A stretch of DNA of 58,843 nt, taken from the NCBI GenBank assembly GCA_900318335.1, contig ONKF01000028.1:1-58843 (forward strand). The letters are read 5' to 3'. Positions 1 through 58,843 of this stretch are shown in pieces; within the stretch, counting starts at the first letter, position 1; each line of letters starts with the position of its first letter. The position numbers were made by a program, and so were the translations under genes. This stretch comes from an uncultured Prevotellaceae bacterium (lineage in GTDB: Bacteria; Bacteroidota; Bacteroidia; Bacteroidales; Muribaculaceae). Below the pieces are notes generated by a model. It was not told the DNA's origin. It saw only the letters and a list, made by a program, of their open reading frames with translations, and did no database searches.

Positions 1-1
1 C

Positions 2-343
2 CGTGTCGTTGAAATCCCTTCTTCGAAGCTCAAAAAGGAGATCACCAAGATCCTCTTCGACCAGGGTTACATCCTGAACTACAAGTTCGTCGAGGAAGAG
101 AATTCTCCCCGTGGCACCATCAAGATTGCGCTCAAGTATGACAACGTCGACCAGGTTAGCGCCATCAAGTGCCTCACGCGCGTGTCAAGGCCCGGCCTGC
201 GCCAGTACACTGGCTACAAGGACATGCCCCGCGTGCTCAATGGTTTAGGTATTGCCATCATCTCGACCTCCAAGGGTGTTATGACCAACAAGGAGGCCAA
301 GAACCAGAAGATCGGTGGCGAAGTTTTGTGTTACGTTTATTAA
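2..343 (+). CDS. rpsH: 30S ribosomal protein S8 (3' part only)
   Basis: The window opens inside this gene; the last 113 codons are present and end at TAA 341-343. The product is a primary 16S rRNA-binding protein of the small subunit. The C-terminal half carries the family block with GLGIAIISTSKG and the ending GGEVLCYVY, which is typical of Bacteroidetes S8. It is followed 15 bases later by rplF, in the standard spc-operon order. Only the start, outside the window, is missing; nothing else looks unusual. Confidence 0.97.
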   Translation, partial: RVVEIPSSKLKKEITKILFDQGYILNYKFVEEENSPRGTIKIALKYDNVDQVSAIKCLTRVSRPGLRQYTGYKDMPRVLNGLGIAIISTSKGVMTNKEAKNQKIGGEVLCYVY

Positions 344-358
344 TAAAGGAGAAGCGCT

Positions 359-769
359 ATGTCAAGAATTGGTAAATTGCACATCGCCATCCCCGCTGGC
401 GTAACTGTTGAACAGAAGGATAACGTTCTCACCGTCAAGGGCCCCAAGGGCAGCCAGGGTTTCAAGAAAGAATTGGAAATTGTCGGCGTCGGTTACCGCG
501 CTACCAGCAACGGTCAAATCCTGGAGCTGGCCCTCGGTTACTCACACGCTATCTACTTGAAGATGCCGCCCGAGGTCAAGGTTGAAGCCAAGAGTGAGCG
601 CAACAAGAACCCGCTCATCACCCTCGAATCATGCGACAAGCAGCTCCTTGGCCAAATCTGTGCCAAGATCCGCTCCTTCCGCAAGCCCGAGCCTTACAAG
701 GGTAAAGGTGTTAAGTTTGTTGGCGAAGTTATTCGTCGTAAGTCTGGTAAAACGGCAGCTGCCAAATAA
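359..769 (+). CDS. rplF: 50S ribosomal protein L6, with an internal block missing
   Basis: The product is L6, a two-domain 23S rRNA-binding protein near the GTPase-associated centre. The start (MSRIGKLHIAIPAG) and the C-terminal domain (GVGYRA, LESCDKQLLGQ, KIRSFRKPEPYKGKG) are normal. After residue 31 (VKGPKG) the protein jumps at about base 451/452 directly to SQGFKKELEIVG. In Bacteroides L6 about 53 residues lie between these points, including the rest of the first domain's sheet and the HAFHGLYRSLV segment. The length is 136 aa against 189 aa for Bacteroides (from memory), which is exactly 53 codons short and in frame. Codon use and flanks are ordinary. It is either a true deletion or an assembly collapse. 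The gene identity is certain; the function of this form is doubtful. Confidence 0.95.
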   Translation: MSRIGKLHIAIPAGVTVEQKDNVLTVKGPKGSQGFKKELEIVGVGYRATSNGQILELALGYSHAIYLKMPPEVKVEAKSERNKNPLITLESCDKQLLGQICAKIRSFRKPEPYKGKGVKFVGEVIRRKSGKTAAAK

Positions 770-789
770 TTAAGTAGAAAGGAAACAAT

Positions 790-1131
790 ATGATATCCAA
801 ATCAGATAGAAGAAACAAGATCAAGGCCCGCATCCGCGGTCGCATCAGCGGTACCCCGGAGCGTCCCAGGCTGTGTGTCTTCCGCAGCAATAAGCAAATT
901 TATGCCCAGGTCATCGACGACGTAGCTGGCAATACCCTGTGCTCTGCTTCATCCAAGGGCATCACCGAGGGTTCCAAGAGCGAAATCGCCGCTAAGGTGG
1001 GCGAGGCTGTTGCCAAGAAAGCCCTCGAGGCTGGCATCAACACTGTAGTGTTTGACCGCAATGGCTTCCTGTTCCATGGTAGAGTTAAATCGTTGGCCGA
1101 CGGCGCACGCAAGGGCGGTCTTAAATTCTAA
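790..1131 (+). CDS. rplR: 50S ribosomal protein L18
   Basis: L18 binds 5S rRNA and links it to 23S rRNA in the central protuberance. The 113-aa length is normal. It has the basic N-terminus, the [21 protein letters not shown] block and the C-terminal [25 protein letters not shown] block expected for the family. It begins 20 bases after rplF and is followed closely by rpsE, in standard spc-operon order. Confidence 0.98.
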
Positions 1132-1139
1132 GAAACATC

Positions 1140-1658
1140 ATGCTGAAGAAAAATAATCGAGTAAAGGTTGCAGCCGACGCCGAACTCAAGGAGCGTCTGG
1201 TGGCTATCAACCGCACCACCAAGGTTACCAAGGGTGGTCGCACTTTCACCTTCGCTGCTATCGTTGTTGTCGGTGACGGCAACGGCGTTATCGGCTACGG
1301 ATTGGGTAAGGCCAATGAGGTTACCACCGCTATTTCCAAGGGTACCGAGGTGGCCAAGAAGAACCTGATCAAGGTCCCCGTTCACAAGGGCACTATTCCT
1401 CATGAGGTGGTCGCTAAGTTTGGCGGCAGCCGCATTATCATGAAGCCCGCTAGCGCCGGTACCGGTGTGAAGGCCGGTGGTGCTATGCGTGCCGTCTTCG
1501 AGACCGTCGGTGTTACCGATGTTATTTGTAAGTCCAAGGGCTCGAGCAACCCCCACAACCTCGTGAAGGCCACGCTCAAGGCTCTCGACGAGATGCGCAG
1601 CCCGGCTACCGTGGCTCACTATCGCGGCATTACTGTGGACAAGGTGTTTAACGGTTAA
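1140..1658 (+). CDS. rpsE: 30S ribosomal protein S5
   Basis: S5 is a small-subunit protein at the mRNA entry channel that contributes to decoding fidelity. The full 172-aa length is present, with the double-stranded-RNA-binding N-terminal domain ([20 protein letters not shown]) and the C-terminal domain ([12 protein letters not shown]). The ATG at 1140 lies 8 bases after the rplR stop, so the genes are tightly coupled. Confidence 0.98.
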
Positions 1659-1675
1659 ATTTTTGTTGAAAAGTT

Positions 1676-1858
1676 ATGGCAAAGATTCAGATTAAACAAG
1701 TGAAAAGCCGCATCAATCGTCCGGCTCGCCAAAAGAGAACCCTCGACGCTCTCGGTCTGAGGAAACTCAACCACACCGTCACCCTCGAGGCTACACCTCA
1801 GGTTCTGGGTATGGTAAACGCTGTTCGTCATCTGGTGGAAGTCACCAATGTTGATTAA
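1676..1858 (+). CDS. rpmD: 50S ribosomal protein L30
   Basis: L30 is a small large-subunit protein of 60 aa, the normal bacterial size. The family signature IKQVKSRINRPARQKRTLDALGL is clear in the first half, and the second half ends in the usual LGMVNAVRHLVEV helix. It sits between rpsE and rplO, as in other bacteria. Confidence 0.97.
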   Translation: MAKIQIKQVKSRINRPARQKRTLDALGLRKLNHTVTLEATPQVLGMVNAVRHLVEVTNVD

Positions 1859-1891
1859 TTCTTAAATTCTTCAAAACAAGAAAACAACATT

Positions 1892-2338
1892 ATGGAATTA
1901 CATGATTTAAAACCTGCTGTAGGTTCAAATAAGAAGAAAAGTCGCATCGGCCGCGGTCCCGGTTCGGGTAAGGGCGGTACATCGACTCGTGGTCACAAGG
2001 GTGCCAAGTCGCGCTCGGGTTACAAGCAGAAGGTCGGCTTCGAAGGCGGCCAGATGCCTCTCCAGCGCCGTGTCCCCAAGGGTGGTTTCAAGAACATCAA
2101 CCGCGTGGAGTACAAGGCCATCAACGTTGCTGTGCTTGAGGCACTCGCCGAGCAGAATAGTCTCGAGAAAATTACCGTTGCCAACCTCATCCAGGCTGGT
2201 TTGGTACGTAAGAACCAACTTGTTAAAATTTTGGGCCAGGGTCAGCTCAACCACAAGATTGAGGTTGAAGCCCATGCCTTCTCCAAAAAGGCCGAGGAGA
2301 TCATCACCGCTGCCGGTGGCTCAATCGTAAAACTCTAA
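1892..2338 (+). CDS. rplO: 50S ribosomal protein L15
   Basis: L15 is a 23S rRNA-binding assembly protein. The 148-aa length is normal. The glycine- and arginine-rich N-terminal tail ([21 protein letters not shown]) precedes the [17 protein letters not shown] block and a globular C-terminus. It ends 7 bases before secY, which is the usual arrangement and consistent with co-transcription. Confidence 0.97.
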
Positions 2339-2345
2339 CCTAACG

Positions 2346-3683
2346 ATGAAACTCATTGAAACATTAAAAAACATCTGGAAGATTGAGGACTTGCGCAAGC
2401 GCCTCATCACCACGTTCCTGTTCATTGTGATCTATCGCTTTGGATGCCATGTGGTGCTGCCGGGAATCAACCCCAGCGACCTTGAAGCCATGCGCAACTT
2501 CACCAACAGTGGTCTGATGCAGCTGCTCGATATGTTCTCGGGTGGCGCGTTCGGCCAGGCCTCGATCTTCGCGTTGGGTATCATGCCCTACATCACCGCC
2601 TCGATCGTTATCCAATTGATGGGTATGGTTGTACCCAGTTTCCAGAAGATGCAGCGCGAGGGTGAGAGTGGCCGCATGAAGCTCAATCAGTACACCCGTT
2701 ACCTCACTGTGTTCATCCTGCTTTTCCAGGCACCCGCCTATCTGTTGAACCTCCAGTACCAGGTTAACGCTGCCGGTGGTCATGCCCACATCGATGGCAT
2801 GACGATGGTTTATCTTTCCATCGTGCTCACCGCTGGTGCGATGTTGATTATGTGGCTCGGTGAGAAGATCACCGACAAGGGTATCGGCAACGGTATTTCC
2901 ATCATCATCTTGGTGGGTATCCTCGCCCGTTTCCCTGGCGCCATCGTTCAAGAGTTTACCGGCCGTCTCAACACCGCCCAGGGTGGTCTGGTGATGTTCC
3001 TGGTCGAGATCGTTATCCTGTTTGCTGTAACCGCTGGTGCTGTCATGCTCACCCAGGGTACCCGCAAGGTCCCCGTGCAGTATGCTAAGCGCATCGTCGG
3101 CAACAAGCAGTATGGTGGTGCCCGTCAGTATATCCCCTTGAAGGTCAATGCTGCTAACGTGATGCCCATCATCTTCGCTCAGGCTCTTATGTTCATCCCC
3201 ATCACCCTCGCCGGTTTTGGTGCCCGCCAGAACGACGCCGGTTTCCTGGGTTCGATTTCCCGCACCTTCGGTGACATGAACGGCTTCTGGTACAATGTGG
3301 TCTATTTCCTCATGATCGTCGCCTTCACCTACTTCTATACCGCCATCACCGTGCGTCCCACCCAGATGGCCGAGGAGATGAAGAAGAACAGCGGTTTCAT
3401 CCCCGGTATCAAGCCCGGTAAGAAGACCGCCGAGTATCTTGACTCGATCATGTCACGCATCACCCTGCCGGGTTCGATCTTCCTGGGTATCGTCGCCATC
3501 CTGCCCGCATTTGCCCGCTACTTTGGCGTCAACCAGCAGTTCGCCCAGTTCTTTGGTGGTACCTCTCTGCTGATTATCGTGGGTGTCGTTCTCGACACGC
3601 TCCAGCAGATTGAGACTCACCTGATGATGCACCACTATGATGGTCTGATGAAGTCTGGTAAAATCAAGGGTCGCTCCCGTTAA
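2346..3683 (+). CDS. secY: Protein translocase subunit SecY
   Basis: SecY is the channel-forming subunit of the SecYEG inner-membrane translocon. The 445-aa length is normal, with ten predicted membrane spans. Family blocks include FSGGAFGQASIFALGIMPYI (plug and second helix), the cytoplasmic loop with RKVPVQYAKR, the loop FRPTQMAEEMKKN-like segment and FIPGIKPGKKT. It is located after rplO and before map in the spc operon. The product exports most of the signal-peptide and lipoprotein precursors encoded elsewhere in the window. Confidence 0.98.
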   Translation: MKLIETLKNIWKIEDLRKRLITTFLFIVIYRFGCHVVLPGINPSDLEAMRNFTNSGLMQLLDMFSGGAFGQASIFALGIMPYITASIVIQLMGMVVPSFQKMQREGESGRMKLNQYTRYLTVFILLFQAPAYLLNLQYQVNAAGGHAHIDGMTMVYLSIVLTAGAMLIMWLGEKITDKGIGNGISIIILVGILARFPGAIVQEFTGRLNTAQGGLVMFLVEIVILFAVTAGAVMLTQGTRKVPVQYAKRIVGNKQYGGARQYIPLKVNAANVMPIIFAQALMFIPITLAGFGARQNDAGFLGSISRTFGDMNGFWYNVVYFLMIVAFTYFYTAITVRPTQMAEEMKKNSGFIPGIKPGKKTAEYLDSIMSRITLPGSIFLGIVAILPAFARYFGVNQQFAQFFGGTSLLIIVGVVLDTLQQIETHLMMHHYDGLMKSGKIKGRSR

Positions 3684-3726
3684 ATGACGCATTACCGGAT
3701 TTCTTGAAGAGTAATTCAATCGCACT

Positions 3727-4512
3727 ATGATATATCTCAAGACAGACGAGGAGATCGAGATGCTGCGCAGGGCCAATCAGGTCGTCGCAGGCACCCTGGC
3801 CGAAGTGGCCAAGTGGATCGCGCCGGGTATCACTACCCGCCGCCTCGACCAAATCGCTGAAGAGTATATCCGGTCCCAAGGCTGCACGCCCGGTTTCAAG
3901 GGCTTGTACGGCTTTCCCGCCACGCTCTGCACCTCGGTCAACGAGGTTGTAGTGCACGGCATCCCGTCGAACTACGTTCTCGAGGATGGCGACATCGTGT
4001 CCTGTGACTGTGGTGCCGTCACCCCCGAGGGGTTCAACGGCGACAGCACCTACACCTTCTGTGTCGGTGAAGTTGCCGAAGAGACCAAGCAGCTCCTGCG
4101 CACGACCAAGGAGTCACTCTATGTAGGCATCGAGCACGCTGTGCCCGGCAACCGCATCGGTGACATCTCCAGTGCCATCCAGCAATACTGCGAGCGCCGC
4201 AACTACAGCGTCGTGCGCGAGATGACTGGACATGGGGTAGGGCGCAAGCTGCACGAGGATCCCGAGGTGCCCAACTATGGTCGTCGCGGCACGGGTCCAC
4301 TGCTGCGCAACGGCATGACGATTGCCATCGAGCCCATGATCAACATGGGAGGCAAGAATATCATCACCGAGCGCGACGGATGGACCACCCGCACCCGCGA
4401 CCGCAAGCCCAGCGCTCACTTCGAGCACTCCATCGCCATCCATCATGGCAAGGCCGACATCCTTTCCTCCTTTGATGGTATCAAGGAGGTCCTGGGAGAC
4501 CGGTTCATCTGA
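3727..4512 (+). CDS. map: Type I methionine aminopeptidase
   Basis: This dimetal enzyme removes the initiator methionine from nascent proteins. The 261-aa length fits the short type I class. Metal ligands are visible in family motifs: the first aspartates in CDCGAVTPEGFNGD, the histidine in MTGHGVGRKLHEDP, and the glutamates in AIEPMI and AHFEHSIAIH. It lies between secY and infA, a common location, so it is co-expressed with the translation machinery. Confidence 0.97.
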   Translation: MIYLKTDEEIEMLRRANQVVAGTLAEVAKWIAPGITTRRLDQIAEEYIRSQGCTPGFKGLYGFPATLCTSVNEVVVHGIPSNYVLEDGDIVSCDCGAVTPEGFNGDSTYTFCVGEVAEETKQLLRTTKESLYVGIEHAVPGNRIGDISSAIQQYCERRNYSVVREMTGHGVGRKLHEDPEVPNYGRRGTGPLLRNGMTIAIEPMINMGGKNIITERDGWTTRTRDRKPSAHFEHSIAIHHGKADILSSFDGIKEVLGDRFI

Positions 4513-4570
4513 TTGAATCAAGACAACGCTTTTTAAGAAAACCAGTAATCGTTAATTTTAAAGATTTTAT

Positions 4571-4789
4571 ATGGCAAAACAGACAGCAATTGAATTAGAC
4601 GGCACTATCGTCGAGGCCCTGTCCAACGCAATGTTCCGCGTGGAGCTTGAGAACGGACACCAGATCACCGCTCACATCAGTGGCAAGATGCGCATGCATT
4701 ACATTAAAATTTTGCCCGGTGACAAGGTGAGAGTGGAAATGTCCCCCTACGATTTGTCTAAAGGAAGAATCTCATTTCGATACAAATAA
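4571..4789 (+). CDS. infA: Translation initiation factor IF-1
   Basis: IF-1 is a 72-aa single OB-fold protein that binds the ribosomal A site during initiation. The sequence is canonical, with the [19 protein letters not shown] start, the [17 protein letters not shown] core and the ending GRISFRYK. It is complete and follows map by 58 bases of AT-rich sequence. Confidence 0.98.
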
Positions 4790-4806
4790 CTAAATCACAA
4801 TACATT

Positions 4807-4899
4807 ATGAAAGTTAAGGACTGCAAGATCGTACGTCGCAAAGGGCGCCTTTATGTGATTAACAAAAAAAATCCCAAGTTTAAGCAGCGTCAGGGATAA
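4807..4899 (+). CDS. rpmJ: 50S ribosomal protein L36, with 8 residues missing
   Basis: L36 is a 38-residue zinc-ribbon-like protein in Bacteroidetes. This copy encodes only 30 residues. MKVK is followed directly (junction at about 4818/4819) by [19 protein letters not shown] and the normal end FKQRQG. The block normally found between them, resembling ASLKKRTP, is missing in frame (24 bases), so the sequence starts correctly and ends correctly. The position between infA and rpsM is the standard one. The shortening matches the pattern seen in rplF, rpoA and rplS. Confidence 0.93.
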
Positions 4900-4908
4900 A
4901 AAAAGTAT

Positions 4909-4916
4909 TAACTTTG
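4909..4916 (+). promoter_or_regulatory. Candidate -7 box of an internal promoter before rpsM
   Basis: The octamer TAACTTTG lies 21 bases upstream of the rpsM start, in the short rpmJ-rpsM gap, and matches the Bacteroidetes TAnnTTTG element. The -33 region is poor, so this is a weak call. It would allow rpsM-rpsK-rpsD-rpoA-rplQ to be transcribed apart from the spc operon. Confidence 0.4.
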
Positions 4917-4937
4917 CAAAAAATTTTGAATTAATAT

Positions 4938-5318
4938 ATGGCAGTAAGAATTGTCGGGGTTGATATTCCCCAAAACAAGCGCGGCGTCATCGCCTTGACC
5001 TACATCTTTGGTATCGGGCGCAGCTCAGCCGCTACAATCCTCAAGAAGGCCGGTGTCGACGAGAACACCCGCGTTAAGGATTGGACCGATGCCGAGGCAG
5101 CCGCAGTGCGTGAGGTGATCGGTAACGAATACAAGGTAGAAGGTGACCTGCGTAGCGAGGTCCAGATGAACATCAAGCGACTGATGGATATCGGTTGCTA
5201 CCGTGGCATCCGTCATCGCAACGGTCTCCCCGTTCGTGGTCAGAGCACCAAGAACAATGCTCGTACCCGCAAGGGCCGCAAGAAAACTGTTGCTAACAAG
5301 AAGAAAGCTACTAAATAA
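4938..5318 (+). CDS. rpsM: 30S ribosomal protein S13
   Basis: S13 sits in the head of the small subunit and contacts tRNA and the large subunit. The 126-aa length is normal. Family features are [20 protein letters not shown], the helix-two-turn-helix [10 protein letters not shown], the [14 protein letters not shown] motif and the basic tail ending in KKATK. It is the first gene of the alpha-operon segment. Confidence 0.98.
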
Positions 5319-5333
5319 CATTATTGAAGAACT

Positions 5334-5723
5334 ATGGCTAAAAAGACAGTCGCAGCTAAGAAGAGAGTCGTTCGCGTTGACGGTGTTGGTCAACTGCACG
5401 TGCATTCTTCGTTCAACAACATCATTGTGTGCCTCGCTAACAGTGAGGGACAGGTAATTTCGTGGTCCTCGGCTGGTAAGATGGGCTTCCGCGGTTCTAA
5501 GAAGAACACGCCCTACGCTGCCCAGATGGCTGCCGAAGATTGCGCAAAGGTCGCTTACGACCTCGGTTTGCGCAAGGTGAAGGCCTACGTCAAGGGTCCG
5601 GGTAATGGACGTGAGTCCGCTATCCGCACCATCCATGGCGCCGGCATCGCAGTTACCGAGATCATCGACGTCACGCCGCTGCCCCACAACGGCTGCCGTC
5701 CTCCCAAGAGAAGAAGGGTCTAA
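5334..5723 (+). CDS. rpsK: 30S ribosomal protein S11
   Basis: S11 lies on the platform of the small subunit near the mRNA exit. All 129 aa are present, including [12 protein letters not shown], the [17 protein letters not shown] block and the end [18 protein letters not shown]. It starts 15 bases after rpsM. Unlike its neighbours it is followed by a long gap (176 bases) before rpsD. Confidence 0.98.
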
Positions 5724-5899
5724 GAGAGTTAGACGCTTCACTCAGTCAATCATCTGTTTTAACAGGATTTTTTATTAACAACATTTTTCGCGAATCTCTA
5801 TCAGTGAATGGATTGCATTTTTTAACGACCTCTCTGCAATCGCGGCTGCACTGAAGCGATTCCAATTCACAACAGTTAATTAAATTTTAAAAAAAGACT
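5724..5899 (+). promoter_or_regulatory. Possible structured leader between rpsK and rpsD
   Basis: This 176-base AT-rich gap holds no gene but contains complementary segments. GATTGCA near 5810 pairs with TGCAATC near 5835, inside a longer imperfect pairing of GTGAAT(G)GATTG with a downstream GATTCCAATTCAC segment. A T-run follows an AACAGG segment near 5760. S4, the product of rpsD, is an autoregulator in other bacteria, so a leader that binds S4 is a reasonable guess. The function is inferred only. Confidence 0.3.
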
Positions 5900-6508
5900 A
5901 TGGCTAGATACACCGGTCCTAAAACTAAAATTGCCCGTAAACTGGGTGAACCCATCTTCGGTGAAGACAAGTACTTTGCCAAGAAGAACTATCCCCCGGG
6001 CCAGCATGGTGCCAACCGTCGCAGGAAGATGAGCGAGTACGGCACGCAGCTTCGCGAAAAACAGAAAGCTAAATACACCTATGGCGTTCTCGAACGTCAG
6101 TTCCGCAACCTCTTCAACAAGGCTTCTCGCATGAAGGGTGTTACCGGTGAGGTGCTCCTCCAGTTGCTCGAGGCACGACTCGACAACGTCGTTTATCGTC
6201 TGGGTATTGCTCCCACCCGCGCTGCAGCGCGTCAGCTCGTCCTGCATCGCCACATCACCGTCGATGGTAAGGTCGTTAACATTCCTTCCTACTCGGTGAG
6301 CGAGGGTCAAGTAGTTGCTGTTCGTGAGAAGTCCAAGTCCCTGGAGGTTATCCAGGACGCACTCGCTGGCTTCAACCACAGCAAGTATCCCTGGATCGAA
6401 TGGGACGAGAACGTCAAGGGCGGCAAGCTCTTGCACATGCCCGTTCGCGAGGATATTCCTGAGAACATCAAGGAGCAGTTGATCGTCGAGTTGTATTCTA
6501 AACAGTAA
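5900..6508 (+). CDS. rpsD: 30S ribosomal protein S4
   Basis: S4 is a primary 16S rRNA-binding assembly protein, and in several bacteria a translational regulator of its own operon. The 202-aa length is normal. The N-terminal block ([21 protein letters not shown]) and the S4 RNA-binding domain ([37 protein letters not shown]) are complete. It is preceded by the long gap at 5724-5899 and followed after 11 bases by rpoA. Confidence 0.98.
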
Positions 6509-6519
6509 AATTTTTATCC

Positions 6520-7458
6520 ATGGCTATTTTAGCATTTCAGAAACCCGACAAAGTCTTAATGTTGGGTGTTACCATCGGTAACGCGCTGCGCCGCATCCTC
6601 CTCTCCGGACTCGAGGGCTTCGCAATCTGCAGCATCCGCATCGACGGCGTGCAGCACGAGTTCGCAACCATCACGGGTGTGAAGGAAGATGTCACCAACA
6701 TCATCCTCAACCTCAAGAAGGTGCGCCTCAAACGCATTGTTGAAGACACCGACACCGAGAAGGCCGTTGTCAAGGTTTCAGGTCAAAGCGTCTTCAAGGC
6801 GGGTGACATCGGCAAGGTCCTCAGCGCGTTCGAGGTGCTCAACCCCGAGCTCGAGATCTGCCACATTGATCCCACTTGCGGTTTCCAGATTGAGCTCTCA
6901 ATCAACAAGGGTAGGGGATACCTCCCTGCCGAGGAGAACCGCAACGCCAACGACCCCATCGACGTGATCGCCATCGACTCGATCTACACGCCCATCCTGA
7001 ACGTGAAGACCGCCGTCGAGAACTTCCGTGTCGAGCAGAAGACCGACTACGAGAAGCTCATCATCGAGATCACCACCGATGGTTCCATCCATCCTAAGGA
7101 CGCTCTTAAGGGCGCTGCCGAGATTCTTATCCAGCACTTCCAGCTCTTCACCGACCGTGAAATCGTTATCGACAACACCGAGAGCAACGGCAACGAGGAG
7201 TTTGACGAGGAGGTACTCAAGATGCGTCAGCTGCTCAAGACCAAACTTGTTGACATGGACCTCTCTGTGCGCGCCCTCAACTGCCTCAAGTCAGCCGAGG
7301 TCGAGACGCTTGGAGAACTCGTGGTCTTCAACAAGACCGACCTGCTCAAGTTCCGCAACTTCGGTAAGAAGTCGCTCAGCGAGCTTGAGGAGCTGTTGGC
7401 CACACTCAATCTGCACTTTGGCATGGATATCACTAAATACAAATTAGAAAAAGAGTAA
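6520..7458 (+). CDS. rpoA: RNA polymerase alpha subunit, with 18 residues missing near the N-terminus
   Basis: Alpha forms the dimer that nucleates RNA polymerase assembly, and its C-terminal domain contacts DNA and regulators. The start [15 protein letters not shown] is normal, but at about 6564/6565 it runs straight into [18 protein letters not shown]. The block that normally lies between, containing the strongly conserved FGKFEFRPLEPGFG-type motif, is absent. The length is 312 aa against 330 in Bacteroides (from memory), which is exactly 18 codons in frame. The missing part belongs to the first strands of the assembly domain. The rest, including the C-terminal domain ([26 protein letters not shown]), is complete. 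Either the region is misassembled or this alpha is unusual. Confidence 0.95.
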
Positions 7459-7464
7459 AAAACA

Positions 7465-7947
7465 ATGAGACACAATAAGAAATTCAACCACCTGAGCCGT
7501 AAGAGCGCCCACCGTGATGCCATGTTGGCCAACATGACCATCTCCCTCATCATGCACAAGCGCATCATCACGACCCTCGCCAAGGCTAAAGCCCTGCGCG
7601 TGTATGCCGAACCCCTGATCAACAGGACCAAGGACGACACCACCGCTTCGCGTCGCCTCGTCTTCAAGCACCTCCAGAACAAGGAGGCCGTCAAGGAACT
7701 CTTCTCAACTGTTGCCGCTAAGGTGGCCGACCGTCCCGGTGGCTACACCCGCATCCTCAAGCTCGGTAACCGTCTGGGTGACAACGCCAAGACCTGCTTC
7801 ATCGAACTCGTTGACTTCAATGAGGCTATGCTCGAGGCCAAGAACCAGGAGAAGTCCACTCCCAAGAAGGCTACCCGCCGCAGCCGCAAGAAAGCCGCCG
7901 CTCCCGCAGCAGCTCCTGCAGCCGAGGCTCCCAAGACCGAGGAGTAA
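7465..7947 (+). CDS. rplQ: 50S ribosomal protein L17
   Basis: L17 is a large-subunit protein near the peptide exit tunnel. The 160-aa length includes the conserved core ([56 protein letters not shown]). It also has the long alanine/lysine-rich tail typical of Bacteroidetes L17. It is the last gene of the alpha operon and is followed by a strong terminator at 8014-8056. Confidence 0.98.
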
Positions 7948-8013
7948 ATCACTACCGATAAAGGGACTGTGGTCTTGTCGCGATAAGGCCACACTCTTTA
8001 AGATATCTCAATT

Positions 8014-8056
8014 AAAAAACACCCTGCACACCATCTCGTGTGCGGGGTGTTTTTTT
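8014..8056 (+). terminator. Terminator of the ribosomal protein operon
   Basis: ACACCCTGCACAC pairs with GTGTGCGGGGTGT across the 6-base loop CATCTC, with an A-run before and a T-run after the stem. It is therefore a good intrinsic terminator in the plus direction, and the A-run may also let it act on the minus strand. Confidence 0.9.
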
Positions 8057-8140
8057 AGGTTAGCCGATGAGGGTGTTTATTCTGGTCCTCTTAACGGCCG
8101 AGAAATTAAACAAAGTTTATGTCACAGCCTCATCGCGGAC

Positions 8141-8488
8141 TTATCGGTTCGGAATCGCGCGAGCGTTCTGCTGCCTGTCGAGGACTTGCATCTCGATAGC
8201 CTGTATCAGCTCCTGATTGGTGTTCAGTGTGTCGCCATCGGGTGAGATGACAAACATCGACTCAATCTGGGCACTCGTGCTGTCGGTATTCTCCATGTTG
8301 GCGATGATGACCTTGGACATGCGGTCCAGGAACATCTTGAGCGCTACTGTGTCGTTCTGGGCGTCAATTTCCTCGACAACCTGCTTGCCGTCGCTCATGT
8401 TCTGGACAAACGAGTAGTGCTTGGGCTTCTCGTTGCACGAGCCCAGCATGCACAGCGCGATGATGACAGCGGGAATGATTTTTCTCAT
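8141..8488 (-). CDS. Small lipoprotein of unknown function
   Basis: A 115-aa protein begins with a lipoprotein signal (MRKIIPAVIIALCMLGSC, lipobox LGSC). The mature part is a charged, mostly helical segment with no recognised domain. An alternative ATG at 8509 overlaps the end of the upstream ROK kinase gene; 8488 is preferred because it places the signal peptide directly at the N-terminus. The tight coupling suggests co-transcription with the kinase. The terminal region after it faces the ribosomal operon terminator. Confidence 0.7.
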   Translation of the reverse strand: MRKIIPAVIIALCMLGSCNEKPKHYSFVQNMSDGKQVVEEIDAQNDTVALKMFLDRMSKVIIANMENTDSTSAQIESMFVISPDGDTLNTNQELIQAIEMQVLDRQQNARAIPNR

Positions 8489-8501
8489 GATTATCTCTCG
8501 C

Positions 8502-9467
8502 TTATTCATTCTTAACTTCCCAACCAAGGGCGCTGGCACCCAGCACAGCAGCATCGCTCTCCTTGAGCTCGCTGATCAAGATTTTCACCTTGCCCTTGTA
8601 GATGCCGAGCACGTTGCGTTCAAACGCCTCCTTCACCGGGTTCATGATCAGGTCACCACTCTTGGTCAAGCCGCCGAACAGCACAAATGCCTCAGGGCTC
8701 GAGAAGTTGGTGAAGTCTGCCAGAGCCTCGCCCAGGATGTTACCCGTGTAGTTGAAGATCTCCTTGGCCAGCTTGTCACCGGCAACAGCGCAGTCATAAA
8801 CATCCTTGCTCGTGATAGCCTCGATGTCATACTCACGCAGCTTCGAGGGCTCTTCGCGCAGCTCCAGGAACTCCCTTGCCGTGCGTGCCACACCCGTAGC
8901 TGAGCAGTAGGCCTCAAGGCAGCCCGTGCGGCCACAACCGCACACGCGGCCGTTGGTGCGCTTCACGATCACGTGACCCAGCTCACCGGCAAATCCGTCG
9001 TGGCCATATACCATCTGGCCGTTAACCACGATACCGCTGCCCACACCAGTGCCCAGCGTGATCATGATGAAATCCTTCATACCGCGGGCAACGCCATAGG
9101 TCATCTCACCGATAGCGGCAGCGTTAGCGTCGTTGGTGATCACACAGGGGATGCCAAATTTCTTTGTCACCATCTCAGCCAGGGGGATGGGAGTGGGCCA
9201 GGGCAGGTTAGGAGCCTGGTCAATCAAGCCGGTGTAGTAGTTGCCGTTAGGGGCACCGATGCCGATACCGTTGATCTTGCCCTCGACTTCATTGTCTTTA
9301 ATCAAGCGTGACAGCTCGGTGTGCAACTCGTCGATATAGTCATTGAAGTCACTGTGTTTAGCAGTTTTGATAGAGCTGCTTGCAATCACATTGCCGCGAG
9401 CGTCCACGATGCCAAAGACGGTATTCGTTCCGCCCATGTCGATTCCGATAACATAAGGTTTTGCCAT
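8502..9467 (-). CDS. ROK-family sugar kinase (glucokinase-like)
   Basis: A 321-aa cytoplasmic kinase of the ROK family. Visible features are the N-terminal phosphate loop GIDMGGTNTVFGI, the TLGTGVGSGIVVNG motif, and the zinc-binding signature with GELGHVIVK and the cluster CGCGRTGCLEAYCS. The ROK substrate-binding EXGH is therefore present as ELGH. Such enzymes phosphorylate glucose or N-acetylated hexoses; the sequence is most like Bacteroidetes glucokinases, but the substrate is not provable here. It is transcribed from a promoter at about 9524 and is followed immediately by the small lipoprotein gene. Confidence 0.9.
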   Translation of the reverse strand: MAKPYVIGIDMGGTNTVFGIVDARGNVIASSSIKTAKHSDFNDYIDELHTELSRLIKDNEVEGKINGIGIGAPNGNYYTGLIDQAPNLPWPTPIPLAEMVTKKFGIPCVITNDANAAAIGEMTYGVARGMKDFIMITLGTGVGSGIVVNGQMVYGHDGFAGELGHVIVKRTNGRVCGCGRTGCLEAYCSATGVARTAREFLELREEPSKLREYDIEAITSKDVYDCAVAGDKLAKEIFNYTGNILGEALADFTNFSSPEAFVLFGGLTKSGDLIMNPVKEAFERNVLGIYKGKVKILISELKESDAAVLGASALGWEVKNE

Positions 9468-9523
9468 GATTTTTGGTTCTTTTTATAAGTTGATAATAAG
9501 ATTGTTGTTACATACTTGAATCA

Positions 9524-9531
9524 CAAAGGTA
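9524..9531 (-). promoter_or_regulatory. Promoter -7 box of the ROK kinase gene
   Basis: Read on the minus strand the octamer is TACCTTTG, a perfect TAnnTTTG box, about 57 bases upstream of the kinase start. A TTGC element lies 18 bases further upstream. Confidence 0.65.
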
Positions 9532-9598
9532 ACATTTTTTGCCTTGATGGCAATATGTTACCTGTAATTTTTTATTTACAATAGCCCTTAACTATGGC

Positions 9599-11980
9599 TT
9601 AGAAGCTGGCCGAGAGGCGGACGTTGAGCTGGCGGCGGGTCAGGTAGTTGGGGACGGCATATTGGATGTCGTTGACGTCGGTGACCCAGTAGTAGCTGCT
9701 CACGTTGGAGATGTCCATGAGGTTGAACACGTCCAGACCCAGCCAGATTTCCTTGAAGTGGCTGAACAGGCCGCTCACGGGGCGGTGCTCCTTGCCGATG
9801 AGCTCGTAGCTCAGGCCGATGTCCACGCGCTTGTAGGAAGGCTGGCGGACGTAGGAGTCAGCACGGGTGAGGTGGGGCGCCGTCGTGGGCAGACCGTCGC
9901 TCAGGATACCCTTGAGACTGAATTTCAAGCGCGGGATGTTGGGGAAGTAATCGGTGAAGAACAGGGCAATGCTGTACCGCTGGTCGGTGGGGCGGGGCAC
10001 CTTCACGCCGTTCAGGTCCTCTTGGGTCTTCATCAGCGAGAAACTGATCCACGAGTCAGTGCCCTCGACGAATTGACCGAAGAGCTTCATGTCCAGACCG
10101 GCAATGTAACCCTTAGAGGAATTCACACCGCTATAGACGAGTTTGAGGTTATCGATCTCGTAGGGGATGAGGTTGCTCAGGTTCTTGTAATAGGCCTCGG
10201 CCGTGAACTTGAACGGGCGGTCCAGGGCACGGAAGGTGTAGTCACTGCCCAGGATGACCTGGATGCTGCGTTGTGACTTGATATCCTTGTTGAGCAGGAT
10301 GTTGCGGTTGTTGAGCGAGTCCATGACCTGTTGACGGTATTCCTTATAGAATGGCGCCTGGTAATAGACACCGCCCGCGAGTCGCAGCGACAGGTTGCCG
10401 TTGCGCTCGGGCACGAAGCCCAGGCTCACGCGGGGCGAAACGAGGGTCTCTTTGTTGAAGTTCCAGTGTGACAGCCTGATGCCCGCGTTCAGCGACCAGT
10501 AGCCAGCACCGGTGGTGAAACGCCACGTGTCCATGAGCCATCCGGCAATGCGGGTCGTGTTCAAGTCGTTGCTCGACGTCTCGGTGAAGATGACATTCAC
10601 CTGGTCAGGGATATGGGGCAGGGAGTAGCCTGCACTGTCGCGCCATTGCCACTGGCGGGAACGGTCATAGATGTCCTCCTTGCGCATCGAGATGCCATAG
10701 GAGATGCTGTTGTTGTTGATGCCGACGTTGCCGCGCAGGGTCAGGTCCATCACATTCATCTTCAGGCGGGTGCGCTCGTGCTCATGGTACTTGCCCACGC
10801 CCAGCTCCTGGCCGGCCTGGTCGAGCCAGTACTCACCATGGATGTCATAGGACACCAGCTCGTCGGTGCGGTAACCCGAAGCCTGCAAGGTGAGGTCGGT
10901 GCCCTTGTTATTGAAGGCATAGGTCACAGCTCCGGCTCCGAAGTAGGTCTGGAACTTATCCTTCTCATAGCCGTCAAAATAGACGGTGAACGATTTCACG
11001 TCCTCGCTCGTACCGAAGCTGGTCTCGCGGTTGACAGGCGTGAAGCGGTAGTCGTTAATGCTCACGTTGCCCAGCAGGGCGATACGCAACTTGTCGGTGG
11101 GCTTGAACACGAGACTCGTCTGGTAGTCGAAGTATTGCGGGTCATATTCACCCTTGCTCTCCAGCGAACCCATCAACGAGGAGTTGCGCTTGTAGCGAAC
11201 GCCATGCATCTGGGAGTAATGCTTTGTGCTGTGGCCCAGCATCAGACTACCGCCTTGCAGACTGGCTGCCAGGGCACCCTCAAAGGCCTCGGGCTCGCGG
11301 TAGGTGATGTCGAGCACCGACGACATGCGGTCACCGTAGGCTGCACTGAAACCACCCGTCGAGAATTCCACCTTGCGCACCATGTCGGGGTTGATGATAC
11401 TCATACCCTCCTGCTGGCCCGAGCTGATGAGCTGCGGGCGATAGACCTCGATGCCGTTGATATAGACGCTGTTCTCGTCATAGGAGCCACCGCGAACCAT
11501 ATACTGGGAACTCAGCTCGTTCTTGGAGCTCACACCAGCCATCGTCGTCAACACGGCCTCTACACTGCCGCCCGAGGCGTCGGGCGTGCGTTTCAGCATC
11601 TCGACGTCGATGCCCTGCATCGTTGTGGTCTGCTTTTTATATTCGGTGATTTCCACCTCGCCCAGCTCGAGCGTCTTCTCATACAGCTTGGGATTGATGG
11701 TCACTGTGCCCTCGGGCTTGATGAGCTGGCGCGTCACTGTCGAGTAGCCCAGGCAGGAGAACTCCACCACCACCGTGTCGGCTTTGGGGACAGTCATCTC
11801 ATACATGCCCTTGGTGTCGGTGTTGGTTCCCACTGCGGTGCCCAACAGGCGCACCGTGGCAAACTCGATGGGTTCTCCCGCCTCATCGACGACCTTACCG
11901 GTGATCTTGACTTGGGAGAACGCCATTGTGGCGCACAGCAAGCACACCACTAATGATATTATTCGGGAATGGAATTTCAT
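9599..11980 (-). CDS. TonB-dependent outer-membrane receptor with CarboxypepD-like N-terminus
   Basis: A 793-aa outer-membrane protein. The signal peptide (MKFHSRIISLVVCLLCATMAFSQ) is followed by a CarboxypepD_reg-like domain (KITGKVVDEAGEPIEFATVR, about residues 24-105). A plug domain follows (VEAVLTTMAGVSSKNELSSQYMVRGGSYDEN) and then a beta-barrel that ends in a terminal phenylalanine (RLSASF). No SusD partner lies next to it, so it is not an obvious polysaccharide-utilisation pair and the ligand is unknown. It starts 70 bases after the DUF4292 gene with no terminator between, so it may be the last gene of the dut operon. ATG at 11980 is chosen over a TTG two codons upstream. Confidence 0.9.
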   Translation of the reverse strand: MKFHSRIISLVVCLLCATMAFSQVKITGKVVDEAGEPIEFATVRLLGTAVGTNTDTKGMYEMTVPKADTVVVEFSCLGYSTVTRQLIKPEGTVTINPKLYEKTLELGEVEITEYKKQTTTMQGIDVEMLKRTPDASGGSVEAVLTTMAGVSSKNELSSQYMVRGGSYDENSVYINGIEVYRPQLISSGQQEGMSIINPDMVRKVEFSTGGFSAAYGDRMSSVLDITYREPEAFEGALAASLQGGSLMLGHSTKHYSQMHGVRYKRNSSLMGSLESKGEYDPQYFDYQTSLVFKPTDKLRIALLGNVSINDYRFTPVNRETSFGTSEDVKSFTVYFDGYEKDKFQTYFGAGAVTYAFNNKGTDLTLQASGYRTDELVSYDIHGEYWLDQAGQELGVGKYHEHERTRLKMNVMDLTLRGNVGINNNSISYGISMRKEDIYDRSRQWQWRDSAGYSLPHIPDQVNVIFTETSSNDLNTTRIAGWLMDTWRFTTGAGYWSLNAGIRLSHWNFNKETLVSPRVSLGFVPERNGNLSLRLAGGVYYQAPFYKEYRQQVMDSLNNRNILLNKDIKSQRSIQVILGSDYTFRALDRPFKFTAEAYYKNLSNLIPYEIDNLKLVYSGVNSSKGYIAGLDMKLFGQFVEGTDSWISFSLMKTQEDLNGVKVPRPTDQRYSIALFFTDYFPNIPRLKFSLKGILSDGLPTTAPHLTRADSYVRQPSYKRVDIGLSYELIGKEHRPVSGLFSHFKEIWLGLDVFNLMDISNVSSYYWVTDVNDIQYAVPNYLTRRQLNVRLSASF

Positions 11981-12050
11981 TGACAATTATTGTTATGCTT
12001 TAATAACATAACGCAGAATACACCTTTTAATTATAAAAAACGGGCTTTTT

Positions 12051-12893
12051 CTAATTGGCAAACATCGAGAACAGGTCGCGTGCGCTCATGCGGGTGTAGC
12101 CTTTGGGAAGGCTGCGGTCTATCTTGATGTCGCCGTTCCAGTCGATGTCCTTATAGGTGAGCGAGAATGTCAATTTCTTTTTCTCGATGGTGGCATTGGC
12201 ATTGATGCTGTGGGCGATATTGCCTGCCTTGGTGGCTTTGACATCACTGTATTTCACCTTATAGGCCGCCGTGGAGCTGCCTTCGGGGGCAATGTCGAGC
12301 GAGGTGATGCGGTTGGACTTGTCAAAGATAAATGAATAGACGTAACCCATGTATTTAGCGCTCGGAGTAAGCATCATGCTATTCGGCTCGGTGCTATAGG
12401 TCATTTCCGACTTGTTGGCCTGGCTCAGGGTGCCCTTGCCGATGATGCAGGGCCGGCCCAGGAAGATGTCTTGTACATCGCTCACGGTCACGGGGATACC
12501 TGATGTGAGGATGGAGACTTTCTCGGCAATGTAGCGCTTGTGCACCTTATCGATGGCGTAGAGGCTGTCGGCAGTGATGATCAGTTTGCCCACCTCGATG
12601 CCCAGCATGGGGCGCAGCGAGATATAGATGGCCTGGTCGCGCACCATGCGCACCTGGATGGCCGACGAGAAACTGCTGCCGGCGCTCAACTTGATGTTGC
12701 CGCCCGTCTGCATCGTCTGCCATCCGCCTAATGTGGTGATGACCGCGTCGATGGGGTTGACGTCAACGGTGGGTTGTGTTGTCTGCCCGCTGGGGGTTCC
12801 AGGCTGTGTGGGCAATGTGGTCGCCTTCTTTGTAGTGCCACAGGCTGTCATCAGCGCAGCCAGCGCAATGAGAATCAAGAGTTTATTTTTCAT
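12051..12893 (-). CDS. DUF4292 lipoprotein
   Basis: A 280-aa lipoprotein (signal ending MTACG, Cys18) with a threonine/proline-rich linker and then a DUF4292-type domain. The family is typical of Bacteroidetes and is thought to have a LolA/LolB-like fold, suggesting a role in lipoprotein or lipid handling at the outer membrane; that role is inference. The start overlaps the end of the TPR gene by 11 bases, so the two are translationally coupled. In Bacteroides a peptidase M23 gene often follows this pair; here a TonB receptor follows instead. Confidence 0.8.
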   Translation of the reverse strand: MKNKLLILIALAALMTACGTTKKATTLPTQPGTPSGQTTQPTVDVNPIDAVITTLGGWQTMQTGGNIKLSAGSSFSSAIQVRMVRDQAIYISLRPMLGIEVGKLIITADSLYAIDKVHKRYIAEKVSILTSGIPVTVSDVQDIFLGRPCIIGKGTLSQANKSEMTYSTEPNSMMLTPSAKYMGYVYSFIFDKSNRITSLDIAPEGSSTAAYKVKYSDVKATKAGNIAHSINANATIEKKKLTFSLTYKDIDWNGDIKIDRSLPKGYTRMSARDLFSMFAN

Positions 12894-14616
12894 AATAGGT
12901 TTTGTTTTTTACTTTGCGTTGCAGCAGTTCGTTGTCGGGTTCTTGCTCGAGGGCCTTGGTCCACTGTTCGACGGCTGCTTCTTTCTCGTCGTTGAACCAC
13001 AAGATGTCGCCATAGTGTTCCAGCAAGTGGTTGTCCTCGTCCTTCTCGACGGCGCTCTTGATATAGAGCAGGGCCTTGGTATAGTCCTTCTTGGCAAAAT
13101 ATACCCAGGCATAGGTGTCGATGAAGTTGGCGTTCTCGGGGTCATCCTTGACGGCAAGGGCCGCCATGCGCTCGGCGCGGTCAAGGTCTTGGCTACGCTG
13201 GGCGAGATAGTAGGCATAGTTATTGAGTGCGCCCGAATTCACGGGGTCGAGTTCCAATGCATGCTCATAGCACTCGATGGTCTTGGCAGAATCGCCAAGT
13301 TCACTGTAGGCGTCTCCCATGCCGGTATATATATCCGCACGTTGTTCCAGGTCAGTCGAGTCGGTCAACTCCAGGACTTTCATATAGGTGGAGATGGCCT
13401 TGTCATAGGATTCCATCTGGTGGTAACACCCGGCAACATAGCGGTACAAGTCCAGATTGTCGGAATTGTACTCCAGCGCCTTTTCCGACGCCTTGATGGC
13501 ATCGGCATAGTTGTCGTCCATCATATTGAGGATGACCATGTTGCGCCACCCCTCGGCATCGGTGGGATTGACGTCCAGGCTATAGCCTAATTGCTCGATA
13601 GCCCCCTTGTAGTCCTTCTTGGTATAGAAGTACTCGCTGTAAAGCTGATGGATTTTGGCCTCGTGTGGGTGTTGCTGGATAAGGACCGTGAACAGATTGT
13701 TGATTCGCTGTGTCGTGTCCTCCTTGGCCAGCTGCTCGCGGATGTACCCTAACAGCACGCCCAACTTGGTGTCCACATCAAGCTGTTCGGCAGTGAGGGC
13801 ATTATAGATCTGCTGCTCGTAGGCGGCGCTGTCGCCAGCCTGGTTATAGTACTCGGCGCGGGCCAGATACACAAAACCGTTGCCTGGGGCATATTCCTGG
13901 GCGCGGTCCAGGTAGTACAGTGCACTGTCCGTCATGCCGTAGTGCTGGAACAGGCTGCTCATGGCAATGTTGTAGGTGTCGTTCTTGGGCGCGGTATTGA
14001 GCAGGCCGCGCATTTCCCTCAGTGCACCCGTGCTGTCGTTCATCGCCATGTAGTTGTCGATTTTGCTCGAGGTAATCTGGATGGCGTCACCAAAGATGGC
14101 TGTGATGCTGTCATAGGTTGCGTTGCTCTGGGCATAGTCACCCGAGCGGGAATAGGCCTCGGCAAGGCGCACCTGAAATTCCAGGCGGTTGGGGTTGTAC
14201 TCGTTGAGCAATTTGAGGGCACGCAGGGCCTCTTCGGGGTGACCCAGTTGCATATTGGCGTCGCTATAGAACGTCGTTTCGTACAGGTCCTCGGGTTGGG
14301 CCTCAAAGTGCTCTTTCATCAGTGCCAGGCCCTCCTCGCAACGCTCCTTGGTGGTGTTGTTCATCTTAATCAGGCACATGCCCATGTAAAAAGAGATGGC
14401 CGTGTTGTTCGGGTCAATCTGGTGGGCATGGGCAAGCAGATCATAGAAGGCGTCATAGTCGTTGTTTAACTTCTGCTTCTGCGCCTCCATGAAGATGTAC
14501 TCCGCCTTGCGCTGGTCAGCGAGGCTGACGGCTGGTTTGCCGGCAGGCTCATTCTTGCCAGCCATTGCGGTCAGTGCCAGCAGGATGATGGTTATTATCG
14601 CTAAATGTCGTCTCAT
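12883..14616 (-). CDS. Tetratricopeptide-repeat protein (secreted/periplasmic)
   Basis: A 577-aa protein with an N-terminal signal (MRRHLAIITIILLALTAMAG) followed by about a dozen TPR units. Clear examples are the repeat beginning ADIYTGMGDAYSELGDSAKT and the one with GALNNYAYYLAQRSQDLDRA. It is probably an envelope scaffold protein. It is located between dut and the DUF4292 gene, the common Bacteroidales order. The ATG at 14616 is preferred over an upstream TTG. Confidence 0.85.
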   Translation of the reverse strand: MRRHLAIITIILLALTAMAGKNEPAGKPAVSLADQRKAEYIFMEAQKQKLNNDYDAFYDLLAHAHQIDPNNTAISFYMGMCLIKMNNTTKERCEEGLALMKEHFEAQPEDLYETTFYSDANMQLGHPEEALRALKLLNEYNPNRLEFQVRLAEAYSRSGDYAQSNATYDSITAIFGDAIQITSSKIDNYMAMNDSTGALREMRGLLNTAPKNDTYNIAMSSLFQHYGMTDSALYYLDRAQEYAPGNGFVYLARAEYYNQAGDSAAYEQQIYNALTAEQLDVDTKLGVLLGYIREQLAKEDTTQRINNLFTVLIQQHPHEAKIHQLYSEYFYTKKDYKGAIEQLGYSLDVNPTDAEGWRNMVILNMMDDNYADAIKASEKALEYNSDNLDLYRYVAGCYHQMESYDKAISTYMKVLELTDSTDLEQRADIYTGMGDAYSELGDSAKTIECYEHALELDPVNSGALNNYAYYLAQRSQDLDRAERMAALAVKDDPENANFIDTYAWVYFAKKDYTKALLYIKSAVEKDEDNHLLEHYGDILWFNDEKEAAVEQWTKALEQEPDNELLQRKVKNKTYYEK

Positions 14617-14669
14617 CAAATTAATGATAACTATTCACTGTTAACTATTCTCTATTAACTATTAACTGC

Positions 14670-15113
14670 CTACCTCGTTCCCGTGTGCCCGAAGCCGCCT
14701 GCTCCGCGCTCTGTCTCGTCGAGGTTATCAACGATGGTCCATTCCACGGTGCTATGCCGTGCAACCACCATCTGGCAGATGCGTTCGCCATTCTCGATGG
14801 TCTGCGGCTCGTTGCTCAGGTTCACCAGGATGACACCGATTTCGCCACGGTAATCAGCATCAATCGTGCCAGGGGTGTTCAGCACAGTCAAGCCGCGCTT
14901 CAACGCCAATCCGCTACGAGGTCTGATTTGGCACTCATAGCCCTCGGGCAGGGCAATATAGATACCCGTGTGCACCAGTGCGCGCTGCAGTGGCTGCAGC
15001 GTCAGGGGTTCCTCCAGCCAGGCACGCAGATCCATCCCTGCGCTCATCGCTGTCCCGTACTGCGGCACCTCATGCGGCCCACGGTTCACAATCTTCACCT
15101 CAATCTTCTCCAT
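14670..15113 (-). CDS. dut: Deoxyuridine triphosphatase (dUTPase)
   Basis: The enzyme hydrolyses dUTP to dUMP, limiting uracil in DNA and feeding thymidylate synthesis. At 147 aa all five trimeric-dUTPase motifs are present: SAGMDLRA (24-31), PRSGLA (65-70), [14 protein letters not shown] (79-92), NGERICQMV, and the C-terminal glycine-rich [10 protein letters not shown]. It heads the operon with the TPR and DUF4292 genes and is divergent from the dGTPase gene, so two nucleotide-pool enzymes share one intergenic region. Confidence 0.97.
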
Positions 15114-15422
15114 GATTCAAGCATTTTAAAAGGCAAAATTACATTAAAAAAGAATATCAATGCCATCTTGCACGGTTTTTTCTTTCACACAGCAATGCTC
15201 CCGAAACCATTTTTTACCCTTATGATAATGCTAACGCCTATTTTTATGTCTATATTTGCTATTAATAAGATATTTTTATTACGATTATCAAATAATGATT
15301 ATCATAAAATAATAACTAATAGAAATCAAAAAACCGAAGTCTTATTATGGTGGTTCAAAGCCTGTTTGTGATAAATTTTGCACTTTTGCCGAGAAAAGCG
15401 TAATTTTGTAAAAAATTTTATC
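15114..15422. other. AT-rich divergent intergenic region, dut / dGTPase
   Basis: These 309 bases contain no credible gene. The right end carries the dGTPase promoter (15377-15408). The left and middle are poly-A/T-rich, and I see no structured RNA or repeat in them. Confidence 0.6.
15377..15408 (+). promoter_or_regulatory. Promoter of the dGTPase gene
   Basis: The -33 element TTTG (15377-15380) and -7 box TAATTTTG (15401-15408) are separated by exactly 20 bases, a near-ideal Bacteroidetes promoter. The leader to the ATG at 15423 would be very short, under 10 bases, so translation may start at 15423, 15426 or 15441. Confidence 0.7.
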
Positions 15423-16766
15423 ATGATGGCTATTCAACGCATGAATTGGGACCGATTGATTTCGGACAAACGTTTGGGGCTGGAACATTACCACGACAAC
15501 AAGGGTGGAGGAGTCAGGAGCGACTTTGAACGCGACTACGACCGCCTGGTGTTCTCGTCGCCTTTCCGCCGCCTGCAGAATAAGACGCAGGTCTTCCCCC
15601 TGCCCGACAGCATATTTGTGCACAACCGCTTGACGCACAGTCTGGAAGTTTCCAGTGTGGGCAAGTCGATGGCGCGCGAGATTGTCATACGGCTCATGCC
15701 GCGCTACCAGTATGAGCCATGGGCCGACAAACTGCGTGACATCAGCGAAATTGTCGCTGCTGCCTGCTTGGCCCATGACTTGGGCAATCCGCCGTTCGGC
15801 CACTCGGGCGAAAAAACCATCGGAGCCTACTTCAGCGAGGGTCGCGGGCTGGAATTCAAGGACCAGTTCAGCGAGGAGCAATGGAATGACCTCATCCACT
15901 TCGAGGGCAACGCCAACTCGTTCCGCACGCTGGTCCACCAGTTCAAGGGACGTCGCCCCGGCGGCTTTGCCATGACCTATTCGACGCTTGCTTCAATTGT
16001 GAAATACCCTTATTCGTCGATGTATGCCGGCGAGAAGGGCAAGTTTGGTTTTTTCACGACCGAGAAGGAAATTTATAAGCGCATCGCCGATGAGTTGGGC
16101 CTCATCATGGTTAATGAGGACTGTTATTGCCGCCATCCGCTCGTCTATATCGTCGAGGCGGCCGATGACATCTGCTATCAGATCATGGACATCGAGGACG
16201 GCCACAAACTCAGGATCATCGGTACCGAGGAAACCATCGACCTGTTGCTTGGATTTTTTACGCAAGAGCGTCAAGCCCACCTGTGCGAACACATGGAACG
16301 AGTTGCCGACCCCAACGAGAAGATTGCCTACCTGCGTTCCTGCATCGTCGGCCTGCTCGTGGAGCAGTGCGCCGCCGCCTTTGCCCAGCATGAGGACGAG
16401 ATAATGGAAGGCCGATTCGAGGGGAGCCTCATCGAATGCATCGACCCGTTGCCCTCGGCAGCCTATCAGGCTTGCAGCGAGTTGGCCCATGAACGCCTAT
16501 ACCGTGCCAGCTATGTCGTCGATGTGGATTTGGCCGGTAACCGCATCATCAACCTGCTGCTCGAGAAACTCATCGAGGCCGTAATGCACCCCGAGCGCAA
16601 CTACTCCCAGTTGCTCATGAACAAGTTCCCGCAGCAGTATGACGTGCATGCTCCGACCCGCTTTGAGCAGGTGCAGGCGGTACTCGACCACATCAGCGCG
16701 ATGACCGATGTGTACGCGCTCAACCTCTACCGCCAGCTCGACGGCATCTCCATCCCTACAGTATAA
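15423..16766 (+). CDS. dgt: Deoxyguanosinetriphosphate triphosphohydrolase-like protein (HD family)
   Basis: The HD-domain hydrolase removes triphosphate from dNTPs, chiefly dGTP, controlling the nucleotide pool. The predicted 447 aa match the Bacteroidetes family. Motifs are SSPFRRLQNKTQVFPLP, the first metal histidine in NRLTHSLEVSS, the HD pair in AHDLGNPPFGHSGEK, and the C-terminal EAADDICYQIMDIEDG block. The reading frame is open upstream to 15378, but the promoter position and family length favour 15423 or 15441. It is divergent from dut. Confidence 0.92.
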   Translation: MMAIQRMNWDRLISDKRLGLEHYHDNKGGGVRSDFERDYDRLVFSSPFRRLQNKTQVFPLPDSIFVHNRLTHSLEVSSVGKSMAREIVIRLMPRYQYEPWADKLRDISEIVAAACLAHDLGNPPFGHSGEKTIGAYFSEGRGLEFKDQFSEEQWNDLIHFEGNANSFRTLVHQFKGRRPGGFAMTYSTLASIVKYPYSSMYAGEKGKFGFFTTEKEIYKRIADELGLIMVNEDCYCRHPLVYIVEAADDICYQIMDIEDGHKLRIIGTEETIDLLLGFFTQERQAHLCEHMERVADPNEKIAYLRSCIVGLLVEQCAAAFAQHEDEIMEGRFEGSLIECIDPLPSAAYQACSELAHERLYRASYVVDVDLAGNRIINLLLEKLIEAVMHPERNYSQLLMNKFPQQYDVHAPTRFEQVQAVLDHISAMTDVYALNLYRQLDGISIPTV

Positions 16767-16785
16767 AGCTAAGGACTACGAAGGC

Positions 16786-19014
16786 CTAAGGGCGCCTCTC
16801 GCTCATGACAAATTCCAGCGTTCCACCCGCCATGATGTCTTGATGCCTGAGTTTGAAACCCTGTAGCCGCTTGCCGTTGAGGCGGATTTCCTTGACGTAT
16901 ATACCCTTGTCGCCCTTGCGGATGATGGTAAACTCCTTGCCGCCAGCCAAGTGCAGAGTGGCATGCTGGAACAGTGGAGTGCCGGTGACATATTCGGCTG
17001 CGCCCGCATTGAAGGGATAGAAGCCTAATGCCGAGAAAATGTACCACGCCGACATCTGTCCGCAATCATCATTGCCGGCATAGCCTGCCGGAGTGGCATT
17101 ATAGAATTCGGAGCGCACTTGGTTGACCAGTTCTTGAGTGCGCCAGGGGCGATCGGCGAAGTTGTAGAAATAGACGGTGTGGTGGCTGGGTTCGTTGCCG
17201 TGGGCATACTGGCCGATGAATGCCGAGGCATTGCCGTTAGTCTCACGGTTGGCGGTTTTGAGGCTGAAATTCTCATCTAATTTTTTCAGAAATGTTTTCT
17301 TGCCACCCATAAGCTCGATGAATTGCTCGGGTGCATGAGGCACAAACCACAGGTATTGCCAGGCGTTCCCCTCAATAAAGCTGTTGTCCTCATAGCTGAG
17401 CGGGTCAAATGGCTCTGCCCATTGTCCCTTGTCGTCACGTGCTCTGAAGAACCCCGTTTTTTCATCATACAGGTTTTTATAGTAAGTCGCCCGCTGGGAA
17501 AAGTGATCATAGTCGTCGTTGTGTCCCAGACGCGCGGCAACGGCAGCGACGCACCAGTCGTCAAATGCCTGTTCCAGTGTGATGGAAACCGAAGATCCTT
17601 GCCTGTTGCAGGGCATGTAACCCAGTTTTTCCCACAGGTCAAACGGCGAGTTGGTGTGCGGCCTTGTGCTACTCTCGACCATCGCTTGATAGGCTTTCTC
17701 AACATCGATGCCGGGCAAATCGGCGAGGATGGCGTCGGCGATGACCGGGATGGCATGGTTGCCTATCATGCAGTAGTTCTCTTGTCCCCACAGGTCCCAG
17801 ATAGGTAGGTAGCCATAGGTGTCGTGATGGCGCACCATGTCGTTCACAAACTGTGCCGCCAGGTCGGGTTTGAGCAAGAGGTAAAGCGGATGTGCGGCGC
17901 GGAAGGTGTCCCACAGCGAGAATGTGGAGTGGTAACTCTGCCCCTTGGGCATCTGGCGTATTTCGTAGTTGGTGTCCATGTATCGGCCATCGACATCGCT
18001 CATGGTGTTGGGCTGCAACAACACGTGGTAGAGTCCGGTGTAGAAAATCTGCTTTTGCTCATCTGTGCCGTCAATATCGATGCATGACAGCTGCCGCTGC
18101 CACTCGTCGTGGGCTTGACGAACATATAGGTCAAAATCCCAGCCTGGAGCTTCGGCGGCGAGGTTTCGACGTGCTCCGTCGATATCGACTGCCGAGAGGG
18201 CGACCTTGACCGTCAATTGACTATCACCTGCAGTGTCAAACGACAATGCGCAGCGCAGCGTGCGCCCATTGATTACCGTAGCATCACCCACTGTACGCGT
18301 GCCGTCCATGAGCAGGTGCCCGGTGATGGGGCGGGAAAATTCGGCGCGGAAATAGACTTTGCGCAGCTTGGCCCAGCCGGTGATGACGCGGTAGCCTTCA
18401 ACCGTGTGGTCATCGACAAGGCGGATCTGGGCTTGGATGATGTCGTAACTGCGGCGCCCGCTATAATAGGCTTGGCCGCGAAAGGTGGAGTGGTCCAGGT
18501 CAAGAATGACCTGTTGCGGCTTCGCTTGGGGGAAAGTATAGCGGTGGATGCCAGCACGGGTGGTAGCGCTTAGCTCGGCTTTTACTCCGCTTTCCTGAAG
18601 TATAACACTATAGTATCCTGGCCGTGCCGCTTCTTGCTTGTGTGAAAAAGTCTGCCCGAAGTTGCCTGTCGCCAGATACTCTGGAGTCACATTCCAGGTC
18701 ACTGGCATGAGCGAGATGTCAAACAGGTCGGTACAGCCCGTGCCGCTCAAGTGGGTGTGGGAGATGGCGTAGATGCTGTCACGGTTGTAGTCATAGCCAG
18801 AGCAGGGATCCCAGGTCACCATCTGTTCGGTGTCGGGACTCACCTGCACCATTCCCTGGGGCATCGTGGCTCCGGGGAACGTGCTGCCGCTCAAGGCACC
18901 GGTGGAATCGGTCTGCGTGCCGATAAACGGATTGACATATCGGGTGTAATCGGTTGTGGTGGCTTGGAGCAGCAATGCGCTCCATAGGGCTAAGAGTAAG
19001 ATAGTCTGTTTCAT
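16786..19014 (-). CDS. GH92 family alpha-mannosidase (secreted)
   Basis: A 742-aa glycoside hydrolase of family 92, which removes alpha-linked mannose, typically 1,2-, from N-glycans or yeast mannan in a calcium-dependent reaction. The signal peptide ends near LLLQATT. The family's start YVNPFIGT, the SGSTFPGATMPQGMVQVSPD segment and the SHTHLSGTGC motif are present. The catalytic-domain blocks GYLPIWDLWGQENYCMIGNHA, HTVYFYNFADRPW and NDDCGQMSAWYIFSALGFYP are also present. It stands alone, with no SusC/SusD pair nearby, and is transcribed divergently from hflX. Confidence 0.95.
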   Translation of the reverse strand: MKQTILLLALWSALLLQATTTDYTRYVNPFIGTQTDSTGALSGSTFPGATMPQGMVQVSPDTEQMVTWDPCSGYDYNRDSIYAISHTHLSGTGCTDLFDISLMPVTWNVTPEYLATGNFGQTFSHKQEAARPGYYSVILQESGVKAELSATTRAGIHRYTFPQAKPQQVILDLDHSTFRGQAYYSGRRSYDIIQAQIRLVDDHTVEGYRVITGWAKLRKVYFRAEFSRPITGHLLMDGTRTVGDATVINGRTLRCALSFDTAGDSQLTVKVALSAVDIDGARRNLAAEAPGWDFDLYVRQAHDEWQRQLSCIDIDGTDEQKQIFYTGLYHVLLQPNTMSDVDGRYMDTNYEIRQMPKGQSYHSTFSLWDTFRAAHPLYLLLKPDLAAQFVNDMVRHHDTYGYLPIWDLWGQENYCMIGNHAIPVIADAILADLPGIDVEKAYQAMVESSTRPHTNSPFDLWEKLGYMPCNRQGSSVSITLEQAFDDWCVAAVAARLGHNDDYDHFSQRATYYKNLYDEKTGFFRARDDKGQWAEPFDPLSYEDNSFIEGNAWQYLWFVPHAPEQFIELMGGKKTFLKKLDENFSLKTANRETNGNASAFIGQYAHGNEPSHHTVYFYNFADRPWRTQELVNQVRSEFYNATPAGYAGNDDCGQMSAWYIFSALGFYPFNAGAAEYVTGTPLFQHATLHLAGGKEFTIIRKGDKGIYVKEIRLNGKRLQGFKLRHQDIMAGGTLEFVMSERRP

Positions 19015-19320
19015 ATATCCGTAGCAGTTGGTTTCTCACATTTGGGTGAATTTGGCTGAGCCTCAGCGATTGGGAGTGCGCTCTCATTACGTTAGGCTTG
19101 CACAAATTTTGTGGTGACAAAATTAAAAAAAATTAGTGCAAGTCGAATACAGAACATAAGAATTCATTACTTTTTTATGTTGAGACGCAGCCGAATTTAT
19201 CCAAAAACCGCAGCTTTTTAGTAACTTTGCACCAAAATTTGTGCAAACTGAAGACCATGATGCTTGCATCAATGGTTGAAGTGCCGCCAAATTTATCCAA
19301 ATAATAAAAAATGTGACTCT
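19015..19320. other. Divergent intergenic region, GH92 / hflX, with an inverted repeat
   Basis: These 306 bases hold no gene. A minus-strand TAATTTTG box (19118-19125) could serve GH92, and a plus-strand TAACTTTG box (19222-19229) could serve hflX. TTGCACAAATTTTGTGGTG at 19098-19116 is almost the exact reverse complement of CACCAAAATTTGTGCAA at 19230-19246. These arms flank both -7 boxes, so a shared regulator or a large hairpin is possible. Confidence 0.5.
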
Positions 19321-20562
19321 ATGGGACTGATTGACGACAGTAAACGCATCAACGACATTGACGTAAAAGAGGAGCGCGCCGTCCTCGTGGGACTGATCAC
19401 GCCACAGCAGGGTGAGGCCAAGACCAGGGAATATCTTGACGAACTCGAATTCCTTGCCGAGACGGCAGGAGCCGTCACCGTGCGCACTTTCCTGCAGCGC
19501 TGCGATGGCCCTAACAGCACCTCCTATGTCGGCAAGGGCAAATTGGAAGAAATTGTTGCCTACGTCGAGGAGAATGACATCAGTCTGGTCATCTTTGACG
19601 ATGACCTCACGCCCAAGCAAGTTGCCTTTATCGAGAAGGAAGTCAAGGTCAAGACACTCGACCGCACGAGCCTCATCCTTGACATCTTTGCCAAGCGGGC
19701 TCAGACCGCCAGTGCCAAGATGCAGGTCGAGCTGGCCCAGTACCAGTACTTGCTGCCGCGATTGACGGGCATGTGGACCCACCTCGAGCGCCAGCGAGGC
19801 GGTATCGGTATGCGCGGTCCTGGTGAGACCCAGATCGAGACCGACCGCCGTATCGTCAAGACCAAGATATCCCTTCTTAAGGAGAAATTGGCTCAACTCG
19901 ATAAGCAGAAGATAACCCAGCGCAAGAACCGTGGCAAGCTCACCCGCATCGCTCTCGTGGGTTATACCAACGTGGGCAAATCCACCCTGATGAACGTGCT
20001 GAGCAAGAGCGAGGTGTTTGCCGAGAACAAACTCTTTGCGACGCTCGACACCACAGTCCGCAAGGTGGTGATTTCCAACCTGCCTTTCCTGTTGACCGAC
20101 ACCGTCGGCTTTATCCGCAAGTTGCCCACCCACCTGGTGGAATCCTTCAAAAGCACCCTCGACGAGGTGCGCGACAGCGACATCCTGGTACACGTCGTGG
20201 ACATCTCACATCCCCAGTTCGAGGAACAGATCGAAGTGGTGAACCGCACCCTGCAGGAGGTGTGTGACGCGGGCGACAAGGAAATGATTATGGTATTCAA
20301 CAAGATTGACCAGTTCACCTATACCCCCAAGGACGAGGACGACCTCACCCCACGCCTGCGGGAGAATATCCCCCTCGAGGAACTGCAGGAATCATGGATG
20401 GCCCGCCTGGGCGAAAACTGCGTCTTCATCAGCGCTAAGAAGCAGCTGAACATCGATGCCCTCAAGAAATTGTTGTACAACAAGGCCAAGGCTGTCCACA
20501 CAGCCCGCTTCCCCTACAACGACTTCCTTTTCCAAACCTACGACGACCTCACTACCGAATAA
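19321..20562 (+). CDS. hflX: Ribosome-associated GTPase HflX
   Basis: HflX is a GTPase that binds 50S/70S ribosomes and splits stalled or hibernating ones under stress. The 413-aa protein has the N-terminal HflX domain (STSYVGKGKLEEI, RTSLILDIFAKRAQTASAKMQ), then the linker with QRGGIGMRGPGETQIETDRR. The GTPase domain follows: G1 GYTNVGKST (about 214-222), G3 DTVGFIRKLP, G4 NKID. An upstream ATG at 19264 would add 19 residues but lacks family similarity, so 19321 is chosen. Promoter box TAACTTTG at 19222-19229. Confidence 0.95.
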   Translation: MGLIDDSKRINDIDVKEERAVLVGLITPQQGEAKTREYLDELEFLAETAGAVTVRTFLQRCDGPNSTSYVGKGKLEEIVAYVEENDISLVIFDDDLTPKQVAFIEKEVKVKTLDRTSLILDIFAKRAQTASAKMQVELAQYQYLLPRLTGMWTHLERQRGGIGMRGPGETQIETDRRIVKTKISLLKEKLAQLDKQKITQRKNRGKLTRIALVGYTNVGKSTLMNVLSKSEVFAENKLFATLDTTVRKVVISNLPFLLTDTVGFIRKLPTHLVESFKSTLDEVRDSDILVHVVDISHPQFEEQIEVVNRTLQEVCDAGDKEMIMVFNKIDQFTYTPKDEDDLTPRLRENIPLEELQESWMARLGENCVFISAKKQLNIDALKKLLYNKAKAVHTARFPYNDFLFQTYDDLTTE

Positions 20563-20574
20563 TCCCTTTTCATT

Positions 20575-21111
20575 ATGGCTAACCCTACTAATAAACAGGA
20601 ATTGCTGGCAGCCATCGCCGATGGTTATGCCAAATTGTGTGACCAGATGGCTAAGATGAGCGACGAGGAGAAGGCAAAGCCTTTTGACTTCGCTGCCGAT
20701 CCCAAGAAATGCGGCGTCCGGTGGCAGTATGACCGTTGCCTGCGTGACTTGCTCATTCACCTCCACGAGTGGCAGGTGCTCATGCGCGAGTTTGTGCAGA
20801 ACATCCGCGAAGGCCACCCCAGGGACTATCTGCCCGATGAATACCGCCGCAACTATCACGAGATGGACAAGATGCTGGTAGAGAAACATCAGGGCACGCC
20901 ACTCGAGGATGCGGATCGACTGTTGCGCCAGACCCATGAGGAGATGTTAAGCCTTGCCGACAGTTTCACCGATGAGGAACTTTTCACCAAAGGCTTCTAC
21001 AAGAACACTTATACCACCACCATGGCGGCCTACTTTGTGAGCGTCACCTCCAGCCCCTACGGCCAGGCGGTAAAACTCCTTAAAACCCACCAAAAAAACT
21101 GCCGCAAGTAA
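20575..21111 (+). CDS. ClbS/DfsB-family four-helix-bundle protein
   Basis: A 178-aa soluble protein of the DinB-like ClbS/DfsB (DUF1706) family. It begins with the family pattern NKQELLAAIADGYAKL, and the WQYDRCLRDLLIHLHEWQ region is the typical helix with its conserved D-x-x-x-H pattern. The founder ClbS is a hydrolase that protects against colibactin, but most members have no known substrate. It is 12 bases after hflX, so it is co-transcribed with it. Confidence 0.8.
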   Translation: MANPTNKQELLAAIADGYAKLCDQMAKMSDEEKAKPFDFAADPKKCGVRWQYDRCLRDLLIHLHEWQVLMREFVQNIREGHPRDYLPDEYRRNYHEMDKMLVEKHQGTPLEDADRLLRQTHEEMLSLADSFTDEELFTKGFYKNTYTTTMAAYFVSVTSSPYGQAVKLLKTHQKNCRK

Positions 21112-21180
21112 CGGATCCGATCATTCATGGCATGATTATTGCTGGTCAATAAGATGTAATATAGATTAAGGCAAAAGACT

Positions 21181-21657
21181 ATGAGACGATTATTGCATTT
21201 GGCCCTGATTGGCGTATTGATGTTGACCTTCACGGGATGTAAAGAGAATTATTCGGTGGGAGAAAAGGTGGGTAACCTGATTGAGTTTACCAAGAAAGGT
21301 GTCTTCTGGGACTCGTGGGAGGGTCGAATGAACCTCACCCAGACGGGTATGAACACGAGCGGTGAGCCTTTCCAGTTCTCATTTGATAACGACCGCAACG
21401 ACCAGGACTCGCTGGTTCAACTGCTCTATCAGGCTCAGGTCGAGGGATGGAAAGTGAAATTGAAATACCACGCCGTTTGGGGCTTCAAGAACGTCTTCTC
21501 CAACAGGGGCGAGACCGACTATTTCGTTGATGACGTCGAGGTGCTCGACAAGGACTTTGCCAATCCGCTTCGCCAGATGGGTGACCGTCAGGGCCATGTG
21601 GTGGATACCGTCTGGGTCGTTGTCGATAAGGCCGAGATGCTCAAGCACATGAAGTAG
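21181..21657 (+). CDS. Conserved lipoprotein of unknown function
   Basis: A 158-aa lipoprotein (signal MRRLLHLALIGVLMLTFTGC, lipobox FTGC). The mature part begins ENYSVGEKVGNLIEFTKKGVFWDSWEGRM. This resembles a widespread small family of unknown role that is often mis-annotated after phage or dehydrogenase proteins; that resemblance is from memory. The rest is beta-rich. It is followed after 24 bases by the metallo-hydrolase gene. Confidence 0.7.
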   Translation: MRRLLHLALIGVLMLTFTGCKENYSVGEKVGNLIEFTKKGVFWDSWEGRMNLTQTGMNTSGEPFQFSFDNDRNDQDSLVQLLYQAQVEGWKVKLKYHAVWGFKNVFSNRGETDYFVDDVEVLDKDFANPLRQMGDRQGHVVDTVWVVVDKAEMLKHMK

Positions 21658-21681
21658 CAGGGCCTCATCATTATCTGGACG

Positions 21682-22350
21682 ATGTTACGGATTAAAAGAT
21701 TTGAATTCAATCGCCTCTGGACAAACTGCTATGTCGTGAGTGATGGCACAGGGGAATGTGCTATCATTGACCCGTGTGCGCAGAGCAGATATGATCGGGC
21801 GATATTTCGCAATTATATACGCGACGAGAAGTTGAAACCCGTCAGGTGTCTGTTGACCCATGCCCATTGGGACCACTTGCTCTCATGTTTTCAGGTCCGC
21901 GATGAATATGGCCTGTTGCCCGAGGTGCATCACCGTGATAAACTGTGGATGGATCGTATGGAATCAAGAATCGAAGAGGTGTTTGGCCCGGGCATGTTTA
22001 AGCATGACATTGTCATGCCCGAACACTATCTCGAGGATAACGAGGTCATCAGTTTCGGCGAGCACGAGTTGGTCACGTTGCACACCCCAGGGCATTCTCC
22101 TGGTAGTGTCGTTTACTATTGCGCTCAGGAGAAGCAGGCTTTTACTGGCGACACGCTCTTCAAGTGCGACATTGGCCGCAGCGATTTATTGTTCGGGTGG
22201 ATTCAGGACTTGATGGAGAGCCTGGAGTTATTGGTCCGTCAACTTCCTGACGATTGCACCATCTGGCCCGGCCATGATATGGAATCGACCATCGGATATG
22301 AGAAGGCCAATAATCCCTTTATTAAAAAGTATATAGCCACAGGAAACTGA
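21682..22350 (+). CDS. Metallo-beta-lactamase-fold hydrolase (glyoxalase II-like)
   Basis: A 222-aa cytoplasmic protein with the dinuclear-zinc signature THAHWDH. A third histidine is in TPGHSPGSVVYY, the bridging aspartate is in FTGDTLF and the last histidine in WPGHDMEST. The overall plan matches the hydroxyacylglutathione-hydrolase-like subgroup, common in Bacteroidales. The substrate is not predictable. No signal peptide. Confidence 0.88.
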   Translation: MLRIKRFEFNRLWTNCYVVSDGTGECAIIDPCAQSRYDRAIFRNYIRDEKLKPVRCLLTHAHWDHLLSCFQVRDEYGLLPEVHHRDKLWMDRMESRIEEVFGPGMFKHDIVMPEHYLEDNEVISFGEHELVTLHTPGHSPGSVVYYCAQEKQAFTGDTLFKCDIGRSDLLFGWIQDLMESLELLVRQLPDDCTIWPGHDMESTIGYEKANNPFIKKYIATGN

Positions 22351-22388
22351 AATCGGCTATTCAACTGTCGTCTCAACAGGCAGTGCTA

Positions 22389-23282
22389 TCAACCGTAATG
22401 AGCGGTCCTCCATCTTTTTAGTAATGGGAAGAAGTTCTGCATCATTTGCTTGTATTCCTCACGCGTCATGGGTTTGGGCTGCTGCTTGTTGACCTCGTCA
22501 ACAAACTGGGCACAATGTTCAATCATCTCCTCCATTGTACATTCCTGCAGGAATTTGCCTCCCTGGTAACAGTATCTGCAATAATCGTAGTTGATGCTCC
22601 CGTCAGTGTTGGTGCCGCAGTCATCCGCGCTGGTCAGTGGCATGCCGCAACTCTGGCAGAACTGGGGAAGTTGGCCGGGTTGGAAGGCCTTCTCTTTTGC
22701 CGGGAAGGTAGCCTCGTAGGCTTCAAAGGCTTCGGGATGCACATCGGCGACAAAGTATCCCTTGGGTGGGCAGTAGGTTGCCTCGATTCCGTTTAGCCAG
22801 CCGGGAACGAGTTCCTGGGCGAGAAAGTACGGCACCACGGCGTCTCGTGGCTCGGCATGGTAATGAACGCCTAACTTACTGGCAAGGTCAAAACCCGCCA
22901 GACGGTAGAAATCGATGTTCCCCTCCATGCAGATAAAGCCGACACCCAGTTCACGGGCCTTTTCCAAAGAGTGGTTCAGCAACTTCAGTCCGTAGCCTTT
23001 CCGCTTATAGTCAGGGTGGATGCAAATCGGGCCAAAGGTCCACGAGGGGCGTTTGGTCCCATCGTCAAGGACCAGTTCTGCTTTTGAATACATCACGTGG
23101 CCAATGATCTTGCCGTCCTCCTCCATTACAAAGTCCAGTTCGGGGATAAAGTCGGGGTTATTCCTGTACTGGTTGAGTACAAAGTGCTCGGTACATCCTG
23201 GACGATAAACATTCCAGAATGCCTCGCGCGTGAGATTCTCCACCTCGCGGTAATCTTTAGGTTGTTCTAATCTGATGGTCAT
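22389..23282 (-). CDS. GNAT N-acetyltransferase fused to a putative zinc ribbon
   Basis: A 297-aa protein in two parts. Residues about 1-180 form a YhbS-like GNAT domain; the acetyl-CoA-binding segment is FGPICIHPDYKRKGYGLKLL. Residues about 215-297 form a zinc-ribbon domain with CQSCGMPL, then CGTN, then DYCRYCYQGGKF, followed by a helical tail. The C-terminal part alone is a known stand-alone family (Zn_ribbon_2). ATG 23282 is used because the frame upstream has only a TTG. The substrate is unknown. Confidence 0.85.
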   Translation of the reverse strand: MTIRLEQPKDYREVENLTREAFWNVYRPGCTEHFVLNQYRNNPDFIPELDFVMEEDGKIIGHVMYSKAELVLDDGTKRPSWTFGPICIHPDYKRKGYGLKLLNHSLEKARELGVGFICMEGNIDFYRLAGFDLASKLGVHYHAEPRDAVVPYFLAQELVPGWLNGIEATYCPPKGYFVADVHPEAFEAYEATFPAKEKAFQPGQLPQFCQSCGMPLTSADDCGTNTDGSINYDYCRYCYQGGKFLQECTMEEMIEHCAQFVDEVNKQQPKPMTREEYKQMMQNFFPLLKRWRTAHYG

Positions 23283-23303
23283 AATAATCAACGTGTTGTA
23301 AAA

Positions 23304-23588
23304 CTAAGGGTTGTAGTAATCCTTGTGGTAGTAGGCGAGTAACTCTTGCAGGTGGCGGTAGGCCTCGGCAGCAGGACCGTCGGGGTCAAGCTCCATGGCC
23401 TCCAGGTAGCTGTTAAGCGCCATTCTCACATTGCCATTCTGGCGGTAAGCGTTGCCGCGCAGGTAATAAGCATTGGCCAATGTCTCTTTGGCAACGCCTT
23501 TGCTCTCAACGATTTCGTTTGCGGCGCTGAGCGCCTCTTCACCTTCGCTGCGCGAGAGCATATCTTTTATTTCTTGAATGGTTTTCAT
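23304..23588 (-). CDS. Small TPR protein, copy 1
   Basis: A 94-aa soluble protein. The core is a TPR-like helix pair (LANAYYLRGNAYRQNGNVRMA then LNSYLEAMELDPDGPAAEAY). The N-terminus is IQEIKDMLSRSEGEEALSAA and the C-terminus is aromatic (HKDYYNP). It is about 90% identical to the gene at 27120-27404, and a decayed third copy is at 24970-25120. It is divergent from the repeated leader beginning at 23623. Its function is not known. Confidence 0.8.
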   Translation of the reverse strand: MKTIQEIKDMLSRSEGEEALSAANEIVESKGVAKETLANAYYLRGNAYRQNGNVRMALNSYLEAMELDPDGPAAEAYRHLQELLAYYHKDYYNP

Positions 23589-24020
23589 TTTGCCCTATTA
23601 TTTTAAGGGCTAAAATTACACCAATTTCGGTAAAAAACATTACCTTTGCCAAAATTTATTTTGCTTTTGGGCTTCTACAGATCTCGACCAAGATGAATTG
23701 GTTTTTTCATACTCTCAAGGGTAAGAGTCCTCTTATACCGTGATAGCGAGAGAAAAACCATCTTGAAGAATTGCAGGAACCTGAATGTCGCTGATGGGCG
23801 GGAAATGCGTCTTTATCGATGCTCAGTAGCATGAGTTAACTACCCTCTCAAGACATTGTTTGCTTAACAAGGCCTGGGCTGTTCACAATGCCCGTCCCCC
23901 CCCTTGCGACGACTTGGAAGAAGATTAGAATAATTGATAAGAGTGCCATGCCAGGGGGATTAAATGGGTTCTGCCCTTTGGGTGGTTATGAAATGTATTT
24001 AGAACCCCTAATTACCATCT
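23589..24020 (+). other. Long leader of the first dockerin-protein gene
   Basis: These 432 bases lie between the small TPR gene and the dockerin gene. From 23623 onward they are repeated at 25153-25549. After a -7 box TACCTTTG (23641-23648) there are about 370 bases with no convincing gene, holding short hairpins such as ATGCTcagtAGCAT near 23820 and GGGCtgttcacaatGCCC near 23877. They are probably a long 5' untranslated leader. Confidence 0.5.
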
Positions 24021-24080
24021 ATGAAAAAAATATCTCTTTTCATGCTTGTGCTGGCAATGGCATTTCCCATCAGTGCCAGT
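23623..24080 (+). repeat. Long direct repeat, copy A (promoter, leader and signal-peptide region)
   Basis: About 458 bases, from AATTTCGG through the -7 box, the untranslated leader and the first 20 or so codons of the secreted protein. It recurs with few differences at 25153-25609. The two copies are about 1530 bases apart in the same orientation, a mark of recent tandem duplication. Shorter similarity to the promoter portion occurs at 27435-27475. Confidence 0.9.
23641..23648 (+). promoter_or_regulatory. -7 box in leader copy A
   Basis: The octamer TACCTTTG matches the Bacteroidetes TAnnTTTG element. The equivalent positions in the other copies are TATCTTTG at 25171-25178 and at 27457-27464. 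Transcription would begin near 23655, giving a leader of about 365 bases to the ATG at 24021. Confidence 0.6.
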
Positions 24081-24878
24081 GAAACGCCGCTGGTTGGCGA
24101 CGTAAACGGCGATGGCAAGATTGCTATCACCGACGTGACCGCACTTATTGACTATCTGCTGACTAATGACGCCTCTCTGATTGTGATGGAGAACGCCGAC
24201 GTGAATCCTGACGGCAAGGTTGCCATCACCGACGTGACCGCACTGATTGACATCCTCTTGGCAGGAGAGACACCTGAGCCCGATAATGACTACGTTGACC
24301 TGGGCTTGCCCAGCGGTACGCTGTGGGCAACACGCAACGTGGGTGCCGAGAATCCCGAGGACTGTGGCGACTACTACTCCTGGGGCGAAGTAGAAACCAA
24401 GAGCAATTATGCTGCGAGCTACTACAAGTGGTGTCACGTTGTGAATAGTATTATTAAATTAACCAAGTACTGCACCAAGGCCGCTAACGGCTACGAAAAC
24501 TTTGTTGACTCTCTGGTCGTAATGGAACCTGAAGATGATGTCGCCCGTCTTAAATATCCCAACGGTCAAATGCCCTCCCCCGAACAACTCACTGAATTGA
24601 TTGATACTTGCACTTGGGCCTGGACCGAAGTAAACGGCATGAATGGTTATATGGTTACTGGCCCCAACGGGAACTCAATGTTCTTGCCCGCTGCTGGTTA
24701 TCGCACGCAAACAAGTATTAAAAGTGTTGGTGTGACCGGTAATTATTGGCTGAACTCAATTCAGCCTATTGCCCCGCTCAACGCCAGGAAAATCAACTTT
24801 TCTGCAACTTTGTATAATTTGAACGGATCCAGCCGTCAACTCGGATATACTATCCGTGCTGTGCGTGTACGAGATTAA
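24021..24878 (+). CDS. Secreted protein with two dockerin repeats and a DLGLPSGTLWAT-type domain
   Basis: A 285-aa secreted protein. The signal peptide is MKKISLFMLVLAMAFPISAS. Two dockerin-like calcium-binding repeats follow at about 26-48 (GDVNGDGKIAITDVTALIDYLL) and 59-81 (ADVNPDGKVAITDVTALIDILL). From residue 91 comes a Bacteroidales domain beginning YVDLGLPSGTLWATRNVGAENPE and ending in a GYTIRAVRVRD strand; it resembles the Fibrobacter succinogenes major paralogous/DUF1566-like group. Dockerins normally bind cohesins, but none is in the window. It is a paralogue of the gene at 25550 and has a terminator at 24910-24956. Confidence 0.85.
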   Translation: MKKISLFMLVLAMAFPISASETPLVGDVNGDGKIAITDVTALIDYLLTNDASLIVMENADVNPDGKVAITDVTALIDILLAGETPEPDNDYVDLGLPSGTLWATRNVGAENPEDCGDYYSWGEVETKSNYAASYYKWCHVVNSIIKLTKYCTKAANGYENFVDSLVVMEPEDDVARLKYPNGQMPSPEQLTELIDTCTWAWTEVNGMNGYMVTGPNGNSMFLPAAGYRTQTSIKSVGVTGNYWLNSIQPIAPLNARKINFSATLYNLNGSSRQLGYTIRAVRVRD

Positions 24879-24909
24879 AACTTTCTTCTCTCTCGAGAAA
24901 TATGACTTG

Positions 24910-24956
24910 CGCCGCTTGTCGACCCGCAGACTGGGTACCGACAAGCGGCGTTTTTT
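24910..24956 (+). terminator. Terminator after the first dockerin-protein gene
   Basis: CGCCGCTTGTCG (24910-24921) pairs perfectly with CGACAAGCGGCG (24939-24950), followed by six T residues. Confidence 0.9.
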
Positions 24957-24969
24957 ATAAAAGAGATTA

Positions 24970-25120
24970 TAGTAGTCCTTATTGTAGAAGTCAGGGAGTC
25001 CCTGGATGTGCCATCAAGCCTCGGCTGGTGACCTGTGATGGGCAAGATTCATGGCTTCCAACCAACTTATTACCCATGTTGCGCAAGAGCATTTCTTTTA
25101 TTGCTTTTATGGTTTTCGGT
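24970..25120 (-). pseudogene. Decayed remnant of the small TPR gene (copy 2)
   Basis: Read on the minus strand, the 24970-25060 part matches the C-terminal coding end of the TPR genes at 23304 and 27120 (the segments GTCCTTATTGTAGAAGTC, TGGATGTGCC and GCCTCGGCTG are shared with small changes). The 25079-25118 part matches their N-terminal end. The middle is deleted and the frame is broken. Its place just upstream of leader copy B mirrors copy 1 before leader copy A, so it belongs to the duplicated unit. Confidence 0.8.
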
Positions 25121-25549
25121 AAATTCCAGTTTGTCAGTCGATAATAGTTATGAATTTCGGGAAAAAACATTATCTTTGCCAAAATTTATTTTGTTTTTGG
25201 TTTCTATAGATTTCAACAAGATAAATTGGTTTTTTCATACTCTCAAGGGTAAGAATCCTCTCATACCGCGATAGCGAGAGAAAAACCATCTTGAAGAATT
25301 GCAGGAAACCGGAATGTCGCTGATGGGCGGGAAATGCGTCTTTATCGATGCTTAGAAGCATGAAATAACGACCTTCTATAGACATTGTTTGCTTAACAAG
25401 GCCGGGGCTGTTCACAATGCCCGTCCCTCCCTTGCGACGACTTGGAAGAAGATAAGTATAATTGATAAGAGTGCCATGCCAGGGGGATTAAATGGGTTCT
25501 GCTCTTTGGTTGGCTATGAAATTTTTTTTTGAACCCACAATTACCATCT
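25121..25549 (+). other. Long leader of the second dockerin-protein gene
   Basis: A gene-free 429-base stretch; from 25153 it is leader copy B, with the -7 box TATCTTTG at 25171-25178. The hairpin near 25350 keeps the ATGCT/AGCAT stem while its loop differs from copy A. Open frames inside it are not conserved between the copies. Confidence 0.5.
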
Positions 25550-25609
25550 ATGAAAAAAATATCTCTTTTCATGCTTGTGCTGGCAATGGCATTACCCATG
25601 AACGCCAGC
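25153..25609 (+). repeat. Long direct repeat, copy B
   Basis: This is the second copy of the 23623-24080 repeat, including the -7 box, the untranslated leader and the first codons (same signal peptide MKKISLFMLVLAMA). Differences are scattered substitutions and a few 1-3 base indels. Identity ends abruptly inside the signal-peptide cleavage region, where the two proteins diverge. Confidence 0.9.
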
Positions 25610-27046
25610 AATGCGTTTGAGCCTAACGATGTTAACCGGGACGGCATTACCAACATCAGCGACGTGACCTTCTTGATTAACTATCTATTGACAGAAGAGT
25701 GGCCTGATGGCCCTGCGACCAATTATGAGTTCGTTGATCTGGGATTGTCCAGCGGCACCCTGTGGGCAACTCAAAACGTGGGAGCCGAAAATCCCGAGGA
25801 CTATGGCGACTACTTTGCCTGGGGCGAGACTGAACCCAACAAAGAGAACTATTCGTGGTCAACTACCGCATGGGTATATTACGAGGGTAGCAGCCTTCGC
25901 TTAAGCAAGTACAACACCGACAGCCAATATGGTGAAATTGACAACAAAACCGAGTTGGATCCTGAAGACGATGCCGCCTATGTCAACTGGGGACCCGAAT
26001 GGCGTATGCCGACCAATGTGCAAGTCAATGAATTGCTTACACAATGCACTTGGACGTGGACAGAGGTAAACGGTGTGAAAGGTCGAATGGTCACAGGTCC
26101 TAACGGTAACTCCATCTTCTTGCCTGCCGCTGGCCAGCGCTCGGGAGCTAACCTCAGCAGCACGGGCACGAATGGTAACTATTGGTCACGCGATCTTTTT
26201 GTCTCCAATAACACCGTTAAGCCTAACAGCGCTTTCAAGTTATACTTTAGCCAGTCATTAAAGCAAAGAACTTCTGCCACGCGTAACTACGGTTATCCGG
26301 TGCGTCCTGTATATGCTTCCCAATATGTGCCAACTTATGACTATGAGCGTGGCGACGTTAACGGGGACGGCAATACGAACATCGTCGACGTGACTGCTTT
26401 GATCAACTATCTGTTGGGTGATGCCGGTCCCGAGCCCGCTGTGGAATACGTTGATCTGGGCTTGCCTAACGGCACGTTGTGGGCGACGCACAACGTGGGA
26501 GCCACTAACCCCGAGGACATGGGCGACTACTTTGCTTGGGGTGAAACCGCGCCTAAGGCCAACTATGTGTGGGAAGGTACTGCGTGGTTGTATGTAGAGA
26601 ATGGTAAAAAGCGCCTTTCCAAGTACAACACCTTGAGTGATTATGGTCCCGTTGACAACAAGACTGAGTTGGATCCTGAAGACGATGCCGCCTATGTTAA
26701 CATGGGCTCAGAGTGGCGTATGCCGTCCAAGGCCGAAATCGATGAATTGATTGAGAATTGCACTTGGGAGTGGACTCAGTTGAACGGCGTGAACGGCCAA
26801 CTGATTACAGGTCCTAACGGAAACACGATGTTCTTGCCTGCCATCGGTGAGCGTATGGGAACGAACATTTACCATGTGGGTGATCAGGGCAACTACTGGT
26901 CACGTTCGCTCTACGTCCTTAATGAGACCATTTCCTACCCGACAGCTGCATATAAGATTTACCTGAATGATACTGGAATGTCGTGGAACTCAGGTGAACG
27001 TAGTTGCGGTTTCCCGGTACGTGCGGTGCGCATTACCCGGAATTAA
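25550..27046 (+). CDS. Secreted protein with a duplicated dockerin plus DLGLPSGTLWAT-type domain unit
   Basis: A 498-aa paralogue of the gene at 24021. After the same signal peptide the protein is an internal tandem duplication. A single dockerin repeat (NDVNRDGITNISDVTFLINYLL) precedes one domain starting FVDLGLSSGTLWATQNVG. Then a second repeat (GDVNGDGNTNIVDVTALINYLL) precedes a second domain starting YVDLGLPNGTLWATHNVG. Shared blocks include NKTELDPEDDAAYVN and EWRMP. ATG 25550 is preferred over an upstream TTG because the signal peptide begins there. A terminator follows at 27072-27112. Confidence 0.85.
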   Translation: MKKISLFMLVLAMALPMNASNAFEPNDVNRDGITNISDVTFLINYLLTEEWPDGPATNYEFVDLGLSSGTLWATQNVGAENPEDYGDYFAWGETEPNKENYSWSTTAWVYYEGSSLRLSKYNTDSQYGEIDNKTELDPEDDAAYVNWGPEWRMPTNVQVNELLTQCTWTWTEVNGVKGRMVTGPNGNSIFLPAAGQRSGANLSSTGTNGNYWSRDLFVSNNTVKPNSAFKLYFSQSLKQRTSATRNYGYPVRPVYASQYVPTYDYERGDVNGDGNTNIVDVTALINYLLGDAGPEPAVEYVDLGLPNGTLWATHNVGATNPEDMGDYFAWGETAPKANYVWEGTAWLYVENGKKRLSKYNTLSDYGPVDNKTELDPEDDAAYVNMGSEWRMPSKAEIDELIENCTWEWTQLNGVNGQLITGPNGNTMFLPAIGERMGTNIYHVGDQGNYWSRSLYVLNETISYPTAAYKIYLNDTGMSWNSGERSCGFPVRAVRITRN

Positions 27047-27071
27047 TTCCCGCAGTCTATAACACGATAAC

Positions 27072-27112
27072 CGGTGGTGCCCCAATGACAGACGGGGCAT
27101 CACCGTGTTTTT
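27072..27112 (+). terminator. Terminator after the second dockerin-protein gene
   Basis: CGGTGGTGCCCC (27072-27083) pairs with GGGGCATCACCG (27094-27105), one G-T pair, with a T-rich tail at 27107-27112. It sits between convergent genes. Confidence 0.85.
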
Positions 27113-27119
27113 CTTCTTG

Positions 27120-27404
27120 TCAAGGATTGTAATAATCCTTGTTGTAAAAATCCAGTAATTCTTGGATGTGCCGGTAGGCCTCGGCTGCGGGCCCGTCGGG
27201 GTCAAGATCCATCGACTCGAGGTAACTGTTGAGTGCCATGCGCACATTGCCGTTCTGGCGGTAAGCGTTGCCGCGCAGGTAGTAAGCCATGGCCAGAGTG
27301 TCTTTGGAAACACCTGTGCTTTCTACAATCTCGTTGGCGGCACTGAGCGCCTCCTCTCCCTCGCTGCGCGAGAGCATGTCTTTTATTTCTTGTATGGATT
27401 TCAT
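27120..27404 (-). CDS. Small TPR protein, copy 3
   Basis: A 94-aa near-identical paralogue of the gene at 23304. It has the same IQEIKDMLSRSEGEEALSAA start, the TPR core with YYLRGNAYRQNGNVRMA and the NKDYYNP end. An ATG at 27404 agrees with the start of copy 1. It is convergent with the dockerin gene and divergent from the TerB-like gene, whose promoter resembles those of the leaders. This suggests the TPR gene plus its upstream promoter was the unit that duplicated. Confidence 0.8.
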   Translation of the reverse strand: MKSIQEIKDMLSRSEGEEALSAANEIVESTGVSKDTLAMAYYLRGNAYRQNGNVRMALNSYLESMDLDPDGPAAEAYRHIQELLDFYNKDYYNP

Positions 27405-27456
27405 CTTGTTCTTTGTTTTTGTCGGGGCAAAATTACTCAACTTCGGGAAAAAACAC

Positions 27457-27464
27457 TATCTTTG
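27457..27464 (+). promoter_or_regulatory. -7 box before the TerB-like gene (third repeat promoter)
   Basis: TATCTTTG lies 26 bases before the ATG at 27490, in a segment (CTTCGGGAAAAAACAC before it) that matches the promoter part of leader copies A and B. Here the leader is short, unlike the other two. Confidence 0.6.
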
Positions 27465-27489
27465 CCCAAAATAAATTTCATCACTACTC

Positions 27490-27882
27490 ATGAACGAAAA
27501 GAATAACAATACTCAGGACCAGCAACGCCTGGGGCAACTCAAGAACCTCGTGATGCTCGCTGCTGCCGATGGCCAATTGACCGATTCCGAAATGGCTGTG
27601 ATTATCGCCGTGGCTTCGCGCGAGCACGTCACTCCCGACGAATTCAACAAGGTCATCGATGACCCTGACAGCGTCAACATCACTTTACCCGAGGATGAGG
27701 ACACCAAGCTCGCTTACCTGCGTGACATGGTGGCCATGATGATGATCGATGGCGAACTCGACGAGCAGGAACTGGCTATCTGCAAGCTCTATGCGATGGC
27801 ATTAGGCTACCGCAGCAGCATTGTTGACGGCATGATTGCCGGGGTTGTAGACAGCCTTGACGCCAGTGCCGAGGAGGCTTGA
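27490..27882 (+). CDS. TerB-like protein
   Basis: A 130-aa all-helical acidic protein resembling the TerB/tellurite-resistance family. Two repeats of the pattern AAADGQLTDSEMAVI and MMMIDGELDEQELAI carry the Asp/Glu residues that bind metal in TerB-like folds. No signal peptide. It is followed 30 bases later by an HTH gene in the same direction. The role is unknown, and no other ter genes are nearby. Confidence 0.75.
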   Translation: MNEKNNNTQDQQRLGQLKNLVMLAAADGQLTDSEMAVIIAVASREHVTPDEFNKVIDDPDSVNITLPEDEDTKLAYLRDMVAMMMIDGELDEQELAICKLYAMALGYRSSIVDGMIAGVVDSLDASAEEA

Positions 27883-27912
27883 TAATCGCGGTAGGTAGGC
27901 CAGAATGACGGT

Positions 27913-28152
27913 ATGATTATCGTTAACCTTGACGTGATGATGGCACGCCGCAAGATGTCGCTCAACGAGTTGAGCGAGCGGGTCGGCATCACTTTAGCCA
28001 ACCTGTCAATCCTCAAGACAGGCAAGGCCAGGGCTGTGCGTTTCTCCACGCTTGACGCCATCTGCCGCGCCCTGGATTGTACGCCTGGAGATATTCTCGA
28101 GTACCGTGACGAGAAACGCTATATCAATGGTGATCAATATGCTCAAATATAA
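27913..28152 (+). CDS. XRE/HTH_26-type transcriptional regulator
   Basis: A 79-aa stand-alone helix-turn-helix protein of the Cro/C1 type. The HTH is about residues 18-45 (LNELSERVGITLANLSILKTGK), and the segment LDAICRALDCTPGDILEY is typical of the YozG-like subgroup. Its end overlaps the next gene's start by 14 bases. Confidence 0.9.
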   Translation: MIIVNLDVMMARRKMSLNELSERVGITLANLSILKTGKARAVRFSTLDAICRALDCTPGDILEYRDEKRYINGDQYAQI

Positions 28153-28558
28153 GCTGCTCTGTCTGCTTTTTCTCCTGCTTTTCCCCATGGCGGCCCAAGC
28201 GCAGGACGATGCCGATGTAGCCCTCCATGAGTATATCGAGAAAATAAACGATTTGTGCCCGATTGACTATGGCGACGGCTGGGGTGTTGGATCTGTCACA
28301 ATGGTTGGAGATAACTATGCGTTGCTTGATTTCCTCTTGCCTGCCAATATGACAATGGTCCTCTCTTCTTTCTCTTCCAATCGGGACAATGTCAAAAAAC
28401 TGTGGATCAGACAGCTCGAACAGTATGGTGAGCGCTGGAACAACCTAATCGACTTATTGTTGAAGGCCGACCGCCGGCTCGTTATCAACCTCCGTCCCGA
28501 CGGTTATGACGATACCCCTCTCATTACCATTCTCCCCTCTGATTTCCGCAAGCAATAA
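28139..28558 (+). CDS. Small secreted protein of unknown function
   Basis: A 139-aa protein with signal peptide MLKYKLLCLLFLLLFPMAAQAQ, cleaved after AQA. The mature domain (YIEKINDLCPIDYGDGWGVGSVTMV) is beta-rich and not recognised by me. ATG 28139 is chosen because it places the signal at the N-terminus, overlapping the HTH gene. The two genes are probably co-transcribed. Confidence 0.65.
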   Translation: MLKYKLLCLLFLLLFPMAAQAQDDADVALHEYIEKINDLCPIDYGDGWGVGSVTMVGDNYALLDFLLPANMTMVLSSFSSNRDNVKKLWIRQLEQYGERWNNLIDLLLKADRRLVINLRPDGYDDTPLITILPSDFRKQ

Positions 28559-28657
28559 ACCATGAAAGACACATCCGCTATGGACCTGTGTAGTCATTGA
28601 GGTAAAAAAGGTATTTTTTGCCGTAAAAAGTGTAACATTCAATCACGTCGATGGCAG

Positions 28658-28665
28658 TAACTTTG
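28658..28665 (+). promoter_or_regulatory. -7 box before the flavodoxin gene
   Basis: TAACTTTG lies 30 bases before the ATG at 28696. The upstream region is AT-rich without a clear -33 element. Confidence 0.55.
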
Positions 28666-28695
28666 CGATGTCAAATCAATTAACAAGTTACTGAA

Positions 28696-29319
28696 ATGAA
28701 AAGATTTCAATCCATTATTGCTGCTATTATGGCTCTGTTGACCATCAGCTGCAACGCCAATGCCAATCAGGCATCATCCAATAATCAAAACGGAACCGGT
28801 TCGTCCAAGCAGGGTAAGGCCCTGGTCGTGTTCTTTTCTCATGCAGGGGAGAACTATAACGTGGGCAACATCGAGGTGGGCAACACCAAGGTGGTGGCCG
28901 ACTATATCAGCGAAATCACAGGTGCCGACCAGTTTGAAATTGTAGCCGACAAGGACTATGACATGCCTTACATGGACCTTATCGAAGTCGCCAAGCAGGA
29001 GGCCAACAATGGCGAGTTGCCTCCCATGGTGGGCAAACTCGAGAACCTGGACCAATATGACACTGTGTTCATTGGCGGTCCCGTGTGGTGGGGCACCTAT
29101 CCCCAAGTGATGTTCACCTTCTTCCGCGATTATGACCTTAACGGTAAGACCGTTATACCCTTTACCACTCACGAAGGCAGCGGTCTGGCCAGTTGTGTCG
29201 AAGACGTTCGTGAGGCTTATCCCAATGCCGATGTTAAACCCGGCTTTGCTATCTATGGCCATGAGGTGCGCTCGGGCCGTGACAAAGTCGAGAAGTGGCT
29301 CAAGGGCTTGGGTTTTTGA
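28696..29319 (+). CDS. Flavodoxin-domain lipoprotein
   Basis: A 207-aa protein with a lipoprotein signal (lipobox LTISC, Cys19) and a low-complexity Asn/Ser linker. A flavodoxin-type domain of the long-loop class follows, starting ALVVFFSHAGENYNVGNI. The FMN-binding loop GGPVWWGTYP and the segment PFTTHEGSGLASCVED are conserved. Being lipid-anchored, the protein acts in the envelope rather than the cytoplasm. It is followed 2 bases later by an NTF2-like gene and then an aldo/keto reductase. Confidence 0.88.
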   Translation: MKRFQSIIAAIMALLTISCNANANQASSNNQNGTGSSKQGKALVVFFSHAGENYNVGNIEVGNTKVVADYISEITGADQFEIVADKDYDMPYMDLIEVAKQEANNGELPPMVGKLENLDQYDTVFIGGPVWWGTYPQVMFTFFRDYDLNGKTVIPFTTHEGSGLASCVEDVREAYPNADVKPGFAIYGHEVRSGRDKVEKWLKGLGF

Positions 29320-29321
29320 CC

Positions 29322-29699
29322 ATGAGGGCAGGTGACGATAAGCAGCAGTTGGCTGCCCTGTATGAAAGCATGTACAAGGCGATGATTGCCAAGGACAGCG
29401 CTGTCCTTGACGAGGTCCATGCCGATGACTTTGTGCTCATGCACATGACCGGACTGCGTCAGTCCAAGTCGGATTACATTCATGCAATCATGGATGGCAC
29501 TCTCAACTACTACTCGGCTGTTACCGAGGCCCTTGATATTGTCATCAATGGCGATAAGGCGGTCATCACTGGGCATAGTAGGGTAGAGGCTGCGGTATTT
29601 GGCGGAGGCCGCCACACTTGGCCCTTATCACTCCGTTTCGAGGCCCGAAAAGAGAACGGCCATTGGCGTTTTACCCGCAGCCAAGCCTCCACCTATTAA
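29322..29699 (+). CDS. SnoaL/NTF2-like protein
   Basis: A 125-aa cytoplasmic protein with the DUF4440/SnoaL-like layout: an N-terminal helix (LAALYESMYKAMIAKDSAVLDEV), then strands with DDFVLMHMTG and a C-terminal sheet with LSLRFEARKENGHWRFTRSQAST. Such folds bind small molecules; the ligand is unknown. It begins 2 bases after the flavodoxin stop, so it is coupled to it. Confidence 0.75.
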   Translation: MRAGDDKQQLAALYESMYKAMIAKDSAVLDEVHADDFVLMHMTGLRQSKSDYIHAIMDGTLNYYSAVTEALDIVINGDKAVITGHSRVEAAVFGGGRHTWPLSLRFEARKENGHWRFTRSQASTY

Positions 29700-29736
29700 C
29701 TGACAACTAAGGACTAACAACTAACAAACAAACACA

Positions 29737-30579
29737 ATGGAAACAATCATTTTATCTAACGGTGTGGAAATGCCCGTGCTCGGTTACGGCGTGTTTCAGG
29801 TATCTCCCGAGGAGTGCGAACGTTGCGTGAGCGACGCCATCGAGGTGGGTTACCGCCTCATTGACACGGCTCAAGCCTATTTTAACGAGGAGGGCGTGGG
29901 CAACGCAATCGTCAAGAGCGGTGTGCCTCGCAACGAGTTTTTCTTGACCACCAAGGTGTGGATTTCCAATGCCGGCGAGGAAAAAGCAGCCCGCTCTATC
30001 GACGAGTCGCTGCGCAAGTTGCAGACCGACTACATCGACCTCTTGCTCATCCATCAGGCCTATGGCGACTACTACGGCACTTATCGGGCAATGGAGAAGG
30101 CTCTCGAACAGGGCAAGGTGCGCGCTATCGGCGTGTCCAACTTCCAGGCTGGCCGCTTTGTGGACTTAGCGTTTAAGACAAATGTGAAGCCCATGGTTAA
30201 CCAATTGGAAACCAATGTCTTCTCTCAGCAGAACGACATCCTGCCGTGGCTGGCTGAATTTGGCACGATGCAGATGGCTTGGGCTCCGCTGGGCCAGGGT
30301 CGTAACAACCTGTTTGCCGACCCCGTGCTGGCCGAAATCGGTGCCCAGTACGGCAAGACGCCCGCACAGGTGGCCCTGCGATGGCTCACCCAGCGTGGTA
30401 TCGTCGCCATCCCCAAGAGCACCCACAAGGAGCGTATGGCCCAGAATTTGGACATCTTTGACTTCAACCTCTCCCCCGATGATCTCAAGCGCATTGCGGG
30501 AATGAACCAGACCGATGACGGTACCGTCAATTTCAACGACCCCAACTTCATCAAGTTCCTGATTGAGACCTACGGCTGA
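29737..30579 (+). CDS. Aldo/keto reductase
   Basis: A 280-aa NADPH-dependent oxidoreductase of the AKR5-like group. The tetrad is visible: Asp and Tyr in LIDTAQAYFNEEGVG, Lys in FLTTKVW, His in LLIHQAYGDYY. The cofactor-binding end has IPKSTHKERMAQNLDIFDF. It follows the NTF2-like gene by 37 bases. Flavodoxin-AKR groups in Bacteroidales suggest a reductive detoxification unit, which is inference. Confidence 0.93.
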   Translation: METIILSNGVEMPVLGYGVFQVSPEECERCVSDAIEVGYRLIDTAQAYFNEEGVGNAIVKSGVPRNEFFLTTKVWISNAGEEKAARSIDESLRKLQTDYIDLLLIHQAYGDYYGTYRAMEKALEQGKVRAIGVSNFQAGRFVDLAFKTNVKPMVNQLETNVFSQQNDILPWLAEFGTMQMAWAPLGQGRNNLFADPVLAEIGAQYGKTPAQVALRWLTQRGIVAIPKSTHKERMAQNLDIFDFNLSPDDLKRIAGMNQTDDGTVNFNDPNFIKFLIETYG

Positions 30580-30636
30580 CCTCCTCTGTCTTAATTAGGT
30601 AATTTATAGAGGCTTTGGCTGTTTTAGCCGAAAAGT

Positions 30637-30668
30637 TTTGGCATAGTTCTTGCAATTGAGTACCTTAG
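30637..30668 (+). promoter_or_regulatory. Candidate promoter of the glycine-zipper lipoprotein gene
   Basis: A TTTG element near 30637 is followed, 20 bases later, by TACCTTAG, a one-mismatch -7 box. A better-looking TAATTTTG lies at 30685-30692 but is too near the start codon. Confidence 0.4.
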
Positions 30669-30692
30669 CAGCATAAAAACTCTATAATTTTG

Positions 30693-31352
30693 ATGATTAA
30701 GATGAAGAAGACTGTTTTTGTTGGCCTTGCAGCAATCACCTTGTTGATGTCGAGCTGCCAGTCTATGGGCCAATTCTATGGTGCGACAACTGGTGCCTCG
30801 ATTGGCGGCATCTTTGGATCCGCTATCGGTGGTATGGCCGATGGCCCGCGTGGACATGATGTAGGCACGGTGGTCGGAATGGCCATTGGCGGCATTATTG
30901 GAGCTGCCGCTACTGCTCCCAAGACCGATGATGGTAATTATCGTTCGTCGGACTACTACTATGAATACGGTACGGACGATTACCGTCAGAACAACGCTTA
31001 CAGCCCCTTTGCCAACATCGAAATTGCGGAATTACGTTTCGTTGATCAGAACGACAACCGTTCACTGGATGCCGAGGAGCACGCAAAGCTGGTGTTCATC
31101 CTCCGCAACACGGGTCCTGACTACATCTACGACATTGCCCCTGTTATCACAGTGAGCGGCACCAAGGAAATTTTCCTCTCGCCCACAGCCATCGTCAAGG
31201 AGTTGGGTCCGGGCAAGGCAGTTAGATACCAGAGCGAGGTCATTGCCACCAAGAAACTGAAGAACGGTACAGCCGACTTCTCTATCGGTCTCTCGGACGG
31301 TGATAAGCTCTACACCCTACGCTCTTTCCAGCTGCGCACCAGCCGCCGCTGA
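30693..31352 (+). CDS. Glycine-zipper lipoprotein
   Basis: A 219-aa lipoprotein (lipobox LMSSC). A glycine-zipper segment (TTGASIGGIFGSAIGGMADG and VGMAIGGIIGAAATAP) of the kind found in outer-membrane lipoproteins comes first. A beta-rich C-terminal domain follows, starting FANIEIAELRFVDQNDNRSL, which looks like a CARDB/NEW3-type adhesion-like fold. ATGs at 30693 and 30702 are both possible. It is followed by a strong bidirectional terminator. Confidence 0.75.
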   Translation: MIKMKKTVFVGLAAITLLMSSCQSMGQFYGATTGASIGGIFGSAIGGMADGPRGHDVGTVVGMAIGGIIGAAATAPKTDDGNYRSSDYYYEYGTDDYRQNNAYSPFANIEIAELRFVDQNDNRSLDAEEHAKLVFILRNTGPDYIYDIAPVITVSGTKEIFLSPTAIVKELGPGKAVRYQSEVIATKKLKNGTADFSIGLSDGDKLYTLRSFQLRTSRR

Positions 31353-31381
31353 AAGCTGATTCCTGATTGGGGAGGTAGCAA

Positions 31382-31429
31382 ATACAGCAGACCCAAGGCG
31401 AGATCGCCTTGGGTCTGCTGTATGATTTT
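31382..31429. terminator. Bidirectional terminator between convergent genes
   Basis: ATACAGCAGACCCAAGGCGA (31382-31401) and its exact reverse complement (31404-31423) are separated by only two bases. A T-run at 31425-31429 serves the plus strand. It ends the glycine-zipper gene and faces murI, which stops at 31457. Confidence 0.9.
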
Positions 31430-31456
31430 TACTCCTATTTGAACGGTGTTGTCGTG

Positions 31457-32314
31457 TCAGGAGGATTGGAGGATGACGCGGCTGGCGTTGACGGGCTCGT
31501 TGACAAACACACTGGCCAGTGGGGAGAAGTGGTCAGGGTCCTCGGTGGTGAAGTATTCGCACGTGCCGCCCTGGCTGCAATGACGCTCGATTTCAGGGTG
31601 ACGTTGCAGGTAGTCGGCAAGGCTGTCTGCAACGATGGGCCCCTGTTGGACAACATTCACGCCCTCGGGCATATACTTGTTGATTTTGTCGATGAGCAGG
31701 GGATAGTGGGTGCAACCCAGGATGATGGTGTCTATCTCGGGGCAATCCCCCAATAGCAGCCGGATGTCCTTGTTGACAAAGTAGTCGGCACCGTCACCGT
31801 TGCTCTCGCGGTTCTCGACCAGCGGCACCCACATGGGACAGGCATGGCCATGGACTTTGTAGCCAGGGTACATCCCCTCGATCTCGATGTTGTAGCTTCC
31901 GCTGGCGATGGTGCCTGGTGTGCCAAACACGCCGATGTGTCCAGTGCGGGTCAGCTCACCCACCTTTTCCACAGTGGGGCGGACGACACCCAGCACGCGG
32001 CGGTCGGGTGCGATGACGGGCAGGTCGCGCTGCTGGATTGTGCGTAATGCCTCGGCCGAGGCTGTGTTACAGGCCAGGATGATGAGGTGGCACCCCTTGG
32101 CAAACAGGTGCTTAACGGCTTGCAGGGTGAACTCATAGACCAGTTCGCGAGAACGGGTACCATAGGGGGCACGCGCGTTGTCGCCGACAAACAGGTAGTC
32201 ATATTGCGGCAGCACCCGCCTGATGTCACGCAGGATAGTCAATCCCCCGAAACCGGAATCAAAAACTCCGATGGGAGCCTGTTCGATGTCACTGCCTTGT
32301 GTAGTTATTGCCAT
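31457..32314 (-). CDS. murI: Glutamate racemase
   Basis: The enzyme makes D-glutamate for peptidoglycan. The 285-aa sequence has the N-terminal GVFDSGFGGLTILRD and both catalytic cysteines: Cys82 in LACNTASAEA and Cys201 in LGCTHYPLL. It is divergent from folP, and the two -7 boxes are only about 23 bases apart. Confidence 0.96.
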   Translation of the reverse strand: MAITTQGSDIEQAPIGVFDSGFGGLTILRDIRRVLPQYDYLFVGDNARAPYGTRSRELVYEFTLQAVKHLFAKGCHLIILACNTASAEALRTIQQRDLPVIAPDRRVLGVVRPTVEKVGELTRTGHIGVFGTPGTIASGSYNIEIEGMYPGYKVHGHACPMWVPLVENRESNGDGADYFVNKDIRLLLGDCPEIDTIILGCTHYPLLIDKINKYMPEGVNVVQQGPIVADSLADYLQRHPEIERHCSQGGTCEYFTTEDPDHFSPLASVFVNEPVNASRVILQSS

Positions 32315-32334
32315 GTCAGATAATTATTGTTGTG

Positions 32335-32373
32335 CAAAGGTAATCCATTTTTGGGAAATGTTTTGTAACTTTG
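32335..32373. promoter_or_regulatory. Closely spaced divergent promoters of murI and folP
   Basis: A minus-strand TACCTTTG (32335-32342) serves murI and a plus-strand TAACTTTG (32366-32373) serves folP. The -33 regions of the two promoters must overlap, so the two units may compete for RNA polymerase. Confidence 0.6.
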
Positions 32374-32401
32374 CAAGCTAAATTGATATTACGACTCGAC
32401 A

Positions 32402-33274
32402 ATGTGTCCGTTTAAGACCTATAGCCTGAATCTGCATGGCAGGCTGGTGACCATCGACCGTCCTTGGGTGATGGGCATCATCAATGTCACGCCTGACTCA
32501 TTCTATAGCGGCAGCAGGGTCAATGATGAGCATTCGCTGGCCAATCGCGTCAGGCTCATGATTGACGAGGGTGCCGATGTTATCGACGTTGGAGCATGTT
32601 CGACACGGCCCGGCAGTGAGTCGGTTGATGCTATGGGCGAGATGGAGCGCCTGCAATGGGCGCTGGCTGTCATCCGCCGCGAGGCACCTGATGTGGTGCT
32701 CTCGGTCGACACCTATCGTGCAGCGGTGGCACGCCGTTGTGTGGAAGACTGGGGTGCCGACATCATCAACGACATTTCTGGCGGCACTATCGACAAGGAA
32801 ATGTTCCCGACGGTAGCAAGTCTGAATGTCCCTTATGTGCTCATGCACATGCGCGGCACGCCCGAGACCATGTCGTCGCTCACCGACTATGACAATGTCG
32901 CTGGCGACGTCCTCGAGTGGATGGCACGCCGCATCGATGACTTGCGCCAGATGGGCGTTGCCGATGTGATTGCCGACCCGGGTTTCGGCTTTGCCAAGAC
33001 CGTGGAGCAGAACTATGAACTGCTGGCGCGCCTCAATGCGTTTCACGCCCTGAATGCGCCATTGCTGGTGGGCGTTTCGCGCAAGCGGATGATTTACACC
33101 CCATTAGGGTGCACACCCGACACTGCGTTAAACGGAACTACTGTCATTAACACGCTTGCCCTGCAGCAGGGAGCCCACATCCTTAGGGTTCACGACGTGA
33201 AAGCGGCCGTCGAGGCCGTGAAACTCACCACCCTGTTGCGGCAGGCCAGCACTAATTCCAAGACGATTGCATGA
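32402..33274 (+). CDS. folP: Dihydropteroate synthase
   Basis: The enzyme condenses p-aminobenzoate with a pterin pyrophosphate in folate synthesis and is the sulfonamide target. The 290-aa protein has VMGIINVTPDSF, DVGACSTRPGS, and the later motifs NDISGG and ADPGFGFAKT. Its stop overlaps the start of cdaA in the sequence ATGA, so the two are translationally coupled. Confidence 0.96.
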   Translation: MCPFKTYSLNLHGRLVTIDRPWVMGIINVTPDSFYSGSRVNDEHSLANRVRLMIDEGADVIDVGACSTRPGSESVDAMGEMERLQWALAVIRREAPDVVLSVDTYRAAVARRCVEDWGADIINDISGGTIDKEMFPTVASLNVPYVLMHMRGTPETMSSLTDYDNVAGDVLEWMARRIDDLRQMGVADVIADPGFGFAKTVEQNYELLARLNAFHALNAPLLVGVSRKRMIYTPLGCTPDTALNGTTVINTLALQQGAHILRVHDVKAAVEAVKLTTLLRQASTNSKTIA

Positions 33275-34065
33275 TACTATTGGCAACATCCGTATTCTCA
33301 CTGTTCAGCATCAAGGATCTGATTGATATCTTGTTGGTGGCGACATTGCTGTTCTACCTGTACCGCACGATGAAGGACTCGGGTTCGCTCGACATTTTCG
33401 TCGGTGTGCTTGCATTTGTTGTCGCATGGGTGGTGATGTACAAGATGATGGACATGCGCCTTATCGGTACCATCATGGACAAGTTTATCGATATCGGCTT
33501 GTTCATCCTTGTGATTCTGTTTCAGGACGAGATCAAGCGCTTTCTCACCGAGCTTGGTTCGAGACGGGGCCTCAAGATTTTTGAGAAATTGTTCAAGAGC
33601 AAGGCCGAGATTGAAGATGAGAAGAAGTGGATCCTGCCGGTGGTATACGCCTGCATGAATATGGCTAAATCCAAGACCGGTGCCCTGATTGTGGTGCAGC
33701 GAACGATACCGCTTACCGACTATGAGCGCACGGGTGACATGATCAGGGCCGACATCAATTCCCGCCTCATCGAGAATATTTTCTTCAAGAACAGCCCCCT
33801 GCATGACGGCGCCCTGATTATCGCCGGCAGCAAGATCATGAGTGCCGGATGCATCCTGCCTGTATCTCATGATACCAGCATCCCCCGGTACCTGGGATTG
33901 CGTCACCGTTCGGCCAAGGGCATTGCCCAGGCAACCGACGCCATCGCGATTGTCGTCAGCGAGGAGACGGGCCGCATTTCTTATGCTCACAAGGGAGAGT
34001 TGCACCTCAATCTCTCGAGCACTGACCTCGAACACGCCCTGTCGGCACTTGTCGAGAATGATTAG
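33271..34065 (+). CDS. cdaA: Membrane diadenylate cyclase
   Basis: The enzyme makes cyclic di-AMP, a second messenger for potassium and cell-wall homeostasis, from two ATP molecules. The 264-aa protein has N-terminal membrane segments (about residues 17-55 and 75-85) and the DAC domain. The catalytic motifs are LHDGA (177-181) and GLRHRSA (209-215). The close coupling with folP is typical for Bacteroidales. Confidence 0.96.
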   Translation: MILLATSVFSLFSIKDLIDILLVATLLFYLYRTMKDSGSLDIFVGVLAFVVAWVVMYKMMDMRLIGTIMDKFIDIGLFILVILFQDEIKRFLTELGSRRGLKIFEKLFKSKAEIEDEKKWILPVVYACMNMAKSKTGALIVVQRTIPLTDYERTGDMIRADINSRLIENIFFKNSPLHDGALIIAGSKIMSAGCILPVSHDTSIPRYLGLRHRSAKGIAQATDAIAIVVSEETGRISYAHKGELHLNLSSTDLEHALSALVEND

Positions 34066-34084
34066 ATGATATTAGAAGTTAAGA

Positions 34085-34669
34085 ATGTTTGATATAGATG
34101 GAACACTGGTGAGTCTTGACCTGGTCGAGCGGTTCTTCTGCTGCGACCTGGATACGTGTCTGGGTGCTTGCTGCATCGAGGGCGATTCGGGTGCGCCGTT
34201 GACACGGGAGGAATACGAGCAGCTCAAGGCCATCCTGCCTGAAGTTTGGGACGACCTCTTGCCCCAAGCGCAACAACAGATTACCGAGAACGGGGTAGCC
34301 TTTGTTGACGTCGAGGGTGAACTGGTCACCCAGCTCGTGGGTGGGGCCAACTGTGTGTTCACCACCTACGAGAGAGGTGGAATGTGCTTGTGTGCCATCG
34401 AGAAAGCCTATCGTGAGGGCCGCATCAAGTGGCGCAAACCCATTTCCTGCTATCTTTACCCTGTACGCATCAAGCGATACCCAGGTTATGACGCTGTGAA
34501 TTTTGACCGCTGGAAAATCTGCAAGTGTGCCGAAGTCTTAGGCCGACGCGAGGGCATCCGCCTCTATCAGTTCCTGCGTGAGCCGCTCATCGAGCGCTAC
34601 GGTCAGGAGTGGTATGACCAGCTTGTCGCAGCATGTGAATTGTATATTAAAGAGTATTTATCAGAATAG
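34085..34669 (+). CDS. DUF3109 family protein
   Basis: A 194-aa cytoplasmic protein of the cysteine-rich DUF3109 family. Cysteine pairs are at FFCCDLDTCLGACC, and further cysteines at GGANCVFT, MCLCAIEKAY, ISCYLY and WKICKCAEV, fitting a metal (zinc or Fe-S) centre. The start MFDIDGTLVSLDLVERF is the family start. The role is unknown. It follows cdaA and is probably in the folP-cdaA operon. Confidence 0.85.
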   Translation: MFDIDGTLVSLDLVERFFCCDLDTCLGACCIEGDSGAPLTREEYEQLKAILPEVWDDLLPQAQQQITENGVAFVDVEGELVTQLVGGANCVFTTYERGGMCLCAIEKAYREGRIKWRKPISCYLYPVRIKRYPGYDAVNFDRWKICKCAEVLGRREGIRLYQFLREPLIERYGQEWYDQLVAACELYIKEYLSE

Positions 34670-34675
34670 TATAAA

Positions 34676-36403
34676 ATGAGATTTAGATATTTGTTCGCAG
34701 TATTATCTTTATTGGTGTTTGTGCCCGTGATGGCGCAGATGACCTTTGACGGCAAGCGTCCGGTTTACGATAAGTTGACCGACACCTACCTGTTGACGCT
34801 GCCCGAGTCGACCTTTGGCCATCCTTATAGCGCTGTGCCTGTCATCGACGACACCGTGTCGTGGGTGAACCTTGCTGGTAAGATGGTGAGGCAAACGGCC
34901 GATTTCCCCATTGTAAAGGGTGATACGGTCTATCAGATGATGTATGCCCACAATGGCCGTTTGACAAAAACCAGGTTGCGCCTCACTTATCTTCCCATCC
35001 TGTGTATGGAGGGCACTTTCGATACCGAGTATACAGTGGGCAACGTGGATATAACGATGCCCGAGGACACTTGTACACAGCATTACCAGGCACGCATCAA
35101 GTGGGCTGGCGGAACGACCACCTATGACTGGATCCATAAGCATAATTATCATCTGAAATTTGTGGATGAGAATCTGGAGAAGATGGATGTCTCGTTTTTC
35201 GGCCTTCGCAACGACAACCACTGGCGACTGGATGCCGGCATTGTGGACATGCTGCGATTCCGCAACAAGGCTGCCCACGCTCTGTGGGCCGATTTTGGCA
35301 ACAAGCCCTATTATGCCGCTTCAGAGCCCAAGGCCCGCAACTACGCACGTGGCCATCATGTCGAGGTCTTTCTCAACGGGGATTACATGGGCTTCTTTGA
35401 CCTGACCGAGTTCCTTGACCGCAAGCAGATGAAGCTCAAGAAGTATGATGAGGCCAATGGCAAGTTCCGCGGTATGATGTGGAAAGCCAAGGTCGGTACA
35501 GAGCAGACCTTGTTTGCTGCAACGACCCCCTATGATAACAATTCCGACAGTTGGGCTGGCTTTGAGGTGATGTACCCCGACTTTGATGAGGTGGCTCCCA
35601 CCAACTACCGATTGCTTTACGATGCCATCAAGTTTGTTTCAAGGAGCGATTCGGCCACGTTTGCTTCTCAAGTGGGTGACTATTTCGACTTGCCCATCCT
35701 TGTGGATTATTATGTGTTCATCCACACGCTGTATGCAATCGACAACTCGTGCAAGAACATCATCTGGGGATGCTATGATAGCTCTGTTGACAAGAAGTTG
35801 ACGTTGTCGGTTTGGGACCTTGAGGCGACGGTGGGCCAGCACTGGTATAATGGAGAAGGCTATTACCGTGCACCTGAGATCCAGCCCGAGAATGATCTCG
35901 ACAAGCCTCACCAGCGTTTCTCGGAATTGTGGCGCAACAAGTTGTTCATGCAGTTGAAGGCATTGCCCGACTTCCACAATCAGGTGTTAACCCGCTACTG
36001 GCAATTGCGGCAGAACGTGCTGCGACCCGACAGTTTGATTAAGCGCTATGCCGACATCTATGCCTATCTTGAGAAGTGCGGTGCCCTTAACCGTGAGACT
36101 GAGCGATGGAGCGGCGACGACGACATCTCTGGGCTGCCTCTGGATTTCGAGGGAGAGTTCGAGTATCTGAGTGATTGGATCAGGCGCCGCATCGCTTATC
36201 TCGATACTGTGACATTTGCCTATTTGCATGGCGATGTTGATGGAAATGGGGTAGTGTCGATCATGGACCTCTCCTATATGCTGGATTATCTGCTGGATGG
36301 CGACGATGGGAAGATTAACATCCTGAATGCTGATGTGGATTCCAATGCTAAGGTGGATCTGAAGGACTTGGCATCGCTCATCGATTTGTTGCTTACTAAC
36401 TGA
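34676..36403 (+). CDS. CotH-like protein with C-terminal dockerin repeats, copy 1
   Basis: A 575-aa secreted protein. The signal peptide ends at PVMAQ. An N-terminal beta domain (about 25-130) precedes a CotH kinase-like domain (about 150-440) with LRNDNHWRLDAG, RNKAAHALWADFG and VEVFLNGDYMGFFDLTEFLDR. Further conserved blocks are DYYVFIHTLYAIDNSCKNII and LSVWDLEATVGQHW. CotH proteins are atypical protein kinases in spore coats and secreted proteins. The C-terminus holds two dockerin-like repeats with GDVDGNGVVSIMDLSYMLDYL and ADVDSNAKVDLKDLASLIDLL. It is followed 72 bases later by a paralogue. Confidence 0.85.
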   Translation: MRFRYLFAVLSLLVFVPVMAQMTFDGKRPVYDKLTDTYLLTLPESTFGHPYSAVPVIDDTVSWVNLAGKMVRQTADFPIVKGDTVYQMMYAHNGRLTKTRLRLTYLPILCMEGTFDTEYTVGNVDITMPEDTCTQHYQARIKWAGGTTTYDWIHKHNYHLKFVDENLEKMDVSFFGLRNDNHWRLDAGIVDMLRFRNKAAHALWADFGNKPYYAASEPKARNYARGHHVEVFLNGDYMGFFDLTEFLDRKQMKLKKYDEANGKFRGMMWKAKVGTEQTLFAATTPYDNNSDSWAGFEVMYPDFDEVAPTNYRLLYDAIKFVSRSDSATFASQVGDYFDLPILVDYYVFIHTLYAIDNSCKNIIWGCYDSSVDKKLTLSVWDLEATVGQHWYNGEGYYRAPEIQPENDLDKPHQRFSELWRNKLFMQLKALPDFHNQVLTRYWQLRQNVLRPDSLIKRYADIYAYLEKCGALNRETERWSGDDDISGLPLDFEGEFEYLSDWIRRRIAYLDTVTFAYLHGDVDGNGVVSIMDLSYMLDYLLDGDDGKINILNADVDSNAKVDLKDLASLIDLLLTN

Positions 36404-36475
36404 ACAGGTGAGTGATTTATTCATGGATAGACAATAATTAACAGATATATTAGGATAAAAGTAAAAGATTAAGAA

Positions 36476-38206
36476 ATGAAACATCGATTGTTTTTCATGG
36501 TCTTATTATTGTTGTGCGGGGTACAAGCTATGAACGCACAATTCACATTAGATGGCAGGCGGCCGTTCTATGACAGCCGCACCCATATCTATCTTCTTCC
36601 CGTACCCCCCGATTACTATGGTAAATCCATCAAACTGAGCTTTGTGGCCGATGATTCTATCTCCTGGGTAACCCAAGACTCCTGGGACGTCACCGACTAC
36701 ATGTATTTCAGGAAATTGCAAAGCGACACCACCTACACCTTCAGCTATTGGGTGTGGCCCGTTGGCTATGCCTCTAAACTGCGCTTCACATCGCTGCCCG
36801 TTATGAAGCTTGTGGGAGACATCGGGGATGAATATGTCAATGGCGAGGTGCTCATGCAGTTCCCCGAAGACACAACCACCCTTAGGCTGAACGCCAAAAT
36901 CAAGTGGGCGGGCTCGTCCACCAACAGGCCTTGGTACAAGAAGCACAACTATCACATCAAGTTCCTTGACGAGAACATGGAGAAGATGGATGTCTCCTTC
37001 TATGGCCTGCGCAACGACAACCACTGGCGCATCGATGGAGGTGTGATTGACCTGGGCAGGGTCCGCAACAAGGTGTCTCATGGCCTGTGGGCCGACATGG
37101 CTCGGAAACCTTATTATTCCGATGTGCAGCCCAATGCCAGGTCCTATTGCCGTGGCTTCCTGGTTGACCTCCATGTCAATGACAAGTATAGGGGATTCTG
37201 TGACATGACGGAGTATCTGGACCGAAAACAGATGAAACTGAAAAAGTACGATGATGAGAACCACGTGTTCCATGGCATGCTCTGGAAGGCCAAAACCGTC
37301 ACAATGCAGACACTCTTTGCGGCCAACACCGTTTATAATAACTACTCTGACAATTGGGGCGGCTTTGAGCTGGAGTATCCCAATCTGGATGATGTCAACC
37401 CCACCGACTACCACATCTTGAGCGACGCTGTTGAATTTGTGGCCAACAGCACCGACCGGGAGTTTCAGGAGCATGTGGGCGAGTATTTTGATCTGCCTGT
37501 CCTTGTGGACTATTATGTTTTCATCAATGTGCTATTGGCTTCGGATAATGTTGGCAAGAATATTATGTGGGCCTGCTATGACTGTCAGGCGGATAAGAAA
37601 CTCACGCTGGCTGTGTGGGACCTGGATGCCGTGATGGGACAGTATTGGTCCAATGAGGATGAATATTACCATGGCCCGGTGGTAGCTCCCGAGAATGACC
37701 TGAAAGACGTGTCAAGTTTCGGAGAAAACCGCCTTTTCAACCGCTTGATGGAGTGGCCTGAGTTCAGCAAACAGGTGAATGACCGCTACTGGCTCCTGCG
37801 CAAGAATGTCCTTACCCCCAATAGCCTAATCCGCCGCTTCTCTTCGCTCTACAACATGTTGCGTGCCTACGGAGCTGTCTATCGCGAGGAGGATTATTTC
37901 AATCACAGCACCGACATCTCGGGCCGTGAACTCAATTTCAGCAATGAGCTGGAATATGTGAGCGACTGGATCCGCCGCCGTATCGCTTACCTGGACAACA
38001 ACACATTCAAGCGCGAGGACGGTTATGTGATGGGCGATATGGACGGTGATCATGAGGTGGGCATCAGCGACGCCAATGTGCTGATTGATGTCATCCTGGG
38101 TAAAGATGTTACCGAGGAGATGCTCTTCTATGCCGACCTGAACGGTGACGGCGAGGTGACCATCAGTGACGTGAATGCGCTCATTGACCTGATTCTGTCC
38201 CGATAG
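36476..38206 (+). CDS. CotH-like protein with C-terminal dockerin repeats, copy 2
   Basis: A 576-aa paralogue of copy 1 with the same architecture. The signal peptide ends at AMNAQ. The CotH-like domain has LRNDNHWRIDGG, GFLVDLHVNDKYRGFCDMTEYL and VWDLDAVMGQYW. Two dockerin-like repeats are at the end: GDMDGDHEVGISDANVLIDVI and ADLNGDGEVTISDVNALIDLI. The pair arose by tandem duplication and has since diverged throughout. The substrate is unknown; secreted CotH proteins can phosphorylate other secreted proteins. Confidence 0.85.
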   Translation: MKHRLFFMVLLLLCGVQAMNAQFTLDGRRPFYDSRTHIYLLPVPPDYYGKSIKLSFVADDSISWVTQDSWDVTDYMYFRKLQSDTTYTFSYWVWPVGYASKLRFTSLPVMKLVGDIGDEYVNGEVLMQFPEDTTTLRLNAKIKWAGSSTNRPWYKKHNYHIKFLDENMEKMDVSFYGLRNDNHWRIDGGVIDLGRVRNKVSHGLWADMARKPYYSDVQPNARSYCRGFLVDLHVNDKYRGFCDMTEYLDRKQMKLKKYDDENHVFHGMLWKAKTVTMQTLFAANTVYNNYSDNWGGFELEYPNLDDVNPTDYHILSDAVEFVANSTDREFQEHVGEYFDLPVLVDYYVFINVLLASDNVGKNIMWACYDCQADKKLTLAVWDLDAVMGQYWSNEDEYYHGPVVAPENDLKDVSSFGENRLFNRLMEWPEFSKQVNDRYWLLRKNVLTPNSLIRRFSSLYNMLRAYGAVYREEDYFNHSTDISGRELNFSNELEYVSDWIRRRIAYLDNNTFKREDGYVMGDMDGDHEVGISDANVLIDVILGKDVTEEMLFYADLNGDGEVTISDVNALIDLILSR

Positions 38207-38241
38207 TTGACTCGATATTAGGACTCTAACATGAGGAATGT

Positions 38242-38275
38242 TAAAAAATGATGGTGAAAAAAACGTCATTTTTTA
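38242..38275 (+). terminator. Weak AT-rich terminator after the CotH pair
   Basis: TAAAAAATGA pairs with TCATTTTTTA across a 14-base loop. The stem is only A-T rich, so this is a low-strength candidate between CotH copy 2 and the rplS promoter. Confidence 0.35.
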
Positions 38276-38305
38276 TTGTCGGTTTGAGAAATTGTACTAC
38301 CTTTG
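38276..38305 (+). promoter_or_regulatory. Promoter of rplS
   Basis: TTG (38276-38278) and TACCTTTG (38298-38305) are spaced by 19 bases. The leader to the ATG at 38390 is about 75 bases. Confidence 0.65.
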
Positions 38306-38389
38306 CACCGCTTTTCGTAATCTCTGACAAGAAAGAGTGTAGCTTGTGTATATTGCGAAGTGATTATTAACGATTTAAATAACATAACA

Positions 38390-38697
38390 ATGGACTTGAT
38401 TAAAGTTGCTGAACAAGCATTTGCTACAGGCAAGCAGCACCCGCAGTTTTTCCCGGGTGACACAATCACGGTAGCATACCGCATCAAGGAGGGTAACAAG
38501 GAGCGTATCCAGCAGTACCGTGGTGTGGTAACATCGGTGTAGAGCGTATTTTCCCGCTCGAGTCTCCGTTTATCGACAGCATTTCCATCAACAAGCATGG
38601 TAAGGTACGTCGTGCCAAGCTGTATTACCTGCGTGGTCTCACCGGTAAGAAGGCTCGCATCAAGGAGCGCCGCATTATCAAGAAGGAGGAGGCATAA
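38390..38697 (+). pseudogene. rplS: 50S ribosomal protein L19, frame broken by an internal deletion
   Basis: L19 lies at the subunit interface and is essentially always intact. The first 47 residues (MDLIKVAEQAFATGKQHPQ to YRGVV) are normal, then the frame runs to a stop at 38542. From 38530, in another frame, the protein resumes as [17 protein letters not shown] and ends normally in [12 protein letters not shown]. The roughly 20 residues that normally link VV to the NIGVERIF block (a KIxGxGxxxxFTVRKMSG-like segment) are missing. The missing length is not a multiple of three (frame +2 before, +1 after). The junction lies at GGTAAC, 38527-38532. The gene is real but broken as sequenced. Confidence 0.92.
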
Positions 38698-38743
38698 TTT
38701 TAGTGCTTTTCAGCCTGCTGTTACCTCTTTCGATAACAGAATC

Positions 38744-38782
38744 AAGGACTCTGGCATCATGGTGCCGGGGTCCTTATTTTTT
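38744..38782 (+). terminator. Terminator after rplS
   Basis: AAGGACTCTGGCA (38744-38756) pairs with TGCCGGGGTCCTT (38763-38775) apart from two mismatched positions, and a T-run follows. Confidence 0.75.
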
Positions 38783-38923
38783 GCGCTTGGGATACTGGAC
38801 CCAAAAATATTGCCTCATGAATGATTGCCGATTGATTTTTAATATGTAACTTTGGGGGCACAGAGGGAGCCGAAACGCTTGAAAGGGAGTAGGCATTAAT
38901 CTTTTTATGAATACAGGATTGTT

Positions 38924-39550
38924 ATGGATGAAGAAATGAAGAATGCCGAACAGGCCGCTAACGAGATGAAGAACGAGGGTGGCAGCATCTTTGACCAGCT
39001 CAAGGGAATGCTTGACCAGGCTACCAATGGCGAGGGAAATGTGTTTGACAAACTCAAAGGCATGCTCGAGGGCAAGGAAGGTGATCCCAATATCTTTGAC
39101 AAGGCCAAGGAGATGTTTGACGGCAAGGAAGGTGAGCCCGGTATGCTCGACCAGCTCAAGGAGATGCTGGACAAGGGCACAACCGCTGCCGGCGAGGTGA
39201 GCCAGGACTTCTTGGAGAAAGCTAAGGCTATGTTCGAGGCCAAGGAAGGTGAACCCAGTCTGCTTGACAAGGCCAAAGAAATGTTTGGCGAGGGTGCCGC
39301 AGCCGCTGGCGAGATGATGGATAAGGCCAAGGACTTTGTGGAGCAGGGCACTGCTGCCGCCAACGAAGTCGCCCAGGACCTCAGCCAGAAGGCCAAGGAA
39401 GCCTTTGAGCCCAAGGAGGGTGAAGACAATGTTCTTGACAAAGCCAAGGATGCGCTCGACGATGCCGGCAAGGCTGCCGAGGGCGTGATGGACAAGGTGC
39501 AGGATTTCCTGAAGAACGCCTTTGGTCCTAAGGACGAGGGCCAAGCCTGA
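38924..39550 (+). CDS. Charged amphipathic-repeat protein (LEA-like)
   Basis: A 208-aa soluble, highly charged protein without a signal peptide. It consists of imperfect 16-17-residue repeats such as VFDKLKGMLEGKEGDPN, IFDKAKEMFDGKEGEPG and LLDKAKEMFGEGAAAAG, predicted to be amphipathic helices with a KAKE core. Such sequences resemble LEA-like or apolipoprotein-like proteins and could bind membranes or proteins under stress. There is no known family assignment from me. The opposite strand is also open over this span, but that is a shadow of the codon bias. Confidence 0.75.
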   Translation: MDEEMKNAEQAANEMKNEGGSIFDQLKGMLDQATNGEGNVFDKLKGMLEGKEGDPNIFDKAKEMFDGKEGEPGMLDQLKEMLDKGTTAAGEVSQDFLEKAKAMFEAKEGEPSLLDKAKEMFGEGAAAAGEMMDKAKDFVEQGTAAANEVAQDLSQKAKEAFEPKEGEDNVLDKAKDALDDAGKAAEGVMDKVQDFLKNAFGPKDEGQA

Positions 39551-39564
39551 TTAGCCACTACAAT

Positions 39565-39634
39565 AAACTACGAATTACGCGAATTAATCGAATGGCATCT
39601 GCCGGAATCGTGAAATTCGCGTAATTCGTAGTTT
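39565..39634. repeat. Palindromic intergenic element, copy 1
   Basis: AAACTACGAATTACGCGAATT (39565-39585) and its exact reverse complement (39614-39634) form a perfect 21-bp inverted repeat around a 28-base centre. A similar element lies at 58246-58323. The element is between convergent genes and is followed by a T-run at 39638-39642, so it may also end transcription. Confidence 0.85.
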
Positions 39635-39644
39635 GTCGTTTTTA

Positions 39645-40520
39645 TTAATCCAGATAACGCTTGTCAAGGTCGCTGTAGTAGTCGATGCGGCGGTCCCGCA
39701 GGAATGGCCACCAGCGCCTTACCTGTTCGCTGCGCTCCATGTCGATGTCGATGATTTGGCAGTCTTCGGTATCATTGGGGGCGCGATAGATGAGCTCACC
39801 TTGAGGCCCGGCAACAAAGCTGCTGCCCCAGAACTGGATGCCGTTGGTCTGGCCTGACGGGTCGGACTCGTGGCCCACTCGGTTGACGGTGATGACGGGC
39901 AGACCGTTGGCCACCGCGTGGCCCCGTTGCACGGTCGTCCATGCCTCGCGTTGGCGTTCCTGCTCGTCGGGTGTGTCGCTGCTCTCGTAGCCGATGGCGG
40001 TGGGGTAGATGAGCAATTCGGCACCACGCATGGCCATCAGGCGTGCTCCCTCGGGGTACCACTGGTCCCAGCACACCATCACACCCAACTTGCCCAGGGA
40101 TGTCTGTATGGGGTGGAATCCCATGTCTCCGGGGGTGAAATAGAATTTCTCGTAGTAGGCAGGGTCATCGGGGATGTGCATTTTGCGGTATTGGCCCGCA
40201 ATGCTGCCGTCGGTGTCATAAACGACTGCTGTGTTGTGGTACAGGCCGGTGGCGCGTTTTTCAAACATCGATGTCACGAGCACGATGCCGCACTCGCGCG
40301 CTACAGCCGCATATTGGGCCGTCTCCTTGCCTGGAATCTCGACCGCAAGGTCAAAATTGTCCACGTCCTCCACTTGGCAGAAGTAGAGCGAGTCATGCAG
40401 CTCGGGCAGGACAACGAGTTGTGCGCCCCAGGCGGCAAGGTCTTTTATCTTGGTGATGAGCGACTGGCGGTTGCCCTCAATGTCGCTGCTGTTGCGTTGT
40501 TGTATGATTCCTACTTTCAT
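39645..40520 (-). CDS. aguB: N-carbamoylputrescine amidase
   Basis: The enzyme hydrolyses N-carbamoylputrescine to putrescine, CO2 and ammonia. The 291-aa nitrilase-superfamily protein has the Glu-Lys-Cys triad: Glu40 in VVLPELHDSLYF, Lys113 in YRKMHIPDD, Cys150 in VMVCWDQWYPE. It is transcribed just after aguA, with 30 bases between. Confidence 0.93.
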   Translation of the reverse strand: MKVGIIQQRNSSDIEGNRQSLITKIKDLAAWGAQLVVLPELHDSLYFCQVEDVDNFDLAVEIPGKETAQYAAVARECGIVLVTSMFEKRATGLYHNTAVVYDTDGSIAGQYRKMHIPDDPAYYEKFYFTPGDMGFHPIQTSLGKLGVMVCWDQWYPEGARLMAMRGAELLIYPTAIGYESSDTPDEQERQREAWTTVQRGHAVANGLPVITVNRVGHESDPSGQTNGIQFWGSSFVAGPQGELIYRAPNDTEDCQIIDIDMERSEQVRRWWPFLRDRRIDYYSDLDKRYLD

Positions 40521-40550
40521 TGAGATAAGAGCTGATAGGGATGAATAACG

Positions 40551-41591
40551 TTATTTTAGGGCCCCCTTGGGCAGTTGCATGGTCGCGCAGTGCAGGGAGC
40601 CGTGTTGGCAGATGAGGGCACGGCAGTCGATACCCACCACCTTGCGGCCAGGGAAGGCTTGCCCGATGAGCTGGCAGGCCTTGGCGTCGTTTTCGGGCTG
40701 GCCATAGACGGGAACCAGCACCTGATGGTTCATGACCAGGAAGTTGGCATAGGTGGCGGGCAAGCGAGAGATTTCGTCATAGGTGGCATCGGGCAGCGGC
40801 AACTTGATCAGCTGGTAATGGTTGCCGTCCACGTCGGTCAGTTCCTTGAGTTCCTGCTCCATCTTCATCATGGGCTCGAAATGCTCGTCATCGGGGTCGT
40901 CACAGCCGTTGTACAGGATGATGCCGCCAGGCGCGAAGCGGGCCAGCGTATCAATGTGGCCGTCGGTGTCGTCACCAGCAAGTGCCCCGTTGTCAAGCCA
41001 CAGCATCTTGATGCACCCTAAACGTTCCAGCAGCGTCTCCTCCAGTTGTTCGCGAGAGAGAGCGTCGTTACGGTTGGGTGCGGTCAGGCAACAGGTTGTG
41101 GTCATGACGGTTCCATTGCCGTCGGTCTCGATAGATCCTCCCTCAAGCACCAGGTCGCGGCAGTTGACCAGCGGCATGTTGAAGATGCCCTGCTCGTTGA
41201 GTCTCGAGGTGACCAGATTATCGCAGTCGGCGGCAAATTTCATGCCCCATGCGTTGAACGTGAAGTCGCTGAGCACCATTTGGCCGTCCTTGAAAACGGT
41301 GATAGGACCGTAGTCGCGCACCCATGTATCGTTGGTCGGCAGCTCGACGATGGTGATGCGCTGCCAGTCCACGTCGGGGCCTAATGCCTCGCGCACCTCG
41401 TCGCCGTCGGGGGCGACGATGACCAGCCGCTCATCGTCATCAAGCATGGCATGGACCATCTCAACATAACAAGCCGTCACCTCGTCGAGCATATAAGCCC
41501 AGTCGGTGCCGGCGTGTGGCCAAGAGATGAGAATGCCGTCCTGGCAGTCCCACTCGGCAGCAAAGCTGCGGTTTCGTTTGGTTGGGATCAT
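40551..41591 (-). CDS. aguA: Agmatine deiminase
   Basis: The enzyme converts agmatine to N-carbamoylputrescine, the first step to putrescine. The 346-aa pentein-fold protein has DTWVRDYGP, LEGGSIETDG, DDTDGHIDTLARF and the catalytic cysteine (about residue 335) in QHGSLHCATMQ. With aguB it forms a two-gene arginine-derived polyamine pathway. Arginine decarboxylase is not in the window. Confidence 0.95.
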   Translation of the reverse strand: MIPTKRNRSFAAEWDCQDGILISWPHAGTDWAYMLDEVTACYVEMVHAMLDDDERLVIVAPDGDEVREALGPDVDWQRITIVELPTNDTWVRDYGPITVFKDGQMVLSDFTFNAWGMKFAADCDNLVTSRLNEQGIFNMPLVNCRDLVLEGGSIETDGNGTVMTTTCCLTAPNRNDALSREQLEETLLERLGCIKMLWLDNGALAGDDTDGHIDTLARFAPGGIILYNGCDDPDDEHFEPMMKMEQELKELTDVDGNHYQLIKLPLPDATYDEISRLPATYANFLVMNHQVLVPVYGQPENDAKACQLIGQAFPGRKVVGIDCRALICQHGSLHCATMQLPKGALK

Positions 41592-41658
41592 CTATCTTTC
41601 AAGTGATATCTTACTTCCTTTTGCTGATGTACTATAGGTTATTAACGGAATTGGTAGG

Positions 41659-41898
41659 TTAAATATTGTTGCCAAACTCTTGATAATTGTCCCAATAGGA
41701 GTCCTGGGATTCCACAATCTCGTTGACGAAGTCGAGGTAGCCGTCCTTGACGTTGTAACCATTGTCCTCACACCATGTGATGTAGTCGGCCTCAAAGCCA
41801 TCAACTTCTCGCCGCATGCGTTCAAATTCCTGATCAAGTTCAGGCGTGTTACTGTAGCGGTCCAAGAGTTCTCTCAGAATTTCAGAAATATCGTTCAT
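41659..41898 (-). CDS. Small acidic protein of unknown function
   Basis: A 79-aa soluble, acidic, all-helical protein (MNDISEILRELLDRYSNTPEL and VDGFEADYITWCEDNGY). An AGGAG ribosome-binding site lies immediately before ATG 41898, so this start is preferred over one further upstream. It lies 67 bases upstream of aguA in the same direction and may be co-transcribed with it. The family is not recognised. Confidence 0.6.
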   Translation of the reverse strand: MNDISEILRELLDRYSNTPELDQEFERMRREVDGFEADYITWCEDNGYNVKDGYLDFVNEIVESQDSYWDNYQEFGNNI

Positions 41899-42276
41899 AT
41901 TCTTCTCCTCTTTTATCCAGTTGCTACGATAAACAACCAGTTTATGAATTATACTTGTTCTTATGGTTTTGATGTCCAAATTTAATACATTTTTCTGTAT
42001 CTGTAGTGAAACTTTAGTTAATAATTTTAAATACTACTAATAATAGTCACTCGATGACTGATTTGTACTTGTCTTAACCATTGCCGGGCTACCGGAGCCT
42101 GATTGCTGCCCGAATCCGTATCGTCGTCTAAATGAGAGAAAAAAGTGAAAATGTTGCACTTTTCTTGCTTGCAATAAGTTTACTTGTAGTAACTTTGTGC
42201 CTTGGTAAGTGGCATTATGCTACTGTTGAAGTGTTTAAACGCATAACAAACTTTAATCTTTGACGGTCTCAATAGC
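41899..42276 (+). other. Intergenic region before the DUF4836 gene
   Basis: These 378 bases have no gene. The right half carries a promoter: TTG at 42169-42171, then 18 bases, then TAACTTTG at 42190-42197, with an 80-base leader. The left part is AT-rich with no structure I can identify. Confidence 0.5.
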
Positions 42277-43812
42277 ATGAAAATGAGATGGTTGAAATTG
42301 ATGTCCTTGGCACTGTTCACCCTTGTGTTGACGGGATGTGCCGGTGACGACCTTGAAAAAATGATACCTGCCGACTCGACAGGTGTGGTGAGTTTTGATG
42401 TGCCCGAGATTCTCGAGAAAGCGGGAATGGTTGATGGCGACAAGATTGTTTTGCCCCAGTCCTTGCAGCAGGTGGTAGACGACAACGACACGTCACCCCT
42501 GTGCATCCTGTTCAGCGATCTGCCTCAGTTGGGACTCAATACCGATAGCAAAGCCTATATGTACTTCGGTGTCAAGACTTTTGGCCGTGTCATCTTGGTG
42601 TCCCTTGACGACCCGGACAAGGCACGCAAGACGCTCGCCATGCGTGTGGGCGGTGACTTCGCTAAGGTAGAGGGCTTGGATTGCATGTATGTGGGCGACA
42701 ACCTGTATGCCATCGATGGCAAAGTGTTGCTCGTGGGCACAGTCAACAAGGCGATGGAGGTTTCCCGTGCCGCCAAGGGGGCCAAGACCATCTTGAGCCA
42801 CACGGCAACCAGCATTACGGAGAACAAGCAGGCCAAGGAGGCGCTTCACAACGATGGTACCGAAATCAATGCCTGGATTCAAGGCAAGGGCCTCAAGACA
42901 ATCCTGAACAAGAGTGACGTTTATCGCGAATTGTCCCAGAAGATGCCTCTCATCGGTATTTTCACCGAGAGCGACATCGATGCGGTCACTTGCTTTATCG
43001 ACCTTGATGAAGAAGGTGTGACGATGGATACCAAGATCCTCGCAGCAGACGACAGCGAGTATGCCCAGTTGCTCAATTCCACGCTGGCTAAGCCCGATGG
43101 CAACGTGCTCAAGGCTATCCCCAACTCGATGGATTACATCTTCACGATGTGTGTCAAGGGTGATAACTTTGTTAAACTCAAGCAGATACAGCAGTTGCTT
43201 AAGATGTTCGGCAAATTGCCCTACATTGGACAGATCGACCTGGCAAGCATCCTTGCTACTGTCGATGGCCCGTTCACCATCGGTCTCGCACGCGACCCGC
43301 ATCTCGAGGGCGAGTGGAACATGGTGCTCGCAACCCGTTCGACTGACCCTGATGGCGTTGTGAACAAGATCAGTTCGTTTGCCAACGCTATGGGCCAAGC
43401 CCCGGAGCTCTATGAGGGCGAGTACATCTACCAGTATGACAACAAGATGATACGCATCGGCGTCGTTGATGGCATCCTTTACATGAAGATGCTCGACTAT
43501 GAGCAGACCGAGGGCTACGCCTATGAGATGGAACCGGTCCGCAATTTCTTTAGCGGCTCTGTGCTGGGCTTGTTTGCCCAGACCCACAACGAGAAGAATA
43601 ACGGCTACTTCGATTTCGGTCTCGAGGACATCTTCAACGGTAAGGGCCACTTCTATACCAGTGACCCCAAGTCCAATGCCACCCTTGAACTCCTGTGTTC
43701 CCTGTGCTCTATCAAGGCTCGTGACGCCTTTGGCAACGAGGACGACGGTGACAATGGCGGAGTTTCCTCGTTTATGTCTGGTGCAATCGACAAGCTCCAG
43801 CCCATGAACTGA
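42277..43812 (+). CDS. DUF4836-type lipoprotein
   Basis: A 511-aa lipoprotein (lipobox VLTGC, Cys21). The mature protein starts IPADSTGVVSFDVPEILEKAG, a pattern of the Bacteroidetes DUF4836 family, repeated later as KAIPNSMDYIFTMCVKGDN. Function unknown. A strong hairpin follows at 43851-43888. Confidence 0.75.
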   Translation: MKMRWLKLMSLALFTLVLTGCAGDDLEKMIPADSTGVVSFDVPEILEKAGMVDGDKIVLPQSLQQVVDDNDTSPLCILFSDLPQLGLNTDSKAYMYFGVKTFGRVILVSLDDPDKARKTLAMRVGGDFAKVEGLDCMYVGDNLYAIDGKVLLVGTVNKAMEVSRAAKGAKTILSHTATSITENKQAKEALHNDGTEINAWIQGKGLKTILNKSDVYRELSQKMPLIGIFTESDIDAVTCFIDLDEEGVTMDTKILAADDSEYAQLLNSTLAKPDGNVLKAIPNSMDYIFTMCVKGDNFVKLKQIQQLLKMFGKLPYIGQIDLASILATVDGPFTIGLARDPHLEGEWNMVLATRSTDPDGVVNKISSFANAMGQAPELYEGEYIYQYDNKMIRIGVVDGILYMKMLDYEQTEGYAYEMEPVRNFFSGSVLGLFAQTHNEKNNGYFDFGLEDIFNGKGHFYTSDPKSNATLELLCSLCSIKARDAFGNEDDGDNGGVSSFMSGAIDKLQPMN

Positions 43813-43850
43813 TTTCCCGATATCGACTCCCTGTCAGGGGAAAATATAGA

Positions 43851-43888
43851 ATCAGGGCTCACCAGCCGATTGAGCGGTGAGCCCTGAT
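43851..43888. terminator. Bidirectional terminator after the DUF4836 gene
   Basis: ATCAGGGCTCACC (43851-43863) pairs perfectly with GGTGAGCCCTGAT (43876-43888). It separates two convergent genes, with T-rich sequence on the plus side. Confidence 0.85.
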
Positions 43889-43911
43889 TGTTTCTTGTGT
43901 CTAAATGTGGT

Positions 43912-44412
43912 TTAGAACTTGTAGTTGACGCCGAGTCCGATAACGCCCTGGTCAACCTTGCGGACGATAGTGTGACGATACTCGAGGTTGACTCCGAAGT
44001 GATCATTCAATTCATATTCAAAGCCGGCACCAACGTTGAGACCGATGTGGTTGCTCTCTCCCTTGCCATTGGGATATTCATCGGTTTTCTTCTTGTCATT
44101 TGTCATCGTGTAATTGATACCAGCCAGTGGATAGAAGTAGAACTGATGGTTGGAAACGTTGAGCAGGTAGTGGGCATTGAGGTTGATGTCCCAGCATGAT
44201 CTATGTTTTCTTGCGAAATAGTGGTTGACGCTTACCTCAGTACGCAACTGATCAAGGATGCCATATTGGAAACGGGCACCAATACCGAGACTCTCGTTCC
44301 AACTACCAAACAGAAGGTTGACGCCAGCTGCGGTCTCTCCCTGTGAAACTTGTGCCTGGGCAAAACCTAAGCCTAACATCATGGCACATACTAAAGTCAA
44401 AATCTTTTTCAT
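43912..44412 (-). CDS. Outer-membrane beta-barrel protein
   Basis: A 166-aa protein with a signal peptide ending FAQAQ. The mature part has alternating beta strands (LNAHYLLNVSNHQFYFYPLAG, GLNVGAGFEYELNDHFGVN) and ends in a terminal phenylalanine (GVNYKF). It matches the OmpX/OmpW-like outer_membrane_beta-barrel group. ATG 44412 puts the signal peptide at the N-terminus; a longer frame to 44466 is open but unlikely. Confidence 0.85.
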   Translation of the reverse strand: MKKILTLVCAMMLGLGFAQAQVSQGETAAGVNLLFGSWNESLGIGARFQYGILDQLRTEVSVNHYFARKHRSCWDINLNAHYLLNVSNHQFYFYPLAGINYTMTNDKKKTDEYPNGKGESNHIGLNVGAGFEYELNDHFGVNLEYRHTIVRKVDQGVIGLGVNYKF

Positions 44413-44553
44413 TGCTATATCCTTTAATTGTTTATTGATAAAATGTAATTGCCGATAGTAAAACAAGGGGTAAAATTACAATCTTTTTTTAATACTTGCA
44501 ATAATTTAGGCTGATTTCCTGGTGGTTTCTTATGATTTTCAAGGGCAAACAAC

Positions 44554-44578
44554 AAAAAAGCTGCCCTTGTGAGGCAGC
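44554..44578 (-). terminator. Terminator of rpoD
   Basis: On the minus strand GCTGCC and GGCAGC (44560-44565 and 44573-44578) form a stem with a 7-base loop followed by a T-run (the plus-strand A-run at 44554-44559). Confidence 0.85.
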
Positions 44579-44608
44579 CTGATACACTTTACTAACATGA
44601 AATGTCTG

Positions 44609-45466
44609 TTAACCCAAATAGGCCTTGAGCAGCTTGCTCTTCTGGCCCTTCAGGCGGCGGATGGCTTTTTCCTTGATCTGACGAACGCGTTCGCGTGTCA
44701 GGTCAAACTTAGCACCAATCTCCTCGAGCGTCATCTCTTGGCAACCGATACCGAAGAACATCTTCAGAATGTCGCGCTCACGCGGATTCAGCTGGTCGAG
44801 CGCGCGGTTCACCTCCTTGGCCAGGGACTCCTGGTTCAGGGTCGAGTCGGCCATGGGGGAATCGTTGTTGGGGAGGACGTCCAGCAGGCTGTTGTCTTCG
44901 CCTTCGACGAAGGGGGCGTCAACCGAAACGTGGCGGCCCGAAACCTTCATCGTGTCGCTGATCTTGTCCACCGGAATGTCAAGACGCTCGGCGAGCTCCT
45001 CGGCCGACGGACGACGCTCATGCTCCTGCTCAAACCTGGACTGAGCCTTGCTGATCTTGTTGATCGAGCCCACCTGGTTGAGTGGCAGCCTGACAATGCG
45101 GGATTGCTCTGCAAGGGCTTGAAGGATGGACTGACGGATCCACCACACTGCATAGGAGATAAACTTGAAACCACGCGTCTCGTCGAATTTCTGCGCTGCC
45201 TTGATGAGGCCCAGATTGCCCTCGTCGATCAAGTCGGGTAGACTCAATCCCTGGTTCTGATACTGCTTTGCGACAGAAACGACAAAGCGCAAGTTGGCAT
45301 TGACAAGTTTGTCAAGTGCAGCTTGATCGCCCTGGCGGATGCGCTGTGCCAACTCGACTTCCTCATCAACCGTAATGAGTTCCTTACGGCCGATTTCCTG
45401 AAGATACTTGTCGAGGGACGCGCTCTCGCGGTTAGTAATGGATTTTGTAATTTTAAGTTGTCTCAT
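44609..45466 (-). CDS. rpoD: Primary sigma factor RpoD
   Basis: The housekeeping sigma factor of Bacteroidetes, unusually short at 285 aa because the N-terminal region is reduced. Region 2 ([43 protein letters not shown]) and region 4 ([29 protein letters not shown]) are complete. It recognises the TAnnTTTG promoters seen through this window. A promoter with TACCTTTG (45492-45499) lies 26 bases upstream. Confidence 0.97.
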
Positions 45467-45844
45467 CTAACTTGTGTAGAGTTTAAGCGTGCAAAGGTAC
45501 AATAAATCTTTTAATCTTCCAAGTGATTTGGCTAAAAATGGATAAAAACGTGTGTTTTTAAGCCTTTTTGTGCCCTTTGTCTCTGTTGAAGATACAATAA
45601 AGCAAAAATCGTGCCAAATTTGCAAGACATTCTTGACGCAATTATTGCTGCCGGCCTAATATAGAAGTCGACAGATGAAATATTCAATAACAAGTCGCAG
45701 TCTGTTCCCTTTTTCCTTTTTTCATGTATCAAGGCAGGTCATGTCGTTCGGTATTATTGCTTGCGTGTGATTTGAGTGATGCGAGGTGTGTTACGCTACT
45801 TTTCGCTGCAATAAAATGGGGTGGGTAGAATATTTCTCCCTGCG
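45467..45844. other. Intergenic region upstream of rpoD
   Basis: A gene-free 378 bases. On the rpoD side is a minus-strand promoter with TACCTTTG (45492-45499) and a TTGG element 19 bases upstream. The rest is AT-rich and featureless to me. Confidence 0.5.
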
Positions 45845-46036
45845 TTATGACGACATGATTAGTCCCTGATGCTCATTGATGATCAGCTGTTCCACAACTC
45901 CAGCCAGTGGCTTGTCATGGGCAATCGCCAACTCTTTGAGCTTGTTCTTGGTCTCCTCCGAAATCAGGATGGATAACTGCACTCGTTTCCCGTAGATTCT
46001 GGGCCTTCCGGCACCTGGTCTTGATCCTCCTCTCAT
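45845..46036 (-). CDS. Small GRPGAGRP-type DNA-binding protein
   Basis: A 63-aa basic protein. The start MRGGSRPGAGRPRIYGKRVQL is a conserved glycine/arginine tail seen in many small bacterial and phage proteins, followed by a ribbon-helix-helix-like segment (QLSILISEETKNKLKELAIAHDKPLAGVV). No partner toxin is adjacent, so an antitoxin role is not supported. Confidence 0.75.
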   Translation of the reverse strand: MRGGSRPGAGRPRIYGKRVQLSILISEETKNKLKELAIAHDKPLAGVVEQLIINEHQGLIMSS

Positions 46037-46243
46037 ATAGCTTTCATTTTTAAGAAATGGTTATTTACGTAATTTTCTGCAAATATAATACATTTTCCGT
46101 GAAAAACAAGTGAATTTTATGAATAAATAAAAATTATTACAAAAATATTTCACTTTTGGGTTGTTTTTTGTGATTTTTTAACCCTATTCGAAACAATTAT
46201 GTTCTATGGTGTGCTGATGTGTTTTCTGTTTCCCCATAAAAAT

Positions 46244-46281
46244 GACAACGGGGCCATGAGCTCTCCATGACCACCGTTGTC
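46244..46281 (-). terminator. Terminator of htrA
   Basis: On the minus strand an imperfect stem of GACAACGG and CATG with their complements (46244-46258 and 46266-46281) is followed by ATTTTTAT, so it is an intrinsic terminator. Confidence 0.75.
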
Positions 46282-46314
46282 TGTCGGTAAATCGTGATAT
46301 ATATAGTAGTGTGT

Positions 46315-47847
46315 TTAGTCCTCGTCGTCGCTCAGGTCAACAGCATAGTAAACCTTCTTGCCGGTGGGGTAGAAACCGGTGATGAACATCACCTTGTCGC
46401 TGTCGCCGCTGCGCATGATCTGGTTGTAGATGTTCTCCACGTCATCACGTGAGTCAACGGGGATGTTGTTGATGTCGGTGATGATGAAGCCGTCACGTAT
46501 GCCGGCGTTCTTGAACTTGCCAGCCTTGATGCCGACCACCTTCAGACCCTTGCTGATGGCCAGGTCTTCCTTCTCGTCCCTGCTGAGCTCGGTGAAGGCG
46601 CAACCCAGCGACATCACATCACTCTGCTTGGTCATCTTGGTGTTGCCTTGGTCGTTCTTGAAGGTGACTGTGGTGTGTCTCAACTTGTTGTCGCGGTAGT
46701 ATTCTACCTCGGCCTTGTCGCCAGGACGCAGCTTGTTCATCTCCTCCTGCATCTCGCCACTGTCCTTCACGCGTGCACCATTGAGCTTGACGATCACGTC
46801 GCCCTCTTGCAGGCCGGCCTCCTTGGCGGCACCGCGGTCGGTGACCTTAGCTACATAGATACCCTCGTTGGTGGCGGTAATCTTTTCTTCCTTGGCCTTC
46901 TCGGCGGTCAGCTCGGTGTACTGGATACCCAATACGGCACGCTGTACGGTACCATACTGCTTGATGTCGGTGATCACCTTCTTGACGGTGTTGCTGGGGA
47001 CGGCAAACGAGCATCCGCTGTAGTTGCCGGTCTGGGAGTAGATCATGGTGTTGATGCCGATGAGTTCACCGGCAGTGTTGACCAGAGCACCGCCCGAGTT
47101 GCCGGGGTTGACGGCTGCATCGTGCTGGATAAAGGCCTTGATGCCACCGTTGTCGCTCGTGTTCATGCCACGTGCCTTGGCACTGATGATGCCTGCGGTG
47201 ACGGTCGAGTTGAAACCGAAGGGGTTGCCCACTGCGACGCACCACTGACCCACCTTGACGGCGTCACTGTTGCCGAAGGTGATGGTGTGCAGATCCTTGG
47301 CGTTGATCTTGATCAGCGCGATATCGGTCTTCTCGTCGGTGCCTACAACCGTGGCGTTGAACTGGCGGTTGTCGTTGAGGGTGACCTCAAGTTTCTCGGC
47401 ACCGTCAATCACGTGGTTGTTGGTGACGATGTAACCGTCGGGGCTGATAATCACACCCGAACCCATGCCGCGAGGCTGGGGCTCGCTCTTCTGCTGTTGC
47501 TGCTGTTTGCGCTGTCCCTGTCCATAACCGGGGCCAAAGAAGAACTCAAACGGGTCAATGAAGCCGCCCTGGTACATGCTCTGCTGTGGGGTGGCATAGC
47601 TCTTGATGCTCACTACGCAGTTGATGGTGCTCTCGGCTACATCAGTAAAGTCGCGGCTCATGTCGACCATGCGGGTCGAGGTCTTAACAAATCCGTCATT
47701 GGCAGCCGCATCGCTTTCCTTGTTCAATACATATGTGTCGGTGATGACACCTTTCTTCTGCAGCTCGCTTGTAGCCATCATGGTGGCAGCCGAACCCATC
47801 ATCGAGGCGGCTACGAGCATAATTGCTAATTTCAGGTTTCTCTTCAT
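46315..47847 (-). CDS. htrA: HtrA/DegP-type serine protease
   Basis: A 510-aa periplasmic protease and chaperone for misfolded envelope proteins. The signal or anchor is at residues 5-26. The protease domain has the triad His145 (NNHVI), Asp175 (TDIALIKI) and Ser251 (NPGNSGGALV). Two PDZ-like domains follow, the first with AAKEAGLQEGDVIVKLNG. A Gln-rich, low-complexity loop (RKQQQQQKSE) lies before the protease domain. The promoter TACATTTG is at 47924-47931. Confidence 0.95.
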   Translation of the reverse strand: MKRNLKLAIMLVAASMMGSAATMMATSELQKKGVITDTYVLNKESDAAANDGFVKTSTRMVDMSRDFTDVAESTINCVVSIKSYATPQQSMYQGGFIDPFEFFFGPGYGQGQRKQQQQQKSEPQPRGMGSGVIISPDGYIVTNNHVIDGAEKLEVTLNDNRQFNATVVGTDEKTDIALIKINAKDLHTITFGNSDAVKVGQWCVAVGNPFGFNSTVTAGIISAKARGMNTSDNGGIKAFIQHDAAVNPGNSGGALVNTAGELIGINTMIYSQTGNYSGCSFAVPSNTVKKVITDIKQYGTVQRAVLGIQYTELTAEKAKEEKITATNEGIYVAKVTDRGAAKEAGLQEGDVIVKLNGARVKDSGEMQEEMNKLRPGDKAEVEYYRDNKLRHTTVTFKNDQGNTKMTKQSDVMSLGCAFTELSRDEKEDLAISKGLKVVGIKAGKFKNAGIRDGFIITDINNIPVDSRDDVENIYNQIMRSGDSDKVMFITGFYPTGKKVYYAVDLSDDED

Positions 47848-48148
47848 GTGTTTGTCGATTTTGTTAATTTATTGTCGTTTTTAATTTTTCTAAGTGTTAA
47901 ATTTAACTTTTCAAATTGTGTGCCAAATGTACAACGAAAAATGACATAAACAATACTTCGCTCCTTTATTTTAAGCTAAATTAATAGCAAGGGCACGTCT
48001 TTTTAAATAGTTTTACAATACAGCCCTGTTGTGTAACAATTAATGACATTTTGTCACTTGGTACCCTATGGTGGCAGGCGGCTCAAAATGAATCCGCCCG
48101 GCCATGGGGGTCATGGTCGGGCGGGTGATACGTCAAGCTTAACGCGTG
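47848..48148 (-). promoter_or_regulatory. htrA promoter region, intergenic
   Basis: These 301 bases hold no gene. On the minus strand TACATTTG (47924-47931) has a TTG 19 bases upstream and gives a leader of about 75 bases. No extra operator is evident. The folC terminator (48093-48127) is at the other end. Confidence 0.5.
48093..48127 (-). terminator. Hairpin after folC
   Basis: CCGCCCG (48096-48102) pairs with CGGGCGG near 48120, enclosing CCATG/CATGG. The minus-strand tail is ATTCATTTT, so termination is plausible but the tail is weak. Confidence 0.6.
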
Positions 48149-49480
48149 TCAGCTTTCGAGTTTGTCGTCATAGCCGATGGCCTGCAGCAGCTCGGCCAGG
48201 ACATACATGCTGCCACCGATGTAGATCACGTCCCGCGGCAGGGCGGCCTTGCGGGCAGCGTCCAGTGCTTCGGTCACATTATTATATATAGAGCCTTTTA
48301 GGCCATGTTGCAGGGCTATTTCCTTGAGCTCGGTGACGGGGAGCGCCCGTGTGGTGTGGGCTTGGGTGAAATAGTAGGTGGCTTTGCGTGGCAGCAGGTC
48401 CAGGATACCGTTGATATCCTTGTCGGCCATAAATCCCATCACCATGTGCAGTTTGTCATAGGTCTCCTTTTTCAACTGCTTCATGGCCTGGGTAATGCTG
48501 GCCACGTTGTGGGCCGAGTCGCAGATGGTTAACGGGTCGGTGCCAAGCTTCATCCAGCGGCCCATCAGTCCTGTGGTCTCGACAACGGTTGCAAATCCCT
48601 CTCTCACGGCGTTCTCCTTGACGCGGTATTTCAAGCGCTTGAGGATGTTGAAGGCGGTGAGTACGGTATTGGCATTCTCGATCTGGAAGTCTCCAATCAA
48701 TTCACAGTCAATGGTGCCATAGTTGGCGGTTTGCAAGCGCAACATGCCGTCCTCATATTTGGCATCAAGGACCTCGGGTTTGTCTTGGGCGAAACGGATA
48801 TTACTATACAGCTGCTTGGCCCGATCCTCAAGGACTTTCCTCACGCTGTCTTCGGCGTTGCCAACAACAACGGGCTGGCCATGCTTGATGATGCCGGCTT
48901 TCTCGCTGGCGATCTCTTCGATAGTGTTGCCCAGGAATTGCTGGTGTTCAAGCCCTATATTAGTAATGATACTCAGGTCGGGGGTGACAATGTTGGTGCT
49001 GTCCAGCCTGCCGCCCAATCCTGTCTCGATAACAGCCACATTCACATTGCGCCATGCGAAGTAATCAAATGCCATGGCCGAAGTCAGTTCAAAGAATGAC
49101 GGCTCAAATCCGTTGAGTTCCTTCTGTCTGTACTCGGCAACCCATTGCATAACGAAATTTCGGCTGATTTTCCTTCCGTTGACCCTGATTCGTTCCCTGA
49201 AGTCGATGAAGTGGGGTGAGGTGAACAATCCCACCCTGTAACCGCAATGCTGAAGGCATGAAGCAAGTAGATGTGCTGTCGAGCCCTTCCCGTTGGTTCC
49301 CGCAATGTGGATGATGCGGTAACGACGGTGCGGCTCGTTGTACAGCTTGTCAAGGGCAAGGCTTGTGTCAAGCCCTGGTTTGTAACCTCCAGCCCCCTCG
49401 CGTTCAAAGGCTGGACGCTGATTATATAGGAACTCAAGAGTGCGTTCCCACATGCGGGCTAATTCTTCTTTACGTGCCAT
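48149..49480 (-). CDS. folC: Folylpolyglutamate / dihydrofolate synthase
   Basis: The ligase adds glutamate to folates (and dihydropteroate). The 443-aa protein has the ATP loop HIAGTNGKGST, the SPHFIDFRERIRVNG segment, TGLGGRLDSTNIV and the C-terminal DSAHNVASI motif. It acts downstream of FolP, encoded at 32402. It is followed on the upstream side by rnpB, in the same orientation. Confidence 0.95.
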   Translation of the reverse strand: MARKEELARMWERTLEFLYNQRPAFEREGAGGYKPGLDTSLALDKLYNEPHRRYRIIHIAGTNGKGSTAHLLASCLQHCGYRVGLFTSPHFIDFRERIRVNGRKISRNFVMQWVAEYRQKELNGFEPSFFELTSAMAFDYFAWRNVNVAVIETGLGGRLDSTNIVTPDLSIITNIGLEHQQFLGNTIEEIASEKAGIIKHGQPVVVGNAEDSVRKVLEDRAKQLYSNIRFAQDKPEVLDAKYEDGMLRLQTANYGTIDCELIGDFQIENANTVLTAFNILKRLKYRVKENAVREGFATVVETTGLMGRWMKLGTDPLTICDSAHNVASITQAMKQLKKETYDKLHMVMGFMADKDINGILDLLPRKATYYFTQAHTTRALPVTELKEIALQHGLKGSIYNNVTEALDAARKAALPRDVIYIGGSMYVLAELLQAIGYDDKLES

Positions 49481-49580
49481 TGTTTTGTCCTTTGATGATA
49501 GTCTTTTCTATATTTCTGTGGTCACTCACATGACCTAACCTGTAACAATAAATTAAATTCAATTCAATTCAAAAAAAAGA

Positions 49581-49947
49581 ACAGTATGGCTGTAAGCCGG
49601 GTTATGTGCCTGCCACAAGGCAGGTGCCTGTCATTTATCTGTCCGGTACATTGCTGCACCGGTATAGCGTTCTACCCCCCGACAATGGACGAGCAGCCCT
49701 TAGATGCCGGTATACATGAACTTGCAACTCACAGGTAGTGCGGCACATTGTGTCACCACAATGTCCGGTGGGCTCTTACCCCGCCTTTTCACCCTTACCA
49801 GCACCCCCAAGAGGGCACTGGCGGTAATTCTCTGTCACCTTAACCCCACGGTCACCCATGGCTTCCCGTTAGGAAATGTGATGCTCTGTGTTGCCCGGAC
49901 TTTCCTCTCGCAACCATGACGTTAACGAGCGACAAGCCGCCATACTG
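49581..49947 (-). ncRNA. rnpB: RNase P RNA (bacterial class A)
   Basis: The RNA catalyses 5' maturation of tRNA. On the minus strand the conserved GAGGAAAGTCCGGGC core is near the 5' end, GGTAAGAGCCCACCGG-like sequence follows, and the ACAGATAAATGACAGGC / AACCCGGCTTACAG end is typical. The ends pair as P1: AGTATGGC with GCCATACT. The length is about 367 bases. A T-run (49571-49578 on the plus strand as A's) ends it. Confidence 0.93.
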
Positions 49948-49965
49948 ATTCTAGTATTCGAAACG

Positions 49966-49997
49966 CAAAAATATAACAATAATTCAAACTGTGCAAA
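49966..49997 (-). promoter_or_regulatory. Promoter of rnpB
   Basis: On the minus strand TTTG (49994-49997) and TATTTTTG (49966-49973) are spaced by 20 bases, a near-ideal promoter, about 19 bases before the RNA 5' end. Confidence 0.75.
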
Positions 49998-50143
49998 TTT
50001 TTTGACACTTTAACTTTTTGTTTCATTATTTTTGCAAAATGTAAGGCGGTCTTGAAATTCAGGTGTGTGATTTTAAGCATGATTGTTGCAATTTTTCCCC
50101 CCACATGTACGTTAAATTAAAATAAATGTAATGAGTTGTCAAG

Positions 50144-51856
50144 ATGAGTATTCTCAAGAATTTTTCTCTGTCTGAGTGGTTGAGGCAGTTTGGACGTAGC
50201 ATTCGCCGTTTTCCTGTTTCTATTCTATTGCTGGCGTTTCTCACATGTTTCATCCTGTCCCTCAGTCATGGGGCCAATGTGCCCGAGAAGTGGCAGTTCT
50301 TCTATATCTTCTATGCTGCTACAGGAGCGGTGCTGGGCATCTCGTTGCAGTTGCTCACCGAGGATTTCAAGCATCGCATTACGGCCATACTCACACAGCT
50401 TCTCGTTCATGCGGCTTGGTTGGGCATATCGATTTATCTTGCACAGTTTGAACGGTTCTCTTTGCCGCAGTTCATTGCCGTGAGCGCTACCGTGGTGACG
50501 ATGGTGCTGTCGGTGTTCCTGCTGTGTTTCTATCGCAAGGGTGACGACGTGCCGTTCTGGAACTTCTCGGTACGCACCTTCGAAGCCATCATTGCGGGTG
50601 GACTCATCGGGGGTGTACTCACGTTAGGACTCATTCTGTTTGCCCAGTCGCTGGAATGGCTGTTCGGGGTGGATGTCAAGAATAGCGTCTTTGCCGATAT
50701 CCCGACGGTTTGCATGGTGTTCCTTGCTCCGTTGTTATCCATGAACCTTATCCCTGGCGGTGAGGCCAAGCGGGTAGCTCAGGTTCAGCCCTATTCTGGC
50801 TTCCTCAAGGGGGTGGTGCAGTATCTGTTCATCCCGTTGCTGCTGTTATATATGGTGACGCTCTACATCTATGCGGCCAAGATCCTGTTCTCATGGCAGC
50901 TCCCGGTGGGATGGGTGAGTTATCTGGTCACGGCATGCATGGTCGGCTTGGTGGCTGTCATCTATCTCACTTATCCGCTGCAGCACGAGTCGGGCAATTC
51001 CTTCTTCAAGACAGTTACCCGCTGGTTGCCACTGGCGATGTTGCCGCTGCTCGCGTTGATGACTGTGGCTATCGGACGTCGCCTCGGCGACTATGGCATC
51101 ACGGTGAGCCGCCTCTATCTGCTGGTATTCAACATCTGGTGCTATGTGGTGTGTATCGGTTTGCTGCTCACTCGCAACAAGCGCATCTGGTGGATTCCCG
51201 CGTTGTTTGCCACTGTGCTGTTCCTTATTTCAGTTGGCCCGCAGTCCATCCCCAATATTACGCAGCGTCAGCTGCTGGGCGAGGCGCGCAAGGCGTTTGC
51301 CGCTTCGGGCATCAAGCAATACCCGCTCACGGGCGACCAGTATGATAAGTGGCTTAGCGGCGTTGACCCTAAGGTCGCAGCATCCATCGATGCCAAGCTA
51401 CAATATCTGCAACGTGACTTCGGGTTCGACAGCACGCGCGAGTTGTTGGGTAAGGATGCCATTGTCGGCAATATTGCCAAGATGGCCCGTGATGGTGTGG
51501 AAGAAGGAACTGTCCAGGGCTTCTATGCCGATGGCCTAATCGATAATATAGAGCTTCCTCAAGGCTTCACCCGGGTGTCCATGGCCGATTTCAACTGCGA
51601 TGGCTCTCCTATGGTAGGGGATAAAGTGTCGTTTGATGTCAAAAACTCGGCTCTTGGTGATGTAGGCACTTACCATTTTGAAGTCAGCTACAAGCAGTTG
51701 ATTTCTCGTGACCAGGACAGGAACCCCAATGGCAGTGCCGAGCCGCTGGTCATCGATAATGGCAAGGCGATACTTCTGGTCGATCGTTTCTCATTCACAT
51801 TGCTTGAGGATAGGACCTATAACCTCTATGGCGGCGGCATCCTCTTCACCAAGTAG
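50144..51856 (+). CDS. DUF4153-type integral membrane protein
   Basis: A 570-aa inner-membrane protein with about eleven predicted transmembrane helices in the first 390 residues (ILLLAFLTCFILSLSH, GLIGGVLTLGLILFAQSL, PLAMLPLLALMTVAIG). A hydrophilic C-terminal domain of about 180 residues follows, beginning FAASGIKQYPLTGDQYDKWL. The pattern fits DUF4153. Function unknown. It begins just after the rnpB region, on the opposite strand. Confidence 0.85.
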   Translation: MSILKNFSLSEWLRQFGRSIRRFPVSILLLAFLTCFILSLSHGANVPEKWQFFYIFYAATGAVLGISLQLLTEDFKHRITAILTQLLVHAAWLGISIYLAQFERFSLPQFIAVSATVVTMVLSVFLLCFYRKGDDVPFWNFSVRTFEAIIAGGLIGGVLTLGLILFAQSLEWLFGVDVKNSVFADIPTVCMVFLAPLLSMNLIPGGEAKRVAQVQPYSGFLKGVVQYLFIPLLLLYMVTLYIYAAKILFSWQLPVGWVSYLVTACMVGLVAVIYLTYPLQHESGNSFFKTVTRWLPLAMLPLLALMTVAIGRRLGDYGITVSRLYLLVFNIWCYVVCIGLLLTRNKRIWWIPALFATVLFLISVGPQSIPNITQRQLLGEARKAFAASGIKQYPLTGDQYDKWLSGVDPKVAASIDAKLQYLQRDFGFDSTRELLGKDAIVGNIAKMARDGVEEGTVQGFYADGLIDNIELPQGFTRVSMADFNCDGSPMVGDKVSFDVKNSALGDVGTYHFEVSYKQLISRDQDRNPNGSAEPLVIDNGKAILLVDRFSFTLLEDRTYNLYGGGILFTK

Positions 51857-51883
51857 GACATAGTCACATATTGATGATGAAAA

Positions 51884-51933
51884 ATGAAGTGAACCTCAAA
51901 AGTCGGATAAAGAACTTTTGAGGTTCACTTCAT
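51884..51933. terminator. Perfect 20-bp bidirectional terminator
   Basis: ATGAAGTGAACCTCAAAAGT (51884-51903) and its exact reverse complement (51914-51933) are separated by a 10-base loop. It lies between the DUF4153 and META genes, which converge. Confidence 0.9.
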
Positions 51934-51997
51934 CATATCTCTCTGGAATTATAATCAGCCTGATGACCTTGATATAAATAATGTTGAAATTATAAGA

Positions 51998-52858
51998 TTA
52001 GCGTAGGGAGATGCGCTGCAGCACGATGACAATGGCGCCCTTGTTGTCGAGCAATGCCATCTCGTTGTTATTGATGCGTTTGCAGGATTCGGTGCTCTCC
52101 AGCGCTAAGAGCAGGGCGGTCTCGATGTCGATGTCCTCGCAATCGTGTTCGGTGGAGTGCAGGTCCTCAAACTGGATGGCCATATCCTTGGCCGGGTCCA
52201 GGGTGATAATGCCGTTGATGATATTGCATCCTGTGTCACCATGGATGGTTTGCTCGATAGCATCGACAACCACGCGCATATTACGTTCGCTGACATTCTC
52301 GCTGTCAATCTCCTTGATGAGCCAGGCACCGTTCATGGCGTCAAGGTTGTGGCGCTTGAGCACCATGATGACGGTTCCCTTGGAATTCATCAGGTTCAGG
52401 TATTGGGCATTGAATTGTGTCTGGAGGGTGTAGCGGCGCACGTCGGCCAGGGTGTGCATGATGGTCTTCTCGCTGGTGACGTTGTGGCACTGCCTGTCAG
52501 TGGAAATGAACTCGCCGAAAATCAGGTTATTGCCACTCAACTGGAATGTGCCGTTAATGGTGTTGCAGCCATTGTTGCCATACACCTTGTTGCCACCTGC
52601 AAAGTCGAGGTAGAGATAAGCCCTCTCGATAGTATAGACCTTCTTCTTGCGCATCGTCACGATATCCCACTCGCCATAGAGCTGTTTGGCGGGGTCGGTG
52701 ACAGTGACCTCACGCATGGACTGCTCCGCATTGGCCGTAGCGTTCTCGACGGTCACGGCTTTCTTCTGGTATTTCTTGTCTTTCTTCTTGTCGGCATGCA
52801 TTGTGGCTGGAGCCATCAAGATGCTCATTAAGAGGATGATAAAGATATGCTTTCTCAT
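51998..52858 (-). CDS. Secreted protein with two META domains
   Basis: A 286-aa protein with a signal peptide ending MHADKK, then two META (HslJ-like) domains. The first has LYGEWDIVTMRKKKVYTIERA and NNGCNTINGTF; the second has MNGAWLIKEIDSENVSERNMR, GDTGCNIINGIITLDP and TEHDCEDIDIETALLLAL. Each domain keeps the conserved N/D-x-G-C-N-x-I-N-G motif. HslJ in E. coli is linked to novobiocin resistance and heat shock; the role here is unknown. Confidence 0.85.
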   Translation of the reverse strand: MRKHIFIILLMSILMAPATMHADKKKDKKYQKKAVTVENATANAEQSMREVTVTDPAKQLYGEWDIVTMRKKKVYTIERAYLYLDFAGGNKVYGNNGCNTINGTFQLSGNNLIFGEFISTDRQCHNVTSEKTIMHTLADVRRYTLQTQFNAQYLNLMNSKGTVIMVLKRHNLDAMNGAWLIKEIDSENVSERNMRVVVDAIEQTIHGDTGCNIINGIITLDPAKDMAIQFEDLHSTEHDCEDIDIETALLLALESTESCKRINNNEMALLDNKGAIVIVLQRISLR

Positions 52859-53039
52859 TATAGATTGGCCATTTTTTATGTTTCAAACTTCAAAATTACT
52901 GCAAATCGGACGAAATGCCAAATCCATAGGCCCTTTTAATATAAATAAAGTCATAAAATGTGAAAAATGTCGCCTGCTGGAGCTGATTTTTGGTAGTGGA
53001 GTAATTTTGAAGTACTTTTGTCGTTATATTAACGCAATA

Positions 53040-55130
53040 ATGAAGAAGATACAGTCGATATACCGTCGCTTGGCGCTGTTGGCTTTGCTGGCAATGGCGG
53101 CAAGTATGCATGCCCAGATCAACACCGACCAGGTTGTCAACATCGGGCGCAATGCACTCTACTTCGAGGACTACATCCTTGCTATCCAGTATTTTAACCA
53201 GGCCATCAAGGCCAAGCCGTTTCTTGCCGAACCCTACTTTTACCGCTCCGTGGCCAAAATCAGCCTGGAGGACTACAGTGGGGCAGAGCAGGATGCCGGT
53301 ATGGCCATCGAGCGCAATCCGTTTATCGTCGATGCCTACCAGGTGCGTGGCGTGGCACGCCAGAACATGGGTTACTTCAAGGAGGCTGTTGAAGACTATG
53401 ACGCGGGTCTTAACCTCATGCCCGAGGACAAGAACATGCTCATGAACCGTGCCGTCTGTGAGGTGGAACTTAAGAATTATGATGAGGCACGTTCGACCTT
53501 TGAACGGCTATTACATCTTGACCGCCGCAATGACCGTGCATACATCGGCCTGGCTCAGATGTGCCTGGCCGAGAAAGATACCACTGCAGCTCTCGAGAAC
53601 CTGAACAAGAGCATCGCGTTGAGCAAGAACAATGCGCCTGCCTATGTCATGCGTGCCGAGATTGCCACGCGCTCCCGTCATGATTTTGAGAGTGCGGTGG
53701 CCGATATGGACAGCGCTATCCTCCTGGAGCCGCGCTATGCGGGCTACTTCATCAACCGTGCCTACATGAAGTACAACATTGATGATTACTTCGGTGCTAT
53801 GGCCGATTATGATTATGCACTGGGCTTGGATCCTAACAGTATCGAGGCCCACTTCAACCGTGGCTTGCTGCGAGCCGAGGTCGGTGATAACAACAAGGCC
53901 ATCAGCGACTTCAGTTTTGTGCTCAAGAAGAACCCGTCCAACTTCATGGCGCTCTATAACCGTGCCTTGCTGCACATGCGCACGGGGCAGTTCCGCGAGG
54001 CGGTACAGGACTTCACCGCCATTCTCAAGAAGTACCCCAACTTTGAGGCGGGCTATATGGCCCGAGGAGAGGCCAAGCGCCGAATGGGCGATAACAAGGG
54101 AAGCGAGGCCGACATGGAAAAGGCCATGTCGATCTTCCGCCGTAACAAGACCCACGTCTCCCACTTCAACCCTGCCGAAATCGAGGCGACTGCAGCCATC
54201 AAGAAGGCCGAACAGCGTGCGCTCGAGGGCGGCAAGGATGAACCCGAAACCGCCGAGGAGATTATGGATCGTTTCAATACCCTGCTCACGGTCAACGACA
54301 GGGATCCCGTTAAGCCCGAATATGCCAATCGCCAGCGTGGACACATCCAGAACGACAACATCGAGGTGGAGCCCATGCCCATGTTCATGCTGTCCTATTA
54401 TGCCAAGGATAACAAGCTCAATGGCAATACTTATTACGTGCGCGAGATTGGAGATGTCAACGAGAGCAAGCTGCTGCCTGGCACGCTCACTCTCGTCAAT
54501 GGAGAGCCGCAGCTTGGCGAGGAGGAAATCCAGCGTCATTTTGCCAATATCGAGTACTATAACTCACTGCTGGCGGGCGCCAAGCCCCGTAGTATAGACC
54601 ACTTTGCCCGTGGTGTGGATTATCTGCTTGTCAAGAACCCCGATGCCGCCATCGCTGATGCCGATGCCGCCATTGCGTTAAGCTCTCAGTTCATGTTGGC
54701 CTATTTCCTGCGTGCCGACGCGCATTACATGCAGTACCGTATGGCTCAAGCCCTTGATGCAACCTCAAGCGAGTTGCTGGCAGGAGCTCCCGACGCCAAG
54801 TCCCAGGCCATGCTGCGCCAGCGTCAGGACGTAACCACACTCGACCTGATGATGGCCGACTTGGACCAGGCGCTCAAACTTTCGCCCAAGAACGTCTATG
54901 CCCATTACAACAAGGGCAACGTTTACATGCTCCAGGGAGACTTCACCAGTGCCATCAGCTGCTACACCACCGCCATCGAGCTTAAACCCGACTTGGCCGA
55001 GGCCTACTACAACCGTGGCTTGATGTACCTGCGCATGGGTAACAAGAATATGGGTGTGGCTGACCTAAGTAAAGCTGGAGAGCTTGGCGTGCTCCCCAGC
55101 TATAATGTCCTCAAGCGCATGTCGCGCTGA
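53040..55130 (+). CDS. Secreted tetratricopeptide-repeat protein
   Basis: A 696-aa protein with signal MKKIQSIYRRLALLALLAMAASMHAQ and a long series of TPR repeats (about 30-330 and again 620-690). Clear units are PYFYRSVAKISLEDYSGAEQ and AHYNKGNVYMLQGDFTSAIS. The frame is open upstream to 52686, but the ATG at 53040 is the signal-peptide start. Function unknown; an envelope scaffold is likely. Confidence 0.85.
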   Translation: MKKIQSIYRRLALLALLAMAASMHAQINTDQVVNIGRNALYFEDYILAIQYFNQAIKAKPFLAEPYFYRSVAKISLEDYSGAEQDAGMAIERNPFIVDAYQVRGVARQNMGYFKEAVEDYDAGLNLMPEDKNMLMNRAVCEVELKNYDEARSTFERLLHLDRRNDRAYIGLAQMCLAEKDTTAALENLNKSIALSKNNAPAYVMRAEIATRSRHDFESAVADMDSAILLEPRYAGYFINRAYMKYNIDDYFGAMADYDYALGLDPNSIEAHFNRGLLRAEVGDNNKAISDFSFVLKKNPSNFMALYNRALLHMRTGQFREAVQDFTAILKKYPNFEAGYMARGEAKRRMGDNKGSEADMEKAMSIFRRNKTHVSHFNPAEIEATAAIKKAEQRALEGGKDEPETAEEIMDRFNTLLTVNDRDPVKPEYANRQRGHIQNDNIEVEPMPMFMLSYYAKDNKLNGNTYYVREIGDVNESKLLPGTLTLVNGEPQLGEEEIQRHFANIEYYNSLLAGAKPRSIDHFARGVDYLLVKNPDAAIADADAAIALSSQFMLAYFLRADAHYMQYRMAQALDATSSELLAGAPDAKSQAMLRQRQDVTTLDLMMADLDQALKLSPKNVYAHYNKGNVYMLQGDFTSAISCYTTAIELKPDLAEAYYNRGLMYLRMGNKNMGVADLSKAGELGVLPSYNVLKRMSR

Positions 55131-55161
55131 TGAGTTTTCTGTTACTTGTTTAGTGAAATGA

Positions 55162-55947
55162 TCAGTTGGCGGGTGTTTCTGTCAACTTCTTGAGCATGGC
55201 CTCGACTTTGTTGAGGCTGCCCTCGTTCTTGATAAGCACCTTGTAGTCCTTGTCCAGCAGATAGAAGCAGGGTAGGGTGGGAAGGTCATAGAGCTCGGCA
55301 TACTCGATCTGGTGGCTCTGGTTCCAGCCGTTAATCATCATCTTGGGATACTTGGCCTTCTTCCACAGTTTCTGGTCATCATAGGGGTAGATAGCAAGCA
55401 CAATGAGTTTCTTGTCGTTGACCAGCTTGTTGATCACCTCGTTCTCGGCCAGGCGCTGCTTCACGGCTTCGCACGACTCACAGTCAGGATTGTTGAAGTA
55501 CACCAGGATGTTGTCGGCCTTGAGGTCCTTGAGGTGATGTGTGGCCTTGTCGCCAGCAACGACGTAGTCAAAGTCGGCTGCCACGCTGCCAATCATGTTC
55601 TTCTTGGCACCCTCGAGCAGCAGGCGCTGCTTCTCCTTCTCGGCATTGCTCAACACAAAATTCTCGGTAACGTGCTTGAGAACAACCATATACAAGCCCT
55701 CGTTGTGAATGGGGTCGGCAGCATCGCTGAAGCGGCGCTCGGCAAGTTCCATCATCTGGCGATAGCCCTTGGGGTCCTTGGCCAGTGTCTCCATGGTCGC
55801 ATTCATCAGGAATTCGGCTTTGCGCTGTTCCAGATTGACCATCTGCTCTAACAATTGATTGTACTTCTCGGGTGCAGGCAGCGATTGTGCCTGGGTCATG
55901 AGCCATCCTGAGATGGCCACCATAGCGGCTAAAATGAGTTTTTTCAT
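55162..55947 (-). CDS. DUF5106/thioredoxin-fold periplasmic protein
   Basis: A 261-aa protein with a signal peptide ending MTQAQ. A helical N-terminal half (DUF5106-like) precedes a thioredoxin-fold half with the active-site motif NPDCESCEAVKQ, a CxxC pair. The strand LPTLPCFYLLDKDYKVL carries the cis-proline position. It is probably an envelope thiol-disulfide protein. ATG 55947 is chosen because the signal peptide starts there. It shares a divergent promoter with ybaK. Confidence 0.85.
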   Translation of the reverse strand: MKKLILAAMVAISGWLMTQAQSLPAPEKYNQLLEQMVNLEQRKAEFLMNATMETLAKDPKGYRQMMELAERRFSDAADPIHNEGLYMVVLKHVTENFVLSNAEKEKQRLLLEGAKKNMIGSVAADFDYVVAGDKATHHLKDLKADNILVYFNNPDCESCEAVKQRLAENEVINKLVNDKKLIVLAIYPYDDQKLWKKAKYPKMMINGWNQSHQIEYAELYDLPTLPCFYLLDKDYKVLIKNEGSLNKVEAMLKKLTETPAN

Positions 55948-55993
55948 TTTTCTATTCTGTTTAAATTCTGTTCGTTTACAAGTTATTGTCGTG

Positions 55994-56010
55994 CAAAAGT
56001 AGTAACTTTG
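55994..56010. promoter_or_regulatory. Back-to-back divergent -7 boxes of the thioredoxin-like and ybaK genes
   Basis: On the minus strand TACTTTTG (55994-56001) and on the plus strand TAACTTTG (56003-56010) are separated by a single base. Two RNA polymerases could not occupy both at the same time, so the two genes may be oppositely regulated. Confidence 0.6.
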
Positions 56011-56030
56011 CGGCATTAAGACAAGAAACG

Positions 56031-56522
56031 ATGAAAAAAATCAATAAAACCAATGCGGCACGCCTGCTGGATGCGGCGTCTGTAGCCTATGAGCTCATCC
56101 CCTATGAGGTGGATGAGACCGACTTGGGCGCGCAGCACATTGCCGACCAACTGGGCGAGAACATCGAGCAGGTATTCAAGACGCTGGTCCTGCAGGGCGA
56201 CAAGACGGGGCATCTCGTGTGTGTCATTCCTGGGGCCGAAGAGGTGGACTTGAAGAAAGCCGCTAAGGTGTCGGGCAACAAGAAGGTGGACCTTATCCCC
56301 ATGAAGGAGTTGCTGGCTACAACGGGCTACATCCGTGGCGGCTGCTCACCGGTGGGCATGAAAAAGCCTTTCCCCACCTATATTGACGAGACGTGCATCC
56401 TATATGACTACATCTACGTGAGTGCCGGGGTGCGTGGATTGCAGTTCAAGATCAACCCCGAGGCGCTGGTCGAGTTTGTTGGTGCCCAGGCCGTTGACCT
56501 GATAGCCGAAAAGACTGAATGA
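56031..56522 (+). CDS. ybaK: Cys-tRNA(Pro)/Cys-tRNA(Cys) deacylase, YbaK family
   Basis: A 163-aa trans-editing enzyme that hydrolyses mischarged Cys-tRNA(Pro). The motifs are LGAQHIADQLGENIEQVFKTL, then GHLVCVIPGAEEVDLKKAAK and YIRGGCSPVGMKKPFPTYID; the invariant lysine is in FKTL. It starts at 56031 rather than an in-frame codon 45 bases upstream. Its stop overlaps the aroC start (ATGA). Confidence 0.92.
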   Translation: MKKINKTNAARLLDAASVAYELIPYEVDETDLGAQHIADQLGENIEQVFKTLVLQGDKTGHLVCVIPGAEEVDLKKAAKVSGNKKVDLIPMKELLATTGYIRGGCSPVGMKKPFPTYIDETCILYDYIYVSAGVRGLQFKINPEALVEFVGAQAVDLIAEKTE

Positions 56523-57505
56523 TGATGAACACGATAGGCAAAATTCTGACGCTCACCACTTTCGGTGAGTCGCACGGACCTGCGATGGGTGGCGTGCTTG
56601 ACGGTGTGCCTGCGGGTGTGGATATCGACCTTGACGAACTGCAGCGCTTTGTGGACCGTCGCCGCACGGGACAAACCACTGGCAGCAGCACCCGGGCCGA
56701 GCAGGATAGGGTAGAGGTGCTCTCGGGCATCTGGCAAGGCAAGACGCTGGGCACTCCCATCGGCTTTATCATCCGTAATACCGATGCCCGCAGTGCCGAT
56801 TATGACGAAATTGCCCGTTGCTACCGCCCCAATCATGCCGACTACACGTGGCAGGCCAAATATGGCATCCGCGACCCGCGCGGAGGCGGCCGCGCCTCGG
56901 CACGTGAAACCGTGGCCCGTGTCGTGGCTGGCGGTATCGCCATTCAGGCATTGGCCCGTCTGGAAATCACGGTGGAGGCTTCTTTTTCACCTGTTGATCC
57001 TGCTGAACTTGAACGTGTTGCCAAGGATGGTGACACCCTGGGGGGCATTATCTCATGCGTGGTCAAGGGCGTTCCTGCAGGCTTGGGCGAACCGGTCTTC
57101 GGCAAGCTCCATGCCCAATTGGCGGCTGCAATGATGAGCATCCCGTCGGTCCACGGCTTTGAATATGGCGACGGCTTCGGCATGACCGACAAGCGGGGTA
57201 GCGAAGTGATGGACCGCTTCGTGAAACACGATGATGGCTCCATCGGCACTGTAACCAACCACTCGGGTGGCATCCAGGGTGGCATCAGCAATGGAGAGGA
57301 TATCACCATGCGCTTGGCATTCAAACCCGTTCCCACACTCATGCGCCCTGTTCCCGCTATTGACGGTGAGGGCAATCCCGTGACCCTGCAACCCCGTGGC
57401 CGCCATGATGTCTGGGTGTTGCCGCGTGCCCTGCCCATTGTCGAGGCAATGGCCGCGCTTGTCATTTTAGATAACTACTTAATCAAGAAAACAAATGAGC
57501 TCTAA
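56519..57505 (+). CDS. aroC: Chorismate synthase, unusually short
   Basis: The enzyme makes chorismate from EPSP using reduced flavin. The 328-aa protein has TTFGESHGPAMGG, DPRGGGRASARET and the C-terminal ALPIVEAMAALVILD. Bacteroidales and E. coli enzymes are about 355-361 aa (from memory). Between the RLEITVEASFSP segment and AKDGDTLGG about 30 residues are missing, including the cysteine-proline-aspartate block (FFCPDP in E. coli). That could be a lineage trait or another deletion. Three consecutive ATGs occur at the start; 56519 overlaps ybaK, and 56525 is also possible. Confidence 0.93.
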   Translation: MMMNTIGKILTLTTFGESHGPAMGGVLDGVPAGVDIDLDELQRFVDRRRTGQTTGSSTRAEQDRVEVLSGIWQGKTLGTPIGFIIRNTDARSADYDEIARCYRPNHADYTWQAKYGIRDPRGGGRASARETVARVVAGGIAIQALARLEITVEASFSPVDPAELERVAKDGDTLGGIISCVVKGVPAGLGEPVFGKLHAQLAAAMMSIPSVHGFEYGDGFGMTDKRGSEVMDRFVKHDDGSIGTVTNHSGGIQGGISNGEDITMRLAFKPVPTLMRPVPAIDGEGNPVTLQPRGRHDVWVLPRALPIVEAMAALVILDNYLIKKTNEL

Positions 57506-58241
57506 TGTGAATAAAAAGCAGTTCCGCATGGACTATTACCTTGCTGCGGGCGAGTGCAATCCCCAAGGCGAGATGCCCTTGACGCTATTGATGACCCGCA
57601 TTATCGAGGTCGCCACCTTTCATGCCAACTCGTGGGGTGTGGGCTATGCCCGCCTGATACAGGATAACCACGTGTGGGTGCTCTCGAGGGTGACCATCGA
57701 AATGAAGGCCTATCCCCGTGTCAATGAGAACTATAGCCTCACGACTTGGATTGAGGATTATAACCGTTACTTCTCGCAGCGCAATATGCGCATCGACGAT
57801 GCAAATGGCAATCCATTGGGTTACGTGCGCACCATCTGGATGGTCATCGACCTCAACACACGTGCCAGCGTGGACATCTCCCAATTGAGCTACATCCGCG
57901 AGAACGTTTCCGACACTCCTTGCCCCATCGAGCCCATGAGCCGCTTGCATCCCATCGAGGAAGGCCATTCCGTTGAATACACCTTCGGTTATATGGACTG
58001 TGATTTCAACCGTCACGTCAACACCGTGCGTTACCTCTCCCACTTGATGAACCTCTTCGACATGGATTGCTATGACAACTTTTTTATTCAGCGCATGGAG
58101 ATCTCTTTCATCAAGGAAACCCATTACAGTGAGACTTGCGAGTTTGTCATCGACGATAGCGACCCGATGGACTCCCACATGAGCATCACCGTCGATGGGG
58201 ACGACCACGTGCGCGCCCGCTTCCGCTGGAAAGAACGCTGA
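57495..58241 (+). CDS. Acyl-ACP thioesterase
   Basis: A 248-aa double-hot-dog thioesterase of the bacterial Acyl-ACP_TE family, which releases fatty acids from acyl carrier protein. The first half has AGECNPQGEMPLTLLMTRII and WVLSRVTIEMKAYPRV; the second has FGYMDCDFNRHVNTVRYLSH, holding the conserved asparagine and histidine. It overlaps aroC by 11 bases, so the two are coupled. Confidence 0.88.
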   Translation: MSSNVNKKQFRMDYYLAAGECNPQGEMPLTLLMTRIIEVATFHANSWGVGYARLIQDNHVWVLSRVTIEMKAYPRVNENYSLTTWIEDYNRYFSQRNMRIDDANGNPLGYVRTIWMVIDLNTRASVDISQLSYIRENVSDTPCPIEPMSRLHPIEEGHSVEYTFGYMDCDFNRHVNTVRYLSHLMNLFDMDCYDNFFIQRMEISFIKETHYSETCEFVIDDSDPMDSHMSITVDGDDHVRARFRWKER

Positions 58242-58245
58242 AACG

Positions 58246-58323
58246 AAACTACGAATTACGCGAATTAAACGAAGGCTCCGCTGCGGAAGCCAAAATTAGT
58301 TTAATTCGAGTAATTTGTAGTTT
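58246..58323. repeat. Palindromic intergenic element, copy 2
   Basis: A 25-bp inverted repeat (AAACTACGAATTACGCGAATTAAAC at 58246-58270 against 58299-58323) with two mismatches. It surrounds a GC-rich centre that can itself pair (GGCT with AGCC). Its first 21 bases are identical to the arm of the element at 39565-39634. A third fragment with TTCGTAGTTTT lies near 58357. Confidence 0.85.
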
Positions 58324-58338
58324 TTTATAGTTGCCCTA

Positions 58339-58368
58339 TTGTTTTTCATCGGATTATTCGTAGTTTTG
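58339..58368 (+). promoter_or_regulatory. Promoter of the SUMF1-type lipoprotein gene
   Basis: TTG (58339-58341) and TAGTTTTG (58361-58368) are spaced by 19 bases. The leader to the ATG at 58523 is about 150 bases and has no gene. Confidence 0.5.
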
Positions 58369-58522
58369 TGGTGTCTTTATGCCGGAGCCTGCCCGCTCGG
58401 ACTACACCTGGTTACGACGACCCCTGGCCGCACCGCACACGTGTCGCTAACCGTCCGCTTCAAACAAGAAAAGAATCTTTCAAATAAGTATAAGTCTAAC
58501 TTTAAACCCAAACAACAAAACA

Positions 58523-58843
58523 ATGATGAAGATTAAACCTTTATTCATTGCCATGATGGCCATTTGCTTGACCATGGGCTTCACTTCGTGTAGCAATGAT
58601 GAACCCGTCGATGAGCCCATTGATGAGCCCGTCGATGGCGAAGTGTTCACCTATAACGTGAACTCGGTACCGTTCAATATGGTATATGTCAAGGGAGGCA
58701 CCTTCTGGATGGGTGCTACCGATGAGCAGGCAGAGGACTACCATAGCAATGAGACCCCTGTGAACCGCGTTCATCTGTCGAGCTATTTCATCGGCCAGAC
58801 TGAGGTGACGCAAGCGCTGTGGCTCGAAGTGATGGGTGCCAAT
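58523..58843 (+). CDS. SUMF1/formylglycine-generating-enzyme-like lipoprotein (5' part only)
   Basis: The window ends after 107 codons. The signal MKIKPLFIAMMAICLTMGFTSC has the lipobox FTSC. An Asp/Pro-rich linker with repeated DEPVDEPIDEP follows. Then the start of an SUMF1-type domain appears: MVYVKGGTFWMGATDEQ, then SSYFIGQTEVTQALWLEVMG. The family includes enzymes that modify sulfatases and many secreted lectin-like relatives. The rest lies outside. Confidence 0.85.
   Translation, partial: MMKIKPLFIAMMAICLTMGFTSCSNDEPVDEPIDEPVDGEVFTYNVNSVPFNMVYVKGGTFWMGATDEQAEDYHSNETPVNRVHLSSYFIGQTEVTQALWLEVMGAN

Follow-up and report, generated by a model that had tools for sequence, protein, structure and literature searches.

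Short N-free block losses in four conserved genes of a metagenome-assembled genome, very probably local assembly errors

Introduction

Scaffold gaps whose length has been wrongly estimated belong to the known errors of genome assembly. Local assembly errors in metagenome-assembled genomes (MAGs) were described by Chen et al. (2020; PMC7111523), who suspected IDBA-UD assemblies to be affected most. Such errors place wrong sequence at single sites of otherwise good contigs, so that incorrect protein-coding genes enter the databases. The case presented here resembles them in this respect; however, the errors described by Chen et al. (2020) are unsupported consensus and Ns inserted despite overlap, whereas here a short block appears to be lost at a join that carries no Ns. 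Among the titles and abstract openings surveyed, none describes this pattern.

The DNA under study, called the window throughout, is a stretch of 58,843 nucleotides forming contig C24 of the genome G000, and it was compared with relatives (labelled G0xx or G1xx), among which none of the same species was found. A preliminary description of the window stated that four universal genes are internally shortened while their flanks are intact, and all four gaps were confirmed in the sequence by comparison with relatives.

Four conserved genes lack an internal block

The window begins within a conserved operon that is interrupted by the contig end, since rpsH (positions 1–343, forward strand) is truncated by the contig start. 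All four shortened genes lie on the same strand. Counts below refer to loci that retained both flanking anchors in a search that covered 129 loci, with some genomes counted twice. In rplF, encoding L6 (359–769), a 144-bp in-frame gap is located at 451/452, and alignment to four relatives revealed 0 bp shared at this junction (451–452). The block is present in all 57 anchored loci; it measures 144 bp in 39 of them and 159 bp in four, and in none is it smaller. The gap of 159 bases initially proposed thus has to be replaced by one of 144 bp, the former value being that which matches a Bacteroides length. It was also claimed that the shortened products equal the family length minus the missing block exactly, which holds for rpmJ and rpoA and fails for rplF, because L6 reaches 184 amino acids once 144 bp are restored in length. 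The two L6 domains of bacterial rplF were not both recovered in G000, where one match was obtained, while each of the 71 other genomes of the genus with an L6 match gave two. The L6 genes of G041 and G107 were considered as further in-frame cuts and rejected, as both matches reach contig ends.

The gap in rpmJ (L36; 4807–4899) spans 24 bp in frame and lies at 4816/4817 (junction 4816–4817, from alignment to relatives), and the Pfam match of the product starts at profile position 12. The block is kept in 21 of 21 anchored loci, with a length of 24 bp in 12 of them and of 14–49 bp in the other nine, the left anchor falling mostly within a spacer. In rpoA, encoding the alpha subunit of RNA polymerase (6520–7458), 54 bp are missing in frame at 6564/6565, close to the start of the N-terminal domain; the block is retained in all 62 anchored loci, and about 1 bp is shared at the junction (6564–6565) in the alignment to twelve loci. 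Both lengths agree with those reported previously. As for the protein products, the in-frame losses comprise most of the first domain of L6, eight residues of L36 and eighteen of the alpha subunit.

The fourth gene, rplS (L19; 38,390–38,697), lacks 58 bp at 38,529/38,530 (junction 38,529–38,530, from alignment to relatives), which shifts the frame and leads to an early TAG at 38,540–38,542, as anticipated by the first estimate of about 58–60 bases out of frame. The 58 bp are present in six other genomes. The script scored this block as absent from G007, yet the translation of G007 carries it.

The neighbouring genes rplR, rpsE, rpmD, rplO, secY, map, infA, rpsM, rpsK, rpsD and rplQ are open and can be aligned to relatives, in accordance with the earlier view that the adjacent ribosomal genes are complete. 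The four cuts fall within 7,375 scorable bases (positions 1–7947 and rplS), and none passing the same test was found in the other 15,982 scorable bases of the window. The window contains no N. Since the DNA blocks themselves are absent, mis-called open reading frames were rejected as the cause of the gaps.

Further cuts in the same genome and in related assemblies

Outside the window, cuts of G000 affect rpsB twice (30 bp in frame and 23 bp out of frame), pnp (117 bp) and a porX-like gene (65 bp, with a shift of frame). Its contigs end inside rpsH, pnp and a gene resembling tsf, and several relatives also have contig breaks within the same operon. Among 40 stretches examined the sole internal N-run, and so the one candidate for an underestimated gap length in G000, is a run of 12 N in contig C61; the corresponding segment measures about 117 bp in one relative and about 120 bp in another. 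The discrepancy matches the cuts in size and is like that of a mis-estimated scaffold gap, whereas the four junctions of the window carry no Ns. These 12 Ns could instead be an operator's mask.

Deletions of 12 bp or more whose flanks reached 80% or higher numbered 39 in 346.7 kb of pairwise alignment for G000 and two in 294.3 kb for G018. The block-deletion rate of 11.3 per 100 kb in G000, against 0–7.9 per 100 kb in ten relatives (the same range holding for the nine other than G018), indicates that the four gaps are not due to chance, although the comparison was centred on regions where G000 is cut, which inflates its rate over those of the other genomes. When G000 and G018 alone were compared over 91 kb, six deletions were found in the former and none in the latter.

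A cluster was termed private when the block was present in at least two other genomes and scored by the script as absent from none. There were 17 such clusters, seven in G000 and ten across five other assemblies. The script score of G007 kept rplS off this list. With that score contradicted by the G007 translation, the G000 gaps are private to one assembly, and cuts of this kind turn up again at other, unrelated sites of G000 as well as in similar assemblies. Frame-breaking damage affects map of G009, rplR of G019 and rpsM of G024. In seven further genomes, chosen for close inspection because of odd rplS matches (partial matches in G050, G059 and G091 not included), rplS proved damaged in six, each time differently and in five with a change of frame; G083 gave no clear reading.

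Frame and junctions of the cuts

If the reading frame played no role, one third of the cuts would be in frame by chance. Five of eight are in frame in G000 (P = 0.088) and six of 15 when other assemblies are added (P = 0.38), so there is no significant excess, with few events and G000 leaning towards in-frame cuts (three of four in the window). The list of 15 was compiled by hand and omits a 21-bp in-frame gap in map of G019, seen in three comparisons and unlisted by the private filter; its inclusion gives seven of 16. Also left out of the frame count were G000 events seen against one relative (L187:2761 and 8235, L190:2064, L195:3973, L219:1231, L220:2527 and 3027), single-relative events in the window (7906, 16,765, 35,458, 39,634, 47,511 and 56,056) and, in the other assemblies, 12-bp events, single-relative events, the rplS damage of G017, G021, G094 and G096, a pnp event of G019 (86 or 90 bp) and a 70–72-bp gap near the end of rpmJ in RUG11934.

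Judged by eye against the blocks of relatives, from which alone the lost sequence is known, 0–1 bp is shared at the junctions, and no shared word of approximately k-mer length was found. An identity profile against eight relatives, with uneven coverage and read by eye, gave no switch of the closest relative at the rplF, rpmJ and rpoA junctions, and hence no direct sign of chimerism. Nothing consistent was noticed in the conservation or G+C content of four lost blocks (rplF, rpmJ, rpoA and the first of rpsB).

Origin of the gaps

Taken as a whole, the sequence comparisons make local assembly errors in a MAG, of whatever kind, the almost certain source of the four gaps. An artefact was already the default of the preliminary description, and it is now supported by the relatives, by the further cuts in G000 and by the independent damage in sister assemblies. 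The more specific part of that proposal, a collapse of read or graph structure, fares worse in its repeat-mediated form, given that only 0–1 bp is shared at the junctions. It may be proposed that the assembly broke at loci common to congeners, which presumably co-occurred in the sample, and that the re-joined pieces were placed with a gap length set too short, down to zero, so that 24–144 bp would be lost without Ns. The run of 12 N in place of about 117–120 bp hints at such joins, and from this one run we lean, with slightly better than even confidence, towards mis-sized joining as the step responsible. An unlikely alternative step within the same artefact reading is that stretches identical between congeners led the graph to skip a block through bubble or tip removal; it would fit the position of the in-window cuts in the most conserved genes and the contig ends that break the same operon in several relatives, but a k-mer-mediated skip would leave a common word at the join, and the 0–1 bp observed against relatives' blocks counts against it.

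Readings in which the sequence is correct fare far worse. That the organism is truly without segments of L6, L36, RpoA, L19, S2, PNPase and the PorX-like protein might be argued from the in-frame state of three of the four cuts, which leaves their reading frames open; yet the frame is broken in the genes for L19 and S2 and in the porX-like gene, L6 is left with one of its two domains, no anchored relative has the rplF, rpmJ or rpoA junctions, and sister assemblies exhibit like damage at other places, so that true deletion is scarcely credible. Equally hard to believe is a variant in which only the three in-frame cuts are real, giving a pared-down ribosome and RNA polymerase, while the frameshifts are separate assembly errors. 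Very improbable, if a shade less so, is the presence of full-length copies or missing pieces elsewhere in the genome, as duplicates or split genes. Five small contigs that are N throughout leave some room for it, but the L6 domain match noted above is the only one in the whole genome, L19 is present solely as its two halves, and a 14-kb intact spc-alpha query from RUG11934 detected no second rplF or rpoA block among the 40 of 79 first-look candidates that were scored (at 24 bp, the rpmJ block falls below the length that such a test requires). Under the assembly-error reading, the living organism should have full genes.

Implications

Almost certainly, the four gaps reveal no biology; they are an ordinary artefact that is worth flagging. 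Since in-frame cuts keep open reading frames that match their protein family, they can be taken for real and so enter trees, collections of protein families and structure models. Even at a rated completeness of 92.9%, several of the most conserved genes of an assembly can be broken, and short N-free block losses in conserved genes constitute a silent class of error in a genus that is known mainly from metagenome assemblies.

Sizes of the four gaps and their consequences

The genome under study, G000, amounts to 3.15 Mb in 70 contigs and is estimated to be 92.9% complete, the window being the whole of its contig C24, whose start interrupts rpsH. Among named records, RUG11775 and RUG11934 come closest; both are metagenome assemblies listed as uncultured Bacteroidales. 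Further close records belong to Muribaculaceae, several of them ruminant-derived. The left and right sides of each junction were anchored in 129 loci of relatives (a few genomes being represented twice). At rpoA (junction 6564/6565) 54 bp lie between the anchors in 62 of 62 loci with both anchors, and at rpmJ (4816/4817) exactly 24 bp in 12 of 21, the other nine having 14–49 bp, with the left anchor mostly inside a variable spacer. The 58-bp block of rplS (38529/38530) is present in six genomes; in a seventh, G007, it was scored absent by the script, yet the translated gene has it. The preliminary description, that an internal block is missing from each of four genes, stands overall and its sizes for these three genes are borne out by the relatives, but the 159 bp that it gave for rplF (451/452) is wrong in this genus: 39 of the 57 loci with both anchors have 144 bp and none has less. 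Counted by eye in the alignments, the junctions share no bases at rplF, rpmJ and rplS and one at rpoA, those of rpsB and pnp (see below) being similar (0–1); these counts are approximate, since the lost blocks are known from relatives only.

The gene products are affected accordingly. Pfam matches the L6 domain once in G000 and twice in every one of the 71 other genomes of the genus that have a match at all (29 of 101 have none), the L36 match begins at profile position 12, RpoA lacks 18 residues close to the start of its N-terminal domain, and L19 is divided over two frames, with a stop at 38540–38542. Immediately upstream of rplS lie two adjacent genes for CotH-kinase proteins (34676–36403 and 36476–38206), each bearing a dockerin type I domain at the C-terminus.

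Further damage in the same genome

Other universal genes were located with pieces of E. coli proteins, and 40 stretches of G000 were taken (493,530 bases, including 12,290 N, from five small all-N contigs and one 12-N run). The S2 gene rpsB carries two cuts (L187:8928–9726, contig C17), one of 30 bp that keeps the frame and one of 23 bp that breaks it. In pnp, which is split over two contigs (L188:10531 in C54 and L189:113–1300 in C14), 117 bp are missing near the start. A response-regulator gene that we take to be porX-like (L190:1063, contig C32) lacks 65 bp, its frame is shifted and its Pfam receiver domain is matched over positions 1–62 of 111; therefore the cuts are not restricted to ribosomal genes. 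Contigs also end inside rpsH, pnp and, by eye, about 28 codons into a tsf-like gene (C17). The search with E. coli protein pieces gave no match in G000 for L2, L11, L20 and S15; among the relatives it gave none for L2, L11 and S2 in G018, and none for L2, L11, L20, S15 and PNPase in G024.

Within the window, four cuts fall in 7,375 scorable bases (positions 1–7947 and rplS; two or more relatives required, with no less than 80% identity in either flank) and none passes in the other 15,982, an outcome with a chance of about 0.01, by our own arithmetic, if cuts were evenly spread. The remaining window holds a few gaps, each against a single relative only, and these are taken as ordinary differences.

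Damage in related assemblies

Fifteen loci were tested with 12 window proteins for frame breaks, which were found in map (L144, genome G009), rplR (L147, G019) and rpsM (L148, G024). L19 was found in 94 of the 101 genus genomes surveyed, and close inspection of seven other genomes with odd rplS matches revealed damage in six, every one different: with frame change in L141 (G007), L150 (G017), L242 (G021), L243 (G094) and L244 (G096), and as a 20-residue in-frame gap in L246 (G080), the seventh (G083) being ambiguous. Assembly error would be expected to hit a single conserved ribosomal gene in just this way, independently in several assemblies and for the most part with a broken frame.

Against G018 alone (91 kb), G000 has six deletions and G018 none. 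Pairwise counts were also made among 11 genomes, pairs with less than 3 kb aligned being skipped; to be counted, a deletion had to span 12 bp or more and be flanked on each side by 40 bp with no less than 80% identity. Over all pairs G000 has 39 in 346.7 kb of pairwise alignment (11.3 per 100 kb), a rate inflated because the stretches were chosen around its cut sites, and G018 two in 294.3 kb (0.7). The others reach 7.9 (G019), 7.4 (G024), 6.8 (RUG11934), 5.3 (G007), 4.3 (G009), 4.0 (G002), 1.6 (G006) and 0 (G017 and G043); in all these rates each event is counted per relative and genuine species differences are included. Private events, in which the block is present in at least two other genomes and absent in none by script, number 17, seven in G000 and ten across five other assemblies (two of those in G019 are possibly one event, and two are only 12 bp); rplS is not among them because the script scored G007 without the block. 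G000 is the most damaged assembly in the set, though others are affected too.

Origin of the cuts

Selection for reading frame leaves no significant sign, although the G000 figure, from few events, leans in-frame: five of its eight named-gene cuts are in frame (P 0.088 against an expected one third), and six of 15 once seven cuts from other assemblies are added (P 0.38), or seven of 16 if an omitted 21-bp in-frame gap in G019 map is counted. As to the assembler step, the only internal N-run in the 40 stretches, 12 N in contig C61 (L198:8404–8415), faces about 117 and 120 bp at the equivalent place in G017 and G024 (coordinates as read). If it is a scaffold gap, its length would be underestimated by about 105 bp, which falls between the smallest and the largest of the four cuts, and a blunt join would result wherever the gap length was put at zero; from this one run, mis-sized joining appears on balance a somewhat probable step. 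In their treatment of local errors, Chen et al. (2020; PMC7111523) urge caution over metagenome-assembled genomes, IDBA-UD being most suspected, and Stewart et al. (2019) describe RUG genomes as obtained with IDBA-UD (single samples) and MEGAHIT (co-assemblies), a set to which G000 does not necessarily belong.

The intact blocks of relatives, the further cuts in G000 and the damage in sister assemblies uphold the artefact reading that the preliminary description had taken as its default, and the four gaps almost certainly arose in assembly. Related assemblies carry artefacts of the same class.
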